In this document: positions 1 to 64,000 of the stretch, one piece after another
How the letters are laid out: every line of letters begins with the position of its first letter
Position numbering within the stretch: position 1 is the stretch's first letter
NCBI RefSeq assembly: GCF_002797445.1
Contig: NZ_PGEP01000001.1
Location: 1,487,001 to 1,551,000, forward strand
Direction: 5' to 3'
Length of the DNA stretch: 64,000 bases
Source of the DNA: Acidovorax sp. 69
GTDB taxonomy: Bacteria > Pseudomonadota > Gammaproteobacteria > Burkholderiales > Burkholderiaceae_C
Program-made: the position numbers and the translations under genes
The notes under the pieces: generated by a model
The model's database searches: none
Told to the model about the DNA's origin: nothing
The model's input: only the letters and a program-made list of their open reading frames with translations

Positions 1-1
1 T

Positions 2-1081
2 GCCGAATACTTCTCGCTGATGATTTTGGGCCTGATTGGTGCCGTGGTGCTGGCTTCGGGCTCGCTGCTCAAGGCGGTGGCCATGATCGTGCTGGGGCTG
101 CTCATGGGCCTGGTGGGTACTGACGTGAACTCGGGTGTCGCCCGTTTCAGCTTCGACATTCCTGAACTGACCGACGGCATTGGTTTTGTGACCATCGCCA
201 TGGGCGTGTTCGGCTACGGTGAAATCATCGCCAACCTCTCGCGTCCCGACGACGAACGTGAAGTGTTCACCGCCAAGGTGGAAGGCCTGTTCCCCACCAA
301 GGAGGACTTCAAGCGCATGATTCCCGCAGTGCTGCGCGGTACCGCCTTGGGTTCTGCCCTGGGTATCTTGCCCGGCGGTGGTGCTCTGCTGGCCGCCTTC
401 GCAGCCTACACGCTGGAAAAGAAAACGAAGCTCAAGCCAGGCGAAGTGCCTTTCGGCCAAGGCAACATCCGTGGTGTGGCGTCTCCTGAAGCTGCCAACA
501 ACGCTGGTGCGCAAACCTCGTTCATTCCGCTGCTGACGCTGGGTATTCCCCCGAACGCGGTGATGGCGCTGATGGTGGGCGCGATGACCATCCACAACAT
601 CCAGCCTGGCCCTCAGGTGATGACGAGCAACCCGGAGCTGTTCTGGGGCCTGATCGCGTCGATGTGGATTGGCAACGCCATGTTGATCATTCTGAACCTG
701 CCGCTGATCGGCATCTGGATCAAGCTGCTGACCGTGCCTTACCGCTGGTTGTACCCGTCCATCGTGTTGTTCTGTGCCGTTGGCGTGTACTCCACGAACA
801 ACAACACCTTTGACATCTGGATGGTGGGTGCGTTTGGCCTGATTGGCTACATCTTCCACAAGCTGGGCACCGAGCCAGCGCCTCTGCTGCTGGGCTTCAT
901 TCTGGGCCCGATGATGGAAGAAAATCTGCGCCGTGCCCTGTTGCTGTCCCGCGGTGACTGGAGCGTGTTTGTCACCCGTCCGCTATCGGCCGGCCTGCTG
1001 GCAGCGGCTGCTCTGCTGCTCATCATCGTGCTGCTGCCCTCGGTGAAGAACAAGCGCGAAGAAGCGTTCGTGGAAGACTGA
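2..1081 (+). CDS. tctA: Tripartite tricarboxylate transporter permease TctA, 5' end outside the window
   Basis: This is the C-terminal part of a TctA-family (PF01970) membrane permease, the large subunit of TctABC-type transporters that import carboxylates with a periplasmic binding protein. The reading frame is open from base 2, so the start lies upstream of the window. About 359 residues are visible, against roughly 500 in the family. The family hallmark is a Gly/Pro-rich loop (LPGGGALLAAF) followed by ASPEAANNAGAQTSFIPLLTLGIP. Several hydrophobic segments follow and the protein ends in a basic tail after the last membrane span. No tctB or tctC gene follows, and a strong terminator sits 30 bases after the stop, so this is the end of its transcription unit. 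The substrate cannot be read from the sequence. Confidence 0.93.
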   Translation, partial: AEYFSLMILGLIGAVVLASGSLLKAVAMIVLGLLMGLVGTDVNSGVARFSFDIPELTDGIGFVTIAMGVFGYGEIIANLSRPDDEREVFTAKVEGLFPTKEDFKRMIPAVLRGTALGSALGILPGGGALLAAFAAYTLEKKTKLKPGEVPFGQGNIRGVASPEAANNAGAQTSFIPLLTLGIPPNAVMALMVGAMTIHNIQPGPQVMTSNPELFWGLIASMWIGNAMLIILNLPLIGIWIKLLTVPYRWLYPSIVLFCAVGVYSTNNNTFDIWMVGAFGLIGYIFHKLGTEPAPLLLGFILGPMMEENLRRALLLSRGDWSVFVTRPLSAGLLAAAALLLIIVLLPSVKNKREEAFVED

Positions 1082-1110
1082 TCGCTATCGGGTTTTCCGG
1101 TATTCCTCTG

Positions 1111-1140
1111 CAACGGCACCTTCGGGTGCCGTTGTTTTTT
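1111..1140 (+). terminator. Intrinsic terminator after tctA
   Basis: A perfect 10-bp stem (CAACGGCACC with its complement) closes on a TTCG tetraloop and is followed by six T residues. It is a textbook rho-independent terminator that separates tctA from the next gene. Confidence 0.93.
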
Positions 1141-1200
1141 GGAGAGTCGACTCCGTTCCGTGCCATCTAGGCCGGTACACAATTGCGGGCAGAGGTCCGC

Positions 1201-2499
1201 ATGTCAACTCCTGTCCGTCCGACGCAGCACCCCCATCGGGTAATGCTGCACAACGAAATCCACGCCCGCCCGCCCGAGGCGATGGCAGCGCCCCTGGCCA
1301 TTGCCCATGTCGTGATGCTGGCGGATGCTGCCGAGCGTGAAGCCAGTCGTGCCCATGTGGCCGCACTCTTGCGGGACCACCACATGGCCCTGCCTGATGC
1401 CCACACCACCCACTTGCGGATGGATCTGGGTGCTTTCCGCATGCGCTGGGAGCTGCACACCGAGTTTGTGTCCTGGACCTTCATGGTGCCCGCCCTGGCG
1501 GACGCCTTTGGCGAGCGCGAGCCCGTGAGCGCAGTGGGCTCTGTGCCCCGCGAATGGCTGGCGGCACTGCCCGGGCAGTGCCTGTGTAGCCTGAACCTGT
1601 GGGTCTTGCCCACACACACCTTCGGCTCGGGTTCTTTGGTCAAACATGTGTTGCACGAAGACACCCTGGTGGCAGCCACCGTGGCCGATGGGCATGGGGA
1701 GATCTACACCGACTTTGCGATCCATGCTGACGGTTTTTCGCGCATGGTGTTGCTGGCAGGTGGCATGACGCCACGCCGTCTGGGTCGCCTGGTGCAGCGT
1801 CTGCTGGAGATCGAAACCTATCGCATGGCGGCACTTTTGGGGCTGCCGGCAGCCCGGGAAGCAGCCAGCGAGCTGGCCTTTGCCGAGCGTGAACTGGCTG
1901 AGCTGGCCAATGCCATCCGTACGGCCAACCGTGACGATGAACCGGCTTTGCTGGACCGCTTGACGCGTTTGGCCGGGCAGGTGGAGAGTCAATACGCGGC
2001 GACCCATTCCAGATTCTCGGCCAGCAGCGCCTACTTTGAGCTGCTGGACAAGCGCATCGAGGACATCGCTGAGTCTCGTCTTGCGGGCATGCAGACCATC
2101 CGCGAGTTCATGGACCGGCGTCTTACGCCCGCGCGCAGCACCTGCGAATGGGCGACCCGCAGACAGGATGCGCTGTCCCAGCGTGTGTCCCGCATGAGCA
2201 ATCTGCTCCGCACCCGCGTGGAAATCGAGCAGCAACAAAGCAGCCAGGCGCTGCTGACCACCATGAACCACCGGCAAGACCTGCAGCTCCAGATGCAGTC
2301 CACCGTCGAGGGGTTGTCTGTGGCTGCCATCACTTACTACATCGTGGGGTTGGTGAGTTATCTGGCCAAGGGGGCGCAGAAGCTGGGATGGCCCCTATCC
2401 CCAGAGACCACGGCAGCCATTGCGATTCCTGTAGTGGCGATCGGGGTGTGGTGGTCGCTCAGGCGCTTGCACCACCGCGTGTTTCACAAACACGACTGA
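1201..2499 (+). CDS. DUF3422 family membrane protein
   Basis: A 432-residue protein of the DUF3422 family (PF11902), whose function is unknown. The N-terminus has the family-typical HNEIHARPPEAM stretch. A long, polar, probably coiled-coil middle region (about residues 200-360) follows, then two hydrophobic segments near the C-terminus (around YYIVGLVSYLAKG and IAIPVVAIGVWW) and a His-rich tail. The layout suggests a cytoplasmic body anchored by a C-terminal hairpin. The ATG at 1201 is chosen because AGAGG lies five bases upstream; an in-frame TTG at 1183 would add six residues but has no better ribosome site. It stands alone between the tctA terminator and a long gap. Confidence 0.85.
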   Translation: MSTPVRPTQHPHRVMLHNEIHARPPEAMAAPLAIAHVVMLADAAEREASRAHVAALLRDHHMALPDAHTTHLRMDLGAFRMRWELHTEFVSWTFMVPALADAFGEREPVSAVGSVPREWLAALPGQCLCSLNLWVLPTHTFGSGSLVKHVLHEDTLVAATVADGHGEIYTDFAIHADGFSRMVLLAGGMTPRRLGRLVQRLLEIETYRMAALLGLPAAREAASELAFAERELAELANAIRTANRDDEPALLDRLTRLAGQVESQYAATHSRFSASSAYFELLDKRIEDIAESRLAGMQTIREFMDRRLTPARSTCEWATRRQDALSQRVSRMSNLLRTRVEIEQQQSSQALLTTMNHRQDLQLQMQSTVEGLSVAAITYYIVGLVSYLAKGAQKLGWPLSPETTAAIAIPVVAIGVWWSLRRLHHRVFHKHD

Positions 2500-2802
2500 C
2501 CGCGCTGGGTTGTGGAAGGCCCTTGCCATCGTTGATGAAGGCGACGCCCGCGCAGAGGTCCGATGGCGGTGGGCAGTGCTCCCATGCCAAACTAGTCAGC
2601 ATGTCTGCGGCATGGCGGGCCGTTGATGCAACAACAAACCCGGCGGTCAGCGGCCATCGCGCTGGGTGGCACCCCGGAGGTATGCGCTGCGTTCGTGTGT
2701 TCGGTGCGATCACGCTGCCCATCTTTGGGGGGTGCGGTGTTGTTGCATATGGCCTGGTGCGAATTTGCTCCGAACCCGTTTTTTGACAGGAACTAGAACC
2801 CG
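2500..2802. other. Gene-free stretch
   Basis: Between the DUF3422 gene and the DMT exporter I see no convincing gene, terminator or repeat. Open frames on both strands here have no recognisable domain and poor start sites. Confidence 0.5.
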
Positions 2803-3729
2803 GTGTCTTCAGCCTCCTTTTCACCCACGCAAGCAGCGAAGAAGAGCATGCTGCCCGGCCTATTGCTGGCCTTCTTTGGTTCCATTGCGTTCAGCGGCAA
2901 GGCCATCATCGTCAAACTGGCATACCGCTACGGTGTGGATGCAGTCACGCTGATCATGTACCGCATGTTGTTTGCGTTGCCTATTTTTGCCGCGATGGCC
3001 TGGTGGGCGAGCCGGGGCAAACCGCCCCTGACGCTCAAGGACTGGCTGGGCGTTCTGGGCCTGGGTGTGACCGGCTATTACTTGGCCAGCTTTTTGGACT
3101 TTGCGGGCCTGGCCTACATCAGCGCGAGCCTGGAGCGGCTCATCCTGTACCTCAACCCCACGCTGGTCATGGTGCTGGGCTGGCTGCTTTATGGGCGTGG
3201 CATCCGCTGGGCTCAGGCGGCGGGCATGTTGGTCAGCTACAGCGGCGTGGTGCTGGTGTTTGGCCATGAAGCCAATCTGCAAGGTGCTGATGCCGCGTGG
3301 GGCACCTTGCTGGTGTTCTTGAGCGCGGTGAGCTATGCCATCTACCTCGTCTACAGCGGTGAGATGGTGCAACGCCTGGGCTCGCTGCGCCTGGTGGGGC
3401 TGGCGACCACGGTGGCGTGTCTGTGTTGTCTGGCCCAGTTTGTGGTGCTTCGCCCGCTGAGCGCAGCGGTGGTGGCACCCGAGGTGATCTGGTTGTCGAT
3501 TCTCAACGCCACTCTGTGCACCGCTGTACCGGTGCTGATGGTCATGATGGCCATTGAGCGCATCGGTGCTGGTATGGCTGCGCAGACTGGCATGGTGGGG
3601 CCGCTGTCCACCATTCTCATGGGTGTGTGGATTCTGGGCGAGCCTTTCACCGCCTGGGTGGCTGCCGGAACGGTTTTGGTGGTTGCGGGTATTTTTGTCT
3701 TTACCCGCATGGCACGGCGGCCGGACTGA
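2803..3729 (+). CDS. EamA/DMT superfamily transporter
   Basis: A 308-residue inner-membrane protein with two EamA repeats (PF00892) and about ten transmembrane segments, the layout of drug/metabolite exporters such as RhaT and YdcZ relatives. Typical landmarks are the start of repeat 1 (LLAFFGSIAFSGKAIIVKLAY), the YRMLFALP stretch and the repeat 2 signature around GPLSTILMGVWILGEPF. The annotated start is GTG at 2803 with AGGA about twelve bases upstream. An ATG at 2848, preceded by GAAGAAGAG, would remove a 15-residue soluble N-terminus and is a real alternative. It converges on the M48 gene, 45 bases away. The substrate is unknown. Confidence 0.85.
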   Translation: MSSASFSPTQAAKKSMLPGLLLAFFGSIAFSGKAIIVKLAYRYGVDAVTLIMYRMLFALPIFAAMAWWASRGKPPLTLKDWLGVLGLGVTGYYLASFLDFAGLAYISASLERLILYLNPTLVMVLGWLLYGRGIRWAQAAGMLVSYSGVVLVFGHEANLQGADAAWGTLLVFLSAVSYAIYLVYSGEMVQRLGSLRLVGLATTVACLCCLAQFVVLRPLSAAVVAPEVIWLSILNATLCTAVPVLMVMMAIERIGAGMAAQTGMVGPLSTILMGVWILGEPFTAWVAAGTVLVVAGIFVFTRMARRPD

Positions 3730-3774
3730 GGGCCTCCTGCTCAGTCGCGGTCGTGCTCCTGGCGGCGCATGGGG

Positions 3775-4797
3775 TTATGACGTCTTTTTCTTTGGCGGTG
3801 TTTTGCGTGTGGGCGCCTCCGCCGGGGCGGTGGGTGCCACAGGGGCTGCCTTGGGGTGCATGCGCTGGGCGACCGTCACTGCGGTGCCGCCCGTGAAACC
3901 GTCCAGGTTTTTACCCATGGCCAGTTCCAGTTGCTCCAGACGCGCCTGTGCTGGCGGGTGGGTGGCCAGGGCCAGCGCGAACATGGGGTTGTCGGGGGTG
4001 GCTGTGCGCAGCTGTTGCAGTACCGACACCAGTCCATAGGGGTCAAAGCCCGCCCGGGTGGCCAACGCCACGCCAGTGCGGTCGGCGTCGTATTCATCGG
4101 TCTGGTCCAACCCGCGGGCATACAGGTTGCGGCCAAGGGCCAGGAACTGAGAGGCCACCATGTTGCCAACCGCGTTGGACCTGATCTGTGACGCCATCAG
4201 CTGTGTCAGCATGCCTGACTGTGCTGTCTTGCGCATGGCCAGAAGATGGTGCTTGGCCGTGACGTGGGTGATCTCATGGGCCAGGATGCCCGCCAGTTCG
4301 GCTTCGTCCGCGCACCGGTCAATGAGCCCTTTGGTCACAAATACATAACCCCCCGGGGCCGCAAAGGCGTTGTAGCCGGGATCATCCAGCACCACAAACG
4401 TCCAGGGCAGGTTGGGACGCGGAGACTGCAGGCTGATCCAGCGCCCCAGCTGGTTCACATAGCGCTGCAGCGCCATGTCGGGGTGAAGGGGTTTGCTGCC
4501 CAGCAGCACCGCCGCCAGCTGGCGGCCAATCTCGATCTCGCGCGGCTCGTCAATGCTTTCGACGGAGCGCGTCAGCAGGCTGACGAGGTCGTCGCCCTGG
4601 CTGGCGGGGCTACCACCGCCTGTGATGGCGCCGAGCAGGCCGCCGCCTGAGTTACTGCTGGTGCTGCCGCCACCCAGGGCGTTCAGCAGGTTCATCACAC
4701 CCTGACTCTGGCCCTGGCTGGGCAGCAGGGTCAGGGCCAGGGCCGTGCAGGCCGTTGCAAGCAGCCGGGTGCGGAAGGGGCGGAAGGGCAGGCGCAT
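3775..4797 (-). CDS. Periplasmic M48 family metallopeptidase (BepA/YfgC-like, no TPR domain)
   Basis: A 340-residue exported zinc protease of family M48 (PF01435). A Sec signal peptide covers about residues 1-31 and is followed by a Gly/Ser-rich linker. The zinc motif HEITH is at residues 174-178, and the third ligand lies in the downstream DEYDADR helix near residue 235. The catalytic core resembles BepA/LoiP, proteins that help outer-membrane protein quality control, but the C-terminal TPR domain of BepA is missing; the protein ends in a basic Pro/Lys tail. It lies 12 bases downstream of the SH3-domain gene on the same strand, so the two are probably co-transcribed and act in the periplasm. 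Confidence 0.88.
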   Translation of the reverse strand: MRLPFRPFRTRLLATACTALALTLLPSQGQSQGVMNLLNALGGGSTSSNSGGGLLGAITGGGSPASQGDDLVSLLTRSVESIDEPREIEIGRQLAAVLLGSKPLHPDMALQRYVNQLGRWISLQSPRPNLPWTFVVLDDPGYNAFAAPGGYVFVTKGLIDRCADEAELAGILAHEITHVTAKHHLLAMRKTAQSGMLTQLMASQIRSNAVGNMVASQFLALGRNLYARGLDQTDEYDADRTGVALATRAGFDPYGLVSVLQQLRTATPDNPMFALALATHPPAQARLEQLELAMGKNLDGFTGGTAVTVAQRMHPKAAPVAPTAPAEAPTRKTPPKKKTS

Positions 4798-4809
4798 GGC
4801 GGCTCTTGA

Positions 4810-5427
4810 TTAGTTGGGGCTGAAGTTGGGATCTGACGGATTGTTCGAAGAGCCTGTGGCCCCCGATCCGCTGCTCGACGATGGGCGGGGTGGCTCGGCC
4901 AGAGGCGACACCGTGCGCGGTTGCAGCGCTGCGTTGCTGGCGAATTGGCGGGCCTGGTCGGCATTGACCCGCATGCCCTCGGCTTGTCCCACGGCCGCAG
5001 GGTTGGGTTGCGCCTTGGCGATGTCTTCTGCACCCAGGCCGCGGATGCCCACGGTAGAGGTTGCCGTGGTGGACGGGCTACTGTTGCCACCGAACAGACC
5101 GCCGATGCCCCGCAGGCCGCTGGTGGCGGTATTGTTGTTGGCCGACGCCGAGCCCGATTGGGGTCCCAGGTCAAACATATGCACCCACCCCGAAGCGCCC
5201 TGGGCCGTGCTGACCTTGGTCCAGGGGCCTTTGCGTTCACTGCCGCGCGTCACGACGGTGTTGGCCTCCAGTGGCGCCACACTGGCACCACTTTCAGCAG
5301 GGCTGTCGCGCAGTTGTGTAGCGCGTTTGACCACGGCAGCCTCCTGCGCATGTGCAGTGCCCGCCAAAGGGGCCAGGGCGGCCCATGCCAACCAGGTGGC
5401 CAGGGCTCCACGGTGCAGCCAATTCAT
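4810..5427 (-). CDS. Exported bacterial SH3 domain protein
   Basis: A 205-residue secreted protein. A cleavable signal peptide (ending near GTAHA-Q) precedes one bacterial SH3 domain (SH3_3, PF08239; from ATQLRDSPAESG to GASGWVHMFDLG). The C-terminal half is low in complexity, rich in Ser, Asn and Gly. The ATG at 5427 is chosen because GGAGAG lies seven bases upstream; a GTG at 5442 would add five residues. SH3b domains usually bind peptidoglycan or peptides. Its tight linkage to the M48 peptidase gene suggests a shared envelope maintenance role, which is an inference. It is divergent from the SDR gene, with 64 bases between the starts. Confidence 0.82.
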   Translation of the reverse strand: MNWLHRGALATWLAWAALAPLAGTAHAQEAAVVKRATQLRDSPAESGASVAPLEANTVVTRGSERKGPWTKVSTAQGASGWVHMFDLGPQSGSASANNNTATSGLRGIGGLFGGNSSPSTTATSTVGIRGLGAEDIAKAQPNPAAVGQAEGMRVNADQARQFASNAALQPRTVSPLAEPPRPSSSSGSGATGSSNNPSDPNFSPN

Positions 5428-5491
5428 CTTGCAACTCTCCACTTATGATTTGCCAGGGCTGCAGGGTGCAGCACCGGAACCGGAGATTGTT

Positions 5492-6322
5492 ATGGATTTG
5501 GGTATTGCAGGCAAATGGGCACTGGTGTGCGGCGCTAGCAAGGGGTTGGGCTATGGCTGCGCGCAAGCGCTGGTGCGCGAGGGTGTCAACGTGGTCATCA
5601 ATGCCCGCAACGCTGAGGCCTTGGATCAGGCTGCTATTCGTTTGATAGCTGAAAGTGCAAATCAGTCCGGCACTAGCGGCCAAAATGAATCCAAACCTCG
5701 CGTATTGGCCGTGGCTGCAGATATCACCACCGTCGAAGGGCGCGATGCCGTGTTTTCCGTGGCCGGTGGCCCTGGGCGTGATTTCGACATCGTTGTGACC
5801 AATGCGGGGGGGCCGCCCACCGGCGACTTCCGGGACTGGGATCGCACCGCATGGATCAAGGCAGTGGATGCCAACATGCTCACGCCCATCGAACTCATTC
5901 AGGCCACCGTGGATGGCATGGCAACGCGGGGTTTTGGCCGCATCATCAACATCACATCCAGTGCAGTGAAGGCGCCCATTGACATCCTGGGCCTCTCCAA
6001 CGGAGCGCGCAGCGGCCTCACAGGGTTTGTCGCTGGCGTGTCGCGCAGCAAGATTGCGGCGCATGGTGTCACCATCAACAACCTGCTGCCGGGTAAGTTC
6101 GACACGGACCGGCTGGCCGCAACGGTGAATGCCGCAGCCAGCAAGGCCGGTAAGAGTGTGGGCGACGTGCGTACTGCCCAGCAGGCGCAGATTCCTGCGG
6201 GGCGCTACGGAACGGCCGATGAATTTGGTGCGATCTGTGCGTTTTTGTGCAGCGTGCAGGCCGGCTACATGACAGGGCAGAACGTGCTGGCGGATGGCGG
6301 CGCCTACCCTGGCACGTTCTGA
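5492..6322 (+). CDS. SDR family oxidoreductase, atypical active site
   Basis: A 276-residue short-chain dehydrogenase/reductase (PF13561/PF00106). The Rossmann nucleotide motif GASKGLG is at residues 14-20, NAGG follows strand 4 and the Ser of ITSSA is present. The usual YxxxK catalytic pair is replaced: at the equivalent position the sequence reads LSNGARSGL, so Tyr and Lys appear as Ser and Arg. A divergent SDR subgroup with this change exists, and its chemistry is unclear. Residues about 48-67 are encoded by a copy of the dispersed 56-bp repeat and look like an insertion between helix B and the next strand. CGGAG precedes the ATG. A longer open frame reaching back to 4814 only shadows the SH3 gene. 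Confidence 0.85.
   Translation: MDLGIAGKWALVCGASKGLGYGCAQALVREGVNVVINARNAEALDQAAIRLIAESANQSGTSGQNESKPRVLAVAADITTVEGRDAVFSVAGGPGRDFDIVVTNAGGPPTGDFRDWDRTAWIKAVDANMLTPIELIQATVDGMATRGFGRIINITSSAVKAPIDILGLSNGARSGLTGFVAGVSRSKIAAHGVTINNLLPGKFDTDRLAATVNAAASKAGKSVGDVRTAQQAQIPAGRYGTADEFGAICAFLCSVQAGYMTGQNVLADGGAYPGTF
5633..5689 (+). repeat. Dispersed 56-bp repeat, copy inside the SDR gene
   Basis: Matches the window-wide pattern: GCTAT, seven bases, ATAGCTG, two bases, AGTGC, then ACTAGCGGCC and an A/T-rich end. It is translated in frame as AIRLIAESANQSG and onward. The same element frame in ileS gives [13 protein letters not shown]. Confidence 0.75.
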
Positions 6323-6492
6323 CGCTGAGCGAGTGCGGCGCTGGGTGACCTGCCCGTGGGCGGCGCGTTTTTGCTCGCACTTGTGCGGGTTGCGTCACTC
6401 GCCCGCTTGATAGGGGCGTGTGCGTGTTGTTTTGCCGACAGCCTGCCCGCCAAGCCGAAAAATTGGTGGAATACTGCGTTCCGACACTCGCC

Positions 6493-7605
6493 ATGCCTAC
6501 TCATTTCGCCCCACTGATGTCCCGCTTTCGCCTCTGGGCGATTCCCCTTTGTATGCTGTGGGCTGCCGGTGGCTGCGCGCTTGCGGCGGAACCTGCCTCT
6601 GCACCATCGCCTGCGAAGACCCCAGCGCCGTACAAGCTGCGCATTGTGGGTGGGCTGGCTGGCATCAGCCAGTATGTGCGGCAGGAAGAACCGTTCTGGA
6701 GCAAAGAGCTGCCGCGCCTGAGTGGGGGCCGTTTTCAGGCCGAGATCGTGCCGTTTGACCGTGCGGGTGTGCCAGGCGCAGAGATGCTGCGCCTGCTGCA
6801 ACTGGGTGTGGTGCCCTTTGGCACCACCCTGATGAGTTCATTCACCTCGCAGTACCCGGAGTACACAGCGCCCGATCTGGCGGGCCTTAATCCTGATATC
6901 GCCACACTCAAGACCACGCTGGCGGCATTTCGTCCGTATCTGGAGAAGGCCCTGCGTGACCAGCATGGCGTAGAGGCCTTGGCGGTGTATGTCTATCCCG
7001 CCCAGGTGGTGTTTTGCAAGAAGCCGCTGCGAGCGCTCGCAGACCTCTCCGGGCGTCGTGTCCGCGTGTCCTCGTCCACGCAGGCCGATTTTGTGGGCGC
7101 GCTCGGTGCAGTGCCGGTGCTGACCAGTTTTTCTCAGATTGTGCCCAGCTTGACGGCCGGCAATACCGAGTGCGCCATCACGGGCACCATGTCGGGCAAT
7201 ATGCTGGGCTTGCCAACACTGACCTCTCACGTTCACACACTGCCCGTGACCTGGGGCTTGGCCGTTTTTGGGGCCAATCAGGCCGCCTGGACTGCTTTGC
7301 CCCCCGATCTGCGTGAACTGCTGCAGCGCGAATTGCCCCGGCTGGAGGCTGCGATTTGGGCCGAATCCGAGCGCGAAACCGCTGACGGTATCGCCTGCAA
7401 CCGCGGTGCACCCACATGCGCTGCGGGCACCAAGGGGGCGATGGTGGTCGTGCCGGTCTCGCCGCAGGATGAGCGCAGCCGCCAGGAGATTCTGGCGACG
7501 ACCGTGCTGCCACGTTGGGTGCAACGTTGTGGTACGCGCTGTGCCCAGGTCTGGAACCAGACGATCGGGCCCGCGCGCGGCCTGCTGGCAGCCCCCGCGA
7601 AATAA
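6493..7605 (+). CDS. DctP-like TRAP solute-binding protein
   Basis: A roughly 370-residue exported protein of the DctP family (PF03480), the periplasmic binding component of TRAP transporters. A signal peptide ends near GCALA-AEP. The mature part has family landmarks: IPFD-type strand EIVPFDRAGVPG, the conserved LADLSGRRVRV segment, and NTECAITGTMSG near the ligand pocket. Extra Cys residues near the C-terminus (CNRGAPTCAAG, RCGTRC) could form disulfides. No TRAP permease gene (dctQ or dctM) is nearby. Instead the stop codon touches the ATG of a GGDEF/EAL gene, so the protein may sense a ligand for that enzyme. Starts at 6493 and 6517 are both possible; neither has a clear ribosome site. Confidence 0.8.
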   Translation: MPTHFAPLMSRFRLWAIPLCMLWAAGGCALAAEPASAPSPAKTPAPYKLRIVGGLAGISQYVRQEEPFWSKELPRLSGGRFQAEIVPFDRAGVPGAEMLRLLQLGVVPFGTTLMSSFTSQYPEYTAPDLAGLNPDIATLKTTLAAFRPYLEKALRDQHGVEALAVYVYPAQVVFCKKPLRALADLSGRRVRVSSSTQADFVGALGAVPVLTSFSQIVPSLTAGNTECAITGTMSGNMLGLPTLTSHVHTLPVTWGLAVFGANQAAWTALPPDLRELLQRELPRLEAAIWAESERETADGIACNRGAPTCAAGTKGAMVVVPVSPQDERSRQEILATTVLPRWVQRCGTRCAQVWNQTIGPARGLLAAPAK

Positions 7606-10275
7606 ATGAGGGAAACCACCACGCCGTGGCGTATCAAGGCCTTTGTATGGACAGGGGTCGTGGTGTTTGTGATGGCCGTGGCCCTGGTGGCTGCCGCCTT
7701 GGTGTGGAACGCCCGCAAGGTCGCTCTCGATGACGGCGAGGCCCAGGCCACGCGCTTCGTGGCGGGCGCGGAGGCCGCACTCAACCGATCCTTGCTGGCT
7801 GTCGATGTGCTGCTGGCCAGCATGGACGAGTTGCTGGGCCTGTCGAACGCCACAGCCGCCTGGATGGACCCAGACTCTGCCAGTCAGCGTCTGCGGGGTT
7901 CCACCCGGCAGAACCTGATGGTGCGCTACGTGGCCCTGCTGGATGGCTCCGGCAAAACCATGGCTTCTTCCGATCCGTCGGGCAGTGCGCTGGCGGTGCA
8001 ATTGCCGGCCGGGTTTCTGGAGTCCGTGCTGGAGCAGCCGGTGTCCACCCTGATGGTCAGCGCGCCGGTCGTGAGTTTTGCCAGTTCCGAGCGGGTTCTT
8101 TACTTTGCGCGCCACCTGCGCCTGGCCGACAGCACCCAGGTGGTGGCCGTGGCTGAACTGCCGGTCGTGGCGCTGAGTTCCGTGCTGGTGCAGGGTGTGG
8201 ATATCAGTGGCCTGCAGGTCACGCTGGAGCGGGCGGGTGGCCAGTTGCTGCTGGGAGTGCCTGGCCGTGATGAAGTCATTGCGCCCACGCTGGCCCCGCC
8301 CTTGGGCGATCTGGCCGATCTGGGAATGCAATGGAAGGCCCGTGCACGCTTGACCGGTGAGCCTGCGCTGGTGGTTTTTCGGCCCATTCTTTATCAGGAC
8401 CTGCGGATTTCCGCCAGCATTCCGCTGCGCGATGCGCTGAGCAGCTGGCGCGGCCAGCGTGACACCATTGCGCTCACGGCGCTGCTGTTTGAAGCCATGA
8501 TCCTGGCGGCAGGGGTGCTTGCTCTGCGCTACCTTGATCGCCTGTCGCAGGCGCGTGTGGCCATCGCCCAATCCAAGGCCACGCTCGACCAGGCGCTGGA
8601 ATCCATGGTCAGCGGTTTTCTGCTGCTCGACAGCCAGAACCGCGTGGTGCAGTGGAACAGCCAGTTCGAGTTGATTTTCCCCTGGCTCAAAGGCATCCTC
8701 GCGCCCCGGTTGCCCTTTCGGAGGGTGATGGAAGAGACCGTCAAACACCACCTTCCCCGCCTTCCCGATGATGAGCACCAGCGCTGGGTAGACCAGCGTC
8801 TGCTCAAGCAAAAACAGCACCAGGAACCCCACGAACAAGAATATTCCAGCGGCCGCACCATCCAGATCACGGAGCGTGCGACCCCTGATGGCGGACTCGT
8901 CATCAGCTACCACGACGTCACGGCCCTGCGGCGGGCCAGCGCTGAAATCGAGAGCCTGGCTTTTTACGACCCGCTGACCAACCTGCCCAACCGCCGTCTG
9001 CTCATGGACCGCATGCAACAGGCCATTGCGGCCAGCGTGCGCAGTGGGCAGTACGGAGCCCTGCTGTTTTTGGACCTGGACCATTTCAAGACCCTGAACG
9101 ACACCCGGGGCCATGAGGTGGGCGACATGCTGCTGCGCCAGGTGGCCCAGCGCCTGCAGACCTGTGTCCGGCGCGAAGACACGGTGGCGCGGTTGGGGGG
9201 CGATGAGTTTGTGGTCATGCTCAGCGATCTCTCGGCCAGCAGCGCTGAAGCCGCCGCCTATGCCCGCCGGGTGGGCGAGAAGATTCTGCGCAAGCTCAAC
9301 GTGCCCTACACCCTGGGAGGGCACGCCCACCACAGCACGCCCAGCATTGGCGCCACGCTGATGGGGGGGGCGATCCAGTCCTCGGTCGATCTGCTCAAGC
9401 AGGCCGACATCGCCATGTACCAGGTCAAATCGCAAGGGCGCAATGCCTTGTGCTTTTTTGACCCCGAGATGCAGATCGTCATCAGTCTGCGCGCGCAGCT
9501 TGAAGGTGATCTGCAAGTGGCGCTGACGGCGCGGCAGTTTGTGCTGCACTACCAGCCCCAATTTCACCTGGATGGCCGCATCGTGGGCGCCGAGGCGCTG
9601 ATCCGCTGGCAGCATCCCGAGCGTGGGCTGGTGGCACCGGGGGCCTTCATCGGGGTGGCCGAAGAGAGCGAACTCATCGTGCCCATGGGCCACTGGGTGC
9701 TGCGCACGGCCTGCGAACAACTGGCCGCCTGGCAGGGCGACCAGCGCTACCAGCACATGCAACTGTCGGTCAACGTGAGCGCGCGGCAGTTTCGCCAGCG
9801 CGACTTTGTGGCGCGTGTGGTCGAGGTCCTGCGCGAAACGGGTGCCAGGCCGCACCTGCTCAAGCTCGAACTCACCGAGTCGCTGGTGCTGGACAACGTG
9901 GACGACACCATCGCCAAGATCGGCATGCTCAAAACCAAGGGCGTGCGCTTTTCGGTGGACGACTTCGGCACCGGGTATTCATCGCTGGCCTACCTCACAC
10001 GGCTGCCGCTGGACCAGCTCAAGATCGACCAGTCCTTTGTGCGCAACCTCGGCGTGCGGCATACCGACGACGTGATCGTGCAAACCATCCTGGGCATGGC
10101 GCGCAACCTGGAGCTGGATGTGATCGCAGAAGGTGTTGAAACAGAAGCCCAGAAGAACCTCTTGGCCCAATATGGCTGTGTGTTCTTTCAGGGCTTTCTG
10201 TTGGGGCGACCCACCCCTGTGGCGGAGCTGGAGGCGTTGATGAAAGCCTCTGTGCCGGCGGCTGTGCAAGGGTGA
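7606..10275 (+). CDS. Membrane sensor with PAS, GGDEF and EAL domains (cyclic di-GMP turnover)
   Basis: An 889-residue bifunctional signalling protein. A transmembrane helix at about 13-34 and another at about 286-310 enclose a periplasmic sensor domain of some 250 residues. A PAS-like region follows (about 325-430). The diguanylate cyclase domain (PF00990) keeps an intact GGDEF at 531-535 and the DLDHFK metal motif. The phosphodiesterase domain (PF00563) keeps EAL at 663-665, ELTES, DDFGTGYSS near 785 and an AEGVET motif, so both activities look possible. The ATG follows the stop of the DctP-like gene with no gap, which implies co-translation and makes that protein a likely partner of the periplasmic domain. 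Confidence 0.93.
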   Translation: MRETTTPWRIKAFVWTGVVVFVMAVALVAAALVWNARKVALDDGEAQATRFVAGAEAALNRSLLAVDVLLASMDELLGLSNATAAWMDPDSASQRLRGSTRQNLMVRYVALLDGSGKTMASSDPSGSALAVQLPAGFLESVLEQPVSTLMVSAPVVSFASSERVLYFARHLRLADSTQVVAVAELPVVALSSVLVQGVDISGLQVTLERAGGQLLLGVPGRDEVIAPTLAPPLGDLADLGMQWKARARLTGEPALVVFRPILYQDLRISASIPLRDALSSWRGQRDTIALTALLFEAMILAAGVLALRYLDRLSQARVAIAQSKATLDQALESMVSGFLLLDSQNRVVQWNSQFELIFPWLKGILAPRLPFRRVMEETVKHHLPRLPDDEHQRWVDQRLLKQKQHQEPHEQEYSSGRTIQITERATPDGGLVISYHDVTALRRASAEIESLAFYDPLTNLPNRRLLMDRMQQAIAASVRSGQYGALLFLDLDHFKTLNDTRGHEVGDMLLRQVAQRLQTCVRREDTVARLGGDEFVVMLSDLSASSAEAAAYARRVGEKILRKLNVPYTLGGHAHHSTPSIGATLMGGAIQSSVDLLKQADIAMYQVKSQGRNALCFFDPEMQIVISLRAQLEGDLQVALTARQFVLHYQPQFHLDGRIVGAEALIRWQHPERGLVAPGAFIGVAEESELIVPMGHWVLRTACEQLAAWQGDQRYQHMQLSVNVSARQFRQRDFVARVVEVLRETGARPHLLKLELTESLVLDNVDDTIAKIGMLKTKGVRFSVDDFGTGYSSLAYLTRLPLDQLKIDQSFVRNLGVRHTDDVIVQTILGMARNLELDVIAEGVETEAQKNLLAQYGCVFFQGFLLGRPTPVAELEALMKASVPAAVQG

Positions 10276-10358
10276 CCCGCGCGACGATGTGGCGGTGACC
10301 ACCGCCTGCCCATGGCCCACCACCCTGGCCGGACCTTGTAGGGATTTGGGGAATGATT

Positions 10359-10415
10359 GCTATATTTTTAATAGCTGATTGCGCTTTGTGGGTGGGCGCT
10401 AGAACCGATTTTTAC
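10359..10415 (+). repeat. Dispersed 56-bp repeat, intergenic copy
   Basis: Reads GCTAT, seven bases, ATAGCTG, then TGCGCTT and GGCGCTAGAACC with a T-rich end, the standard spacing. It lies between the ends of the converging GGDEF/EAL and EamA genes and is not translated. Confidence 0.75.
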
Positions 10416-10442
10416 TGAAACCGCCCGCCTCTGTCCATCAGA

Positions 10443-11341
10443 TCAGCGCCGTGAAGACACCACGATGCCACCCACAATCAATGCAAATGCAACGCCGTGG
10501 AACGCCTGGGGTGTATCGCCCAGAAACGCGGCCGACAATATCCCGGCAAACAGGGGCGTGAGGTTGATGAAAAACCCGGCCACCGCAGGCCCGGCACGCT
10601 GCACGCCTACCCCCCAGCAGCGGTAGGCCAGCACGGCGGGCCCCACGGCGATAAAAGCCAGGGCCGCAATCAGCGGCCAGCCCCATTCAATGTGCGTGCG
10701 GCCACTGGCCCACTCGGCCCCCGCAAAGCTGCCCGACCAGGCCAGCCCAAACACCATCTGCGCCATCAAAAACGCCGCCCAGTCCCCCGAATGCGGGAGG
10801 GCTCGCTGGTGCGCGACAGCAGCCAGCTGTAGAACGCCCACGAGATGGTCGCCAGCAGCATGAACAGATCGCCCGGCACCAGGCGGAACGCGAGCAACTG
10901 CGACCACTCGCCCCGGCTCAGCACCAGCAGCACGCCACACATCGACAGCAGCGCACCCATCACCTGCCGCCGTGTCACGGAGGCTCCGAAAAACAGCGCC
11001 CCCACGGCCAGCATCCACACCGGCATGCTGGAGCCCACCAGGGTCACGTTGATGGGCGTGGAGGTCTGTAGCGCCATGTATTGCAGCGCGTTGTAGGCGC
11101 CGATGCCCAGCAGCCCCAGCAGCGCATAACGGCGCCAGTGCGGCCACAGCGGGCTGTCGGCACGCAGCACGCCGTGGGCCAGGGGCAGCAAGATGGCAAA
11201 TGCCAGCACCCAGCGGATGAAGTTGAGCGTGATCGGGGGAATCAGGTCATGTACCAGCCGCCCCACGACGGCATTGCCAGCCCACAGCAGGGGCGGTATC
11301 ACCAGCAGCACGGCTGTGCCGGGTGTGATTTTTTGAGTCAT
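10443..11341 (-). pseudogene. EamA/DMT transporter, frameshifted
   Basis: A DMT-family exporter (PF00892) split between two frames. The first part starts at ATG 11341 (MTQKITPGTAVLLVIPPLLW) and runs through repeat 1 to LLSRTSEPS. The second continues in another frame from DWAAFLMAQMVFGLAW to the stop at 10443, with repeat 2 landmarks PLFAGILSAAFLGD. The switch falls at a run of five C (10784-10788); a sixth C would give one continuous protein of about 300 residues. Nothing else in the gene is damaged. Since three other genes here have the same kind of single-base loss in G/C runs, I suspect a sequence error rather than decay, but as given the gene is broken. Confidence 0.8.
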
Positions 11342-11490
11342 GGGGCAGGACTGTAACGGCGCGCGCCCTGTCACGCTGCCGGTGGCCATAAGGCCCTTGG
11401 GTGCCATCGGCCGGCGGGCGGCACGTTCGCACGATTCGTGGCAGGATGGCCGCCGTTGTTGCATCCCCCATTTTCAGGAGAGCTTTTGCC

Positions 11491-12474
11491 ATGAGCCTTG
11501 CCGTCCAGATCCGCCAGCACGGTGGTCCCGAAGAACTTCATATCGTTGACGTGACCGTGGGCGAGCCTGGCCCCGGTGAAGTCCGCATCCGCCACCACGC
11601 CATTGGCCTGAACTTCATCGACGTGTACCACCGCACCGGCCTGTACCCGCTCACCATGCCCGCCACCATCGGCATGGAAGGCGCGGGCGTGATCGAAGCC
11701 GTGGGCGAGGGCGTCGCGCACCTGAAGGTGGGCGACCGCGCCGCCTATGCCAGCAATCCGCCTGGCGCTTACTGCGAAGTGCGCGTGATGCCCGCCAAAT
11801 GTGTGTGCAAACTGCCCGACGCCATCAGCTTCGAGACCGGCGCGGCCATGATGCTCAAGGGCCTGACGGCGCAGTACCTGCTCAAGAAGACCTTGCCCGT
11901 GGAAGGCCTGCAGCCTGGCGACCATGTGCTGTTCCACGCTGCTGCCGGTGGTGTGGGCCTGATTGCCAGCCAGTGGGCCAAGGCCTTGGGCCTGCAACTC
12001 ATTGGTACGGCCGGGAGCGATGCCAAATGCCAACTGGCCCTGGCCAACGGTGCAGCGCATGCCATCAACTACAACACCGAAGATTTTGCGGCCCGGGTGA
12101 AGGAGATCACCGGTGGCAAGGGCGTGAAGGTGGTGTACGACTCGGTGGGCAAGGACACCTGGGACAAGTCGCTCGAATGCCTGCGCCCCTTTGGCCTGAT
12201 GGCCAGTTTCGGCAATGCATCAGGCCCGGTGGCGCCGTTTGCGCCGGGCTCGCTGGGCGCCAAGGGTTCGCTGTACGTCACGCGCCAGACGCTGTTCACC
12301 CACATCGCGACGCGCGAGGCCACGCAGGCCATGGCCGATGAACTTTTTGCCGTGGTGGCCAGTGGGCAGGTGAAGATCCACATCGACCAGCGCTACCCGC
12401 TGGCTGATGTGCAGCAGGCGCACCGCGATCTGGAAGCGCGCAAAACCACCGGCTGCACCATCCTCACGCTGTGA
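11491..12474 (+). CDS. qorA: NADPH:quinone oxidoreductase, MDR/zeta-crystallin type
   Basis: A 327-residue zinc-independent medium-chain reductase. The N-terminal GroES-like domain (PF08240) has NFIDVYHRTGLYP; the Rossmann domain (PF00107) has AAAGGVGLIASQWAKALG as nucleotide-binding loop. Both match quinone oxidoreductases such as E. coli QorA, which reduce quinones with NADPH in the cytoplasm. Cysteines for structural zinc are absent, as in that group. An AGGAG lies about ten bases before the ATG. Its stop overlaps the GTG start of the Nudix gene, so the two are translationally coupled. Confidence 0.9.
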   Translation: MSLAVQIRQHGGPEELHIVDVTVGEPGPGEVRIRHHAIGLNFIDVYHRTGLYPLTMPATIGMEGAGVIEAVGEGVAHLKVGDRAAYASNPPGAYCEVRVMPAKCVCKLPDAISFETGAAMMLKGLTAQYLLKKTLPVEGLQPGDHVLFHAAAGGVGLIASQWAKALGLQLIGTAGSDAKCQLALANGAAHAINYNTEDFAARVKEITGGKGVKVVYDSVGKDTWDKSLECLRPFGLMASFGNASGPVAPFAPGSLGAKGSLYVTRQTLFTHIATREATQAMADELFAVVASGQVKIHIDQRYPLADVQQAHRDLEARKTTGCTILTL

Positions 12475-13304
12475 ACGCGGCTGTTCAGACACCCACGTTC
12501 GACCAGTGGCTGGCGGGGGCGCGCCAGGCGTCGCAGCAGCCCCCGGTCCAGCCACGCCAACCCCTGGTGGTGGCCGGGCAGGTGGTGGGCTCGGTGGCGT
12601 CAGGGTTTTTAAACCAAATCCGCCTTGAGCGCTTTATTCATAAGCGCTACCAGCTATCAGAAACAGAGCATTCTCCGGGCCGTGCATGGCATTTGCAGGC
12701 ATCGTCCGCTGACACCACGGATGCCCTCAACACCCTGGCGGCCGCGCTGCGCGATGCGGGCCTGTGCGGCCCGTGGCGCGACGAGCAGCTGGCGGTGACC
12801 AACCCGGCGGGCGAGGTGGTCGGCACCGTGGAACGCGGGGCGGTGCGTGTGCTGGGCGTGGCCACCCGGGCCGTGCACCTGGTGGGCCTGGCGCCCGACG
12901 GCCGCATGTGGGTGCAAAAACGCGCGATGACCAAGCCCAACAACCCTGGGCTGTGGGACACGCTGATGGGTGGCATGGTCTCGGCCGCCGACTCACTGCC
13001 GCAGGCGCTGGCCCGCGAAACCTGGGAAGAGGCCGGTTTGCGGGTCGAGGCATTGGCCGACGTGGCCCACGGTGGTCAGGTGCTGTTCAGCCGCCCCAGC
13101 CGCGAGGGCGGTGGCGCGGGCTTCATGGTCGAGCGCATCGACTGGTTCTGCGCCCAGTTGCCTCAGGGCATGGAGCCCGACAACCAGGATGGCGAGGTCG
13201 AGCGTTTTGACCTGCTGCCTCTGGAGGTGGTGCGCGAGCGGGTGGCCCAGGGGGCGTTCACGCTGGAAGCTGGGCTGGTGATTGCGGGGTTTCTGGGGGT
13301 GTAG
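12471..13304 (+). CDS. Nudix hydrolase with DUF4743 N-terminal domain
   Basis: A 277-residue protein with an N-terminal DUF4743 region (PF15916) and a C-terminal Nudix domain (PF00293). The Nudix box spans about residues 167-190; the sequence has Asp (AAD) where the first Glu of the box is expected, then RETWEEAGL. This arrangement is found in thiamine-diphosphate-related Nudix proteins (Tnr3 and YJR142W relatives), so a thiamine-type pyrophosphate substrate is a reasonable guess. GTG at 12471 overlaps the stop of the quinone reductase (GTGA). Residues about 48-66 are encoded by an inverted copy of the dispersed repeat, apparently inserted within the DUF4743 part. Confidence 0.87.
   Translation: MNAAVQTPTFDQWLAGARQASQQPPVQPRQPLVVAGQVVGSVASGFLNQIRLERFIHKRYQLSETEHSPGRAWHLQASSADTTDALNTLAAALRDAGLCGPWRDEQLAVTNPAGEVVGTVERGAVRVLGVATRAVHLVGLAPDGRMWVQKRAMTKPNNPGLWDTLMGGMVSAADSLPQALARETWEEAGLRVEALADVAHGGQVLFSRPSREGGGAGFMVERIDWFCAQLPQGMEPDNQDGEVERFDLLPLEVVRERVAQGAFTLEAGLVIAGFLGV
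12613..12669 (-). repeat. Dispersed 56-bp repeat inside the Nudix gene
   Basis: On the minus strand it reads GCTCT, seven bases, ATAGCTG, two bases, AGCGCTTATG, AAAGCGCT and GGCGGATTT. It is translated antisense to the element in the frame giving NQIRLERFIHKRYQLSE. Confidence 0.75.
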
Positions 13305-13454
13305 GCGCCGAGGGGTTCTCGGCAGGACCACGGCAAATTTTGCTTTTGATGGTCAATGGATTTCTTTCATGAAATTTGGATGACTATCAATCCTTGACTG
13401 CATGGCTGTGGTGATCCCTTGCACGGGTATATGCGCAGTGTCAGGAGATGTTCC

Positions 13455-13481
13455 TCAAGTTCGTTCCGCACCCGCCGAAAA
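13455..13481 (+). promoter_or_regulatory. Sigma-28 (FliA) promoter for flagellin
   Basis: TCAAGTTC, eleven bases, GCCGAAAA closely matches the sigma-28 consensus (TAAAGTTT, N11, GCCGATAA) with exact spacing. It is about 75 bases upstream of the flagellin ATG, in the expected orientation. Confidence 0.8.
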
Positions 13482-13555
13482 ACTCTTGAGCGCATTCCGC
13501 AGTGGCCCGCTCTACAGGCAGAAAAACGCCACCAGATACAGCGCGAGTAACCCGC

Positions 13556-15046
13556 ATGGCATCCACCATCAACAGCAATGTTGCGTCCTTGACGGCGCAG
13601 CGTCACCTGGGCGCCAGCCAGGCCTCGCTCAACACATCCATCCAGCGCCTGTCCTCGGGCCTGCGCATCAACAGTGCCAAGGACGATGCGGCCGGCCTGG
13701 CGATTTCCGAGCGATTTACCAGCCAGATCAAGGGCCTGAACCAGGCGGTGCGCAACGCCAACGACGGCATCTCGCTGGCCCAGACGGCAGAAGGCGCGCT
13801 CAAGGCTTCGGGCGACATCCTGCAACGGGTGCGGGAACTGGCCGTGCAGTCAGCCAACGCCACGAACAGCGCGGGTGATCGGCAAGCCCTGAACCAAGAG
13901 GTCGGCCAATTGGTGGAGGAGTTGGGCCGCATTGCCCAGACCACCGAGTTCAATGGCCAGAAGTTGTTGGACGGTACCTTCGGTACGCAACAGTTTCAGG
14001 TGGGCGCCAATGCAGGGCAGACCATCGTGGCTGCGGGAGCCAACTTGCGAACCACCCAGTATGGCAACAACCGAGTGACGACGACCGGCCCCGGACTGCA
14101 GTATTCGCCCAACCATCCTTTTACGTTCAATGGGACCTTGGCCGGTGATACGGTGGCGATCAAGGGCAGTTTCGGTAGCGCCAATATCACCTACGCGGTC
14201 AATGCCTCGACCAAAGAGATCGCCGAATCCATCAATCAGGTGGCGGCGCAGACAGGCGTGCGTGCCACTGCGAAAACGGAAGTGGGTGTCACTTTCTCTG
14301 CGGTGGGTGATTACACGCTGGAGCTGCGCTCGGATGCCACCTCTGTGGAAACCGTGAGCTTTGGTGTCTCAGCCACGCAGGGGGCCAATGGGCTTTCATC
14401 GGCCACCGCAGCCATCAATGAGCGCACCAGTAAAACGGGCATCACGGCTACCTTGAACAGCGCCAGCAACGGCATCATGCTGACCAATGCGACCGGCAAC
14501 AACATCATGATTGGTGAGGCCGTCACCAATGCGGGCGATGTGACGATGCAAAAGTTCGCTCGCGATGGCGACCAGGAACTCGTTGCGGTGGGGGCTCCTG
14601 TGACCATGCTGACGCCCAATGCTGCCAACTACAACTATGTGTCCAGCGGCTATCTGGTCCTGGATTCCGAAAAGTCTTTTGGTGTTGACGCCAACGGCGG
14701 TACCGCGATGGTGGACGCGAGCGCCACACTGCGCAAGGTTTCGGATCTGGATGTGTCGTCGGTACTGAAGGCCACGGACGCATTGCAGACAGCGGATTCG
14801 GCCCTGGCGTTCATCAACGGTGAGCGTGCCAAGTTGGGTGCCCTGCAGTCCCGGTTTGAGACTTCGATTGCCAACTTGCAGGTGACGTCCGAGAACCTGT
14901 CGGCCTCACGCAGCCGCATTCTGGATGCCGACTTTGCGGCCGAAACGGCCAACCTCTCCCGCTCGCAGATCCTTCAACAGGCGGGCACGGCCATGGTGGC
15001 CCAAGCCAACCAGCTGCCTCAGGGCGTGCTGGCGTTGCTGCGCTAA
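13556..15046 (+). CDS. fliC: Flagellin
   Basis: A 496-residue flagellin, the filament subunit exported through the flagellar type III system. The D0/D1 N-terminal domain (PF00669) has the usual [24 protein letters not shown] and ISERFTSQ segments. The C-terminal domain (PF00700) ends [20 protein letters not shown] with the standard LLR tail. The middle, about residues 175-400, is a variable Thr/Ala/Asn-rich region longer than in minimal flagellins. No fliD, fliS, flaG or other flagellar gene is adjacent: neighbours are a Nudix gene and a convergent Na/Pi transporter, so this is an orphan locus. A sigma-28 promoter lies upstream. The ribosome site before the ATG is weak (CGAGTAA). Confidence 0.95.
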
Positions 15047-15128
15047 CGCGGCAGTCGCGCCTCCAACGCGCTTGCATGGGTCCACACCCGCCCGCAACAA
15101 ATGCGCGGCTTCTTGATGCTGCCGGTTC

Positions 15129-16784
15129 TCAAGCCTGGTCCACCATCGTCTTGAGCCGGCTGGGCGCCAGCGCCCCGGCAGACTCAAGAATCGGGTAGGC
15201 CACCGAGCACAGCAGCGAGTTGATGCGCTTGAGTTCGCTGATCAGGTCAATGTGCAGCGAGCTGGTCTCGATGCTCTGCACCGTGTTGTCCGACAGGCGC
15301 GCCAGGTGGGTGGCCGAGTACGCATGCTCCAGGTCGCGAAAGCGCGCCTTTTCTTCCAGCAGCTTTTGTGCATCGCGCACGCTGCCGTTGAGGAACACGC
15401 TCATCGCCAGCCGCAGGTTGTCGATCAGCCGGGCGTGCAGCTCGTTGATCTCTTCCATGCCGGCTTCGGAGAACTGGCGGCCCTTCTTGATCTTCTTGTC
15501 CTCGATGTCGATGAGCACACGCTCGATGATGTCGCCGATCTGCTCCATGTTGATCGTGAAGCTGATGATGTCGGCCCAGCGGCGGCCCTCGCGTTCGTCC
15601 AGGGCCTCGCGCGAGATTTTGGTCATGTAGTACTTGATGGCCGAATACAGGCCATCCACCTCGTCATCGAGCTTGCGCAGGTCTTCGGCGAGCTTGATGT
15701 CGTCAGTGCGAATCACCTTGTGCAGGCCCAAAAGCATGGACTCGACCACGTCGGCCTGGTGCAGTGCCTCGCGGGCGGCGCAGGAGATGGCGAGGGATGG
15801 TGTGGCCAGCGCGGAGGGGTCAAGGTGCTGGGGGCGGGTGCCTGCGGCCGCCTGTGTTTTTTCCACAGGCAGCAGGCGCTGCACAGTGCGGGCCACGGTC
15901 CCCGTGAGGCCGATGCAGACGATGCCCACCACCACGTTGAAGGCCAGGTGAAAGAGCACCACCAGTGCGGCGGTTTCGGGCACATAGGGGCGCACATGCT
16001 GCAGCCACAGGCCCGTGAGCGGCGTCATGATGACCACGCCGATGATCTTGAAGAACAGGTTGCCCAGCGGCACCTGGCGCGTCTGTACGTTGGCCTTCAT
16101 GGTGGTCAGCACGGCCAGTACGCCGCTGCCCAGGTTGGCGCCCAGCACCAGGCCCAGCGCGACGTCGGCCGGGATGCCCCCCGAGCCTGCCAGTGCAGCG
16201 GTCAGCAGCACGGTGGCGAGGCTCGAATACGCCACGATGGCCAAAATGGCCCCGGTGAAAATCTCCAGCAGCAAATCGCTGGTCAGTGCGCCCAGCAGCG
16301 TGCGCACGGTGGGCGACTGGGTGAGGACCGTCGTCGACTCGGTGATGAGGCGCAGGGCTAGCAGCATCAACCCCAGGCCGATCAGCACCCGGCCCACGCG
16401 GCCCACGGCCGTGTCCTTGCGCGAAATGAACAGCACGACCCCCACAAAGATGAACAGTGGCGACAGCCACGACAAGTCCATCGAAAACACCACAGCCATC
16501 ACGCTGGTGCCCACGTCGGCACCCAGCATGACCGCCAGCGCAGCAGGCAAACCCACCAGACCCTGGCCCACAAAGGACGAAACGATGAGCGCCGTGGCGG
16601 TGCTCGACTGAACCACCGCCGTGACCCCGATGCCGGACAGAACCGCAGTGAACCGGCTGCTGACGCTGTGCGCAATCAGCTGTCGCAGGTTGGCGCCAAA
16701 CACGCGCAGGATGCCGGTACGCACCAGGTGGGTGCCCCAGATCAGCAGCGCCACGGCTGCCAGGAGATTGAGGAGATGCTTCAT
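15129..16784 (-). CDS. Na/Pi cotransporter family protein with C-terminal PhoU domain
   Basis: A 551-residue membrane protein. The first 330 residues contain two Na/Pi cotransporter repeats (PF02690), each with the QSSTA or related motif (VVQSSTATALIV; GANLGSGVLAV in the second repeat). The C-terminal 200 residues are a helical PhoU-like domain (PF01895) starting near DVVESMLLGLHK. This architecture (YjbB/NptA type) moves phosphate with sodium and may sense phosphate status. The ATG at 16784 fits the first membrane span; a longer frame to 16883 adds a Lys-rich segment without support. A Pho-box-like site lies 175 bases upstream but reads in the opposite direction. It converges on fliC. Confidence 0.9.
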   Translation of the reverse strand: MKHLLNLLAAVALLIWGTHLVRTGILRVFGANLRQLIAHSVSSRFTAVLSGIGVTAVVQSSTATALIVSSFVGQGLVGLPAALAVMLGADVGTSVMAVVFSMDLSWLSPLFIFVGVVLFISRKDTAVGRVGRVLIGLGLMLLALRLITESTTVLTQSPTVRTLLGALTSDLLLEIFTGAILAIVAYSSLATVLLTAALAGSGGIPADVALGLVLGANLGSGVLAVLTTMKANVQTRQVPLGNLFFKIIGVVIMTPLTGLWLQHVRPYVPETAALVVLFHLAFNVVVGIVCIGLTGTVARTVQRLLPVEKTQAAAGTRPQHLDPSALATPSLAISCAAREALHQADVVESMLLGLHKVIRTDDIKLAEDLRKLDDEVDGLYSAIKYYMTKISREALDEREGRRWADIISFTINMEQIGDIIERVLIDIEDKKIKKGRQFSEAGMEEINELHARLIDNLRLAMSVFLNGSVRDAQKLLEEKARFRDLEHAYSATHLARLSDNTVQSIETSSLHIDLISELKRINSLLCSVAYPILESAGALAPSRLKTMVDQA

Positions 16785-16958
16785 GAAAAACCGTTGTTTC
16801 TTCTTCTTGTGATCTGCGCCAAACATGGCATGGGGGCACCAGGGTGCTGAACCCCTGTCCATGACTCCCATTGTGTGGCGCATTCCCGGGTCGGCGGTGC
16901 CTGATTGCCTGCGCGGCTGTCAGCCCCTACCGCTGTACGCAAGAACTGCGCACACTGG

Positions 16959-16976
16959 TTGTCATAAAACTGACAT
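16959..16976 (+). promoter_or_regulatory. Pho-box-like direct repeat
   Basis: TTGTCAT, AAAA, CTGACAT differs from the ideal PhoB box (two CTGTCAT units, four bases apart) at two positions. It lies in the 310-base gene-free stretch between the Na/Pi transporter start and the lspA stop. The repeats read on the plus strand, away from the transporter, and a weak CATACT follows at about the right distance for a -10. Control of the transporter or of a short plus-strand RNA are both possible. Confidence 0.5.
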
Positions 16977-17035
16977 ATAAGCATACTCCTGATTCCATAG
17001 CGCGGGCGCAGATGCCCATGCGGCGATGGGGCGAT

Positions 17036-17070
17036 AAAGCAAAACGGCCCGCGTCTGGCGGGCCGTTTTT
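17036..17070 (-). terminator. Terminator after lspA (possibly bidirectional)
   Basis: A perfect 12-bp stem (AAAACGGCCCGC and its complement) with a five-base loop sits 25 bases beyond the lspA stop and ends in TTTTGCTTT on the minus strand. The plus strand also gives five T, so it could stop transcription from both sides. Confidence 0.85.
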
Positions 17071-17094
17071 GGGGGGCAGGCGGGATGGGCGCTG

Positions 17095-17619
17095 TCAGCG
17101 CTCGCGCCGCACCCGCAGAAGCTCATCCAGGATGAGGCAGGCTGCACCTACGCTGATGGCCATGTCTGCCAGGTTGAAGGCCGGAAAATGGCCGGCCGGG
17201 AACATGCCGGCAAGGAAATTCCAGTGGAAGTCCAGAAAGTCCACCACGTATCCGTGCATCAGCCGATCCACCACGTTGCCCACAGCACCCCCGAGGATGC
17301 TGGACAGTGCAAAGCAAAATAGCTTTTGCCCTGGGTGGGCACGCAGTTGCCACACGATGAAGACCGTGGCTGCTGCGCCGATGCCGGTGAACAGCCAGCG
17401 CTGCCATCCCCCCGCGTCCGACAGGAACGAAAATGCCGCTCCTGTGTTGTGGGCGCGCACGATGTTGAAGAAACCCGTGATGAACGTGGCGTCGCCCAAT
17501 TGGTAGTGGCCCAGGATCAGCGTCTTGGTGATCTGGTCGCCCGCCAGGAGCACTACTGCCCAAGCCAGCCAGGGCCACATGTGGGCGCCGGAGCGCCCGG
17601 ACAGTGAGGGGCGCACCAT
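17095..17619 (-). CDS. lspA: Lipoprotein signal peptidase (signal peptidase II)
   Basis: A 174-residue inner-membrane aspartyl protease (PF01252) that removes signal peptides from prolipoproteins. Four transmembrane segments are visible. The two catalytic Asp residues lie in [18 protein letters not shown] and FNLADMAIS, both intact. The ATG overlaps the ileS stop by one base (TGATG), showing translational coupling. It is the last gene of ribF-ileS-lspA, a common proteobacterial order, followed by a strong terminator. Confidence 0.97.
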
Positions 17620-20510
17620 CAGGCGTGCGCCCGGCTTTCGCCGGCCCCGTAGAGGTTGCTGGTGCAGCGGCCACAGATGGTGGGATGGGCGGCATCCTGC
17701 CCCACATCGCTGCGGTAGTGCCAGCAGCGCTCGCATTTGGTGTCAGAACTGGCCTTGACGCTTGTCTGTAAAGCGCTGCCAGCTACCACTTCAATAGCGG
17801 AGGTGATGAACACGAACTTCAGGTCCTCGCCGAGGCTGGCCAGAAGGGCGTGGTCCTCGGGGGCTGCCGTGAGGGTGACGGCCGCCTGCAGCGACGAGCC
17901 CACCTGACCGGCCGCACGCAGCACTTCGATCTCCTTGTTCACCACATCGCGGATTTCGCGCAGACGCGACCACTTGGCGAGCAGACCTTCGTCGGCACCC
18001 GCCATGGAGCCATAGGTTTCCAGGAAGATCGAGTCCGAGCTGCCAAACACCTTCCACGCCTCTTCGGCCGTGAACGACAGGAACGGTGCCATCCAGCGCA
18101 GCATGCCGTGGGTGATCTGGTACAGCGCCGTTTGTGCACTGCGGCGCGCCAGGCTCTTGGGCGCCGTGGTGTACAGGCGGTCTTTCAGCACATCGAGGTA
18201 GAAGCCACCGAGGTCTTCCGAGCAGTACAGTTGCAGCTTGGCCACCACGGGGTGGAACTCGTACACCCTGTAATGCGCGAGCACCTCGGCCTGGAACTCG
18301 GCCGCGCGCGTGAGCGCGTAGCGGTCGATCTCCAGCATTTGATCGAACGGCACGGCATCGGTGGCCGGGTCGAAGTCACTCACGTTGGCCAGCAGGAACC
18401 GCAGCGTGTTGCGGATGCGGCGGTAGGCATCCACCACACGCGCCAGGATCTTCTCGTCGCCCGCGATGTCGCCCGAGTAGTCGCTGGCCGCCACCCACAG
18501 GCGGATGATTTCGGCGCCCAGCTTCTTGTTGATCTCCTGCGGGTCGATGCCGTTGCCCAGCGACTTGCTCATCTTGCGGCCCTGGCTGTCCACGGTGAAG
18601 CCGTGGGTCAGCAGGCCACGGTAGGGCGCGCGGCCTTCGAGTGCGCTGGCCAGCAGCAGCGAGCTATGGAACCAGCCGCGGTGCTGGTCATGCCCTTCGA
18701 GGTACAGATCGGCCTCGGGGCCAGTGTCGTGGTGCACGTTGGGGTGCGTGCCGCGCAGCACATGGCTGAAGGTCGAGCCCGAGTCGAACCACACCTCCAG
18801 GATGTCGGTGCTCTTGGTGTAGCAAGCCGCGTCTTCGGCACCCAGGATTTCCTCCGTGGTCACGCGGCTCCAAGCCTCGATGCCACCCTTCTCCACGATA
18901 TCTGCCGCCTGGTCCAGGATCTCCATGGTGCGGGGGTGCAGTTCGCCCGAATCCTTGTGCAAGAAGAACGGGATGGGCACGCCCCAGCTGCGCTGGCGCG
19001 AGATGCACCAGTCGGGCCGCCCGGCGATCATGTCGTGCAGTCGGGTCTTGCCGTTTTCGGGATAGAAGCTGGTGTGCTCGATGGCGTCGAGAGCGATCTG
19101 GCGCAGTGTCTTGGCGGGCTTTTCGCCGGCCTTGGTGAATACGCCTTCGCCTTCGTCCATGCGCACGAACCACTGCGCGGCGGCGCGGTAGATCACCGGC
19201 GTCTTGTGGCGCCAGCAGTGCGGGTAGCTGTGGGTGATGTCCTTGGTGGTCATCAAGCGGCCCGCGTTGCGCAAGGCTTCGATGATGGCCGGGATGGCTT
19301 TCCAGATGTGCTGGCCACCGAACAGCGGGAAGTCGGCTGCGTAGGTGCCGTTGCCTTGCACGGGGTTCAGGATGTCGTCCAGCGCCATGCCGTGCGCAAC
19401 GCAGGAGTTGAAATCCTCCAGCCCGTAGGCGGGCGACGAGTGCACGATACCGGTGCCGTCGTCGGCCGTGGCGTAGTCGGCCAAGTAGACGGGCGACAGG
19501 CGCCGGTAGCCGAAACTGCCGTCTTCGCTGGCCACGTCGTACAGCGGGTGTTCAAATTCCAGCCCGCCCAGGTTTTTGCCCAGGGTGGTGGCAATGACAC
19601 TGCCGGTCAGGCTGTAGCGCTCCAGGCACGATGCGACCAGTGGCTCGGCCACCAGCAGGATGCGCTCGCCGGTGTCGACCAGCGCGTAGCTGATCTCGGG
19701 ATTCAGGTTCAGCGCCTGGTTGGCCGGGATGGTCCAGGCGGTGGTGGTCCAGATGACCACGAAGGCTTCTTTGGTCAGTGCGGGCAGGTCAAATGCGGCT
19801 GCCAGTTTGGCGGGCTCATGCGATTTGAACGCTACGTCCAGCGTGGTGCTGCCTTTGTCCTGGTATTCGATCTCAAACTCGGCCAGCGACGATCCGCAGT
19901 CAAAACACCAGTACACGGGCTTGAGGCCACGGTACACAAAACCGCGCTCGATCACGCGCTTGAACGCACGGATCTCGCCCGCCTCGTTGGCGGGGTTCAT
20001 GGTCTTGTAGGGGTTGTCCCATTCGCCCAGCACACCCAGGCGCTGGAAGTCGACCATTTGCTGCGCGATCTGTTCGGTGGCAAACGCACGGCTCTTGGCC
20101 TGCATGTCGTCGCGCGACAGTTTGCGGCCGTGCTTCTTTTCGATGGCGTTCTCGATCGGCAGGCCGTGGCAGTCCCAGCCGGGCACATACAGCGCGTCAA
20201 AGCCTTCGAGCTGGCGCGCCTTGGTGATCATGTCCTTCAGGATCTTGTTGACCGCGTGGCCCATGTGGATCTGGCCGTTGGCGTAGGGCGGGCCGTCGTG
20301 CAGGATGAACTTGGGCGCGCCCCGGCGTGCGTCGCGCAGGCGTTTGTAGATGCCTTTGTCGTCCCACTCCTTGACCCAGCCCGGCTCGCGCTTGGGCAGG
20401 TCGCCGCGCATGGGGAAGGGGGTGTCGGGCAGGTTCAGCGTGCTGCGGTAGTCCGTGGCGGGGGGCGCTGCGGAAGCTGTGGAGGGGGTGCTGGCGTTGT
20501 CGTCGGACAT
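17619..20510 (-). CDS. ileS: Isoleucyl-tRNA synthetase
   Basis: A 963-residue class I synthetase that charges tRNA-Ile in the cytoplasm. The HIGH-type signature is [11 protein letters not shown] after PPYA, and KMSKS appears as [10 protein letters not shown]. The editing domain includes [14 protein letters not shown]. The C-terminal zinc finger has CERCWHY and a later CGRC pair. The protein is slightly longer than E. coli IleS: it has an N-terminal Ala/Ser-rich extension, and the linker just before the zinc finger (residues about 905-923) is encoded by a copy of the dispersed repeat. It is the middle gene of ribF-ileS-lspA. Confidence 0.98.
17743..17798 (-). repeat. Dispersed 56-bp repeat inside ileS
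   Basis: On the coding strand it reads GCTAT, seven bases, GTAGCTG, GC, AGCGCTTTA, CAAGCGTCAAGGCCAG. It is translated as [19 protein letters not shown], in the same element frame as the SDR copy (AIRLIAESANQSG). Confidence 0.75.
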
Positions 20511-20620
20511 GAGGGAGCCTTAAAAACAGGGCATTCCGGGGCAAGGCCCAGAGCGAGAGCAGGGTAGGAGCGCGAAGGATGACGGGCCCGCCAGGCGGGC
20601 GCTGCGAAAAGCAGCCCCCC

Positions 20621-21670
20621 TCAAATTCGGTCGCGGGTAGTCTGGCGCCGGGTTTCGGTGTGGTTGGGTGCCTGGGCCGCGGCAAAGTAGGCTCGCGCGT
20701 CGGCGCAGTCTTTGGCAATGCCCACTGTCAGGGCATTCAGACCGTCGTATTTCAGCTCGTCGTGCAGTTTGTGCAGTAGTTCCACCCGCACGATTTTACC
20801 GTACGCCCCTTCGGGCCCCAGATCGGTGGGCCACTGCAGACAATGGGTTTCCAGCAGCACGCGGCCGCCGTTGACATCGGTGGGGTCCAGCGAAGGGCGC
20901 ACGCCCAGGTTGGCCACGCCGGGCAGCGCGGTGTCAGAGAGTCCATGCACCAGCACCGCAAAGATGCCGCTGGCGGCGGGCTTCCAGTGTGCAAAGCGCA
21001 GGTTCAGTGTGCGAAAGCCGTTGCCTGCACCGGCTGCGGTGGCGCCCAGTTCCCGCCCCAGCTTGCGGCCGTGCACCACGTGGCCGCTGATGGTGTAGGG
21101 CCTGCCTAGCAGGCGCGCAGCGGTCTCCATCTCTCCCGCACCCAGCGCCTGGCGCACGGCCGAACTGGAAACCCTCAGCCCATGCACCTCGTAGCTGTTC
21201 ATGCGCGCCACATCAAAACCTTTGGCTTGCCCCGCGGCGTCCAGCATGGCGTAGTCGCCGGCCCGCTGGCGGCCAAAGCGGAAGTCATCCCCCACCAGCA
21301 CGTAACGCGCACCCAGGCCGCGCACCAGAACTTCGTCGATGAATGCCTCGGGCGATTGCGCGGCCAGTTTTGCGTCAAAGGGCAGCACCACCGTCTGCTG
21401 CACGCCACAACGCTCCAGCTCGGTGAGCTTGTCGCGCAGAGTGCCGATACGGGCCGGTGCCAGTTCGGGCTTGTGGTGTGCGCCCGCAAAGTAGTCGCGG
21501 GGGTGGGGCTCGAAAGTGAGTACGCAGCTTTCCACCCCCCGGTGCGCCGCCTCGCTGTTCAAAAGGGCCAGCATGGCCTGGTGGCCTCGGTGCACGCCGT
21601 CGAAGTTGCCAATGGTCAGCGCACAGGCACTGGCAATACCAGGGTGGTGGAATCCGCGAAAGATCTTCAT
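20621..21670 (-). CDS. ribF: Bifunctional riboflavin kinase / FAD synthetase
   Basis: A 349-residue enzyme that converts riboflavin to FMN and FAD. The N-terminal adenylyltransferase domain (PF06574) carries IGNFDGVHRGH, DDFRFG and the VSSSAVRQAL segment. The C-terminal flavokinase domain (PF01687) begins RPYTISGHVVHGRKLGRELG. The usual GFPT(A/L)NL metal/ATP loop reads GFRTLNLRF and is preceded by an extra Ala/Gly stretch of about eight residues, so the kinase loop is atypical, although the rest of the domain is conserved. It is the first gene of the ribF-ileS-lspA operon (110 bases before ileS). A repeat copy lies directly upstream. Confidence 0.95.
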   Translation of the reverse strand: MKIFRGFHHPGIASACALTIGNFDGVHRGHQAMLALLNSEAAHRGVESCVLTFEPHPRDYFAGAHHKPELAPARIGTLRDKLTELERCGVQQTVVLPFDAKLAAQSPEAFIDEVLVRGLGARYVLVGDDFRFGRQRAGDYAMLDAAGQAKGFDVARMNSYEVHGLRVSSSAVRQALGAGEMETAARLLGRPYTISGHVVHGRKLGRELGATAAGAGNGFRTLNLRFAHWKPAASGIFAVLVHGLSDTALPGVANLGVRPSLDPTDVNGGRVLLETHCLQWPTDLGPEGAYGKIVRVELLHKLHDELKYDGLNALTVGIAKDCADARAYFAAAQAPNHTETRRQTTRDRI

Positions 21671-21676
21671 CGGTCT

Positions 21677-21733
21677 GTTATCTTTTTGATAGCAGCATGC
21701 GCAGGTACATCAAGCGCAAGACGCCAATTTGTC
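21677..21733 (+). repeat. Dispersed 56-bp repeat upstream of ribF
   Basis: GTTAT, seven bases, ATAGCAG, two bases, TGCGC, then AAGCGCAAGACGCCAATTT with the family spacing. It begins six bases outside the ribF start codon, so it forms part of the ribF leader if transcribed with it. Confidence 0.65.
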
Positions 21734-21837
21734 ATGGAAACGGAGTATATTGTGATGGACAGGCTGCAGAGTGCCAGCGGCCTGCGAGACATCTGCGTTC
21801 CGAATCCTTGTGTACTTTGTGTCCCAGGAGGCGTGTT

Positions 21838-22395
21838 TTGAAGGTCTTGAAGCTGTCAGCCCAGGGGTTGCCCCAATCGTGGATTTCGCTCGAACAAGCG
21901 GTGATTCATTACGCAGCGGGTGAGGTGCGCTGGGAATCCGGTGCCCAGATCGCCCGTTTTCGCGGCGGGTACAACGCCGTCACGGGAGAGCAGTCGGTGA
22001 TTGCCATCAATAGCATCATCGGCACCAAGGGCGTGCCCAGCATCAACCCGTTCGACCTCAAACCCAGTCTGACTAACAGCAAGCTGTTTGCCCGTGATCG
22101 CAATGTCTGCGCCTACTGCGGCGGGCATTTTCACGAAGAAGACCTGACCCGCGAGCACATCGTGCCCTTTGCCCGCAACGGTCAGGACCACTGGATGAAT
22201 GTGGTCACTGCCTGCCGCCCTTGCAACCACCGTAAGGGCCCGCGCACGCCAGAGCAGGCGCACATGCCGCTGCTATACACGCCCTACGTGCCCAGCCTGT
22301 GGGAGGATTTCATCCTGCGCAACCGGCGCATCCTGGCCGATCAGATGGACTTTTTGATGGCCCATGTGCCCAAGTCGTCGCGCCTGCTGGCGTGA
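21838..22395 (+). CDS. HNH endonuclease family protein
   Basis: A 185-residue HNH-nuclease-fold protein. The zinc and catalytic region runs CAYCGGHFHEEDLTREHIVPFARNGQDHW to CRPCNHRKG, with two CxxC pairs and the EHIVP His expected of HNH proteins (PF01844/HNH_5). TTG at 21838 is chosen because a perfect AGGAGG ends six bases upstream and the protein then begins MKVLKLSAQGLPQSWIS; the upstream in-frame extension has no homology-like features. It is a single gene without phage, toxin or restriction neighbours, so it looks like a resident chromosomal gene. Its biological role is not known. Confidence 0.85.
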   Translation: MKVLKLSAQGLPQSWISLEQAVIHYAAGEVRWESGAQIARFRGGYNAVTGEQSVIAINSIIGTKGVPSINPFDLKPSLTNSKLFARDRNVCAYCGGHFHEEDLTREHIVPFARNGQDHWMNVVTACRPCNHRKGPRTPEQAHMPLLYTPYVPSLWEDFILRNRRILADQMDFLMAHVPKSSRLLA

Positions 22396-22475
22396 CGGAT
22401 TCAGGTTTACCCATCAATGCGTTCCGGAGAGCTTGCCCACCGCAATGCTGAAGAAACAGCAAGCTCTGGCGGACA

Positions 22476-23786
22476 TCATGCAGGCTTGTGGCCCATTACG
22501 ACGAAACCATTGACGGGTTGGTGGTTCTCATGGCGCAGGACGGCTTCTTCGACGTTGACCGTGTCAAAACCTGCGGCCTTACACAGCGCCTCAACGTGAC
22601 TGCGCTTGTGTGCATAGCGCCCGGTGGGTAGCAGAGCCAAATCAGACCCGGTTTCACTTGCGGTTTCGCAGGAGAAGATCAACGTTCCGCCAGGAGCCAG
22701 AACACGGAAAGCATTCGGGATGGCCTGGGTCAGGTCGCCCGCATAGATAAACACATCCAGCGCGGTAATTACTTGGTAAAGCCCATCAGGGGTCTCGCGC
22801 AGGGCGTCATGCAGATTGACCGTGTGGAAGCGGTCGTACACGTTGTGGCGGGCTGCCTGCTCGATCATCTTCATCGACAGGTCTACGCCGATGAGGGCGC
22901 CATCCAGGCGACCCAGACACACGCCGAGAAGACCCGTGCCGCACCCGAGGTCCAGAACATTGAGCTTTTTGTCGGGGTAGCGGGCAATGATCTTGTCTGC
23001 AACCTGCTTTGGCAACTGGTACTTCAAGCTGCGCACCATGTGCGTGTCATAGAACTCGGCCATGCCGTCGAACAGGGGGCGCGTCAGCTCGGCAGGCTGT
23101 TGGGTCGGTGTATCGCCGCGTGTGAGCTGGACGTAATAGTGATAGACCGCATCTTCGGGAGCTAACTCCTGCAGGGTTGCCGCGTTTTTATGGGCATCCG
23201 CAGGTTTGCCGGCGGCAATCGAGGCTTGCACATGTCCGACCAGTGATTGAGAGTCCGTTGGATTTTCATCCACCAAGGCACTCCACAGTGTCAGGGACGC
23301 ATCGTGCTGGCCTTGTTCGCTCAGATCTCGTGCCAACAGGCGCCGTAGTGCGACATCGCCAGGCACTAGCTCTAGTCCGCGACGCAGGTGACGGATCGCC
23401 ATTTCCGTGTGGCCTGCACGGTGGGCAATGTCGATCACGCCAGCCAGCACCAGCAGGTTTTCGGGCTCCAGCGTTGCCACTTTCTCGGCAGTCTCTACGG
23501 CTTCCTGAAATTGGTTCTGGCGAGCCAAAAGCAATGCTAGCTCCAGCAGGCCTGGGCCCCAGTCTGGTGCCAAAGAAACGGATTTACGCAGAGCGTCAAA
23601 TGCGCCCTTCACATTGCCCGTCTTTTCTGCCAGCAAGCCGCCCAACATGAAGACGCGCGGGTCCTGTGGCCATTGGGCGTTGGCTTTGTTGAGCGTCAGC
23701 GCGGCATTTTTAAGGTCGCCTTTGTCGATTTGTTCGCGGGCCTTGGTCAGGTGCTTGAGGTTGGGGTCGGTCGCTATGGCGCTCAT
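22476..23786 (-). CDS. TPR repeat protein with class I SAM methyltransferase domain
   Basis: A 436-residue fusion. Residues about 1-230 are a run of TPR helices (for example AREQIDKGDLKNAALTLNKA, GDVALRRLLARDLSEQGQ). The C-terminal half is a class I methyltransferase (Methyltransf_11/25-like) with motif I LNVLDLGCGTGLLG, an acidic motif II GVDLS and the LAPGGTLIFS strand. A short spacer FDGMAEFYDTHMV precedes it, typical of this family. ATG at 23786 is preferred over a TTG at 23819, but neither has a clear ribosome site. The methylated substrate is unknown; the TPR part suggests a protein target. Confidence 0.85.
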   Translation of the reverse strand: MSAIATDPNLKHLTKAREQIDKGDLKNAALTLNKANAQWPQDPRVFMLGGLLAEKTGNVKGAFDALRKSVSLAPDWGPGLLELALLLARQNQFQEAVETAEKVATLEPENLLVLAGVIDIAHRAGHTEMAIRHLRRGLELVPGDVALRRLLARDLSEQGQHDASLTLWSALVDENPTDSQSLVGHVQASIAAGKPADAHKNAATLQELAPEDAVYHYYVQLTRGDTPTQQPAELTRPLFDGMAEFYDTHMVRSLKYQLPKQVADKIIARYPDKKLNVLDLGCGTGLLGVCLGRLDGALIGVDLSMKMIEQAARHNVYDRFHTVNLHDALRETPDGLYQVITALDVFIYAGDLTQAIPNAFRVLAPGGTLIFSCETASETGSDLALLPTGRYAHKRSHVEALCKAAGFDTVNVEEAVLRHENHQPVNGFVVMGHKPA

Positions 23787-24161
23787 GGCAAAAGAAGTGA
23801 AGAGGCTAAAAACGTACAACGGGCTTCGCCACAGGCCGTCGATGTTGTATTGAGCTTCGGATTATCCCGGATTTGTTGTGCGCGGATGCCGGGCTCTGTG
23901 GCGCAGGGGTCATCGATGGTGCTGCGTATTCGCACACGGCCTTTACGGGGGTGTCGTGCGTGCAGGTATTGACTGCGGTGAATGTTAACTATTGTCAAAG
24001 CTGTATCAATTGCTGATTGAATTTGACTATGCTATCCCCAGTCCTTGTTCTTGCAGTCTTGGCTAGGTGAATGAACCAGTGCTGCGCTAGCCGGCAGGTG
24101 GCTATGGGGGGCGCCTGTATCCAGGCGGCCTGATCGACAAAAAAATGAAAGAGTGAGTTCC
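23787..24161. other. Divergent intergenic region
   Basis: This 375-base stretch lies between two divergent genes and must hold promoters for the TPR-methyltransferase and the IPTL-CTERM gene. It is more A/T-rich than its surroundings (for example around 23985-24040). I cannot assign a confident -35/-10 pair. Confidence 0.4.
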
Positions 24162-26591
24162 ATGAAGAACGACTGGATGCCGGTGCGTTTTGCACGCGGC
24201 AGTGGGTGGGTGCACGGGTTGTCAAACGCATGGCGAGTAATCGCCGTCGCGTTTATCGGCAGTTTGATGATGATTGGCCAGGCGGCTTTGGCCGGCGTCG
24301 TCAATGGCGGGTTTGAAAGTGCTCCCGATTTTGCGGGTTGGACCAAGCAGTCCTACAACCTGCAAGCTGGGGGCATCACTACCTTTCCCCCCACACAGAA
24401 ATCGGATCTGAACCTGTCTGCCCCTGTATTGGCGTTTGACCTGTCTGCGGTTCTGCGTGGTGCCCCGGAAAGTCTCAGCGACGCTAACACCAACGGGCTG
24501 TTGAAGTTTCCGCGCTGGGGCAATGCGGTGGCTCGTGTTCACAATCAGTTTGGGGCTGCTCCTGGCACAGCCCAGGACAAGGCCAGCTCGATCGAGCAAA
24601 CAGCCACGATGACGCTGGCGGATGTGGATCCCACCGATGGAAAAATCCATTTGCGTTTTGCCGCCGCACCCGTTTTGCGTGCGCCAGCCCACGCTGATAA
24701 CCTGCAGCCGTACTTTTTCATCGAGGTGACGAATGTCACCAAAGGCACGAAGCTGTTCACGACTTTTAATTTCTCGAACCAGCCCGGTATTCCTTGGCAA
24801 AGTGGCGTAGGCGACTACAAGTTTACGGACTGGCAAGGTTTTGATATCGCGCCGGGCAATGGCTTTCTGGATGTGGGTGACTCGGTCAAGATGGAAGTGA
24901 TCGTCGCCGGGTGCCAGCCCAGCGGACACGAAGGCCACTTGTACCTCGACTCAGTGGGTGCGTTTATCCAAGGTTTGGCTGTTACCACTGTGGGACCTAC
25001 TACTGCCCGGCCTGGTGATCAGATCACCTACACCTACACCTATACCAACAACAGTGGTGTGATCTCCAGCAACACGACGGTGACCGCAGTGATGCCCAAA
25101 ACGGGCAACGACCTGGATACCACTTTTGTGTCTATCCAGCCTAACGGTGGCACCTGCACGCTGCCGACAGTCGGTACCGCCGATGCACCCGTGGTTTGCA
25201 ATTTCGGCACCCTCAATAACGGGGCCAGTGGTTCGTTCACGGTGACGGTCACGATTCCTCCGGCTTCCAGTACCGCCAGCCCGACCAACGTGGTCAACAA
25301 CGGCAATTACAAGGTGGCATCAGACGGAACCAGTGCATTTCTGGGGCCCTTGTTCCAGACCCAGGTGATGCCCTTGGCAAGCCCGTTGACTGACTTGGGC
25401 ATTACCATTTCTGATGGTGGCGTCTCTGCTGTGGCGCCAGGCAGTACGGTGACTTACACCGTGGTAGTGACCAACAATGGGCCCACGGCTGTGGTGAGCG
25501 CGCCCGTATCCCAAACCTTATCCGGTTTGAGTGGCGTCACATGGGCCTGCGCTGCTGGCGCCGGGGCCGCATGTGGCGCACCGGTCGGTGCAAACGCGAT
25601 CGTGGATGCACCCTCGTTGCCGGTGGGCGCTTCGGTCACTTATACGGTCACGGGCACTGCGGGTGCTGCGGGTACCACTACCGCCACGACCGTGAGTGTG
25701 GCAGCCCCCGGTGGCATCACTGACAGCAACACGGCAAACAACGCTGCGGCAGATACCAATGCGGTAGGTACGCTGTACGCTGTGGGCGTTTCTAAATCCG
25801 GCGCGGGTTCTGGCTCCGTCAGCAGTGTGCCTTCCGGCCTCAGTTGTGGTGCGGCCTGCGCATCGGCATCGGTGAGTGTGGCAAACGGAACGACAACGAT
25901 CTTGTCGGCTGTGGCTGCGCCTGGTTCCATCTTCACCGGCTGGTCGGGCGCCGGGTGCTCGGGAACGGGTACTTGCACGGTGAATGTCTCTGGCGCCAAC
26001 GCGAACGTCATAGCAAACTTTGCGCTGACCCGGACTGTGACGCCTGTCGTGGGTGCCAACGGAACCGTCACGCCAGCAACGCCGACGACAGTGGCCTCGG
26101 GTTCGTCGGTGACTTACACCATCAACCCTGACCCAACCTATGCCCCGCTGATCACTGGGAACTGCCCCGGTGTGCTCTCTGGCAATCAGTACACCGTATC
26201 GCCAGTGAACGCTGACTGCACTTTCAACGTGGCGTTTACCAATGCGACTGCCACTGTGACGTCTTCTGTCAATGGCGGTAACGGAGGCATCTCCCCGGCG
26301 GGCGCACAGACCGTGGCTTTGGGCTCGCAGCAGACCTTCACCCTCACGCCGGTTGCGGGCTACGTGGCGCGGGTCGCGACGGGTGGAACCGCCTGCCCAG
26401 GAAGTCTTGTGGGGAACACCTTCACGACCAACGCTATTGCTGGAAGCTGCACGGTGGTCGCGTCTTTTGTTCTGTCTGCGGGAGTATCCAGTGTTCCTAC
26501 CTTGTCGGAGTGGGGCCTGATTGTGTTGTCCCTGGTGCTCGCTGCGCTAGGATTGCGACGTCTGCCAGTGGGTCGCAGACCCACGCACTGA
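24162..26591 (+). CDS. Large secreted DUF11-type protein with IPTL-CTERM sorting signal
   Basis: An 809-residue surface or secreted protein. A long signal peptide ends near GQAALA-GVV. An N-terminal region beginning VVNGGFESAPDFAGW is like those of PEP-CTERM carbohydrate-binding proteins. Two DUF11-type beta-sandwich repeats (PF01345; YTYTNNSGV and YTVVVTNNGPTAV) follow, then InlB-like divergent repeats (FTGWSGAGCSGTGTCTV). The C-terminus is a sorting tail: VPTLSEWGLIVLSLVLAALG, a hydrophobic span and a basic end, matching the IPTL-CTERM model (TIGR04174). Such proteins are thought to be processed in the envelope; the processing enzyme is not in this window. The ATG at 24162 follows GAAAGAG. 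Confidence 0.87.
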   Translation: MKNDWMPVRFARGSGWVHGLSNAWRVIAVAFIGSLMMIGQAALAGVVNGGFESAPDFAGWTKQSYNLQAGGITTFPPTQKSDLNLSAPVLAFDLSAVLRGAPESLSDANTNGLLKFPRWGNAVARVHNQFGAAPGTAQDKASSIEQTATMTLADVDPTDGKIHLRFAAAPVLRAPAHADNLQPYFFIEVTNVTKGTKLFTTFNFSNQPGIPWQSGVGDYKFTDWQGFDIAPGNGFLDVGDSVKMEVIVAGCQPSGHEGHLYLDSVGAFIQGLAVTTVGPTTARPGDQITYTYTYTNNSGVISSNTTVTAVMPKTGNDLDTTFVSIQPNGGTCTLPTVGTADAPVVCNFGTLNNGASGSFTVTVTIPPASSTASPTNVVNNGNYKVASDGTSAFLGPLFQTQVMPLASPLTDLGITISDGGVSAVAPGSTVTYTVVVTNNGPTAVVSAPVSQTLSGLSGVTWACAAGAGAACGAPVGANAIVDAPSLPVGASVTYTVTGTAGAAGTTTATTVSVAAPGGITDSNTANNAAADTNAVGTLYAVGVSKSGAGSGSVSSVPSGLSCGAACASASVSVANGTTTILSAVAAPGSIFTGWSGAGCSGTGTCTVNVSGANANVIANFALTRTVTPVVGANGTVTPATPTTVASGSSVTYTINPDPTYAPLITGNCPGVLSGNQYTVSPVNADCTFNVAFTNATATVTSSVNGGNGGISPAGAQTVALGSQQTFTLTPVAGYVARVATGGTACPGSLVGNTFTTNAIAGSCTVVASFVLSAGVSSVPTLSEWGLIVLSLVLAALGLRRLPVGRRPTH

Positions 26592-26688
26592 TCCGGATAT
26601 TCCTCATTGCTGTGACATCCCAAATGCCCACCTTGGTCACGGGTGGGGGTTTGGTTTGCTTCTGTCTGCAACGCATTTGAATGCAAGT

Positions 26689-27219
26689 ATGAAAACGTAT
26701 GTCGTCTTGGCCTTGGCCGTTGTGGTGCACCAGGCAGCATGGGCACAGAGTGTGCCCACACGCAAGGCTGGGTTGTGGGAGGTGTCGATCCGCGCGGAAG
26801 GAGAAGCAGAAGCACTTGCGCTCAAAGTGTTGCAGTGCACGGACCGTGCGTCCGACGCGTTGACACTGATGTCCATTGCGCCCGGGCAGGAAAACTGCCG
26901 CAAGCCTGTTGTCGAGAGGCTGAAAACAAAAGGTTATCGCATCCGTACCGCATGTGTCGTGCACGAGCAACGTGTAAACACCGTCATGGATCTGAGGGGC
27001 GATGTGACATCGCGCTATGAAGGACGTTTGGAAACTCGCTACCCCACTATGGCATCCCAAACGCCAAGTCCCAAGCTGTTTGAGGGCAGGTGGCTGGGCG
27101 AGTGCCGCGCGGGAATGCGACCCGGCGATATGTTGTTGCCCAACGGTGTCACGGTGAACGTGGTCGATGACCGCAGGCGCGCAGAGATCAATCAGGACCA
27201 TAAGGGACACAAGCACTGA
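26689..27219 (+). CDS. DUF3617 family periplasmic protein
   Basis: A 176-residue exported protein of the DUF3617 family (PF12276), of unknown function. The signal peptide ends near AAWA-QS. The family start RKAGLWEVSIRAEGEA and paired cysteines (QCTD, ENCRK) are present. It ends in a His/Lys-rich tail (HKGHKH). It lies 97 bases after the IPTL-CTERM gene on the same strand and is closed by a strong terminator, so the two may share a transcript, though the gap is large. Confidence 0.78.
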   Translation: MKTYVVLALAVVVHQAAWAQSVPTRKAGLWEVSIRAEGEAEALALKVLQCTDRASDALTLMSIAPGQENCRKPVVERLKTKGYRIRTACVVHEQRVNTVMDLRGDVTSRYEGRLETRYPTMASQTPSPKLFEGRWLGECRAGMRPGDMLLPNGVTVNVVDDRRRAEINQDHKGHKH

Positions 27220-27325
27220 ATGTGCTCTGCCCAGTTGCCGCATACCCGACTCGCAGACCTGACTGCATGCCCTACCGCTAGATGGGCGTTGGGCGATGGG
27301 TGTGTTTCCCGTCCAGTCCTTTGCA

Positions 27326-27357
27326 GGCAGCCCATGCGGGCTGCCTTTCTTTTTTTA
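27326..27357 (+). terminator. Terminator after the DUF3617 gene
   Basis: An 8-bp stem (GGCAGCCC/GGGCTGCC) with an ATGC loop is followed by TTTCTTTTTTT. It overlaps the last codon of the convergent hydrolase gene. Confidence 0.9.
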
Positions 27358-28746
27358 CTGACTGATCTCCAGCATCACCACATGCCCTTGTGCAGCAGGC
27401 CAAGTCTGGCCTGTGACCCTTTCACCGTTGAACTCGGCACTGACGGTCCGCACGCCGCCGCTGGGTTTGATCTTGGCACTGGCGGCGCCTGCACCGGCAG
27501 GCACCCCGGCGGGCGCTGTGCCATCCAGCATCATCTTGTCGCGCGCTGGGTCCAGGTAGCCCCGGGGACGGGTCAGGGTGACGATGGATTCGGCCGTTCT
27601 GTCCGCATCGGCGATGCGTTCGGGGCGCAGGTGGATGATGTCACTGCTGCGCGGGAAACCACTGCGATAGACATGGGTGGTGGCGTAGCCGGGGGCGGTG
27701 ATCACGAACTCGATGGGGGAGCCAGGGGGTACCGTCAGCGGGCCCCATTGGCCATCTGTACCCACGGTTTTGCGCAGCAGGGCGTTGCCGGAGCGGGCGC
27801 CGGTGGCCGCGTCGGTGCCATACACCTCCAGCTGCGCCCCCGCCAGGGGCAGGTTGTTGCTGAAGTTGCCAGTTTTGGGGTCTGCGGAGTCCACGCCCAG
27901 GCCGGTGACCTTGCCATTCAGCACCACCGTTTTCTCGGCGGCGATTGCTGTGCGTTCCGGGGTCTTGCCGGTGATGAAACGGTACGTGGCCTCGAACGCG
28001 GCGGGCGAATACGACGTCTCGCGGTGGTCGATGCGGGGAATCACCACGTTGGTGGCGCCTTTCAGCTCGGGGCCTGATGCCGTCACGTGGGTGGGCGTGC
28101 CTTTCTGGCCGATCCACAGCCCATCGGGCTGCGCGAACTTGTCGTTGTTGTCCGAGCGAATGGTCATCCATTTCACCGGGCCGCTCACTTCGTCGCCCGC
28201 CGCATTCTTGGGCGCGTTCAGCCCCTTCAGGAACGGCCCCGTGCCCGAAAACTCATTGCCTTCACGGAATCCTGGAATGGCCCAGACACCATGGTTGGGC
28301 GTGCCGCCCAGGATGGCGTGGCTCACCGTCTTGTCACCGCCGCCGTTGTAGATGTAGTTGCGGATGGCATTGCCGCCGCGCGAGTTGCCCACCAAAACGA
28401 CCTGGCTGGCGCCGGTGGCTTTGAGCACTTTCTCAACCTCGGCCTTCAAGTAGGCCATGTGTTCCGCTGCCGAGGTGCGGCCGGGTTGTGGCTTGGCATC
28501 GTCGTCGCGCGACAGCGGGTAGGGCACGTCGATGGCGTGCAGGCGTTCGCGCGGCCAGCCGTTGGACTCGAATCGCCACGCCGTGGTTTGCCACAGCGCT
28601 GCGGTGTCGCCGTTGCCATGGACGAAGACGATGGGCGGGGCCTCGGCCAGGCTGGGGCTGCGGGTGGCGCAGCCGGCCAGGGTCAGGCTGGCGATAGCGC
28701 CGGCCAAAAGGAAGGCGCGGCGCTGCACAAGGAGGCGTGTGTTCAT
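27355..28746 (-). CDS. Alpha/beta hydrolase lipoprotein with C-terminal beta domain
   Basis: A 463-residue exported esterase/lipase-like enzyme. A lipobox (LTLAGC) follows a twin-Arg-like QRRAFLLAG start, so the mature protein is probably a lipoprotein. The hydrolase core has the oxyanion strand PPIVFVHGNGD and the nucleophile elbow VLVGNSRGGNAI (GxSxG as GNSRG). The C-terminal third includes a carboxypeptidase-regulatory-like beta module (LPLAGAQLEVYGTDAATGA) and ends in a small beta domain. GGAG precedes the ATG at 28746; a longer upstream frame is not needed. It stands alone after the acyl-CoA dehydrogenase terminator. The substrate (lipid or polyester) is not evident. Confidence 0.82.
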   Translation of the reverse strand: MNTRLLVQRRAFLLAGAIASLTLAGCATRSPSLAEAPPIVFVHGNGDTAALWQTTAWRFESNGWPRERLHAIDVPYPLSRDDDAKPQPGRTSAAEHMAYLKAEVEKVLKATGASQVVLVGNSRGGNAIRNYIYNGGGDKTVSHAILGGTPNHGVWAIPGFREGNEFSGTGPFLKGLNAPKNAAGDEVSGPVKWMTIRSDNNDKFAQPDGLWIGQKGTPTHVTASGPELKGATNVVIPRIDHRETSYSPAAFEATYRFITGKTPERTAIAAEKTVVLNGKVTGLGVDSADPKTGNFSNNLPLAGAQLEVYGTDAATGARSGNALLRKTVGTDGQWGPLTVPPGSPIEFVITAPGYATTHVYRSGFPRSSDIIHLRPERIADADRTAESIVTLTRPRGYLDPARDKMMLDGTAPAGVPAGAGAASAKIKPSGGVRTVSAEFNGERVTGQTWPAAQGHVVMLEISQ

Positions 28747-28762
28747 TGGAATATCTCCAGAA

Positions 28763-28800
28763 AGAAAAAATGCCCGTGGACCGGTGAGTCCACGAGCATT
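28763..28800 (-). terminator. Terminator after the acyl-CoA dehydrogenase operon
   Basis: On the minus strand, AATGC-T-CGTGGAC pairs with GTCCACG-G-GCATT around a six-base loop and runs into six T residues. It sits 30 bases beyond the stop at 28832. Confidence 0.85.
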
Positions 28801-28831
28801 GCAGGGTTGCGTGACAGTCCTTGCGGCTTCG

Positions 28832-29947
28832 TTAGGCAAACACGCCAGCAGTGTCCTGCATGCGGGCCGACACTTCACCCAGGTGGTGCAGTGTGTCACC
28901 GAACGTCGTTTCCAGCTGCGTGAACTTCTTGAAGTAGTGGCTGCCGATGTACTCGTCGGTCACGCCGATACCGCCATGCAGTTGCACCGATTGCTGGCCC
29001 ACAAAACGCATGGACTGACCCAGCTGCACCTTGGCGCGGGCCATGGCAGCACGGCGCTCGGCAGCGGGGGCACCGAGCTTGAGGCTGGCGTAGTAGCTCA
29101 TCGAGCGGGCCAGCTCCAGCTGCATCTTCATGTCGGCCACGCGGTGGCGCAGGGCCTGGAAGCTGGCGATGAACACGCCGAACTGCTTGCGCTGGTTCAT
29201 GTATTCCACGGTCAAGGCGACGGTCTTGTCCATCACGCCCACGGCCTCGGCGCAGGTCGCGGCGATGCCCGTGTCCACGGCGAGTTCCAGCGCGGCCAGG
29301 CCGTCGGCAGTGATGAGCGTGGCGGGGGCGTTGACCAGTTGCACTTCAGCGGCGCGGCTGCCGTCCTGCGTGATGTAGCCCTTGGTGGTGACGCCAGTGG
29401 CCGAGCGCTCCACCAGGAAGAGGGCGATCTTTCCGTCGAGCTGCGCCGGTACGATGAAGGCGTCGGCCAGGTCACCAGCCGCCACTATGCTTTTGGTAGC
29501 TGTTACCGTATGTTCCGCCTGCGCTGGAGCCGCTTTTGCCTCGCAAACATCCAGGCGGTAGCGCGCCTTGCGCTCCTGGTAGGCCAGCACCACCAGCGCT
29601 TCGCCGCTGGCCACGCGGGGCAGCCAGGCGGATTGCACGGCAGCGGGGGCATAGTGGGTCAGCACACTGCTGGCGATGAAGGCCTGCGCAATGGGCTCCA
29701 GCACCATGCCTCGGCCCAGTTCCTCGGCCACCACCATGGCGTCGATAGCGCCCTGGCCCATGCCGTCATGGGCTTCGGGCACGGTGAGTGCAGTCAGGCC
29801 CAGTTCGGCCAGTTCGCCCCAGGCGGCGCGGTCAAAGCCACCGGTAGCCACAGCGGTGCGGCGGCGCTCAAACGTGTAGCCCTTGTCCACCCACTTGCGC
29901 ACGGCGTCGCGCAGTTGTTCCTGGTCGTCAGAAAAATCGAAATCCAT
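28832..29947 (-). CDS. Acyl-CoA dehydrogenase family protein (second gene of the pair)
   Basis: A 371-residue FAD-dependent acyl-CoA dehydrogenase (PF02771/PF00441). Visible landmarks are the N-terminal helical domain from FDFSDDQEQLRDAVRKW, the EYMNQRKQFG segment, and QLHGGIGVTDEY near the flavin site. The loop at residues 137-155, between the N-terminal and beta domains, is encoded by an inverted copy of the dispersed repeat. It follows the other dehydrogenase on the same strand by 130 bases. Such pairs act together on CoA-thioester substrates such as steroid or branched side chains in actinobacteria and betaproteobacteria; the substrate here is not determined. Confidence 0.88.
   Translation of the reverse strand: MDFDFSDDQEQLRDAVRKWVDKGYTFERRRTAVATGGFDRAAWGELAELGLTALTVPEAHDGMGQGAIDAMVVAEELGRGMVLEPIAQAFIASSVLTHYAPAAVQSAWLPRVASGEALVVLAYQERKARYRLDVCEAKAAPAQAEHTVTATKSIVAAGDLADAFIVPAQLDGKIALFLVERSATGVTTKGYITQDGSRAAEVQLVNAPATLITADGLAALELAVDTGIAATCAEAVGVMDKTVALTVEYMNQRKQFGVFIASFQALRHRVADMKMQLELARSMSYYASLKLGAPAAERRAAMARAKVQLGQSMRFVGQQSVQLHGGIGVTDEYIGSHYFKKFTQLETTFGDTLHHLGEVSARMQDTAGVFA
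29484..29540 (+). repeat. Dispersed 56-bp repeat inside the acyl-CoA dehydrogenase gene
   Basis: ACTAT, seven bases, GTAGCTG, then a degenerate ACCGT, TGCGCTGGAGCCGCTTTT. The core is weaker than in other copies but the spacing is exact. The coding strand reads it antisense as PAQAEHTVTATKSIVAA, resembling the RarA and PhhB stretches. Confidence 0.6.
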
Positions 29948-30077
29948 GTGTCTCTCCTTGTGCTGGCTTGTGGCGCCGTGGCGCCTTCTACAACCAGCGA
30001 AGCTCTAGCTGGAACCCCCTCCCGGAGGGGGCATGGGGGAGCAGTCCTGTCGCGCAAGGCGCGGACTGTCATCGGCG

Positions 30078-31259
30078 TCAGCCGAGAACAGTCTGCGCCA
30101 CGATATTGCGTTGCACTTCATTGCTGCCACCGTAGATGGTGGTCTTGCGCAGGTTGAAGTAGGTGGACGCCAGCGGTGCGTTGGCAGTCACGCCACCAGG
30201 GAAGTCGCCCTGCCAGCCAGCTTCCATCGCTTCTTCGATGAAAGGCAGGCTGAACGGCCCGGCGGCCAGCATCATCAGCTCGGCATAACGTTGCTGGATC
30301 TCGCTGCCTTTGATCTTGAGCAGGCCCGCAATGTCGAGTGAGTTCTTTCCTGTTTTCTCGGCAGAAAGCACGCGCAGCACCATCATTTCGAGGGCCACGA
30401 TGTCCACTTCGAGCAAGGCGATCTGGTCACGGAAGCGGCTGTCATCCCACATGCCTTCGGTCTTGGCGATGCGCTTGAGGCGCTCCAGCTCGCGCTTGCT
30501 GCGGTTCACGTCGGCGATGTTGGTGCGTTCGTGGCTCAGCAGGTGCTTGGCGTAGGTCCAGCCCTTGTTTTCTTCGCCAATCAGATTCTCGGCCGGCACT
30601 TCGACGTTGTCGAAGAACACTTCGTTGACTTCGCACTCGCCGTCCAGCAGCTTGATGGGACGCACCGTGACGCCCTTGGACTTCATGTCGAGCAGCAGGA
30701 AGGAGATGCCCGTCTGGGGCTTGCCCTCGGTGCTGGTGCGCACCAGGTTGAACATCCAGTCGCCGTGCTGGCCAAGGGTCGTCCAGGTCTTTTGGCCGTT
30801 GACGATGTATTTGTCGCCCACGCGCTCGGCACGGGTCTTGACGCTGGCCAGGTCGGAGCCTGAGCCCGGTTCGCTGTATCCCTGGCTCCACCACACTTCG
30901 CCGCTGGCAATGCCGGGCAGGAAGCGTTTTTGTTGCTCGGCATTGCCAAACGCCATGATCACCGGCGCCACCATCACGGGGCCGAAGGGGATGATGCGCG
31001 GCGCGCCGGCCAGTGCGCACTCTTCTTCAAACAAATGTTTTTGTACGGCGGTCCAGCCGGGGCCGCCAAACTCCTTGGCCCAGCCAAAACCGAGCCAGCC
31101 TTTTTTGCCCAAAATCTTGGCCCAGCCCTGCATGTCTGCACGGGTCAGGCGCAGGGCGTTGTGCACTTTGTGCGAAATGTCCTGGGGCAGGTTGGCGTGA
31201 ACCCATGCGCGAACTTCGTCGCGAAAGGCCTGTTCTTCGGGGGTGAATGCGAGATCCAT
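30078..31259 (-). CDS. Acyl-CoA dehydrogenase family protein (first gene of the pair)
   Basis: A 393-residue acyl-CoA dehydrogenase (PF02771, PF02770, PF00441). It has the flavin/substrate signature [19 protein letters not shown], the [10 protein letters not shown] strand and [15 protein letters not shown] at the C-terminus. CAGGAG lies nine bases before the ATG at 31259. In this sequence the upstream DUF480 frame runs into it without a stop, which would predict a fusion; I treat that as the result of a one-base loss in the DUF480 gene because a good ribosome site and a complete N-terminus are present. It is followed by the second dehydrogenase. Confidence 0.92.
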
Positions 31260-31305
31260 GCGGCTTGTCTCCTGAGAAGTTGTATTTGTAGCACGGTCGT
31301 TCGTT

Positions 31306-32006
31306 TTATTCCTGTCCGGGTGGCGACATGGGCGCAGGCTCGGGGCCATGCCCAGTTCTGCGCACAGCCGCTGAACGGTAGCCCGCAGGCTCGCCACCTC
31401 AGTCTCCAGCGCGTCCACCCGGGCCTGCAGGGCCGTGGTTACGCCACTTCCGCCGCCGCTGGTAGCGGGCCCGCTGGCGCTGGTGTCCACCGGCCCACAC
31501 ATCAGATGCGCCCAGCGCTGCTCGCGGGCCCCGGGGGCGCGCGGCAATGGCACGACCAGCGGGCCGCCTTTTTCTGCGCTGCGCTCCTGCAGCTCGTCAA
31601 GGAAGGCTTCCACGGAGGAAATGTCGGCAAATCGGTACCAGCGCTCGGCATTGATGCGCAGTTCGCCCGCTGTTTGCGGGCCGCGCAGTATCAACAGGCC
31701 GAGCAGCACGGCCGATTGTTCGGGTACGCCGACGCCGCGCTGGAAGTTGTGCTCCCAGCGTGTGGTGCGGTTGCCGCTGGTTTCAAACGCCAGCGTCAGC
31801 AACTTGAGTGAGTCCAGTGCCTCCTGTGCGTCGGCGTCGCTCAGAGTCATCACTGGGTCGCGGCTGGTCTTCTGGTTGCAACCGGTGACCAGGCCGTTGA
31901 GCGACATAGGGTAGCTGTCGGGCACGGTGCGGGCCTTCTCCATCAAGGTGGCGAGCACGCGGGCTTCGTGGGGGGTGAGGGGGCGGATGGCGGGATCAAA
32001 GGGCAT
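31306..32006 (-). CDS. yceH: DUF480 (YceH family) protein, one-base frameshift near the end
   Basis: A protein of about 230 residues of the DUF480/UPF0502 family (PF04337), two winged-helix-like domains starting [25 protein letters not shown], with the [13 protein letters not shown] strand and a C-terminal coiled coil ([20 protein letters not shown]). As given, the frame has no stop and continues into the acyl-CoA dehydrogenase. Adding one G to the run at 31342-31345 restores a short natural ending ([15 protein letters not shown]) and a TAA at 31306. Function is unknown; homologues are widespread in proteobacteria. The gene starts only six bases from the inverted-repeat element at 32012. Confidence 0.78.
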
Positions 32007-32011
32007 GGTGG

Positions 32012-32272
32012 GGAGGCTGTCGGGCTTGGGGTTGACTCTGCGTTGTGCGACAGAGTATGCAGGCTGGGCGCCCGGCGCAAGCTGCACTGGCAGTGCAGCG
32101 AGCATGGGCAACGCAGCCTGCGTGCTCTGTCGCGCAACCCTTCGGGCCGCCGCCTGGAACGGCCATGCCGCATTGCGGGTTCGTTGTGTGGCTTGGCCAC
32201 ACGGCCTCACCCGCGTCTTGCCTGGCCGTGCCAGGCGGTGGCGCAGAGTCAACCCCAAGCCCGACCGCCTCC
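32012..32272. repeat. Nested inverted-repeat element with two internal hairpins
   Basis: Two 31-bp arms (32012-32042 and 32242-32272) are inverted repeats with one mismatch. They enclose two hairpins. Hairpin 1 pairs 32043-32066 with 32114-32137; its three differences from perfect pairing all become G-U pairs if the plus strand is RNA, and it holds an apical stem GCTGCACT/AGTGCAGC. Hairpin 2 pairs 32146-32165 with 32223-32242 (18 of 20) with inner stems GCGGGT/ACCCGC and GTGTGG/CCACAC. The whole would fold as a three-way junction. It fills the space between the divergent DUF480 and purN starts. No transposase or clear target duplication is visible. Confidence 0.8.
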
Positions 32273-32292
32273 TAGATAATCCGGGGCAATTT

Positions 32293-32874
32293 ATGAAGAA
32301 CATCGTCATTCTGATCTCTGGCGGCGGCTCCAACATGGCCACCATTGTTCGCACCGCACAACAAGAGCACTGGGAGCAGCGCTACGGTGCCCGCGTGGCC
32401 GCCGTGATCAGCAACAAACCCGAAGCCGCCGGGCTGGCGTTTGCGCGCGGGCAGGGCATTGCCGCCGAGGCCCTCGACCACAAGGCTTTTGGCAGCCGCG
32501 AGGCATTTGATACCGAACTGGCCGCCATCATCGACCGCTACCAGCCCGTGCTGGTAGTGCTGGCTGGGTTCATGCGCATCCTTACGCCGGGGTTTGTCGC
32601 GCATTACGCGGGGCGGCTGATCAACATTCACCCCTCGTTGCTGCCAGCGTTCACGGGGCTGCACACGCACCAGCGCGCGATTGACGCGGGCTGCAAGTTT
32701 GCGGGCGTGACGGTGCACCAGGTGACGGCCGAGCTGGACGTGGGCCCCATCCTGGACCAGGCGGTGGTGCCGGTGCTGCCGGGTGACACGGCGGACACCT
32801 TGTCTGCCCGCGTGCTCACGCAGGAGCATGTGATCTACCCCCGGGCAGTGCGTGCATTGGTGCAGGCGTTGTAG
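32293..32874 (+). CDS. purN: Phosphoribosylglycinamide formyltransferase
   Basis: A 193-residue GAR transformylase (PF00551), step 3 of purine synthesis, using 10-formyl-tetrahydrofolate. The N-terminal phosphate loop SGGGSNM, the catalytic [16 protein letters not shown] (Asn and His) and LDVGPIL (catalytic Asp region) are present. The ATG at 32293 is placed by homology: the protein then starts [14 protein letters not shown] lies eight to eleven bases upstream. Its promoter would have to lie within or before the inverted-repeat element. Confidence 0.96.
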
Positions 32875-32954
32875 CTCCGGTGGGGGCGCAAATGCCTGCC
32901 AAGTGCCGTGGGCGCTCCGGGCTGGCGAATATAACGGCCCTTTAGAACTTTGAT

Positions 32955-33010
32955 GCTATCAAAATATGAGCTGCTAGCGCTTATTCGATAAGCGCTATCA
33001 GTCATTTTTA
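32955..33010 (+). repeat. Dispersed 56-bp repeat, intergenic copy with the best palindrome
   Basis: GCTAT, seven bases, GAGCTG, two bases, AGCGCTTATTCGATAAGCGCT, then T-rich tail. The central AGCGCTTAT/ATAAGCGCT palindrome is perfect here. It lies between the converging purN and EF-hand genes in a 260-base gap. Confidence 0.78.
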
Positions 33011-33134
33011 TTCAATAGAGATAGCTCCGGGTATTGCCGTGGCTTCTGGCGCGCGCAGCTCGTCAACTGACGGGCGAATCGCACTGCGCGGCCAGAACGC
33101 AGGGGCGGGCCCGAGGGGCCAGATGGGTGGGCGG

Positions 33135-34166
33135 TCAGGCCATCGCGCTCAGGCCGCCAGCGCTGGAGGACGTATTCCAGTCATTGGCGGCCATTTCGTA
33201 CTGGTGCCTTGCAAAGTCGGCCAGCCGTGCCAGGTCATTGCGTGGGCCGGATTCCTTGCTGTTGCTGGACGATGTGGACGATGTTGTGCTGGTCATTGGC
33301 TGCACCTGGCTTGTCAGCGGGTCGATGAATGCCTTTGATTCGCTGGCACTGAGGGTGGCGTCGCCGTCGGTATCGATGCGGTTGAACAGCGCCGTGATGG
33401 CGTCTTGCTCCACGCTGCTCCTGCCGCCCGCCAGCCGTTCAGTGAGCGAGACCACGCCATCCTCATTGGTATCCAGAGGGTCGTACGTGGCGCTGCCGCT
33501 ATCCGAAGCCGCCCCTGCACCGCCTGGGCCCCCGGGGGGAGGTGGCATGCCACCCATGGCCTGCATGCCACCGCCCACCTCGCTCGCTGCTTCCCCGGCG
33601 GTGCCCGAGGGGCGGGCTGCGTCGAATTCGGCTTGGCTCAGGCTGCCGTTGCCGTCCGCGTCCAGTTGGCTGAACAATTCATCGCTGCTCACGCCGGTCT
33701 GGCTCGCTGTTCCGCCCGACATGGCTTCGAGCAGTGCCTGCAGCTCGGTTTTGCTCACGGTGCTGTCACCGTTGCTGTCCACTTTGCCAAACAGGTCGTC
33801 GCCAGCGCTGCCCGTGGCGGTGTCACTGGCAACACTGGTACCACTGCGGCGCGACTGGGCGAAGGTCATGGTCGAGGGAGGTGCGGGCAGCACGTTTTGC
33901 AGGGTCTTGCCCAGCTCATCGGCATTGAGGCTGCTATCTCCGTTGCTGTCGTACTGGGTGATGAGGTCTGCGGAGCTGGTGGTGGTGCTCACGCCCGTCT
34001 TTTTGGAGACATCGTCCAGCAGGCCTTGCAACTCGCTGCTGTCCACGCCGCCGCTGCTGTCTGTGTCCAACTTCGACAGCAGCCGTTCCGACATTTGCCC
34101 AGGGCGCTGGGCCCGTTGGACACTTGCACTGGACCAGGCACTGCTGACGCTACTGATGGTCGTCAT
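33135..34166 (-). CDS. Six-EF-hand calcium-binding protein
   Basis: A 343-residue protein with six canonical EF-hand loops (PF13202/PF13499 type), each with Asp at position 1 and Glu at position 12: residues 34-45, 73-84, 130-141, 169-180, 232-243 and 265-276. They are linked by Ser/Thr- and Gly/Pro-rich spacers (for example MGGMPPPPGGPGG). The N-terminus has no Sec signal peptide and no lipobox, so the protein is either cytoplasmic or exported another way. AAGGAAC precedes the ATG at 34166. Similar Ser-rich EF-hand proteins occur in Xanthomonas (XopAW-like) and other plant-associated bacteria. It is divergent from the two-component genes, with 296 bases between. Confidence 0.88.
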   Translation of the reverse strand: MTTISSVSSAWSSASVQRAQRPGQMSERLLSKLDTDSSGGVDSSELQGLLDDVSKKTGVSTTTSSADLITQYDSNGDSSLNADELGKTLQNVLPAPPSTMTFAQSRRSGTSVASDTATGSAGDDLFGKVDSNGDSTVSKTELQALLEAMSGGTASQTGVSSDELFSQLDADGNGSLSQAEFDAARPSGTAGEAASEVGGGMQAMGGMPPPPGGPGGAGAASDSGSATYDPLDTNEDGVVSLTERLAGGRSSVEQDAITALFNRIDTDGDATLSASESKAFIDPLTSQVQPMTSTTSSTSSSNSKESGPRNDLARLADFARHQYEMAANDWNTSSSAGGLSAMA

Positions 34167-34323
34167 CGTCGTTCCTTTCGTTCCATGGGTGGGCCAGCGG
34201 CTGGGCCCCCCGGGCGGGAGCTGGCAGCGCCAGTGCCTGCGCAGGGTCTCTCTTCCGAAAGAGCGTGGACAGGCTTCAGGGCCCGAATCCATTGTTGGGT
34301 GCGTGTGTCTCTGTGGTTTGTCT

Positions 34324-34349
34324 GCTTTGTACCAAGCCCGATACAAAGC
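34324..34349. promoter_or_regulatory. Inverted repeat between the EF-hand and response-regulator genes
   Basis: GCTTTGTA and TACAAAGC, ten bases apart, form a perfect 8-bp inverted repeat in the divergent promoter region, 115 bases upstream of the regulator ATG and 158 from the EF-hand start. It is a candidate operator; the binding protein is unknown. Confidence 0.5.
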
Positions 34350-34462
34350 GCCCCTGCAAGGCCTGAACAGGGGGGCAAATGCCCGCCAGATTGTTGCCAG
34401 TGCGCGGTGGGTGCTGCCTAAACTCAGTGTTCAAAGACCCAGACTTTTGCGCACGCAGGCCC

Positions 34463-35191
34463 ATGCAACACATCTTGGTGGTGGACGACGATGTCGAGAT
34501 CACCACGCTGCTCACTGAATACCTCGCCCGTTTTGGTTATGCCGCCCATGCGGCATGCGATGCGGCATCAATGCGCGCCCAGATGGTGGCGCACCCCGTG
34601 GGCCTGGTGGTGCTGGACGTGATGCTGCCCGGCATTGACGGCATTACGTTGGCGCGCGAGCTGCGTGAACGCTCCCGTGTGCCCATCATCATGCTCACCG
34701 CGCGGGCCAATCCGTATGACTGCGTGTTGGGGCTGGAGATGGGGGCCGACGACTACATGGGCAAACCCTTCGAGCCGCGCGAGCTGGTGGCCCGCATCCA
34801 GACGGTGCTGCGCCGCATGGCGGGAGAGAGCGCCCCGACAAGGCCCGGCCCCGACGACGTGGTGCGGTTTGATGGCTGGACGCTGCACAGCATCGAGCGG
34901 CACCTGGTGTCCCCCCGTGGCATGGTGGTGCCGCTGTCGAACGCAGAATTTCGGCTGCTGTGTACCTTCTTGCGCATGCCGCGCCGCATTTTCAGCCGCG
35001 ACCAGCTCATGGAACAGGCCCGGGGCAGGGCGATGGACGCGTTTGAGCGCAGCATCGACCTGCTGGTCTCGCGCCTGCGCAGCAAACTGTCAGATGACCC
35101 GCATTCACCCTCGATGATCCGCACCGTGCGCGGTGCCGGTTACCTGTTCAATGTGCAGTCGCTGCAAGGGCAGGTGGGATGGCCGCGTTGA
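34463..35191 (+). CDS. OmpR-family response regulator
   Basis: A 242-residue two-component regulator. The receiver domain (PF00072) has DDD at residues 8-10, the phosphorylatable Asp at 52 (LDVMLPGIDG), T in MLTAR and K in YMGKPFEPREL. The C-terminal winged helix (Trans_reg_C, PF00486) contains FRLLCTFLRMPRRIFSRDQLME and ends RTVRGAGYLF. It overlaps the histidine kinase gene by 13 bases, so the two are coupled. It is divergent from the EF-hand gene. Confidence 0.95.
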   Translation: MQHILVVDDDVEITTLLTEYLARFGYAAHAACDAASMRAQMVAHPVGLVVLDVMLPGIDGITLARELRERSRVPIIMLTARANPYDCVLGLEMGADDYMGKPFEPRELVARIQTVLRRMAGESAPTRPGPDDVVRFDGWTLHSIERHLVSPRGMVVPLSNAEFRLLCTFLRMPRRIFSRDQLMEQARGRAMDAFERSIDLLVSRLRSKLSDDPHSPSMIRTVRGAGYLFNVQSLQGQVGWPR

Positions 35192-36294
35192 TGGGTGGGC
35201 GCTTGCGCGCATGGGGGCAGCGCTGTCTTCCCGATACCTTGTTTGGGCGGCTGGCACTGCTGCTCATCGTTGCGGTCATCGTGAGCCATGTGCTGGCGCT
35301 GACCTTGATGTTCGAGCTGCGCCCTGCGCACCCACCCGGTCCGCCGCCGCATGAAGTGGCCGTGGAGGGGCCCCCGGGGCCACCTGCTGGCCCGGGGCCG
35401 GGCGGGCGGCGGCCGGGGTTGTGGGATGCACCGCCATCGCTGCAACTGGGCCTGCTGCTCGATATTGGTGTGCGACTGGCGGCCTTGGTGGCCGTGGCGT
35501 GGTGGGCGGCACGCTGGTTGTCGCGCCCGATGAACCGGTTGGCCACGGCGGCGCAGGAGCTGGGCCGCGATATTGAAAGACCCGCGCTGCCAGAGGATGG
35601 CACGCTTGAATGCCGGGATGCCAGCCGGGTGTTCAACCAGATGCAGGCGCGCATCCGGCAGCAATTGGCCGAGCGCGACCGTTTTGTGGCGGCGGTCTCG
35701 CACGACCTGCGTACGCCCTTGACCCGGCTGCGCCTGCGCGCTGAAAGCCTGGACGACCCCCGGGCGCAGCAGCTTTTTCGCCGGGATATCGCCGAGATGG
35801 ACGCCATGATTGCCTCGACGCTGGACTATCTGCGTGGCGTGGCCGGCGCAGAGGCCTGGGTGTTGCTGGATGTGCAGGCGCTGGTGGAAAGCATGGCAGA
35901 CGACCACCTTGCCATGGGCCAGCAGGTCACAGTGGTGGGGCAGGCATCGCCCTTTCGGGTGCAGGCCGTGGCCTTGCGCCGCTGCCTGGACAACCTGGTG
36001 GGCAACGCGATCCGCTATGGAGGCAGTGCCGAGATCGCTCTGCATGACATGGCGGATGCGCTGACCATCGCTGTGCGCGACCATGGCCCAGGCCTGCCAC
36101 CCGAGGAACTCACGCGGGTGATGGAGCCGTTTTATCGCGTCGAGGCCTCGCGCAACCGCCAGAGCGGCGGGGCCGGGTTGGGGCTCACCATTGCCAGCGA
36201 CATCGTGCGCCGCCACGGGGGACGGCTGACTATGGGCAATGCCGAAGGCGGTGGGTTGGTGGCAGCGGCCATCTTCCCGCGTGCTGCAGCGTGA
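35179..36294 (+). CDS. Two-component sensor histidine kinase
   Basis: A 371-residue membrane kinase. Transmembrane helices at about 22-46 and 90-114 flank a short periplasmic loop of about 45 residues that is almost entirely Pro and Gly (PPHEVAVEGPPGPPAGPGPG), so ligand sensing must be simple or occur elsewhere. A HAMP-like region precedes the HisKA box FVAAVSHDLRTPLTRL (phospho-His 175). The ATPase domain has NLVGNAIRYG, DHGPGLP and GGAGLGLTIA. ATG at 35179 has AAGGG upstream; an alternative ATG at 35191 would overlap the regulator stop as TGATG. Confidence 0.94.
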   Translation: MAALMGGRLRAWGQRCLPDTLFGRLALLLIVAVIVSHVLALTLMFELRPAHPPGPPPHEVAVEGPPGPPAGPGPGGRRPGLWDAPPSLQLGLLLDIGVRLAALVAVAWWAARWLSRPMNRLATAAQELGRDIERPALPEDGTLECRDASRVFNQMQARIRQQLAERDRFVAAVSHDLRTPLTRLRLRAESLDDPRAQQLFRRDIAEMDAMIASTLDYLRGVAGAEAWVLLDVQALVESMADDHLAMGQQVTVVGQASPFRVQAVALRRCLDNLVGNAIRYGGSAEIALHDMADALTIAVRDHGPGLPPEELTRVMEPFYRVEASRNRQSGGAGLGLTIASDIVRRHGGRLTMGNAEGGGLVAAAIFPRAAA

Positions 36295-36306
36295 CCTGGG
36301 TCGATC

Positions 36307-36582
36307 TCAGCCGGCAGAGGTTTGATCCTCGCATCTTTCGAACCGGGGGCGCAGCACCCCGTCGATGAGCACCTGCTCTTCAAACATGGCGGCAGGGCGC
36401 ACCCACAGGCCCCGCTGGCCATAGAGCGCGCGGTACAGCGTCATGGGCTCCAGCGTTTCGCTGTGACGCACGGTGTCGATCACCTCATAGAGCATGCCCT
36501 TGTAATGGCGGTACAGGCCAGGGGGCGTGTGGCGGAGGGGGGGCAGGTCGTCGTCGGTCATGGTGGCAGGTGGGGTGGGCAT
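36307..36582 (-). CDS. DUF1653 domain protein
   Basis: A 91-residue small protein of the DUF1653 family (PF07866), with GLYRHYKGMLYEVIDTVRHSET and the conserved ALYG..GLWVRPAAMF stretch. Family members are small beta proteins of unknown function. The start at 36582 is one option; an in-frame ATG at 36561 would drop seven residues. No clear ribosome site. It converges on the kinase gene, 12 bases from its stop, and is divergent from the M48 gene. Confidence 0.8.
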   Translation of the reverse strand: MPTPPATMTDDDLPPLRHTPPGLYRHYKGMLYEVIDTVRHSETLEPMTLYRALYGQRGLWVRPAAMFEEQVLIDGVLRPRFERCEDQTSAG

Positions 36583-36631
36583 GAGTGGTTAGGATGGCGT
36601 CTGAAAAAAATCAACCGAGAGAGGGGTGCCC

Positions 36632-38485
36632 GTGGATCAGGCAGATTTTGTGCATTTGGTGCGCATGAGCGAGCATGCCAGTGCGGACAACAGCCGTGCC
36701 TACCGTCGCAGTGTGGCGGCCTTTGCGGCGCTGGGCTATGCGTGGGTGTTGGGTTGTCTGGCGCTGGCCATCGGTATTTTGCTGTGGGTGGTGCCGCAGA
36801 TATTGCACGGGCGGTTTCGGTTGGCGATGGTATGGGCCCTGTTGGGAGCCGGGGGGCTGCTCTGGGTGAGCCTGCGAGCGTTGTGGGTGCGTTTTGACGA
36901 GCCCACCGGGGTGGAGATCACGGCGCTGGAGGCTCCCGATCTGTTCGAAGCCCTGGAGCGCATCCGCCGCAAGATCAAAGGGCCGCCCCTCCACAAGGTC
37001 ACCCTCAACGACGAGTTCAACGCCAGCATTCAGCAACTGCCTCGCTTTGGCCTGCTGGGTGGGGCGGTCAATCACTTGAGCATTGGCCTGCCCTTGCTGA
37101 TGGCGCTCGACCGGCCGCGCTTTCTGGCCGTTCTGGCCCACGAGTACGGGCACTTGCGGGGTGATCACGGGCGGTTTGCGGCCTGGATTTACCGCACGCG
37201 CTTGTCGTGGATGCGGCTGAACCACAGCCTGGCGGATGACGAGGGTCCGGTGGCCGCCGCCACGCAGGCGTTCATGCGGTGGTACTTCCCGCGCTTTTCT
37301 GCCAAAACCTTTGCGTTGGCCCGCCAGGACGAGTACGAGGCGGACCGTATTGCCGGCAGGCTGCTCGGCCGTGATGTGACATCCGCCGCGCTGGCCGAGA
37401 TCGAAATACGGGGCGCATGGCTGCAGTCGGAGTTCTGGGGCAACCACTGGTGTGCGGCCGCTGGCAACCCGCTGCCGGTGGGGCCCTACCGCAGCATGCG
37501 CCGCGCTCTGTCCAAGGCCCCAGAAGCCGCCTTTGCCAATGACGCCTTGCGCCAGGCACTCAAGCGCCTCAGCAGCGTGGACGACACCCACCCCGGTCTG
37601 CGCGACCGCATCGAGGCGCTGGACGCCACACCCACCTTGCCCGATTGGTCGCATGGCAACGCACTGGCCCTGTTGGGACCCGAGGCCAAACGCTGGGTGG
37701 CCCATTTCGACAAACAATGGTGCCGCGATAACGCCACGGAATGGAAGCAGCACCACGCCTGGCTGGGCCGAGTGCGTGCCCGCGCGGAGGCTTTGGGCGC
37801 ATCGACCGCCCAGAGCAGCGCCGCCGACCTGGTGGAGCTGGCGCGCCTGAAGCGCCACCTGGACCCCCACGCTGATGTGCGCGCTCTGTATGTGTTGGCC
37901 CTGGAGCGCAGCCCCGATGACCCGGCCGCGCTGCGGGGGCTGGTACCTTGTCTGCCCGACGATGACCGTGACGGCAAGCTCCAGTTGTTGCACCGGGTGT
38001 GGGATGCCGGGAGCAGCGACCGATACTGGGCTGCTCGCACCGCGCTGGCCGAACTGGAGACACCTCGCATCGGCATGGACCATGACGCCGCCGTCTTCAA
38101 ACAGTGGCGCAAGCGGCTGGAACGCGCCCAGGAGTCCGAAGAGCGGGCCTGGGAAGAGCTATCGGGTACGTCGTTTTTCAGCCAGATTGTGCGGAACGAC
38201 CTGAGGGCCTTCGAACTGGCTGAACTGCAATCGGAGCTGGCCCGTTGTACGTCGCTGACCCGTTGCTGGCTGGTGCGCAAGAGTCTGCGCGAGCATCCGC
38301 AACGCAGGGCGTACCTGGTGTTTGTGGAATTGCCGGGGATGGATGACGAAAGCCGCTACCACCTGTGCCGCGCGCTGGAGCGCAACCTGAGCCTGCCCGG
38401 GCCCGCCCTGGTGTTGTGGGCGGGCGAGTCGCCGACGTTGCAAGAGATCCAACGCTCCGCGTTCGAACCCATTTATACGCGCTGA
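36632..38485 (+). CDS. Large M48 family metallopeptidase with N-terminal membrane segments
   Basis: A 617-residue membrane peptidase. Two hydrophobic segments (about 33-57 and 64-85) precede an M48 domain (PF01435) with zinc motif HEYGH at residues 170-174 and the downstream DEYEADRIAGRLLGRD helix that supplies the third ligand. The C-terminal 350 residues are helical without a recognised domain. GTG at 36632 is preferred over GTG 36626 because the GAGAGG site then has better spacing. It stands apart from the Ste24-like protease at 61.4-62.7 kb and the BepA-like one at 3.8-4.8 kb. Substrate unknown. Confidence 0.83.
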   Translation: MDQADFVHLVRMSEHASADNSRAYRRSVAAFAALGYAWVLGCLALAIGILLWVVPQILHGRFRLAMVWALLGAGGLLWVSLRALWVRFDEPTGVEITALEAPDLFEALERIRRKIKGPPLHKVTLNDEFNASIQQLPRFGLLGGAVNHLSIGLPLLMALDRPRFLAVLAHEYGHLRGDHGRFAAWIYRTRLSWMRLNHSLADDEGPVAAATQAFMRWYFPRFSAKTFALARQDEYEADRIAGRLLGRDVTSAALAEIEIRGAWLQSEFWGNHWCAAAGNPLPVGPYRSMRRALSKAPEAAFANDALRQALKRLSSVDDTHPGLRDRIEALDATPTLPDWSHGNALALLGPEAKRWVAHFDKQWCRDNATEWKQHHAWLGRVRARAEALGASTAQSSAADLVELARLKRHLDPHADVRALYVLALERSPDDPAALRGLVPCLPDDDRDGKLQLLHRVWDAGSSDRYWAARTALAELETPRIGMDHDAAVFKQWRKRLERAQESEERAWEELSGTSFFSQIVRNDLRAFELAELQSELARCTSLTRCWLVRKSLREHPQRRAYLVFVELPGMDDESRYHLCRALERNLSLPGPALVLWAGESPTLQEIQRSAFEPIYTR

Positions 38486-38687
38486 CGTCAAGCGACAACC
38501 CTCCGTGCGGTTTTTTTGCTTTCCTTTTGCTGGCGTTGCTCAGGAGGGGCGTAGGCAGCGCATGCGGGTGCACAGCGCCCTTGGGCCGCACCAGTTGCGT
38601 GGGCGGTGGGTGGCGCACAGCGCGATGGATTGCCACTGAGCAGGGTCGGAATGTGGCCCGCGCAGTGAGGAATGGGACAATCGGAGG

Positions 38688-39962
38688 ATGCATCCCAAAG
38701 TTCTTCTCGACGCCTGCGCTGAATTGGTCAGGCTCACCCTCACGTTTGAACACCCCGCCGACGCGGTGGTGTCACGTTTTTTCCGCGACAACCGGGGCCT
38801 TGGCCCCCGTGAGCGCGCCACGCTGGCCGAAACGGTCTACACCGTGCTGCGCAAGAAGCTGTTGTTTGACCACATGGCTCCATCGGGCTCGGGCCCGAAG
38901 GAGCGTCGGCTGGCCATCCTGGGGTTTTATGGCCCGCGCGACTTCCTCAACGGCGCCTTGACGGACCAGGAGAAAAACTGGCTGGACCAGTGCGACTCCG
39001 TGAAGCCTGACGACCTGATGGAGCGCCACCGCCATAACCTGCCCGAATGGCTGGTCAAGCCCCTCAAGGACCAGCTCGGCACGGGCTTTTGGCCCCTGGT
39101 GGAGAGCCTGACCCAGAGCGCGCCGCTGGACCTGCGTGTCAATGCACTCAAGGACAAGCGCAGCGATGTGCAAAAAGAATTGGCCAAGGCCGGCATCAAA
39201 GCCAGTCCAACGCCGTACTCGCCCTGGGGCCTGCGCATTGACGACAAGCCCGCGCTGACCAAGCTGGATGTCTTCACGCGCGGCGCCATCGAGGTGCAGG
39301 ACGAAGGATCGCAATTGCTGGCCCTGCTGCTCGACGCCAAACGCGGCGAGATGGTGGTGGATTTCTGTGCGGGTGCGGGTGGCAAGACGCTGGCCATCGG
39401 CGCCGGAATGCGCAGCACCGGGCGTCTGTACGCCTTTGATGTGTCTGCCCACCGGCTGGATGCCCTGAAGCCGCGTCTGGCCCGCAGCGGCCTGTCGAAC
39501 GTGCACCCCGCCGCCATTGCGCATGAGCGCGATGAGCGAGTGAAGCGGCTGGCGGGCAAGATCGACCGTGTGCTGGTGGATGCGCCTTGCTCGGGCCTGG
39601 GCACGCTGCGCCGCAATCCCGACCTCAAGTGGCGCCAGTCGGTCAAGGCGGTGGAAGAACTGGTTGCCAAGCAAACTTCCATTTTGGACAGTGCCGCCCG
39701 TCTGCTCAAGCCGGGTGGCCGTTTGGTGTATGCCACGTGCAGCATCCTGCCGCAGGAGAATGAGGCCATTGCCGAGGCCTTCAGTGCCGCTCACCCTGAT
39801 TTTGAGCTGGTCGATGCGGGTGAACTGCTGGAGCAGCTCAAGGTCGAAGGCGCCAAGGGCTTGTGCAGCGGTGGTGCATCGGGCAGTGGATATTTGCGAC
39901 TCTGGCCCCACGTACACCAGACGGATGGCTTTTTTGCCGCCGTTTGGAGTAAAAAGAGCTGA
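38688..39962 (+). CDS. rsmB: RsmB-type RNA (cytosine-5) methyltransferase without NusB domain
   Basis: A 424-residue SAM-dependent RNA methyltransferase of the RsmB/NOP2/Sun family (PF01189). The SAM motif is VVDFCAGAGGKTLA; the two catalytic cysteines lie in DAPCSGLGTLRRNPDLKWR and YATCSILPQENE. The N-terminal NusB-like domain of E. coli RsmB is absent, so the exact target (16S C967 or another cytosine) is uncertain and the symbol is by family. It ends in a KKS tail; the stop region carries a possible degenerate repeat copy. It stands alone before the desaturase gene. Confidence 0.88.
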   Translation: MHPKVLLDACAELVRLTLTFEHPADAVVSRFFRDNRGLGPRERATLAETVYTVLRKKLLFDHMAPSGSGPKERRLAILGFYGPRDFLNGALTDQEKNWLDQCDSVKPDDLMERHRHNLPEWLVKPLKDQLGTGFWPLVESLTQSAPLDLRVNALKDKRSDVQKELAKAGIKASPTPYSPWGLRIDDKPALTKLDVFTRGAIEVQDEGSQLLALLLDAKRGEMVVDFCAGAGGKTLAIGAGMRSTGRLYAFDVSAHRLDALKPRLARSGLSNVHPAAIAHERDERVKRLAGKIDRVLVDAPCSGLGTLRRNPDLKWRQSVKAVEELVAKQTSILDSAARLLKPGGRLVYATCSILPQENEAIAEAFSAAHPDFELVDAGELLEQLKVEGAKGLCSGGASGSGYLRLWPHVHQTDGFFAAVWSKKS

Positions 39963-40096
39963 GTTAGCGCTCTAAAAGCGCAAAATCAGCGTGAATGGTG
40001 TGGGTGTCCCCGAGCCCTTTCGGGTCATGCCACTCTAAAATCAGACACCCGATCCGCTGGCGAACGGGTTCTTTGTAGAACGAAGGCTTTCTGACT

Positions 40097-41311
40097 ATGT
40101 TGTTACCCGATTGGGCTGTGCTGAACGCTGCCATTGACTGGCTGGGCCATGGGTTGTGGAACCTGGCCTGGTGGCAGATCATTCTGTACACCTTGGCGAC
40201 GACCCACATCACCATTGCTGCGGTCACGATTTTTCTGCACCGCGCCCAGGCGCACCGTGCGCTCGACCTGCATGCCATTCCCTCGCATTTCTTCCGATTC
40301 TGGCTGTGGGTCGGCACGGGCATGGTCACGAAGGAATGGGTCGCTATCCACCGCAAGCACCACGCCAAGTGCGAGACCGTGGAAGACCCCCACAGCCCCC
40401 AAACCAGGGGGTTGGACACCGTGATGTGGCGGGGCGCCGAGCTGTACCGAGCCGAGTCCAAAAACATGGAAACCATGAAGAAGTTCGGCCACGGTACGCC
40501 CGATGACTGGATGGAACGCAATGTCTACACCCGCTACGGTTGGCAAGGCGTGGGTCTCATGCTGATCCTGAACCTTGCCCTGTTCGGCGCCCTGGGTGCC
40601 GCCGTGTGGGCCGTGCAGATGCTCTGGATTCCGTTCTGGGCGGCCGGTGTGGTCAACGGCGTGGGTCACTATTGGGGTTACCGCAACTTCGAGGCACAGG
40701 ATGCCAGCACCAACCTGTCGCCCTGGGGAATCATCATTGGTGGCGAAGAGCTGCACAACAACCACCACACTTACCCCACGTCGGCCAAGTTTTCGGTCAA
40801 ACCGTATGAGTTCGACATCGGCTGGGTCTACATCAGCCTGATGAAGGCAGTGGGTTGGGCCACGGTCAAGAAGGTGCCGCCGAAGCTCCAACTGGGCGAT
40901 ATCAAGCCCGTGGCCGACGAAAAGACGCTGGAAGCCCTGATTGCCAACCGCTACGAGGTGATGGCGGGCTACGCGCGTGGCGTGCGCAAGGCGTGCAAGG
41001 AGGAAATGGCTGCGCTGCAGGCGCGTCAAGCCGATGCGTCCGCGCTCAAGACGGCCAAGCGCTGGCTGCACCGCGATGCGGAGAAAGTGCCTGCCGTGGC
41101 GCTGCCGCAACTGGCGCAAGCCCGTGCTGCACACCCGGCCCTGGACAAGATGGTGACCATGCGTGAAGAGCTGCGCCAACTGTGGCTCAACACCTCCCAA
41201 TCCCGCGAGCAGCTCACGGCCGATTTGCAAGCCTGGTGCCGGCGGGCGGAGGAAAGCGGGATTGCCGCATTGCGTGAGTTCTCTATCAGCTTGCGTGCTG
41301 CACGGGTCTGA
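40097..41311 (+). CDS. Membrane fatty acid (acyl-CoA) desaturase
   Basis: A 404-residue integral membrane desaturase (PF00487, stearoyl-CoA type). The three His boxes are HRAQAH, HRKHH and HNNHH, all intact, with hydrophobic spans before and between them. Past residue 250 the protein has a long Ala/Arg-rich helical tail that is not part of the catalytic core. Bacterial enzymes of this type put a delta-9 double bond in acyl chains to keep membranes fluid in the cold. The ATG follows GAAGG. A terminator follows the stop. Confidence 0.92.
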   Translation: MLLPDWAVLNAAIDWLGHGLWNLAWWQIILYTLATTHITIAAVTIFLHRAQAHRALDLHAIPSHFFRFWLWVGTGMVTKEWVAIHRKHHAKCETVEDPHSPQTRGLDTVMWRGAELYRAESKNMETMKKFGHGTPDDWMERNVYTRYGWQGVGLMLILNLALFGALGAAVWAVQMLWIPFWAAGVVNGVGHYWGYRNFEAQDASTNLSPWGIIIGGEELHNNHHTYPTSAKFSVKPYEFDIGWVYISLMKAVGWATVKKVPPKLQLGDIKPVADEKTLEALIANRYEVMAGYARGVRKACKEEMAALQARQADASALKTAKRWLHRDAEKVPAVALPQLAQARAAHPALDKMVTMREELRQLWLNTSQSREQLTADLQAWCRRAEESGIAALREFSISLRAARV

Positions 41312-41344
41312 CACTGAGAAGCCCTGTTCTTCAGGAACGTTCCG

Positions 41345-41385
41345 AGCCGCTGCAGGGCCCTTCCAGCCCGCAGCGGCTTTTGTTT
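41345..41385 (+). terminator. Terminator after the desaturase gene
   Basis: AGCCGCTGC pairs with GCAGCGGCT across a 16-base loop that itself can pair, followed by TTTTGTTT. Confidence 0.85.
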
Positions 41386-41583
41386 GGGGTGTGGCACTTT
41401 GACCCGTGAGGAGTGTGAGCGCCGCCCCGATGGTTGTGAAGCGAGCGTCAGGCAACGAAGTGGGGGAGTGGCGCCTCGCTCGTTGTGGATGCCAGGCAAT
41501 GTGGCATTGCACGAAGGCTTGCTATCTCAACCAACGGGGGAGCCATGGAGTGGCCTGTCCTTGTGCCTTCTCCATTCTTTCGC

Positions 41584-41621
41584 GCAAAGAAAAAGCCGCC
41601 GAGCGTAACGCCGGGCGGCTT
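41584..41621 (-). terminator. Terminator after rpmBG
   Basis: On the minus strand AAGCCGCC pairs with GGCGGCTT and runs into TTTTCTTTG, 20 bases beyond the rpmG stop. Confidence 0.85.
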
Positions 41622-41641
41622 GATCGGGGAAAGAGGCTGAA

Positions 41642-41812
41642 TTACTTCAGCTTCATTTCCTTGTATTCAACGTGCTTGCGAGCTTTTGGATCAAACTTCA
41701 TGATCAGCATCTTCTCGGGCATCGTCTTCTTGTTCTTGGTCGTGGTGTAGAAGTGGCCAGTACCCGCAGTGGATTCCAGCTTGATCTTGTCGCGTCCGCC
41801 TTTGCTTGCCAT
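41642..41812 (-). CDS. rpmG: 50S ribosomal protein L33
   Basis: A 56-residue L33 protein (PF00471), starting [20 protein letters not shown] and ending [17 protein letters not shown], as in other betaproteobacteria. AGGAGA lies upstream of the ATG. It sits 11 bases after rpmB, the standard rpmBG operon. Confidence 0.97.
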
Positions 41813-41823
41813 GGTGCTTCTCC

Positions 41824-42057
41824 TTAAGCCTGACCACGTGCGCGCAGGTCTGCGAGCACTGAGTCGATACCGTTCTTGTCGATCAAACGCAGGGCAGCGC
41901 TCGAAACACGCAGGCGAACCCAGCGGTTTTCGGTCTCGACCCAGAAACGGCGGTATTGCAGGTTCGGCAGGAACCGGCGCTTGGTTTTGTTGTTGGCGTG
42001 GGAAACATTGTTCCCAGTCATGGGCTTCTTGCCCGTTACGTCGCAGACGCGTGCCAT
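41824..42057 (-). CDS. rpmB: 50S ribosomal protein L28
   Basis: A 77-residue L28 protein (PF00830) with [34 protein letters not shown] and the [15 protein letters not shown] segment. It is the first gene of the rpmBG operon and has a good promoter at 42218-42247. Confidence 0.97.
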
Positions 42058-42217
42058 GAGGACACTCCGATACTTTTAACGGCCGTTTGCTGCGTGCCTC
42101 CGGGATGTTTCCCAGAAGCACAGCTTGCGGCCTCACCTCGCCAGAAAGGGTGGCGGTAACCCGATTTGCCTTTTTCGGCGGGCCGCAAAAAACGGGCCGA
42201 ATTCAGCAAAGCCGCAG

Positions 42218-44062
<1,845 letters not shown>

Positions 44063-44135
44063 ACGCATGCCAGGGTGATGCCGGCTGGAGCGTCAATCCC
44101 TTGTTGCGCATGGGGTAAGCTCCCCCGGCACGCTT

Positions 44136-46468
44136 ATGACCTATTCCCTCAATACCCTGAATGCATCGGCAGCGGCCAAGTCGCCGCCGCGCACGGGCGC
44201 CGCCCGTTTTGGCCATGAAATCGCCCTGATGGCGGGCCTGCTGGCCCTGGTTTTCTGGCTGCTGGCGTTGGTCAGCTATTCGGCCCAGGACGCCGCCTGG
44301 TCCACCTCGGGCGCGCGTGACGCGCGCATGGTGGCCAATTGGGCGGGGCGGTTCGGTGCCTGGCTGGCCGATGGCAGCTACTTCGCACTGGGTTTTTCGG
44401 TGTGGTGGTGTGTGGCTGCAGGTGTGCGGGCCTGGCTGTCGTCGCTGGCGCGCTGGATGCGCGGAGGCGAAGTGGTGGCCGGGGCTGTCAGCCCTGTGGT
44501 GCGCCGGGCCACTTTCTGGGTGGGTTTGGTGGTGCTTATGGGGGCCAGTACCGCGCTTGAATGGTCGCGTTTGTACCGGTTTGAATCCTTCTTGCCGGGG
44601 CATGCCGGTGGCGTGCTGGGTTATCTGGTGGGGCCTGCCAGTGTGAAATGGTTGGGCTTCACAGGCTCCGGCCTGCTGGCGATCGTGCTGGCGGTGGCCG
44701 GTGCGGCGTTGGTGTTCCGCTTCTCATGGGGTCATGTGGCAGAGTTTCTGGGGGGCGCCTCGACACCCTCGTGCAATCGCGCCTGGCCAAGCGCGAGGTG
44801 GCCAAGGACGTGGCCGTGGGTCGCAAGGCGGCGCGTGAGCGCGAGGTGGTGGTGCTCGAAGAGCGCATCGAGAGCGAAGTGCACCATCCCGAGCCCGTGC
44901 AGATCATCGAACCCATTCTGGTCGACGTGCCGCAGAGTTCCCGGGTTGTGAAAGAGCGCCAAAAGCCCCTGTTCACTGAAATGCCCGACAGCAAGCTGCC
45001 ACTGGTGGACCTGCTCGACGGCCCTCTGCAGCGCCAGGAAACCGTGGCCCCCGAGACGCTGGAGATGACCAGCCGCCTTATCGAGAAAAAACTCAAGGAC
45101 TTTGGCGTGGAAGTGCGTGTAGTGGCGGCCATGCCCGGCCCGGTGATCACACGCTACGAGATCGAGCCCGCCACCGGCGTGAAGGGCTCGCAGATCGTGG
45201 GTCTGGCTAAGGATCTGGCGCGCTCGCTCAGCCTCGTCTCCATCCGCGTGGTGGAGACCATCCCGGGCAAGAACTTCATGGCGCTGGAGCTGCCCAACGC
45301 CAAGCGCCAGTCCATCCGCCTGTCCGAAATCCTCGGCTCGCAGGTCTACCACGAGGCCAAGAGCATGCTCACCATGGGCCTGGGCAAGGACATTGTGGGC
45401 AACCCGGTGGTGGCAGACCTCGCCAAGATGCCGCACGTGCTGGTGGCAGGGACGACCGGTTCGGGCAAGTCGGTGGGTATCAACGCGATGATTCTGTCGC
45501 TGCTTTACAAGGCCGAGGCACGCGATGTGCGCCTCTTGATGATCGACCCCAAGATGCTGGAAATGTCGGTCTACGAAGGCATTCCGCACCTGCTGGCGCC
45601 GGTGGTCACCGACATGAAGCAGGCGGCGCACGGCCTGAACTGGTGCGTGGCCGAGATGGAGCGCCGCTACAAGCTCATGTCCAAGCTGGGTGTGCGCAAC
45701 CTGGCCGGCTACAACGTCAAGATCGACGAGGCCAAGGCGCGCGAAGAGTTCATCTACAACCCCTTCAGCCTCACGCCCGAAGAGCCCGAGCCGCTGCAGC
45801 GCCTGCCGCACATCGTTGTCATCATCGACGAACTGGCCGACCTGATGATGGTGGTGGGCAAGAAAATCGAGGAGCTGATCGCCCGGCTTGCGCAGAAGGC
45901 GCGGGCTGCGGGCATTCACCTGATCTTGGCCACCCAGCGCCCCAGCGTGGACGTGATCACGGGCCTGATCAAGGCCAACATTCCTACCCGTATTGCCTTC
46001 TCGGTGGGCTCCAAGATTGACAGCCGGACCATCCTCGACCAGATGGGTGCCGAGGCGCTGCTGGGCATGGGCGACATGCTCTACATGGCCAGTGGCACGG
46101 GCCTGCCGATCCGGGTGCATGGCGCCTTCGTGTCGGACGAAGAAGTACACCGTGTCGTCAATTACCTCAAGGAACAAGGGGAGCCGGACTACATAGAAGG
46201 CGTGCTCGAAGGCGGAACTGTGGATGGCGACGGTGATCTGTCAGGGGACGGCGGTAATGACGGGGGCGAAAAGGACCCCATGTACGACCAGGCCGTCGAA
46301 GTGGTGCTCAAGGACCGCAAGGCGAGCATCTCGTACGTGCAGCGCAAGCTGCGCATTGGCTACAACCGCTCGGCGCGCTTGCTGGAAGACATGGAGAAGG
46401 CGGGTCTCGTCAGTGGCCTCACCACCAGCGGCCAGCGCGAAGTGCTGGTGCCAGCGCGCAGCGAATGA
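44136..46468 (+). CDS. ftsK: DNA translocase FtsK, frameshifted in this sequence
   Basis: A septal DNA pump with the normal order: N-terminal membrane domain with four spans (PF13491; [15 protein letters not shown] to about residue 205), a short linker, RecA-like motor (PF01580) with Walker [16 protein letters not shown] near residue 440 and Walker [14 protein letters not shown], and the C-terminal gamma winged helix (PF09397) that reads KOPS sites. About 777 residues, short-linker type. As given, the frame breaks after AEFLGG: a run of six G (44750-44755) must hold seven to continue as [14 protein letters not shown]. Because FtsK is usually essential, I treat this as a sequence error. Confidence 0.93.
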
Positions 46469-46514
46469 CCGGGCAGGGCGCCGAGCCTGGCCCATGCCCC
46501 CACAGGAGTTTCTG

Positions 46515-47147
46515 TTGAAAAAGATCGCCACTGCAATTTTGATAGCAGCCAGTGCATCGTTGGCTAGCGCTGACGGCTTGAAAAGCCTGGAATCCTTCAT
46601 GAAGGGTACACAGGCAGGCAGGGCCGACTTCAGTCAGACCGTGACCTCACCGCCCAAGGAGGGGCAGGCGGTACGCACCAAGATTTCCAGCGGCAGCTTT
46701 GAGTTTCAGCGCCCGGGGCGCTTCAAGTTTGTCTACAAAAAGCCGTTTGAGCAGACCATCGTGGCTGACGGCCAGACCCTGTGGCTCTATGACGTGGACC
46801 TGAACCAGGTCACCCAGCGCTCGCAGTCCCAGGCGTTGGGCAGCACGCCCGCTGCGCTGCTGGCGTCGGCGCCCGACCTGTCGGCGCTCAAGGCCGAGTT
46901 CACGCTGGAGGCTTCGCCCGACCAGGATGGCCTGCAGTGGGTGCTGGCCAGCCCCAAGACCAAGGACGGGCAGCTCAAGAGCGTGCGTGTAGGCTTTGCG
47001 GCGGATCAGCTGGCGGCGCTCGACATCCTGGACAGCTTTGGCCAGCGTTCGCTGATTCGTTTCACCGGGATGCAGGCCAACGCGTCGCTGCCCGCCAGCA
47101 CGTTCCAGTTCAGGCCGCCCGCCGGGGCGGATGTGGTGAAACAGTAG
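46515..47147 (+). CDS. lolA: Outer-membrane lipoprotein carrier protein LolA
   Basis: A 210-residue periplasmic chaperone (PF03548) that takes lipoproteins from LolCDE to LolB. The mature domain has ADFSQTVTSPP, SGSFEFQRPGRFKFVYKKPFEQTIVADG and LWLYDVDLNQVT, all typical. The start is TTG at 46515 with AGGAG seven bases upstream, giving a signal peptide that ends ASLASA-DG. That signal peptide is the stretch that resembles the dispersed repeat. It follows ftsK by 46 bases, a conserved ftsK-lolA-rarA order. Confidence 0.94.
   Translation: MKKIATAILIAASASLASADGLKSLESFMKGTQAGRADFSQTVTSPPKEGQAVRTKISSGSFEFQRPGRFKFVYKKPFEQTIVADGQTLWLYDVDLNQVTQRSQSQALGSTPAALLASAPDLSALKAEFTLEASPDQDGLQWVLASPKTKDGQLKSVRVGFAADQLAALDILDSFGQRSLIRFTGMQANASLPASTFQFRPPAGADVVKQ
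46533..46583 (+). repeat. Possible dispersed-repeat remnant in the lolA signal peptide
   Basis: GCAATTTTGATAGCAGCC, then AGTGC and GCTAGCGCTGACGGC follow the family order but with a shorter first spacer. Its translation AILIAASA matches the frame of the SDR and IleS copies. Convergence with a normal signal peptide is possible. Confidence 0.4.
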
Positions 47148-47150
47148 GTT

Positions 47151-47207
47151 GCTGCGAAAAAGATAGCTGCCAGCGCTTTATAGTAGAGCGCTAGAGGCCA
47201 GTTTGGC
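47151..47207 (+). repeat. Dispersed 56-bp repeat, intergenic copy before rarA
   Basis: GCTGC, seven bases, ATAGCTG, two bases, AGCGCTTTA, then AGAGCGCTAGAGGCCAGTTTG: a near-ideal copy in the lolA-rarA gap, ending about 28 bases before the rarA start. Confidence 0.78.
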
Positions 47208-47234
47208 CTAAAAACGGCGTGACGTAGACAGGAC

Positions 47235-48599
47235 ATGAACATGGCAGCACGCAGTGCCTCCGCCCCTTCTCAGGCACACCAGGCGCACCCCTCGGCCCAC
47301 CAGCCCCTGGCAGAGCGCCTGCGGCCCCGCACGTTGGGCGAGGTGATCGGGCAACAGCATGTGCTGGGCCCGGGTATGCCGCTGCGTCTCGCTTTTGAAT
47401 CGGGGCGCCCGCACAGCTGTATTCTTTGGGGCCCGCCCGGTGTCGGCAAGACCACCATTGCGCGCCTGATGGCCGATGCGTTTGATGCGCAGTTCATCAG
47501 CATCAGCGCCGTGTTGGGCGGGGTCAAGGACATCCGTGAGGCCGTGGAGCGCGCCGAGGCAGCGCGCGACGGGCTCATGCAGCAGCGCACCATCGTGTTT
47601 GTCGATGAGGTGCACCGCTTCAACAAGAGCCAGCAGGACGCCTTTTTGCCGCATGTGGAGGGTGGCCTGTTCACCTTCATCGGGGCCACCACCGAGAATC
47701 CATCCTTCGAAGTCAACTCGGCGTTGTTGTCGCGTGCAGCGGTCTACGTGCTGCAGCCTTTGTCCGAGCCAGATTTGAAGCAAATTGTGGCCCTGGCACA
47801 GGCAGAGAAAGCGCTGCAAGCTATCGAAGATGTAGCAATCGACCGGCTGGTGGCGTATGCCGACGGCGATGCCCGCCGATTGCTCAACACACTCGAAACC
47901 CTGGCCATGGCGGCCACGCAGGAGAAGCTGGACCAGATCACCGACGTCTGGCTGCTCAAGGTGCTGGGCGAGCGCATGCGCCGCTACGACAAGGGCGGCG
48001 AGCAGTTCTACGACACCATCAGCGCGCTGCACAAGTCGGTGCGCGGCTCCGACCCCGACGCCGCGCTGTACTGGCTGGTGCGCATGCTCGACGGCGGTGC
48101 CGATCCGCGCTACATGGCCCGCCGCCTGGTGCGCATGGCGAGCGAAGACATTGGCCTGGCCGACCCGCGCGCCCTGCGCCTGGCGCTGGACGCCACCGAG
48201 GTCTACGAGCGCCTGGGCACGCCCGAGGGAGAGCTGGCGCTGGCAGAGTGTGTGGTCTACCTGGCCGTGGCGCCCAAGTCCAATGCGGTCTACAAGGCCT
48301 ACAACGCAGCCCGCGCCTGGGTGAAGGCGGATGGCACGCGCCCCGTGCCGATGCATCTGCGCAACGCACCCACCCAGCTCATGAAGCAGCTCGACTACGG
48401 CAAGGGCTACCGCTACGCCCACGACGAAGAGGGCGGTTTTGCAGCGGGCGAGAGCTACCTGCCTGAAGGCATGCCCGAGCCCGGTTTCTACCAGCCGGTG
48501 GAGCGGGGGCTGGAGATCAAGATTGCGCAGAAGATGCGCAACCTGCGAGAGCGCAACACCACCGCAGGCCATGGCGGAGACTTCGGCGAGGAGTCTTGA
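47235..48599 (+). CDS. rarA: Replication-associated recombination protein A (MgsA/RarA)
   Basis: A 454-residue AAA+ clamp-loader-like ATPase that acts at stalled forks. Walker A is GPPGVGKTTIAR, Walker B is IVFVDEVHRFN, sensor 1 is GATTENPSFEV, and the C-terminal MgsA domain (PF12002) follows from about residue 260. Residues 183-201 (QIVALAQAEKALQAIEDVAI), in the small helical lid region, are encoded by an inverted repeat copy. Start ATG 47235 and ATG 47241 are both possible; AGGA has better spacing for 47241. It closes the ftsK-lolA-rarA group. Confidence 0.95.
   Translation: MNMAARSASAPSQAHQAHPSAHQPLAERLRPRTLGEVIGQQHVLGPGMPLRLAFESGRPHSCILWGPPGVGKTTIARLMADAFDAQFISISAVLGGVKDIREAVERAEAARDGLMQQRTIVFVDEVHRFNKSQQDAFLPHVEGGLFTFIGATTENPSFEVNSALLSRAAVYVLQPLSEPDLKQIVALAQAEKALQAIEDVAIDRLVAYADGDARRLLNTLETLAMAATQEKLDQITDVWLLKVLGERMRRYDKGGEQFYDTISALHKSVRGSDPDAALYWLVRMLDGGADPRYMARRLVRMASEDIGLADPRALRLALDATEVYERLGTPEGELALAECVVYLAVAPKSNAVYKAYNAARAWVKADGTRPVPMHLRNAPTQLMKQLDYGKGYRYAHDEEGGFAAGESYLPEGMPEPGFYQPVERGLEIKIAQKMRNLRERNTTAGHGGDFGEES
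47780..47836 (-). repeat. Dispersed 56-bp repeat inside rarA
   Basis: On the minus strand GCTAC, seven bases, ATAGCTT, two bases, AGCGCTTTC, then TGCCAGGGCCACAATTTG. Translated antisense as EKALQAIEDVAI, resembling RRALTATEVVAN in PhhB and HTVTATKSIVAA in the dehydrogenase copy, all in the same element frame. Confidence 0.7.
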
Positions 48600-48796
48600 C
48601 CGTTGGCTCCGGATTGAGCGGGGTACGCCAAGGATTTGCCACTTTATGCCGATTGTGCATGGTCAAGGTAATAAGTTTGCACATCAATTTTCCTGCGTGC
48701 ATCAATATTTCTTATGAATTGCGTTGCGCGCTGATGGGCCCAAAACCCGAGGGAAAACCCCGCCCGGCTTGGATAGGGGCGGTTGTGACTACTCGC

Positions 48797-48845
48797 TACA
48801 ATCCCGTCCACAAACCCGCACAGTTGTATTCCTGGCGGGTTTTTT
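48797..48845 (+). promoter_or_regulatory. Possible -10 box and leader hairpin upstream of livH
   Basis: The 328-base gap between rarA and livH holds a TACAAT -10-like box (48797-48802), no good -35, and then an 8-bp stem (AAACCCGC/GCGGGTTT, 48812-48842) with a 15-base loop and six T. The hairpin would lie in the livH leader and could end transcription early. Nothing else is recognisable in the gap. Confidence 0.4.
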
Positions 48846-48927
48846 GCTAGATGGCAGTCGGGCCCACAAGGCTGTACCGATTCCGGTGCCTGAGCGGTGG
48901 GTGCGTCACAAACGAAGGACTTCTCTT

Positions 48928-49857
48928 ATGGACATTTTGCTGCAACAGATCATCAACGGTCTGGTACTGGGCAGCATGTACGCCTTGATAGCCTTGGGCT
49001 ACACGATGGTGTACGGCATTATTCAACTGATCAATTTTGCGCACGGTGAGGTGCTCATGATTGGCGCTCTGACCAGTTGGAGCTGTATAGGAATGATGCA
49101 GGGTGCCATGCCCGGCGCGCCCGGCTGGGTCATTTTGCTGCTGGCCACCATCATTGCCTGCGTGGTCGCCGCAACACTCAATTTTGTGATTGAAAAAGTG
49201 GCCTACCGCCCTCTGCGCAGCAGTCCGCGTCTCGCTCCCCTGATCACGGCCATCGGCATGTCGATCCTGCTGCAGACGCTGGCCATGATCATCTGGAAGC
49301 CCAACTACAAGCCCTATCCGACGATGCTGCCCAGCGCACCCTTCGAGATTGGTGGCGCGTACATCACCCCCACGCAGATCCTGATCCTGGGCGTGACCGC
49401 AGTGGCCCTGGCCTCGCTGGTGTACTTGGTGAACCACACCAACCTGGGCCGCGCGATGCGCGCCACGGCGGAGAACCCCCGCGTTGCGTCCCTGATGGGC
49501 GTGAAGCCCGACATGGTGATTTCTGCCACCTTCATCATCGGCGCCATCCTGGCGGCCGTGGCCGGCATCATGTACGCCTCCAACTACGGCACGGCGCAGC
49601 ACACCATGGGCTTCCTGCCGGGCCTCAAGGCCTTCACGGCGGCGGTGTTTGGTGGCATCGGCAACCTCGCTGGCGCCGTGGTCGGCGGCATCTTGCTGGG
49701 CCTCATCGAAGCCATCGGCTCGGGCTATATCGGCACCCTCACCGGCGGTTTGCTGGGCAGCCACTACACCGACATCTTTGCGTTCATCGTGCTCATCATC
49801 ATCCTGACGCTGCGCCCTTCGGGCCTGCTGGGTGAGCGTGTGGCCGATCGCGCCTGA
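48928..49857 (+). CDS. livH: Branched-chain amino acid ABC transporter permease LivH
   Basis: A 309-residue permease (PF02653, LivH type) with about eight membrane spans. Landmarks are YALIALGYTMVYGIIQLINFAHGEV, the cytoplasmic EAA-like NLGRAMRATAENPRVASLMG and the C-terminal RPSGLLGERV. AAGGA lies nine bases before the ATG. It is the first gene of livHMGF, which together import branched-chain amino acids or related compounds; a binding-protein gene is not present in the window. Confidence 0.95.
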   Translation: MDILLQQIINGLVLGSMYALIALGYTMVYGIIQLINFAHGEVLMIGALTSWSCIGMMQGAMPGAPGWVILLLATIIACVVAATLNFVIEKVAYRPLRSSPRLAPLITAIGMSILLQTLAMIIWKPNYKPYPTMLPSAPFEIGGAYITPTQILILGVTAVALASLVYLVNHTNLGRAMRATAENPRVASLMGVKPDMVISATFIIGAILAAVAGIMYASNYGTAQHTMGFLPGLKAFTAAVFGGIGNLAGAVVGGILLGLIEAIGSGYIGTLTGGLLGSHYTDIFAFIVLIIILTLRPSGLLGERVADRA

Positions 49858-49870
49858 GGAGCCTCACACC

Positions 49871-50947
49871 ATGAAGAACACCAAAACCAACTGGATCATC
49901 GGCGCTGTCGCGCTGCTGGTGCTGCCGCTGCTCCTGCAATCCTTTGGCAACGCCTGGGTGCGTATTGCCGACCTGGCGCTGCTGTATGTGCTGCTGGCCC
50001 TGGGCCTGAACATCGTGGTCGGCTACGCCGGCCTGCTGGACCTGGGCTATGTGGCTTTCTACGCCGTGGGCGCCTACCTGTTTGCCCTGATGGCCTCGCC
50101 GCACCTTGCGGACAACTTTGCGGCCTTTGCTGCCATGTTTCCCAACGGCTTGCACACCTCGCTCTGGCTGGTGATACCGGCTGCGGCGATATTGGCGGCA
50201 TTTTTCGGAGCCCTTCTCGGGGCGCCCACGCTGAAGCTGCGCGGTGACTATCTGGCCATCGTGACCTTGGGTTTCGGTGAAATCGTCCGCATCTTCCTGA
50301 ACAACCTGGATCACCCCATCAACCTGACCAACGGCCCCAAGGGCCTGGGCCAGATCGATTCGGTCAAGATCTTCGGCCTGGATCTGGGCAAGCGCCTGGA
50401 GGTATTCGGTTTCGACATCAGCTCCGTCACGCTGTACTACTACCTGTTCCTGGTGCTGGTGGTGATTTCCATCGTGATCTGCTACCGCCTGCAGGATTCG
50501 CGCATCGGCCGCGCCTGGATGGCCATCCGTGAAGACGAAATCGCGGCCAAGGCGATGGGCATCAACACGCGCAATATGAAGCTGCTGGCCTTTGGCATGG
50601 GCGCTTCGTTTGGCGGCGTGTCGGGTGCCATGTTCGGTGCCTTCCAGGGCTTTGTGTCGCCTGAGTCCTTCAGCCTGATGGAGTCGGTCATGATCGTCGC
50701 CATGGTGGTGCTGGGTGGTATCGGCCACATCCCCGGCGTGATCCTGGGTGCGGTGTTGCTGTCGGCCCTGCCTGAAGTGCTGCGGTACGTGGCCGGCCCG
50801 CTGCAGGCCATGACGGACGGCCGTCTGGACTCCGCCATCCTGCGCCAGCTGCTGATCGCGCTGGCCATGATCATCATCATGCTGTTGCGTCCCCGTGGTT
50901 TGTGGCCTGCGCCCGACCATGGCAAGAGCCTCACGCAGAAGACCTGA
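49871..50947 (+). CDS. livM: Branched-chain amino acid ABC transporter permease LivM
   Basis: A 358-residue LivM-type permease (PF02653), with YVLLALGLNIVVGYAGLLDLGYVAFYAVGAY and the loop GRAWMAIREDEIAAKAMGINTR. It begins 13 bases after livH with a GAGGAG ribosome site; an upstream in-frame start would overlap livH and is not needed. It forms the membrane channel with LivH. Confidence 0.95.
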   Translation: MKNTKTNWIIGAVALLVLPLLLQSFGNAWVRIADLALLYVLLALGLNIVVGYAGLLDLGYVAFYAVGAYLFALMASPHLADNFAAFAAMFPNGLHTSLWLVIPAAAILAAFFGALLGAPTLKLRGDYLAIVTLGFGEIVRIFLNNLDHPINLTNGPKGLGQIDSVKIFGLDLGKRLEVFGFDISSVTLYYYLFLVLVVISIVICYRLQDSRIGRAWMAIREDEIAAKAMGINTRNMKLLAFGMGASFGGVSGAMFGAFQGFVSPESFSLMESVMIVAMVVLGGIGHIPGVILGAVLLSALPEVLRYVAGPLQAMTDGRLDSAILRQLLIALAMIIIMLLRPRGLWPAPDHGKSLTQKT

Positions 50948-50967
50948 ACACCGCAGAAAGTCAGAAC

Positions 50968-51762
50968 ATGGCAGAGAACACTAACAATTCGGCCAAAGAC
51001 GTGGTGCTGAAGGTTGCAGGCATTTCCAAGCGTTTTGGTGGCCTGCAAGCCCTCTCCGACGTGGGCATCACCATCGAACGGGGCCAGGTCTACGGCCTGA
51101 TCGGCCCCAACGGTGCTGGCAAGACCACGTTCTTCAACGTGATCACCGGCCTGTACACCCCCGACAGCGGCACCTTCGAGTTGGCAGGCAAGCCCTACGA
51201 GCCCACGGCTGTGCACGAAGTCGCCAAGGCGGGCATTGCGCGCACCTTCCAGAACATCCGCCTGTTTGCAGAAATGACGGCACTGGAGAATGTGATGGTG
51301 GGCCGCCACATCCGCACCAAATCAGGCTTGCTGGGCGCCGTGCTGCGCACCAAGAGCTTCAAGGAAGAAGAAGCGGCCATCGCCAAGCGCGCACAAGAGC
51401 TGCTTGACTACGTGGGCATCGGCAAGTTTGCTGACTACAAGGCGCGCACTCTCTCTTATGGTGACCAGCGCCGTCTGGAGATCGCCCGCGCCCTGGCCAC
51501 CGATCCGCAACTCATTGCCCTGGACGAGCCCGCTGCTGGCATGAATGCCACCGAGAAGGTGCTGCTGCGTGAGCTGATCGACCGCATCCGCAAGGACAAC
51601 CGCACCATCTTGCTGATCGAGCACGATGTCAAGCTGGTGATGGGCCTGTGCGACCGCGTGACGGTGCTCGACTATGGCAAGCAGATCGCCGAAGGCACGC
51701 CTGCCACCGTGCAGAAGAACGAAAAAGTGATTGAGGCCTATCTGGGCACCGGAGGACATTGA
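50968..51762 (+). CDS. livG: Branched-chain amino acid ABC transporter ATP-binding protein LivG
   Basis: A 264-residue ATPase (PF00005). Walker A is GPNGAGKTTFFN, the ABC signature is LSYGDQRRLEIARAL, Walker B is LIALDEPAAGMN, and the H-loop IEHDVKLVMGLCD follows. The C-terminal region (EGTPATVQKNEKVIEAYLG) is the usual BCA_ABC_TP_C tail (PF12399). It lies 20 bases after livM. Confidence 0.95.
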   Translation: MAENTNNSAKDVVLKVAGISKRFGGLQALSDVGITIERGQVYGLIGPNGAGKTTFFNVITGLYTPDSGTFELAGKPYEPTAVHEVAKAGIARTFQNIRLFAEMTALENVMVGRHIRTKSGLLGAVLRTKSFKEEEAAIAKRAQELLDYVGIGKFADYKARTLSYGDQRRLEIARALATDPQLIALDEPAAGMNATEKVLLRELIDRIRKDNRTILLIEHDVKLVMGLCDRVTVLDYGKQIAEGTPATVQKNEKVIEAYLGTGGH

Positions 51763-51764
51763 GA

Positions 51765-52493
<729 letters not shown>

Positions 52494-52542
52494 GTCGACC
52501 CCACCAGACCTGCTGCGCGGCGTTTTTTAGACGCATGCAGTC

Positions 52543-52574
52543 AAGGCACTTCCTTCGGGCAGTGCCTTTTTTTT
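52543..52574 (+). terminator. Terminator after livF
   Basis: AAGGCACT pairs with AGTGCCTT across a ten-base loop, followed by a run of eight T. Confidence 0.92.
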
Positions 52575-52605
52575 GGCCCGTGGGTGGCAATTAAGTTGTG
52601 AAATT

Positions 52606-52662
52606 GCTATGCTTTATATAGCTACTTGTGCATATTCCATAAGCGCAATCTGGCATTTTGTT
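52606..52662 (+). repeat. Dispersed 56-bp repeat, intergenic copy after livF
   Basis: GCTAT, seven bases, ATAGCTA, two bases, TGTGC, then AAGCGCAATCTGGCATTTTG. It lies in the 520-base gap between livF and the DUF47 gene; apart from this copy, the livF terminator and the motif at 52955 I see nothing else in that gap. Confidence 0.72.
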
Positions 52663-52954
52663 CATAATTTGCTTTCTACCAAAGTTGTGGCACCCATCAC
52701 CTCGCCATGGGTGCCCTTCCATCTTTGGCATCGCGCCGGGCTTGTGTGCCTTTTTCCGGGCTTTGTATGGGCCAGCCACCGAAATGGGACGACCCGTTGG
52801 CAGGGTCCTGCCGAGTAGGTGTGTGTATTTCATTGCCTGCAGTGGTTGAAGGGGCGCTTTCTGGGGGCCTGCGGTAGCCCCAGTCTTGCCCGACGTCACC
52901 ACCGGTGGGCCTTGGTCCGTCAGGTCGGACGGTTAAACTCGCCGGGTCACGAAA

Positions 52955-52977
52955 AAGTCATGCTGCTGTCATGACTT
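52955..52977 (+). promoter_or_regulatory. Pho-box-like or palindromic motif upstream of the DUF47-PiT operon
   Basis: AAGTCAT, GCTG, CTGTCAT resembles a PhoB box in the right orientation, 45 bases before the DUF47 ATG. The same bases also form a perfect inverted repeat, AAGTCATG and CATGACTT seven bases apart, so a dimeric repressor site or an RNA hairpin is equally possible. Confidence 0.5.
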
Positions 52978-53016
52978 GGCCTCTTTCAAAAAATCGATCC
53001 CGTTCCAGGAGTTCCC

Positions 53017-53664
53017 ATGCTGTTTGCCAAGCTGTTGCCACGCGAAGGCAATTTTTTCGAAATGTTCAACCAGCATGCAGACCGCATCGTCGAGGCGGCC
53101 CGGGCCTTCTCGCAACTGGTAGCGAACTACAACGACCCACACTTGCGGGACAAATACAACCAGGATGTGGACAACGCCGAGCGTGCTGCCGACCGCGTGA
53201 CACACGAGGTGAACAAGGCCATCCACAAGACCTTCATCACCCCCATCGACCGTGAGCAGATCCACACGCTGATCAACACCATGGACGATGTGGCCGACCT
53301 GATCCAGGACTCGGCCGAGACCATGGCGCTCTACGACGTGCGCCACATGACGGAAGAGATTACCCGCCTCACCGACCTGAGCCTCAAGTGCTGCGAGCGC
53401 CTGCGCGATGCCGTCAAGCTGCTCGACAAAATTGCCGACCCCGCTGTGGCCGAAGCCGCGCTCAAGACCTGCGAAGAGATTGACAAGCTTGAATCCGATG
53501 CCGACCGTGTGATGCGCAGCGCCATGAGCAAGCTGTTCCGTGAAGAACCCGATGTGCGCGAAGTGATCAAGCTCAAGGCGATTTACGAGCTGCTGGAGAC
53601 GATCACCGACAAGTGCGAAGACGTCGCCAACTGCATCGAGGGCATCGTCCTCGAAAACTCCTGA
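53017..53664 (+). CDS. DUF47 (PhoU-like) phosphate transport accessory protein
   Basis: A 215-residue all-helical cytoplasmic protein of the DUF47/PhoU_div family (PF01865), usually encoded with PiT-type phosphate permeases and thought to regulate or stabilise them. It contains the acidic metal-binding helices DNAERAADRVTHEVNKAIHK and TMDDVADLIQDSAETM. GGAG precedes the ATG. It lies 18 bases upstream of the PiT gene, forming a two-gene phosphate operon. Confidence 0.93.
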   Translation: MLFAKLLPREGNFFEMFNQHADRIVEAARAFSQLVANYNDPHLRDKYNQDVDNAERAADRVTHEVNKAIHKTFITPIDREQIHTLINTMDDVADLIQDSAETMALYDVRHMTEEITRLTDLSLKCCERLRDAVKLLDKIADPAVAEAALKTCEEIDKLESDADRVMRSAMSKLFREEPDVREVIKLKAIYELLETITDKCEDVANCIEGIVLENS

Positions 53665-53682
53665 TCCGGCGGGCTGACCAGC

Positions 53683-54692
53683 ATGGAAACCGTACAGACG
53701 GCCCTGTGGGTTGTGGTTTTGCTTGTGGCGTTGGCGATCCTGTTCGACTTCATGAACGGGTTCCACGACGCGGCCAATTCGATTGCCACGGTGGTGTCCA
53801 CCGGGGTGCTCAAGCCGGCACAGGCGGTGTTATTTGCCGCTTTCTTCAATTTTGTGGCCATCTTCATCTTCCACCTCAGTGTGGCCGCGACGGTGGGCAA
53901 AGGCATCGTGCAGCCCGGCGTGGTCGATACCCATGTGGTGTTCGGTGCCCTGGTCGGCGCAATCACCTGGAATGTGATCACCTGGTACTACGGCATCCCC
54001 AGCAGCTCTTCGCATGCGCTTATCGGTGGCATTGTGGGGGCCGTGATTGCCAAGGCGGGGGCGGGTGCCCTGATGTCCGCCGGTATTCTCAAGACCGTGG
54101 CGTTCATCTTCGTTTCGCCGTTGCTGGGTTTTGCATTGGGGTCGCTGATGATGGTGGCTGTGGCATGGATCTTCCGGCGGACGCGACCGAGCAAGGTGGA
54201 CAAGTGGTTCCGCCGGTTGCAGTTGGTGTCTGCGGGCGCGTACAGCCTGGGCCATGGTGGCAACGATGCACAAAAGACCATCGGCATCATCTGGTTGCTG
54301 CTGATTGCGACGGGGTACTCGTCGGCATCTGACGCATCGCCGCCGGTTTGGGCCATCGTGAGTTGCTATGTGGCCATCGGCCTCGGGACCATGTTTGGTG
54401 GCTGGCGCATCGTGAAAACCATGGGCCAGAAAATTACCAAGCTCAAGCCCGTGGGTGGCTTCTGTGCCGAGACAGGTGGTGCGATGACGCTGTTTCTGGC
54501 GACCACGCTGGGGATTCCGGTCTCGACCACCCACACGATCACCGGCGCGATCGTCGGGGTGGGCTCTACCCAGCGCGCCAGTGCTGTGCGTTGGGGGTGG
54601 CGGGCAACATCATCTGGGCCTGGATTCTGACCATTCCTGCCAGCGCGTTTGTGGCCGCCGTGGCCTACTGGATCAGCCTGCAAATCTTCTGA
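53683..54692 (+). CDS. pitA: PiT family inorganic phosphate permease, frameshifted in this sequence
   Basis: A phosphate:cation symporter (PF01384) of about 336 residues with ten or so membrane spans. The two repeated signatures are FDFMNGFHDAANSIATVVSTGVL and SLGHGGNDAQKTIG; VSTTHTITGAIVG is also typical. As given, the frame breaks near the end: the run of five G at 54593-54597 must hold six to continue VAGNIIWAWILTIPASAFVAA to the stop at 54692. One added base restores a full-length protein, which points to a sequence error. DUF47 precedes it and a terminator follows. Confidence 0.92.
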
Positions 54693-54750
54693 TCGTCAGT
54701 GCCCTCTGGGCGGAGGCCGGCGAAATGCTGCTGGTGCTCCCTGAAAAGCA

Positions 54751-54793
54751 CCAAAGCCCCGGCGGATGTTCATCTGCCGGGGCTTTGGTTTTT
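54751..54793 (+). terminator. Terminator after the PiT gene
   Basis: A perfect 13-bp stem (CCAAAGCCCCGGC and its complement) with a 12-base loop, followed by T residues. It can also stop transcription of the convergent TM2 gene. Confidence 0.9.
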
Positions 54794-54815
54794 GCGACAA
54801 CGGGCCGTGGGGTGC

Positions 54816-55262
54816 CTACTGCGAGATCTTGCGGGCTTCCTCGATCTGGTACTCGAAGTACCTCTGAAAACTGAAAGCGAGGCTGGCCATGAGCACTGTG
54901 GTGCCGATCAGCAGCGACACCACAATGGCACCGATGGTGATCCACTGGGTTCTCCCTGGCTCGGCGTCTGGCGCGGCGCTGGGGTTGAAGCGGGCGTTCC
55001 AGGCCTCGGGCGTCATCAGTGCGTACAGAATGGCGCGCAGTGCACACCCTGCAATCGTGAAGCCCAGCAACGGTATCAGCACCCAGCTGTAATGGTCGTC
55101 CTGCCCCAGTTGCTGGACCCGCTGGATGCCGTAAATGCCCAAGGCCGTCGGGATGGGGAGCAGCCAGCCGAGCATGTCGGAGAGGCCGTGCAGGTAAAAG
55201 CGGTGCAGGCCCAGCGGGCCGCCCACGAAGGCGAGCCAGGCCGCCACGGTTTTGTTTTTCAT
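54816..55262 (-). CDS. TM2 domain membrane protein
   Basis: A 148-residue small membrane protein. It starts MKNKTVAAWLAFVGGPLGLHRFYLHG, the TM2-domain signature (PF05154), and has about four hydrophobic segments with a polar loop (FNPSAAPDAEPGRTQ). Function unknown. It lies 10 bases downstream of the GNAT gene on the same strand, so the two may be co-transcribed. Confidence 0.75.
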   Translation of the reverse strand: MKNKTVAAWLAFVGGPLGLHRFYLHGLSDMLGWLLPIPTALGIYGIQRVQQLGQDDHYSWVLIPLLGFTIAGCALRAILYALMTPEAWNARFNPSAAPDAEPGRTQWITIGAIVVSLLIGTTVLMASLAFSFQRYFEYQIEEARKISQ

Positions 55263-55272
55263 GCCCGATTAT

Positions 55273-55794
55273 TCATTCAGGAGAGGTGGTGTCCCCTGCG
55301 CCCAGGGTCTTTTCCATGAGAACGATGTCGCGCCAGGCACCAAATTTCCAACCCACGGAGCGCATCACCCCCACGTCGGTAAACCCCAGGGCCCTGTGCA
55401 CGCCGATCGAGCCTGCATTGGCCGAGTCGCCAATCACGGCCAGCAGCTTGCGTACTCCCGCTGCCTCGGCCTGCACCGCCAGCTCGGTCAGCAGTTTGCG
55501 GCCCAGGCCCATTCCGAGAGCTTGGTCGGCGACATAAATCGAATCCTCGGCCGAAAAACGATACGCCGGGCGCGGTTTGAACCAGTTGGCGTAGGCAAAA
55601 CCTAGCACCTGCCCCTCTTTTTCTGCCACCAGCCAGGGCAGGCCGCGTGCCAGAACGTCCGCGCGACGGCCGAGCATGTCGGTCTCGGAGGGAGGGTCGA
55701 TCTCGAACGTACCGGTGCCGTGCAGCACATGGTGTTGGTAAATAGCGGTAATTGCGGGGATATCGCTGTCGGTGCTAGGTCGGATGGTGGGCAT
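55273..55794 (-). CDS. GNAT N-acetyltransferase (phosphinothricin/Pat-like)
   Basis: A 173-residue acetyltransferase (PF13420/PF00583) of the Pat/Bar-like group that acetylates small amines. Landmarks are IYQHHVLHGTGTFEIDPPSETDM, the YRFSAEDSIYVADQALGMGLGRKLL acetyl-CoA loop and GVHRALGFTDVGVM near the C-terminus. ATG at 55794 is preferred over a longer frame. It is divergent from rpsP. The substrate is unknown. Confidence 0.85.
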   Translation of the reverse strand: MPTIRPSTDSDIPAITAIYQHHVLHGTGTFEIDPPSETDMLGRRADVLARGLPWLVAEKEGQVLGFAYANWFKPRPAYRFSAEDSIYVADQALGMGLGRKLLTELAVQAEAAGVRKLLAVIGDSANAGSIGVHRALGFTDVGVMRSVGWKFGAWRDIVLMEKTLGAGDTTSPE

Positions 55795-55808
55795 TTTGGG
55801 GAAATGGA

Positions 55809-55814
55809 TATAAT
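55809..55814 (+). promoter_or_regulatory. TATAAT -10 box upstream of rpsP
   Basis: A perfect TATAAT lies 125 bases before the rpsP ATG in the GNAT/rpsP divergent region, on the plus strand. The matching -35 is weak. Confidence 0.5.
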
Positions 55815-55939
55815 CGCGGGCTTTGCAGCGTGTCGCTGGCCGGGTGGCCATGTCGCGTGTCTCAAGCGTTGCGAATATGGTTGCGAATACAGTGGCTCAA
55901 GGCAAAGGTTGCCGGAGTTCACCACCCGAAGGATAAATC

Positions 55940-56191
55940 ATGGTCGTCATTCGACTCTCCCGCGGCGGCTCCAAGGGCCGTCCTTTCTTCAATATCGTTG
56001 TTGCTGACAAGCGCGTGCGCCGTGACGGCCGCTTCATCGAGCGCATCGGTTTCTATAACCCCACCGCCAAGGAAACCGAAGAAGGCCTGCGCATCGTGCA
56101 AGACCGTCTGACGTATTGGCAGAGCGTGGGCGCCCAGTCCTCGCCTACCGTGGACCGCCTGATCAAGCAAGCCGCCAAGAAGGCTGCTTAA
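55940..56191 (+). CDS. rpsP: 30S ribosomal protein S16
   Basis: An 83-residue S16 protein (PF00886): [23 protein letters not shown] and [15 protein letters not shown] are diagnostic. It is the first gene of rpsP-rimM-trmD-rplS, the standard proteobacterial operon, but a strong stem-loop separates it from rimM. Confidence 0.98.
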
Positions 56192-56200
56192 AGCTCCCTG

Positions 56201-56245
56201 AAAAGGGCGGGTTTCGTCGGCTTGCCTGGCGAAACCCGCCCTTTT
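56201..56245 (+). terminator. Stem-loop between rpsP and rimM
   Basis: A perfect 16-bp stem (AAAAGGGCGGGTTTCG and its complement) with a 13-base loop, followed by only four T. It lies inside the operon and probably acts as a partial terminator or an mRNA-processing or stability element. Confidence 0.8.
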
Positions 56246-56268
56246 CCTATTCTGGAATCCCTACCACC

Positions 56269-56838
56269 ATGGCCACCCATTTGTCCCTAGAACCAGCAGA
56301 GCTGCCCGCCGATGCCATTGAAGTGGGGCGCATTGCCGATGCCTGGGGCGTCAAGGGCTGGTTCAAAGTGTTGTCCCACAGCAGCAGCCCCGAGGCGCTG
56401 TATTCAACCAAACAGTGGTACCTGCTGCCGTCTGAGCGGGGTGCCAAGACGTTTACGGGCACTGTGCGGTTGTCCATCCGCCAGGCCAAGGACCATTCCG
56501 ACACCGTGGTGGCCTGGGCGCAAGGCATTGATGACCGCGATGCGGCCGAGGCATTGCGCGGCGCGCGTATCTTTATTCCTCGGTCGAGTTTCCCGTCCAC
56601 CACAGAAGATGAGTATTACTGGGTCGATTTGATCGGCCTGGATGTCACCAACCGCGAAGGCGTTGCGCTGGGACGGGTGCAGGAACTGATGTCTACAGGC
56701 CCGCAGACAGTGCTGGTCTTGGCCTACGAACACAATGGCAAGGCGCAGGAGCGCATGATTCCTTTCGTCTCGGCCTTTATCGATAAGGTGGACCTGCCTG
56801 AAAAGCGCATCACGGTCGATTGGCAGCCTGACTACTGA
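56269..56838 (+). CDS. rimM: Ribosome maturation factor RimM
   Basis: A 189-residue 16S rRNA processing factor (PF01782 plus PRC barrel PF05239). It has VGRIADAWGVKGWFKVLSHS at the N-terminus, the middle DDRDAAEALRGARIFI and the PRC segment YYWVDLIGLDVTNREG. The ATG at 56269 follows the stem-loop. It sits 29 bases before trmD. Confidence 0.96.
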   Translation: MATHLSLEPAELPADAIEVGRIADAWGVKGWFKVLSHSSSPEALYSTKQWYLLPSERGAKTFTGTVRLSIRQAKDHSDTVVAWAQGIDDRDAAEALRGARIFIPRSSFPSTTEDEYYWVDLIGLDVTNREGVALGRVQELMSTGPQTVLVLAYEHNGKAQERMIPFVSAFIDKVDLPEKRITVDWQPDY

Positions 56839-56867
56839 CCGGCTCGGACCAGGCCGCGTTACACACC

Positions 56868-57626
56868 ATGCGCTTTGACATCATCACCTTGTTCCCCGAG
56901 CTGTTCGCGCCGTTCCTCGCCAGCGGTGTGACCCGTCGGGCCTACGCGAACGGCCAGGTTGATGTGCACCTGTGGAACCCGCGTGACCATGCCGAAGGCA
57001 ACTATCGCCGTGTGGATGACCGACCCTTTGGTGGCGGTCCGGGCATGGTGATGATGGCGGAGCCCCTTGTGAGATGTCTTTCCGCCATCCGTGCTGAACG
57101 GTGTGAATCGGAGACCGGCCAGGTGCCGGTGGTTCTTTTTTCGCCCATTGGCGAGTCGCTCAACCATGCGGTGGTTGAGCGCTGGTCTGCCAGTGCGGGG
57201 GCGGTGCTGCTGTGCGGACGCTATGAGGGGGTTGACCAGCGCTTCATCGATGCACATGTCGATCTGCAGATGAGTCTGGGCGATTTTGTGCTCTCGGGTG
57301 GTGAAATCGCCGCCATGGCCCTGTTGGATGCCGTGGCGCGGCTGCAGCCCGGCGTGCTCAATGACGAGGGCAGCCATCAGCTCGACAGCTTCAATCCTGC
57401 GCTTGATGGACTGCTCGATTGCCCGCACTACACGCGCCCCGAGGAATGGGCGGGGCAGCAGGTGCCAGCTGCGCTGATGTCTGGGCACCATGCGCAGATT
57501 GAGCGCTGGCGGCGTGACCAGCGGCTGGCCATTACGGCCCGGCATCGCCCTGATCTCATCGATGCGGCGCGCAAGGCTGGGCACTTGGCGCCGGTGGATG
57601 AGACGGTATTGGCCAAGCTCGGCTGA
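56868..57626 (+). CDS. trmD: tRNA (guanine-37-N1) methyltransferase
   Basis: A 252-residue knotted SPOUT methyltransferase (PF01746) that makes m1G37 in t[20 protein letters not shown] opens the protein; the knot and SAM site include [19 protein letters not shown] and [15 protein letters not shown]. It is followed by a promoter and rplS. Confidence 0.98.
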
Positions 57627-57637
57627 ATTGCTATAAT
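57609..57637 (+). promoter_or_regulatory. Sigma-70 promoter for rplS
   Basis: TTGGCC, 17 bases, TATAAT. The -35 box overlaps the last trmD codons. The start site would lie about 110 bases upstream of rplS, giving it transcription independent of rpsP. Confidence 0.7.
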
Positions 57638-57754
57638 CAAAGGCTTTTCGATCCTCTGGCCGGCCGTTTTGACAGGGAGTTCTCCCGCAAAACACTGAAT
57701 CGTCAATCCCGACGCAGCCATTTTTGGCGCGGACAAGATCGTTGGATATCAAAC

Positions 57755-58144
57755 ATGAACCTGATCCAGACCCTGGAAGCGGAAGAAATTGCCCGCTTGA
57801 ACAAGACCATCCCCGAATTCGCCCCTGGTGACACCGTCATCGTGAGCGTGAACGTGGTTGAAGGTACCCGCAAGCGCGTGCAGGCTTACGAAGGCGTGGT
57901 GATTGCCAAGCGCAATCGCGGTCTGAACAGCGGCTTCACGGTGCGCAAGATCTCCAGCGGTGAAGGCGTGGAGCGTACGTTCCAAACCTACAGCCCGCTG
58001 ATCGCCAGCATCGAAGTCAAGCGCCGTGGTGACGTGCGCCGTGCCAAGCTGTACTACCTGCGTGACCGCAGCGGCAAGTCGGCACGTATCAAGGAAAAGC
58101 TGCCTTCGCGTGTCAAGGCCAAGGCTGCAGCCACCGCCGCATAA
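57755..58144 (+). CDS. rplS: 50S ribosomal protein L19
   Basis: A 129-residue L19 protein (PF01245): [59 protein letters not shown] and KVRKISSG-like [15 protein letters not shown]. It ends in an Ala-rich tail. A strong terminator follows. Confidence 0.97.
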
Positions 58145-58163
58145 GGCGCGGGCTCATCCTGGT

Positions 58164-58204
58164 AAGCCGCTACAGCGTTCGTCTGTAGCGGCTTTTTGTT
58201 TTTT
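58164..58204 (+). terminator. Terminator after rplS
   Basis: AAGCCGCTACAG pairs with CTGTAGCGGCTT (12 bp) and runs into TTTTTGTTTTTT. Confidence 0.95.
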
Positions 58205-58221
58205 GGTCCTTGCTTGCTTTT

Positions 58222-58941
58222 GTGAACTCACCTTCTTCCCCCGCCGTGTCTTCGGTCATTGCTCCGCTGTCGAGCTTGCCCGATTTCGACCCTCGTCTTG
58301 TGCCTGTGCTGGGCGTGGATGCGCATCTGCCCGCAGTGCCTGCCGATGCGCAGACACCGCAGGCGCTGCGCGCGCGGTTCGCGCGCCCGCCGCAGTGGGA
58401 GCCCGAGGTGCTGCTGGAGAAGAAGTTCATGAACCGCGAGCCGGCCCATGCGTCCGTGCTGCTCGCGATCATCTTGCGCGACCAGCCCATGGTGTTGCTC
58501 ACGGAGCGCACGGCGCATCTTTCTACCCATTCGGGGCAGGTGGCGTTCCCTGGCGGGCGGGCGGATCCTGAAGACGCCACGACCGCGGAAACGGCTTTGC
58601 GTGAAGCCCAGGAGGAGGTGGGGCTGGGGCGTGAGTTTGTGGAGGTCCTGGGCACTCTGCCGACCTATGTCACGGGGTCATCGTTCATCATCACGCCGGT
58701 GGTCGCACTGGTGCAACCGGACTGTGTGCTTGCGCCCAATCCCTACGAAGTGGCGGATCTTTTCGAGGTTCCTCTGGACTTTTTGCTCAACCCCGCGAAT
58801 CACCGGCGCCATGTTTTTGATCGGGATGGCGTGCACCGCGAGTGGTTCTCCATGCCGTATCAGGACGGTGAGAAGAATCATTTCATCTGGGGTGCAACGG
58901 CGGGCATGCTGCGTAATTTCTACCGGTTTATGCGGGCCTGA
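58222..58941 (+). CDS. CoA pyrophosphatase (Nudix, NudL type)
   Basis: A Nudix hydrolase of about 240 residues (PF00293). The NuCoA-type signature LLTERTAHLSTHSGQVAFPGG precedes the Nudix box, which ends LREAQEEVGL; this pair marks enzymes that split coenzyme A into 3',5'-ADP and phosphopantetheine. GTG at 58222 or an in-frame TTG at 58210 are the only reasonable starts, and neither has a clear ribosome site, so the gene may be poorly translated or read through the rplS terminator. Confidence 0.9.
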   Translation: MNSPSSPAVSSVIAPLSSLPDFDPRLVPVLGVDAHLPAVPADAQTPQALRARFARPPQWEPEVLLEKKFMNREPAHASVLLAIILRDQPMVLLTERTAHLSTHSGQVAFPGGRADPEDATTAETALREAQEEVGLGREFVEVLGTLPTYVTGSSFIITPVVALVQPDCVLAPNPYEVADLFEVPLDFLLNPANHRRHVFDRDGVHREWFSMPYQDGEKNHFIWGATAGMLRNFYRFMRA

Positions 58942-58998
58942 ACCTGGAGCGCACGCAATGAGGTGGGTTGATGCGAAGCACCAGTATCATTGCCCCCC

Positions 58999-59985
58999 AT
59001 GAGTTTCTTCGCCATCCTGTTCGCTCTGCTGATCGAGCAGGCCCGCCCTCTGGCACGCAGCAACCCCATCCATGCGGGTCTGCGCGCTTGGGCGATCTCC
59101 GTGAGCCGCAATTTTGATGCGGGCAAGCCGCACCATGGCTGGGTGGCCTGGAGCCTCGCGGTCCTGGTTCCTGCCTTGGCCACGCTGGCTATCCACTGGC
59201 TGCTGCTGTGGGGTCTGGGCTGGCCGTTCGCTGTGGTGTGGAGCGTGGCGGTGCTGTATGTCACGCTGGGTTTTCGGCAATTCAGCCACCATTTCACCGG
59301 TATCCGTGATGCCTTGGAAGAGGGGGATGAAGACGCCGCCCGCGAACGCTTGGCGCACTGGCAGCAGGTGGATGTGGGTGTTTTGCCGCGCAGCGAGATC
59401 GTGCGCCATGTCATCGAGTATTCGGTGCTGGCTGCCCACCGACATGTGTTTGGTGTGTTGGCCTGTTTCTCGGTCTTGGCGGCGCTGGGCTTCGGCCCCA
59501 CGGGGGCAGTGTTGTACCGATTGGCCGAATTTGTGTCGCGCTACTGGCATTACAGGCAACGGGCTGGAGCGCAGCCTGCCAGTGCCTCCTTGCAGCAGGC
59601 GTCGGCCCAGGCCTGGACGGCCATCGATTGGCTTCCTGCCCGGCTCACTGCGCTGAGTTTTGCGGTGGTGGGCAGCTTTGAAGAGGCCATTGAAGGCTGG
59701 CGTTTTCACGCGCAGCGCTTTCCCAATGACAACGATGGTGTCGTGCTCGCTGCCACTGCGGGGGCCATCAATGTGCGTCTTGGCGGCGAGGCGTTGAAGG
59801 CCCGCACCGAGATGCACACGCCACAGGGTCTGGAGATCGACGCCGACATGGGTGATAGCGACTCCACCCCAGGCCGGGAGCCCGAAGTGGGCCACTTGCG
59901 CAGCGTGGTGGGGTTGGTGTGGCGCTCGGTGGTGGTCTGGATGCTTCTGCTCGCATTGCTCACGCTGGCGCGTTTGCTAGGGTGA
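58999..59985 (+). CDS. CobD/CbiB-family membrane protein (AmpE-like)
   Basis: A 328-residue membrane protein of the CobD/CbiB family (PF03186), with about four hydrophobic segments. It starts MSFFAILFALLIEQARPL, closer to AmpE-like members than to true adenosylcobinamide-phosphate synthases, and there are no cobalamin genes nearby. The GSFEEAIEGWRFHAQRF and AATAGAINVRLGG stretches are typical of the betaproteobacterial group. Its function is uncertain (regulatory or cell-envelope). Confidence 0.83.
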   Translation: MSFFAILFALLIEQARPLARSNPIHAGLRAWAISVSRNFDAGKPHHGWVAWSLAVLVPALATLAIHWLLLWGLGWPFAVVWSVAVLYVTLGFRQFSHHFTGIRDALEEGDEDAARERLAHWQQVDVGVLPRSEIVRHVIEYSVLAAHRHVFGVLACFSVLAALGFGPTGAVLYRLAEFVSRYWHYRQRAGAQPASASLQQASAQAWTAIDWLPARLTALSFAVVGSFEEAIEGWRFHAQRFPNDNDGVVLAATAGAINVRLGGEALKARTEMHTPQGLEIDADMGDSDSTPGREPEVGHLRSVVGLVWRSVVVWMLLLALLTLARLLG

Positions 59986-60093
59986 GGGCGCCGTTCCCTG
60001 CATAGATCTCTGTGACTGCCCCGGAAGGGGATGGACCCGGCTGCCTGGCGGAGCCAGGTTCACAAGTGTGCTCTGGTGTAGGCCGTTGCAGCA

Positions 60094-61038
60094 TCAATAA
60101 CGGGTATGGCTCAGTTCTTCGAATAGGTCGCTATATATTTTGTAGCGTTTAGCGCTTATACCACCGGCACTAGCGCCTGTTTTGACTGCATCCAGCACGC
60201 CGCAGCCTGGCTCGTGCAGATGCGTGCAGTTGTAGAACTTGCAGTCGGTGGCGTGTTCGGCAATGTCGGGCATGCAGGCGGCCAGTTGCATGGGGGCAAT
60301 GTGGTGCAGCCCAAACTCCTGAAAACCCGGAGAGTCGATCAGTGCTGTGGTTCGTGCCGCATCCATCCAGTACCAATGGGTGCTGGTCGTGGTGTGTTTG
60401 CCCGAGTTCAGGGCCTGTGATATCTCGCCAGTCAGCACGGAGGCGCCCGGTACCAGCAGGTTGATCAGCGTGCTCTTTCCGGAGCCCGAGGGGCCCAGTA
60501 CCAGCGTGGTTTTGCCCTGCAGGTGTTCCATCAGCAGGGCGCGGTCCACGTCGCTGGAGAGCGCCAGAGACAACGGCAGCACACCATAGTGCTTGCCTGA
60601 ACCCATGCGGCGGTACGGCAGCAATCGCTCCCAGGCGCGGGCAAAGGGCTCGATCAGATCACTTTTGTTGAGCGCAATGAGGGGCTTGATGCCCTCTGCC
60701 TCGGCAGCGATCAGCGCGCGGGAGAGTTGACTTTCGGAGAATACGGGCTCTGCAGCGATCAGGATCAGCACCTGGTCGAGGTTGGCCGCAAATGACTTGG
60801 TGCGAATTTCGTCTTGGCGGTAAAAAAGATTGCGCCGCTCCTGCACCTTCTCGATGGTGCCTTCTTCGCCCTGGCCGGGCGGTGGTGCTTGCCACAAGAC
60901 GTGGTCACCGACCACAGCCTGGCTTTTTTTGCCCCGGGGATGGCAGATGCGGCGTTCTCCATCCGGGGTCTCGACCATGCAGTGGCGCCCATGGCTGGCC
61001 ACCACGGTACCTTCCATGAGGGCGCTGCGTTCAGCCAT
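60094..61038 (-). CDS. rsgA: Small ribosomal subunit biogenesis GTPase RsgA
   Basis: A 314-residue circularly permuted GTPase (PF03193) that checks late 30S assembly. An OB fold (about residues 8-80) comes first, then G4 NKSD, G1 GPSGSGKST and G3 DSPGF, and a C-terminal zinc site CKFYNCTHLHEPGC. Residues 285-303 (AVKTGASAGGISAKRYKIYS), in the C-terminal helix, are encoded by a repeat copy. It is the last gene of an Ste24-like protease, phhB, rsgA series (12 bases after phhB). Confidence 0.96.
   Translation of the reverse strand: MAERSALMEGTVVASHGRHCMVETPDGERRICHPRGKKSQAVVGDHVLWQAPPPGQGEEGTIEKVQERRNLFYRQDEIRTKSFAANLDQVLILIAAEPVFSESQLSRALIAAEAEGIKPLIALNKSDLIEPFARAWERLLPYRRMGSGKHYGVLPLSLALSSDVDRALLMEHLQGKTTLVLGPSGSGKSTLINLLVPGASVLTGEISQALNSGKHTTTSTHWYWMDAARTTALIDSPGFQEFGLHHIAPMQLAACMPDIAEHATDCKFYNCTHLHEPGCGVLDAVKTGASAGGISAKRYKIYSDLFEELSHTRY
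60130..60186 (+). repeat. Dispersed 56-bp repeat inside rsgA
   Basis: GCTAT, seven bases, GTAGCGT, two bases, AGCGCTTAT, then GGCACTAGCGCCTGTTTTG. The gene reads it antisense in a frame different from those used in the Nudix and rarA genes. Confidence 0.72.
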
Positions 61039-61050
61039 GGTGGGCCTGTG

Positions 61051-61389
61051 TCACAGCGCGACCAGTGCGTCGAACTGGGTGGCACACTCGAAGTCGGTGC
61101 TGGAGATGCCATGCACATCGTGCGTGTTCAGTCGCACCACGCAACGGTTGTAGTGCACCGACAGGTCGGGGTGATGGTCCTGGGCGTTTGCGATAAAAGC
61201 CAAGGCGTTCACGAACGAGATGGTTTCGTAGTAGTTGGCGAACTGGTAGGTCTTTTCGATGGCGACATTGGCGCCGTCGCCGCTCAGGCTCCAGCCTTCC
61301 AGTTTGGCGAGGTTTGCTACAACTTCGGTAGCTGTCAGTGCACGGCGGGTCAGCGCGGACCAGTCTTTTTTCTTCAACATGGTAGTCAT
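61051..61389 (-). CDS. phhB: Pterin-4a-carbinolamine dehydratase
   Basis: A 112-residue PCD/DCoH protein (PF01329) that recycles the pterin cofactor of phenylalanine hydroxylase. The active-site stretch DHHPDLSVHYNRCVVRLNTHDVHG has the expected paired His and the downstream Trp/His pattern. Its ATG overlaps the stop of the Ste24-like protease (ATGA), so it is translationally coupled. The N-terminal 20 residues (ALTRRALTATEVVANLA) may be encoded by a degenerate repeat copy. Confidence 0.93.
   Translation of the reverse strand: MTTMLKKKDWSALTRRALTATEVVANLAKLEGWSLSGDGANVAIEKTYQFANYYETISFVNALAFIANAQDHHPDLSVHYNRCVVRLNTHDVHGISSTDFECATQFDALVAL
61316..61371 (+). repeat. Possible dispersed repeat at the start of phhB
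   Basis: GCTAC, seven bases, GTAGCTG, two bases, AGTGC, then AGCGCGGACCAGTCTTTTTT. Spacing fits, but the right half is degenerate. Its antisense translation RRALTATEVVAN matches those of the RarA and dehydrogenase copies. Confidence 0.45.
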
Positions 61390-62693
61390 GGGTGAGCGGG
61401 GGTTTGCATGCGCGCCAGCCGTTCGGTGGCGGGCGGATGCGAGTAGTAAAACTTCACGTACACCGGGTCTGGCGTGAGTGTGGAGGCGTTGTCTTCATAC
61501 AGTTTGAGCAGAGCTGAAGACAGATCAGCGCCGCTGGCTTGGGTTACTGCATATGCGTCCGCCTGAAACTCATGGCGGCGTGATTGCTGTGAGAACAGTG
61601 GTGAGATGAAGAAGGTGAACACCGGCACGACCAACATGAACAGCAGCAGTGCCAGCGCGTCGTTCGGCGCGGCGGTGATCGCTGGGTCCAGCGAGATATT
61701 GGGCCGCACACCCAGTCCGGTGTAGAACCACACTTGGGTGGAGAGCCAGCCCAGCAGTGCAAATCCTGCCAGGCTCAAGGCGAACATGGTCACGATGCGC
61801 TGGATGATGTGGCGGTGCTTGAAGTGCCCGAGTTCATGGGCCAGCACGGCCTCGACTTCGCCCGGTGCCAACTGGCGCAGCAGCGTGTCGTAAAACACCA
61901 CGCGTTTGGCAGCACCAAAACCGGTGAAGTAGGCGTTGGCATGGGCGCTGCGGCGGCTGCCGTCCATCACGAACAGGCCTTTGGCCGAGAAGCCGCAACG
62001 CTGCATCAGTGCCGTCACGCGCGCCTTGAGTGATTCGTCTTCGAGCGGCTGGAATTTGTTGAACAGCGGAGCGATGAAGGTGGGGTAGATCACCATCAGC
62101 AGCAGATTGAAGCCCATCCAGAAACACCAGGCCCACAGCCACCACAGCGGGCCAGCCGCCCCCATGAGCCACAGGATCAGTGCTGCGATGGGCAGGCCAA
62201 TGGCCACGCCCACTGCCAGACCCTTGAGGGCATCTGCCAGCCACAAGCGCAAAGTCATCTTGTTGAAGCCAAAGCGTTCTTCGACCACGAAGGTCTGGTA
62301 GAGCGATAGTGGCAGGTCGATCAACCCACTGATGGCTACAAACGCCACCAGCAGCGCCAGTTGCTGCCACATGCCGCCCTCCAGAGTCGCAAGGAGGGCC
62401 TGGTTCAGTGCATCCAAACCGCCCAGCAGGGTCCAGCCCAGCAGACCGACGCAGCCCAGCACCATCTCCAGCATGCCGAGGCGACCCTTGGTGACGGTGT
62501 AGTCGGCGGCTTTTTGGTGCGCGGCCAAGGTGATGTGTTGGGCGAAGGGGGCAGGAACAGTGGCGCGGTGACGGGCCACATGCCGAATCTGGCGGCTTGC
62601 CAGCCAGAACTTGAGTGCAAGGCCTGCTACCAGCGCCATGGCAAAGGCCAGGGTGAGCAGCATGGAGGGGGAGTAGTCAGGGGAAGTGGGCAT
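61386..62693 (-). CDS. M48 family membrane metallopeptidase (Ste24/CAAX protease-like)
   Basis: A 435-residue integral membrane protease of the Ste24 type (PF16491 plus PF01435). An N-terminal span is followed by several membrane segments, then [10 protein letters not shown] (zinc motif HELGH) and, downstream, [14 protein letters not shown] with the third ligand Glu. Bacteria have no known CAAX prenylation, so it probably acts in membrane protein turnover. ATG at 62693 is assumed; an ATG ten residues later is an alternative. It is the first gene of the operon with phhB and rsgA, and divergent from orn. Confidence 0.92.
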
Positions 62694-62730
62694 GAGCGGC
62701 GAGTTTAGGTCATCGGCGACAATGCGCGCT

Positions 62731-63309
62731 ATGTCAGAAGCCAACAACCCCACCCCTCTCACGCTTGCCAAATCCGACCAAAACCTCGTCTGGCTCGATT
62801 GTGAAATGACCGGCCTGGAACCCGATACGGATCGCCTGCTGGAGATCGCAGTGGTCGTGACCGGTCCGAGCCTGGAACCCCGCATCGAAGGCCCTGTGTT
62901 TGCCATACATCAGGCGGATGAATTGCTGAACAAGATGGATGCCTGGAACAAGGGCACCCATGGTCGCAGCGGACTGATCGACAAGGTCAAGGCTTCCACC
63001 GTGACCGAATCGGAGGCAGAGCAGCAGATACTCGCTTTTTTGAGCCAATATGTTCCGAAGGGCTCAGCGCCCATGTGTGGTAACAGCATTGGCCAGGACC
63101 GGCGCTTTTTGGTCCGTTACATGCCTAAGCTCGAACGCTTTTTTCACTATCGCAACGTGGATGTCAGCACGCTCAAAGAACTGGCCAAGCGTTGGAAGCC
63201 CGAGGCCTACACCAGCTTCAAGAAGGCCCAGAGGCATACCGCCCTGGCCGATGTGCACGAATCCATCGATGAACTTGCACACTACCGCCAGCACCTGCTG
63301 TCCGTGTGA
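62731..63309 (+). CDS. orn: Oligoribonuclease
   Basis: A 192-residue DEDDh 3'-5' exonuclease (PF00929) that degrades short RNA oligonucleotides and pGpG from cyclic di-GMP turnover. ExoI is [24 protein letters not shown], Exo[19 protein letters not shown] and Exo[21 protein letters not shown]; all four acidic residues and the His are present. ATG at 62731 is preferred; ATG 62722 adds three residues. It is normally essential and acts downstream of cyclic di-GMP phosphodiesterases. Confidence 0.97.
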
Positions 63310-63370
63310 GGCCCTGCGATCCCCTGGCATGGGCGCGAGCCCGGTCACGGGGTTGCGTCCATGAAGGGTA

Positions 63371-63399
63371 TTGCGGGCAAACCCTAATCGTGCAATAAT
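63371..63399 (+). promoter_or_regulatory. Sigma-70 promoter for the DEAD-box helicase gene
   Basis: TTGCGG, 17 bases, AATAAT. It would give a leader of about 210 bases before the helicase ATG. Confidence 0.55.
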
Positions 63400-63617
63400 C
63401 GATGGCTGCGCAGGAATCCCTCGCAGATTGTGCATCTCCCCTCACACACCGGGCTTGCCAGCCGACTGTCCCTAGACAGTGCAGGACTGGCGAATAACGC
63501 CCACCCGCTACGGCCGCTAGAGCCAGCGCAGGTTTCGTTTGATGGTTGATGTTTTTTAACCATTTGACGAAGCCAATCGTGGGCAGCGCCCGCGACCGTC
63601 TTCGTGAGAGAAAAATC
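63400..63617 (+). other. Long structured leader of the DEAD-box helicase gene
   Basis: The 308-base gap between orn and the helicase gene contains the promoter and a leader of about 210 bases. The leader can form a nested hairpin (GCCAG and ACTGTC pairing with GACAGT and CTGGC, 63457-63493) and a second one from TGGTT and AACCA around 63541-63560. Long structured leaders are usual for cold-induced helicase genes. Confidence 0.45.
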
Positions 63618-64000
63618 ATGACCGACACCTCTTTGGTGCAGGGCGAATTCGCGCCTGCAGATACTTCCTTTGCTGCCGACATTTCCGTGCAGTCCTCCCC
63701 CCTCGACGCCGTGGTGGAATCCGCCGCTGAAGCCGATGCCGCCGTGACCGCCGAACCCAATGGTTTCGTGGAACTGGGCCTGGCCCCTGAACTGGTTCAG
63801 GCCGTGGCCGACCTGGGCTACACCCAGCCCACCAGCGTGCAGCTCAAGGCCATTCCCCTGGCCATGGGTGCCGGCGCCGATGCCAAGCACTTCATCGACC
63901 TGATGGTCTCCAGCCAGACCGGCTCGGGCAAGACGGCCGCTTTCCTGCTGCCCGTTCTGCACACGCTGATCAACCAGCAAGCGGCTGCCGAAGCCGAAGA
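63618..64000 (+). CDS. DEAD-box RNA helicase, 3' end outside the window
   Basis: The first 127 residues of a DEAD-box helicase (PF00270). An acidic, Ala-rich N-terminal extension (about 45 residues) precedes the Q motif [26 protein letters not shown] and motif [16 protein letters not shown]. The window ends in the linker after motif I, so motifs Ia to VI and the C-terminal tail are not visible. The N-terminus resembles RhlE-type helicases of betaproteobacteria. A GAGAGAAAA stretch precedes the ATG. Confidence 0.93.

Follow-up and report, generated by a model that had tools for sequence, protein, structure and literature searches.

A dispersed motif of about 67 bp in Acidovorax that arose mostly in place and may be an uptake-signal-type sequence

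The question raised by this locus is how one and the same pattern came to stand in so many spacers and housekeeping genes of an Acidovorax genome. The window, a stretch of 64,000 nucleotides of Acidovorax sp. 69, was originally predicted to contain a 56-bp repeat family, half of whose copies lie in frame inside genes, following the logic of Rickettsia palindromic elements. The dispersed copies are indeed a true repeat family, but the unit was underestimated: it measures about 67 bp, the information being at background beyond positions 0–68.

All eleven clear copies lie at the places and on the strands first reported. In spacers, all on the plus strand, they are found between convergent genes (10356..10422, 58.8 bits; 32952..33018, 57.4 bits), between divergent genes (21674..21740, 54.6 bits, with orthologous copies at L031, L032, L033, L051 and L048), between lolA and rarA (47148..47214, 60.0 bits, a spacer in which other species have copies too) and between co-oriented genes (52603..52669, 56.6 bits). 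Six clear copies are inside genes, in either orientation, and are read in frame without stops: 5630..5696 (plus strand, 52.1 bits) in an SDR gene (5429-6322, plus), 12606..12672 (minus, 57.0 bits) in a Nudix gene (12471-13304, plus; the copy is also present in A. radicis, L031, and Simplicispira, L033), 17735..17801 (minus, 46.1 bits) in ileS (17619-20510, minus), before the zinc finger, 29481..29547 (plus, 51.5 bits) in an acyl-CoA dehydrogenase gene (28832-29947, minus), 47773..47839 (minus, 49.6 bits) in rarA (47235-48599, plus) and 60127..60193 (plus, 54.1 bits) at the 3' end of rsgA (60094-61038, minus). Pfam confirms these six hosts, as adh_short for the SDR and RarA/MgsA for rarA.

Two weaker copies had been suspected near 46533 and 61316. 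The first (46527..46593, plus, 23.0 bits) is at the 5' end of lolA (46494-47147, plus), in what appears by eye to be the signal-peptide region, and the second (61313..61379, plus, 23.7 bits) is inside a pterin-4a-carbinolamine dehydratase gene (61051-61389, minus); Pfam identifies the hosts as LolA and pterin-4a-carbinolamine dehydratase. Both copies are real, since other species have copies at corresponding offsets, with 28–39 bits in G007, G010, G014 and G037 for the first and 27–43 bits in G007, G010, G011, G013, G014, G037 and G043 for the second; orthology means here a matching offset rather than an alignment, and 4 of the 20 relatives could not be placed by the peptide anchor.

The eleven clear copies align without gaps over 61 columns, which hold 49 bits of information. 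Each of them matches 35–44 letters of a 60-letter consensus that was derived from these same copies; in 50 first-order Markov shuffles of the window, all counts stayed below 34. With a covariance model trained on the eleven copies, these score 46–60 bits, by construction, and the weak ones are then recovered too, 61313 at E 0.004 and 46527 at E 0.0057. In genome G000, 97 copies were counted in 820 kb (118 per Mb, or about 590 per genome), and none in one shuffled control; the density in G007 is 180 per Mb. Counts from wider genome scans, in which at most 54 or at most 18 candidates were scored per genome, or 150 of 2673 candidates in another scan, are lower bounds. Across 20 stretches of 20 kb, spaced evenly over the genome of the window, the final profile finds 48 copies of at least 28 bits, and nothing above 10.1 bits in five shuffles. 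A frequency far above chance, as originally claimed, is thus observed on either strand, in genes and in spacers, and shuffled sequence never matched the real scores.

The claim that half of the copies are in genes is correct for the window (6 of 11, and both weak copies) and does not extend to the 400-kb sample, where 9 of the 48 copies are inside genes, 13 overlap the end of a gene and 26 lie between genes, genes having been predicted there with a hexamer script; 87.7% of the sampled sequence and window is coding. The high in-gene share is therefore peculiar to the window. The 39 sample copies that are not inside genes are in convergent (17) and co-oriented (22) spacers, and none is in a divergent one.

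Were these copies inserted? Rickettsia palindromic elements, which are inserted blocks, also lie in frame inside housekeeping genes in either orientation, and the sharp ends and near-symmetric, palindromic consensus of the motif would suit a mobile element of RPE, REP or MITE type that was inserted long ago and then decayed. The reference for empty sites is G042, an element-poor genome of the same genus (2 copies of at least 25 bits in 365 kb). From regions of G000 and G007, two genomes that have many sites in common, 118 copies were taken; 58 are anchored on both sides in G042 and 60 have no two-sided anchor. G042 also has a copy or a remnant (24–43 bits) at four of the 58 sites. At the other 54, the length difference is at most 16 bp in 39 cases and lies outside this limit in 15; G042 is shorter by 50–80 bp, as an empty site of about unit length should be, at just four, two of which are a single spacer locus (−69 and −66 bp) that looks like the gain or loss of a unit.

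The coding copies give a similar picture. When 35 of them from G000 and G007 were compared with the proteins of G042, 26 could be aligned (the other 9 lacked a protein match, and no copy was excluded because of a short alignment): 20 blocks are free of gaps and six have gaps of 2–9 residues, none of which comes near the block length. In the window, two of the six clear coding copies speak for insertion, the blocks in the SDR and Nudix genes being 9 and 6 amino acids longer than in G042, while neither gap nor indel relative to G042 is seen in the blocks of ileS, the acyl-CoA dehydrogenase gene, rsgA and the two hosts of weak copies, nor in rarA relative to G039, G042 and G049. By alignment count, 73 of 80 ileS orthologues agree in the length of this stretch, the seven that differ all lacking the motif, and the rarA block is ungapped across 16 relatives, three of them without the motif. 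Among 13 relatives with the motif, 12 have the rarA copy at an identical coordinate (the best register in G010 is 30 bp off).

Copies are present or absent at the same site between species, but the check proposed with the original prediction, that orthologues should differ by having or lacking precisely this block, fails. As for finding the same residues in distant orthologues, which the prediction had set against itself, the aligned stretch is there at the same place, but it is written in ordinary GC-rich codons instead of the motif. At most tested sites the motif thus arose in place, by substitution, and not by block insertion. The likeness to Rickettsia palindromic elements fails because orthologous sites mostly match in length, most Acidovorax coding sites having no extra residues. 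We rejected RPE, REP and MITE insertions on these lengths, and consider an old, decayed mobile element very improbable.

The substitutions are largely where codons allow them. At the 20 ungapped coding sites, third positions match the consensus at 0.60 in motif-bearing genomes versus 0.25 in G042, the values in 170 shifted windows of the same genes being 0.19 and 0.18, respectively: coding copies fit the motif mainly through third codon positions. The amino-acid identity of the coding blocks is 0.66 versus 0.88 in controls, but it may be that the blocks occupy permissive regions, so that this lower identity is no proof of a cost.

Replacement at constant length could also result from copying, if similar stretches were overwritten through short ectopic conversion or by single-stranded motif copies that anneal at forks; the residual linkage that we find between motif columns in 61 aligned copies would be accounted for as well. 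However, copying should leave near-identical pairs, and the best pair among these 61 copies, about a tenth of those in the genome, is 77.6% identical; moreover, coding copies match largely where codons permit. We regard this mechanism as rather improbable.

What is conserved tells more about the nature of the motif. An orthologous copy exists in G007 for 33 of 49 G000 copies. In the 22 noncoding pairs, the more informative columns are the better conserved ones (rho 0.79, p 4e-16), with 89% identity in high-information columns versus 57% in low ones; in the 11 coding pairs the correlation is 0.35 (p 0.003). Neutral decay of a mobile element would not give such a variation between columns. As regards pairing, a counting tool detects no covariation of paired columns (its score was reached by 126 of 500 shuffles), and in our own test of three helices, helices 1 and 3 show none, while two pairs of helix 2, the central palindrome, have p values of 0.021 and 0.046. 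The palindromes are present in the consensus only, and the paired columns, taken together, do not covary, which also speaks against a mobile element. A hairpin RNA or single-strand element was rejected on this ground, and the structure-based model was kept as a search tool only; the motif behaves as a duplex-DNA sequence without constraint on paired columns. No match to the 4227 Rfam families exceeds the gathering score in the window.

REP elements with their RAYT are similar to the motif in being mostly extragenic, with a 3'-end bias and a palindromic consensus, and differ in that the motif lacks covariation, is mostly not inserted and also lies in genes. A Y1/RAYT-type gene (PF01797) does not track the motif: within the genus, all 6 element-poor genomes have matches, and so do 38 of the 41 element-rich ones; RAYT was discarded as the driver, and this distribution is one more argument against a mobile element.

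A near-symmetric consensus without covariation and with strongly constrained columns is what one would expect of a chromosomal site for an abundant protein that bends or wraps DNA (a nucleoid organiser, a gyrase-type site or a termination factor), each copy being under selection, mostly at 3' ends and in convergent spacers. The distribution among spacers of at least 60 bp is consistent with it: 12 copies per 34 convergent versus 3 per 41 divergent spacers in G000, and 12 per 25 versus 4 per 29 in G007. Dialects, which would also follow a changing protein, are seen at column 42 of the 67 tested, where 65 of 72 G007 copies have C and where G stands in 10 of the 15 copies from Rhodoferax and in 7 of the 13 from Polaromonas, small samples both; two of the 67 columns set G000 apart from G007 (p<1e-4). 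On the other hand, some 590 copies with so much information would be far beyond what is needed to find a site, and selection would hardly see the weak columns of single copies; the copies in ileS, rarA and rsgA change housekeeping codons, and G042, of the same genus, is almost devoid of the motif. We consider such a binding site unlikely, though less so than copying.

The best explanation, to which we give about even chances, is that the motif is an uptake-signal-type sequence which biased DNA uptake, together with recombination, has spread in place. The copies would be instances of a long double-stranded recognition motif. If the type IV pilus uptake machinery of competent Comamonadaceae prefers DNA that bears it, then alleles nearer to the motif would be over-represented among recombinants, and sites would be ratcheted closer to the consensus within the limits set by gene function, a form of molecular drive. 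We infer in this way both the driver, biased DNA uptake, and the direction of gain or loss at single sites.

Like the USS of Pasteurellaceae and the DUS of Neisseriaceae as described in PMC7811141, PMC2397512 and PMC4212676, the motif has hundreds of copies per genome, on either strand, in genes and spacers, evolves by substitution and recombination rather than insertion, and has dialects in related lineages; their hosts are competent and have type IV pili, and for Acidovorax competence is reported in the literature for some species. USS in particular are described as arising by point mutation, not as inserted elements, and as having dialects (PMC7811141). PMC4212676 reports natural competence for A. 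temperans, A. facilis and Verminephrobacter eiseniae; transformation of A. temperans succeeded only with DNA of its own species, and uptake by V. eiseniae looks selective; in Table 1 of that paper, no transformation was detected for A. defluvii and A. delafieldii, two of the four Acidovorax species tested. The two columns that distinguish G000 from G007 are too few to explain why A. temperans refuses other Acidovorax DNA.

Several observations weigh against the uptake-signal explanation. First, at 67 bp the motif is far longer than known uptake sequences, and its density is below that of H. influenzae, whose genome is about 1.8 Mb. The known sequences have 9–11 bp (PMC4212676), and H. influenzae has 1,465 copies of a core that is accompanied by AT tracts (PMC7811141). 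As the motif has about 67 informative positions versus a short core of about 9–12 bp, a lower density and another bacterial family, we liken it to USS and DUS in its working and do not class it as a member. Second, comEC is retained by most element-poor relatives, and a ComP-like pilin by those in which it was searched. In the genus, 5 of the 6 element-poor genomes have ComEC, as do 39 of the 41 element-rich ones; PF16732 (ComP_DUS) pilins occur in 53 of the 60 genomes searched, rich and poor alike, and pass the cut-off in all four element-poor genomes of that search, which G039 and G042 were outside. In the genomes searched, neither gene discriminates element-rich ones, and none of the genes found there (comEC, ComP-like pilin, Y1/RAYT-type) tracks the motif. 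Copies are spaced more evenly than random in G007 (p 0.014), an effect that G000 does not show (p 0.84). The residual linkage between columns, the two helix-2 pairs with low p values, the 15 sites outside the 16-bp limit, the spacer locus that looks like gain or loss of a unit and the two Acidovorax species without transformation weigh on the same side.

Well-studied uptake sequences come from two bacterial families, and whether drive alone or a benefit maintains them is still debated. The motif could be a third, independently evolved system outside Pasteurellaceae and Neisseriaceae, with a several-fold longer motif and genus dialects, through which housekeeping proteins of many Comamonadaceae would have been recoded in part and by which the selective uptake of Verminephrobacter would be accounted for; we hold this a little less probable than not. 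If true, this third case, in partly competent environmental bacteria and with a very different motif, would be an independent test of drive versus benefit, and analyses of codon usage and selection in proteins of these bacteria would meet non-adaptive recoding at many sites. Whatever the driver, a 67-bp motif that spread mainly by substitution and not by transposition is unusual.

Like the original prediction, which did not recognise the family, we found no name for it in the literature, and a search on DNA uptake sequences and Comamonadaceae returned no paper. Parts of it seem to have been seen before: Table 7 of PMC5217627 lists spaced motifs of Acidovorax ebreus, GCTTAT(N)5AAGCG, and Polaromonas naphthalenivorans, ATAGCT(N)22CAAAAG, with 114 and 125 copies, mostly intergenic and, in A. 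ebreus, rarely divergent (4 of 107). To judge from their letters, both look like parts of the 67-bp motif. They are treated there as separate unexplained motifs obtained by pattern search, in a section that does not deal with an in-place origin, the full 67-bp unit or dialects.

On an ileS tree of 81 rows, the motif label, given to the window and to 14 loci with at least 31 bits at the site (L101, with 30, was left out), needs at least 7 changes over the starred branches. Last, we note that viral contigs have 74 stretches with the core pattern; these contain, in 706 kb, 102 copies of at least 25 bits, most of them the very matches by which the stretches were picked.

All 11 clear and 2 weak copies of the 56-bp repeat in the original prediction are found in the window. 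The 11 clear copies align without gaps, each with 35–44 of 60 consensus letters, while 50 shuffles of the window never reached 34. The window (G000:C1:1487001-1551000) lies in a complete genome of 4.97 Mb, and its closest named relative by ileS is Acidovorax radicis N35. An iterated profile run over 400 kb of this genome, in 20 stretches at even spacing, detects 48 copies of at least 28 bits; the top score of the final profile in the shuffled 400 kb (n = 5) is only 10.1 bits. The sample and a contiguous region together contain 97 copies in 820 kb, which corresponds to about 590 copies per genome if the remainder is similar. The information of the motif is limited to positions 0–68, TTTGCTATTAAATTGATAGCTGCTAGCGCTTGATAGATAAGCGCTAGAGGCCATTTTGACTCAAAAT. 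By eye, AT-rich tracts lie near columns 12, 34, 55 and 66, spaced by about one to two helical turns, and recall the AT tracts in the uptake sequence of H. influenzae.

PMC5217627 reports two spaced motifs as potentially novel and of unknown role. One, GCTTAT(N)5AAGCG, has 114 copies in A. ebreus, 107 of them intergenic (44 convergent, 4 divergent and 59 co-oriented); the other, ATAGCT(N)22CAAAAG, has 125 copies in Polaromonas naphthalenivorans. Judging from their letters, both look like parts of the present 67-bp motif. No description of the motif as an uptake sequence was found in the literature searched, which was mostly open-access.

The idea that the repeat is present or absent as a block between orthologues does not hold in ileS, where the stretch is equally long in 73 of 80 orthologues and the 7 that differ are without the motif. 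The 14 motif-bearing ileS loci (from Acidovorax, Simplicispira, Diaphorobacter nitroreducens, Polaromonas, two Rhodoferax and some MAGs) have 28–40 of 60 consensus letters at the DNA level; the remaining loci, including those of Variovorax, Comamonas and Hydrogenophaga, have 18–30, mostly 18–24, and GC-rich codons. On an ileS tree built without the motif block (81 rows, 15 of them labelled), the distribution of the motif label requires 9 changes, 7 or more of them across starred branches. The rarA copy is present in 13 of 16 placed relatives, at the identical coordinate in 12 and with a best register 30 bp off in the genome G010; it is absent from G039, G042 and G049, where the alignment is gap-free too.

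A bulk comparison was made with G042, an element-poor genome of the same genus, which has 2 copies of at least 25 bits in 365 kb, versus 49 in 460 kb of the window's genome (G000) and 69 in 400 kb of G007, an element-rich Acidovorax. Anchors on both sides were obtained in G042 for 58 of the 118 copies of the latter two; the counts from the two genomes are not independent, since many sites are common to both. The lengths agree within 16 bp at 19/24 genic and 23/34 non-genic sites, and G042 is 50–80 bp shorter at 1/24 and 3/34, respectively. At 4 of the 34 non-genic sites a copy or remnant (24–43 bits) is present in G042 too; when these are excluded, 39/54 sites are within 16 bp and 4/54 are shorter by 50–80 bp. 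For copy-free control spacers, 33/88 are within 16 bp of equal length. The alignments at the anchored sites show substitutions spread over the block. The equal lengths in ileS, in rarA and in this comparison lead us to reject an inserted block as the origin of most sites. One locus, with differences of −69 and −66 bp for G000 and G007, looks like the gain or loss of a unit.

The window copies in ileS, acyl-CoA dehydrogenase, rarA and rsgA form gap-free blocks against G042, and the SDR and Nudix blocks are longer by 9 and 6 amino acids. In all, 26 of 35 coding copies align to a G042 protein, 20 without gaps and 6 with gaps of 2–9 residues. At the 20 ungapped sites, the motif-bearing genomes agree with the consensus at 0.56, 0.62 and 0.60 of first, second and third codon positions, and G042 at 0.44, 0.53 and 0.25; in 170 shifted control windows of the same genes the values are 0.25, 0.25 and 0.19, and 0.25, 0.25 and 0.18, respectively. 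The motif is therefore attained chiefly via third codon positions, where the match is 0.60 versus 0.25. It may be either that the protein at these places already fitted the motif or that G042 lost the motif and kept part of the residues. Compared with G042, the motif blocks have an amino-acid identity of 0.66 and the controls one of 0.88; a permissive location, as reported for DUS and USS (PMC2397512), may contribute to this lower identity.

The spacer near 54.7 kb of the window (54600-54840) has no copy and, by eye, a terminator-like inverted repeat instead. The same spacer carries a strong copy in G007 and in three further genomes (G013, G001 and G037), a weak one in G017, and none in two element-poor genomes. 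The copy stands at two different positions among the relatives, which is suggestive of repeated birth of copies within one spacer. The motif copy in the lolA–rarA spacer of G037 (L190) appears, by eye, to have a short tandem duplication at its left end.

An orthologous copy exists in G007 for 33 of 49 copies of G000, and in the 22 noncoding pairs conservation tracks column information (rho 0.79, p 4e-16), with 89% identity in high-information columns versus 57% in low-information ones; the trend is weaker in the 11 coding pairs (rho 0.35, p 0.003). Such column-wise conservation would not result from the neutral decay of old insertions. Three palindromes were tested for covariation and none covaries as a set, the central one having two pairs at p 0.021 and 0.046; hairpins are therefore hardly the feature that is maintained. 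Among 61 aligned copies, about a tenth of those of the genome, the mean identity is 52.6%, the highest pair reaches 77.6%, and there are no fresh duplicates. Column linkage exceeds that of shuffles, mostly between neighbouring columns and slightly at distance.

That half of the copies lie in genes is true of the window (6 of 11 clear copies) but not of the 400-kb sample (9 of 48), so that the window is atypical in this respect. The other sample copies are intergenic (26) or overlap a gene end (13), in sequence that is 87.7% coding; these 39 copies are in convergent (17) or co-oriented (22) spacers, and never in divergent ones. Over its contiguous region, G000 has 3 copies in divergent and 12 in convergent spacers, for 41 divergent and 34 convergent spacers of at least 60 bp; in that of G007 there are 4 and 12 copies, for 29 and 25 such spacers, respectively.

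Within the genus, 41 of 47 genomes have at least 27 matches and six have 0–2, among no more than 54 scored candidates per genome. At least one match occurs in 7 of 12 other genera of the family, and none in 40 genomes from other families; in a wider draw, with 18 candidates per genome scored, at least 61 of 299 family members and at least 36 of 141 genera have a match at E 1e-5. The core of the motif shifts by genus: column 42 is C in 65/72 G007 copies and G in 10/15 Rhodoferax and 7/13 Polaromonas copies, a change that disrupts the palindrome, while column 30 is T in 55/72 G007 copies and never in the 13 copies of Polaromonas, whose column 31 is mostly C. The exact core is also held by 74 stretches of public contigs labelled viral (L297–L370), some contigs with several copies; these stretches may be phage or flanking host DNA.

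By analogy with uptake signal sequences, biased DNA uptake with recombination is the most likely driver of the motif, a reading to which we give about an even chance: the preferential uptake of motif-bearing DNA, followed by recombination, would shape the copies in place. The likeness lies in the in-place origin, the column constraint, the use of synonymous positions, the occurrence on both strands, the 3'-end preference and the dialects. Uptake signal sequences change through point mutation rather than being inserted elements (PMC7811141, where uptake in H. influenzae was sequenced with a rec2 mutant), and recombination is emphasised in the birth of Neisseria DUS (PMC2397512). The known competence of relatives fits partly. 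PMC4212676 describes natural competence in A. temperans, A. facilis and Verminephrobacter eiseniae, while detecting none in A. defluvii or A. delafieldii; A. temperans was transformed with own-species DNA only, and up to a 1500-fold excess of salmon DNA cut the transformation of V. eiseniae only about tenfold. Donor DNA in that study included cloned pilBC and ptsI fragments, and its consulted passages name no uptake sequence for these species. Competent laboratory strains are A. temperans ATCC 49665, A. facilis ATCC 11228 and V. eiseniae EF05-2. The length of the motif counts against uptake, as does the small dialect difference of the two Acidovorax species G000 and G007 (2 of 67 columns). So do the presence of comEC in 5 of 6 element-poor genomes and the finding that each of the 4 element-poor genomes searched for such a pilin has one above the ComP_DUS cut-off.

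In G049, comEC matches in three pieces (G049:C1:1836740-1837544) and the gene is possibly broken; an 80-kb sample of this genome still has 14 motif copies. Of the 47 genomes in the genus, 44 have a match to PF01797 (RAYT-like), as a rule a single one, with or without the motif; that of the window's genome is at G000:C1:4101634-4101915. The genome G041 has 37 matches to this IS200-type transposase family, most scoring identically, as if an insertion sequence had recently multiplied there. Last, the window contains an inverted repeat of 31 nt (32012-32042 / 32242-32272), 97% complementary, with 199 nt between its arms.
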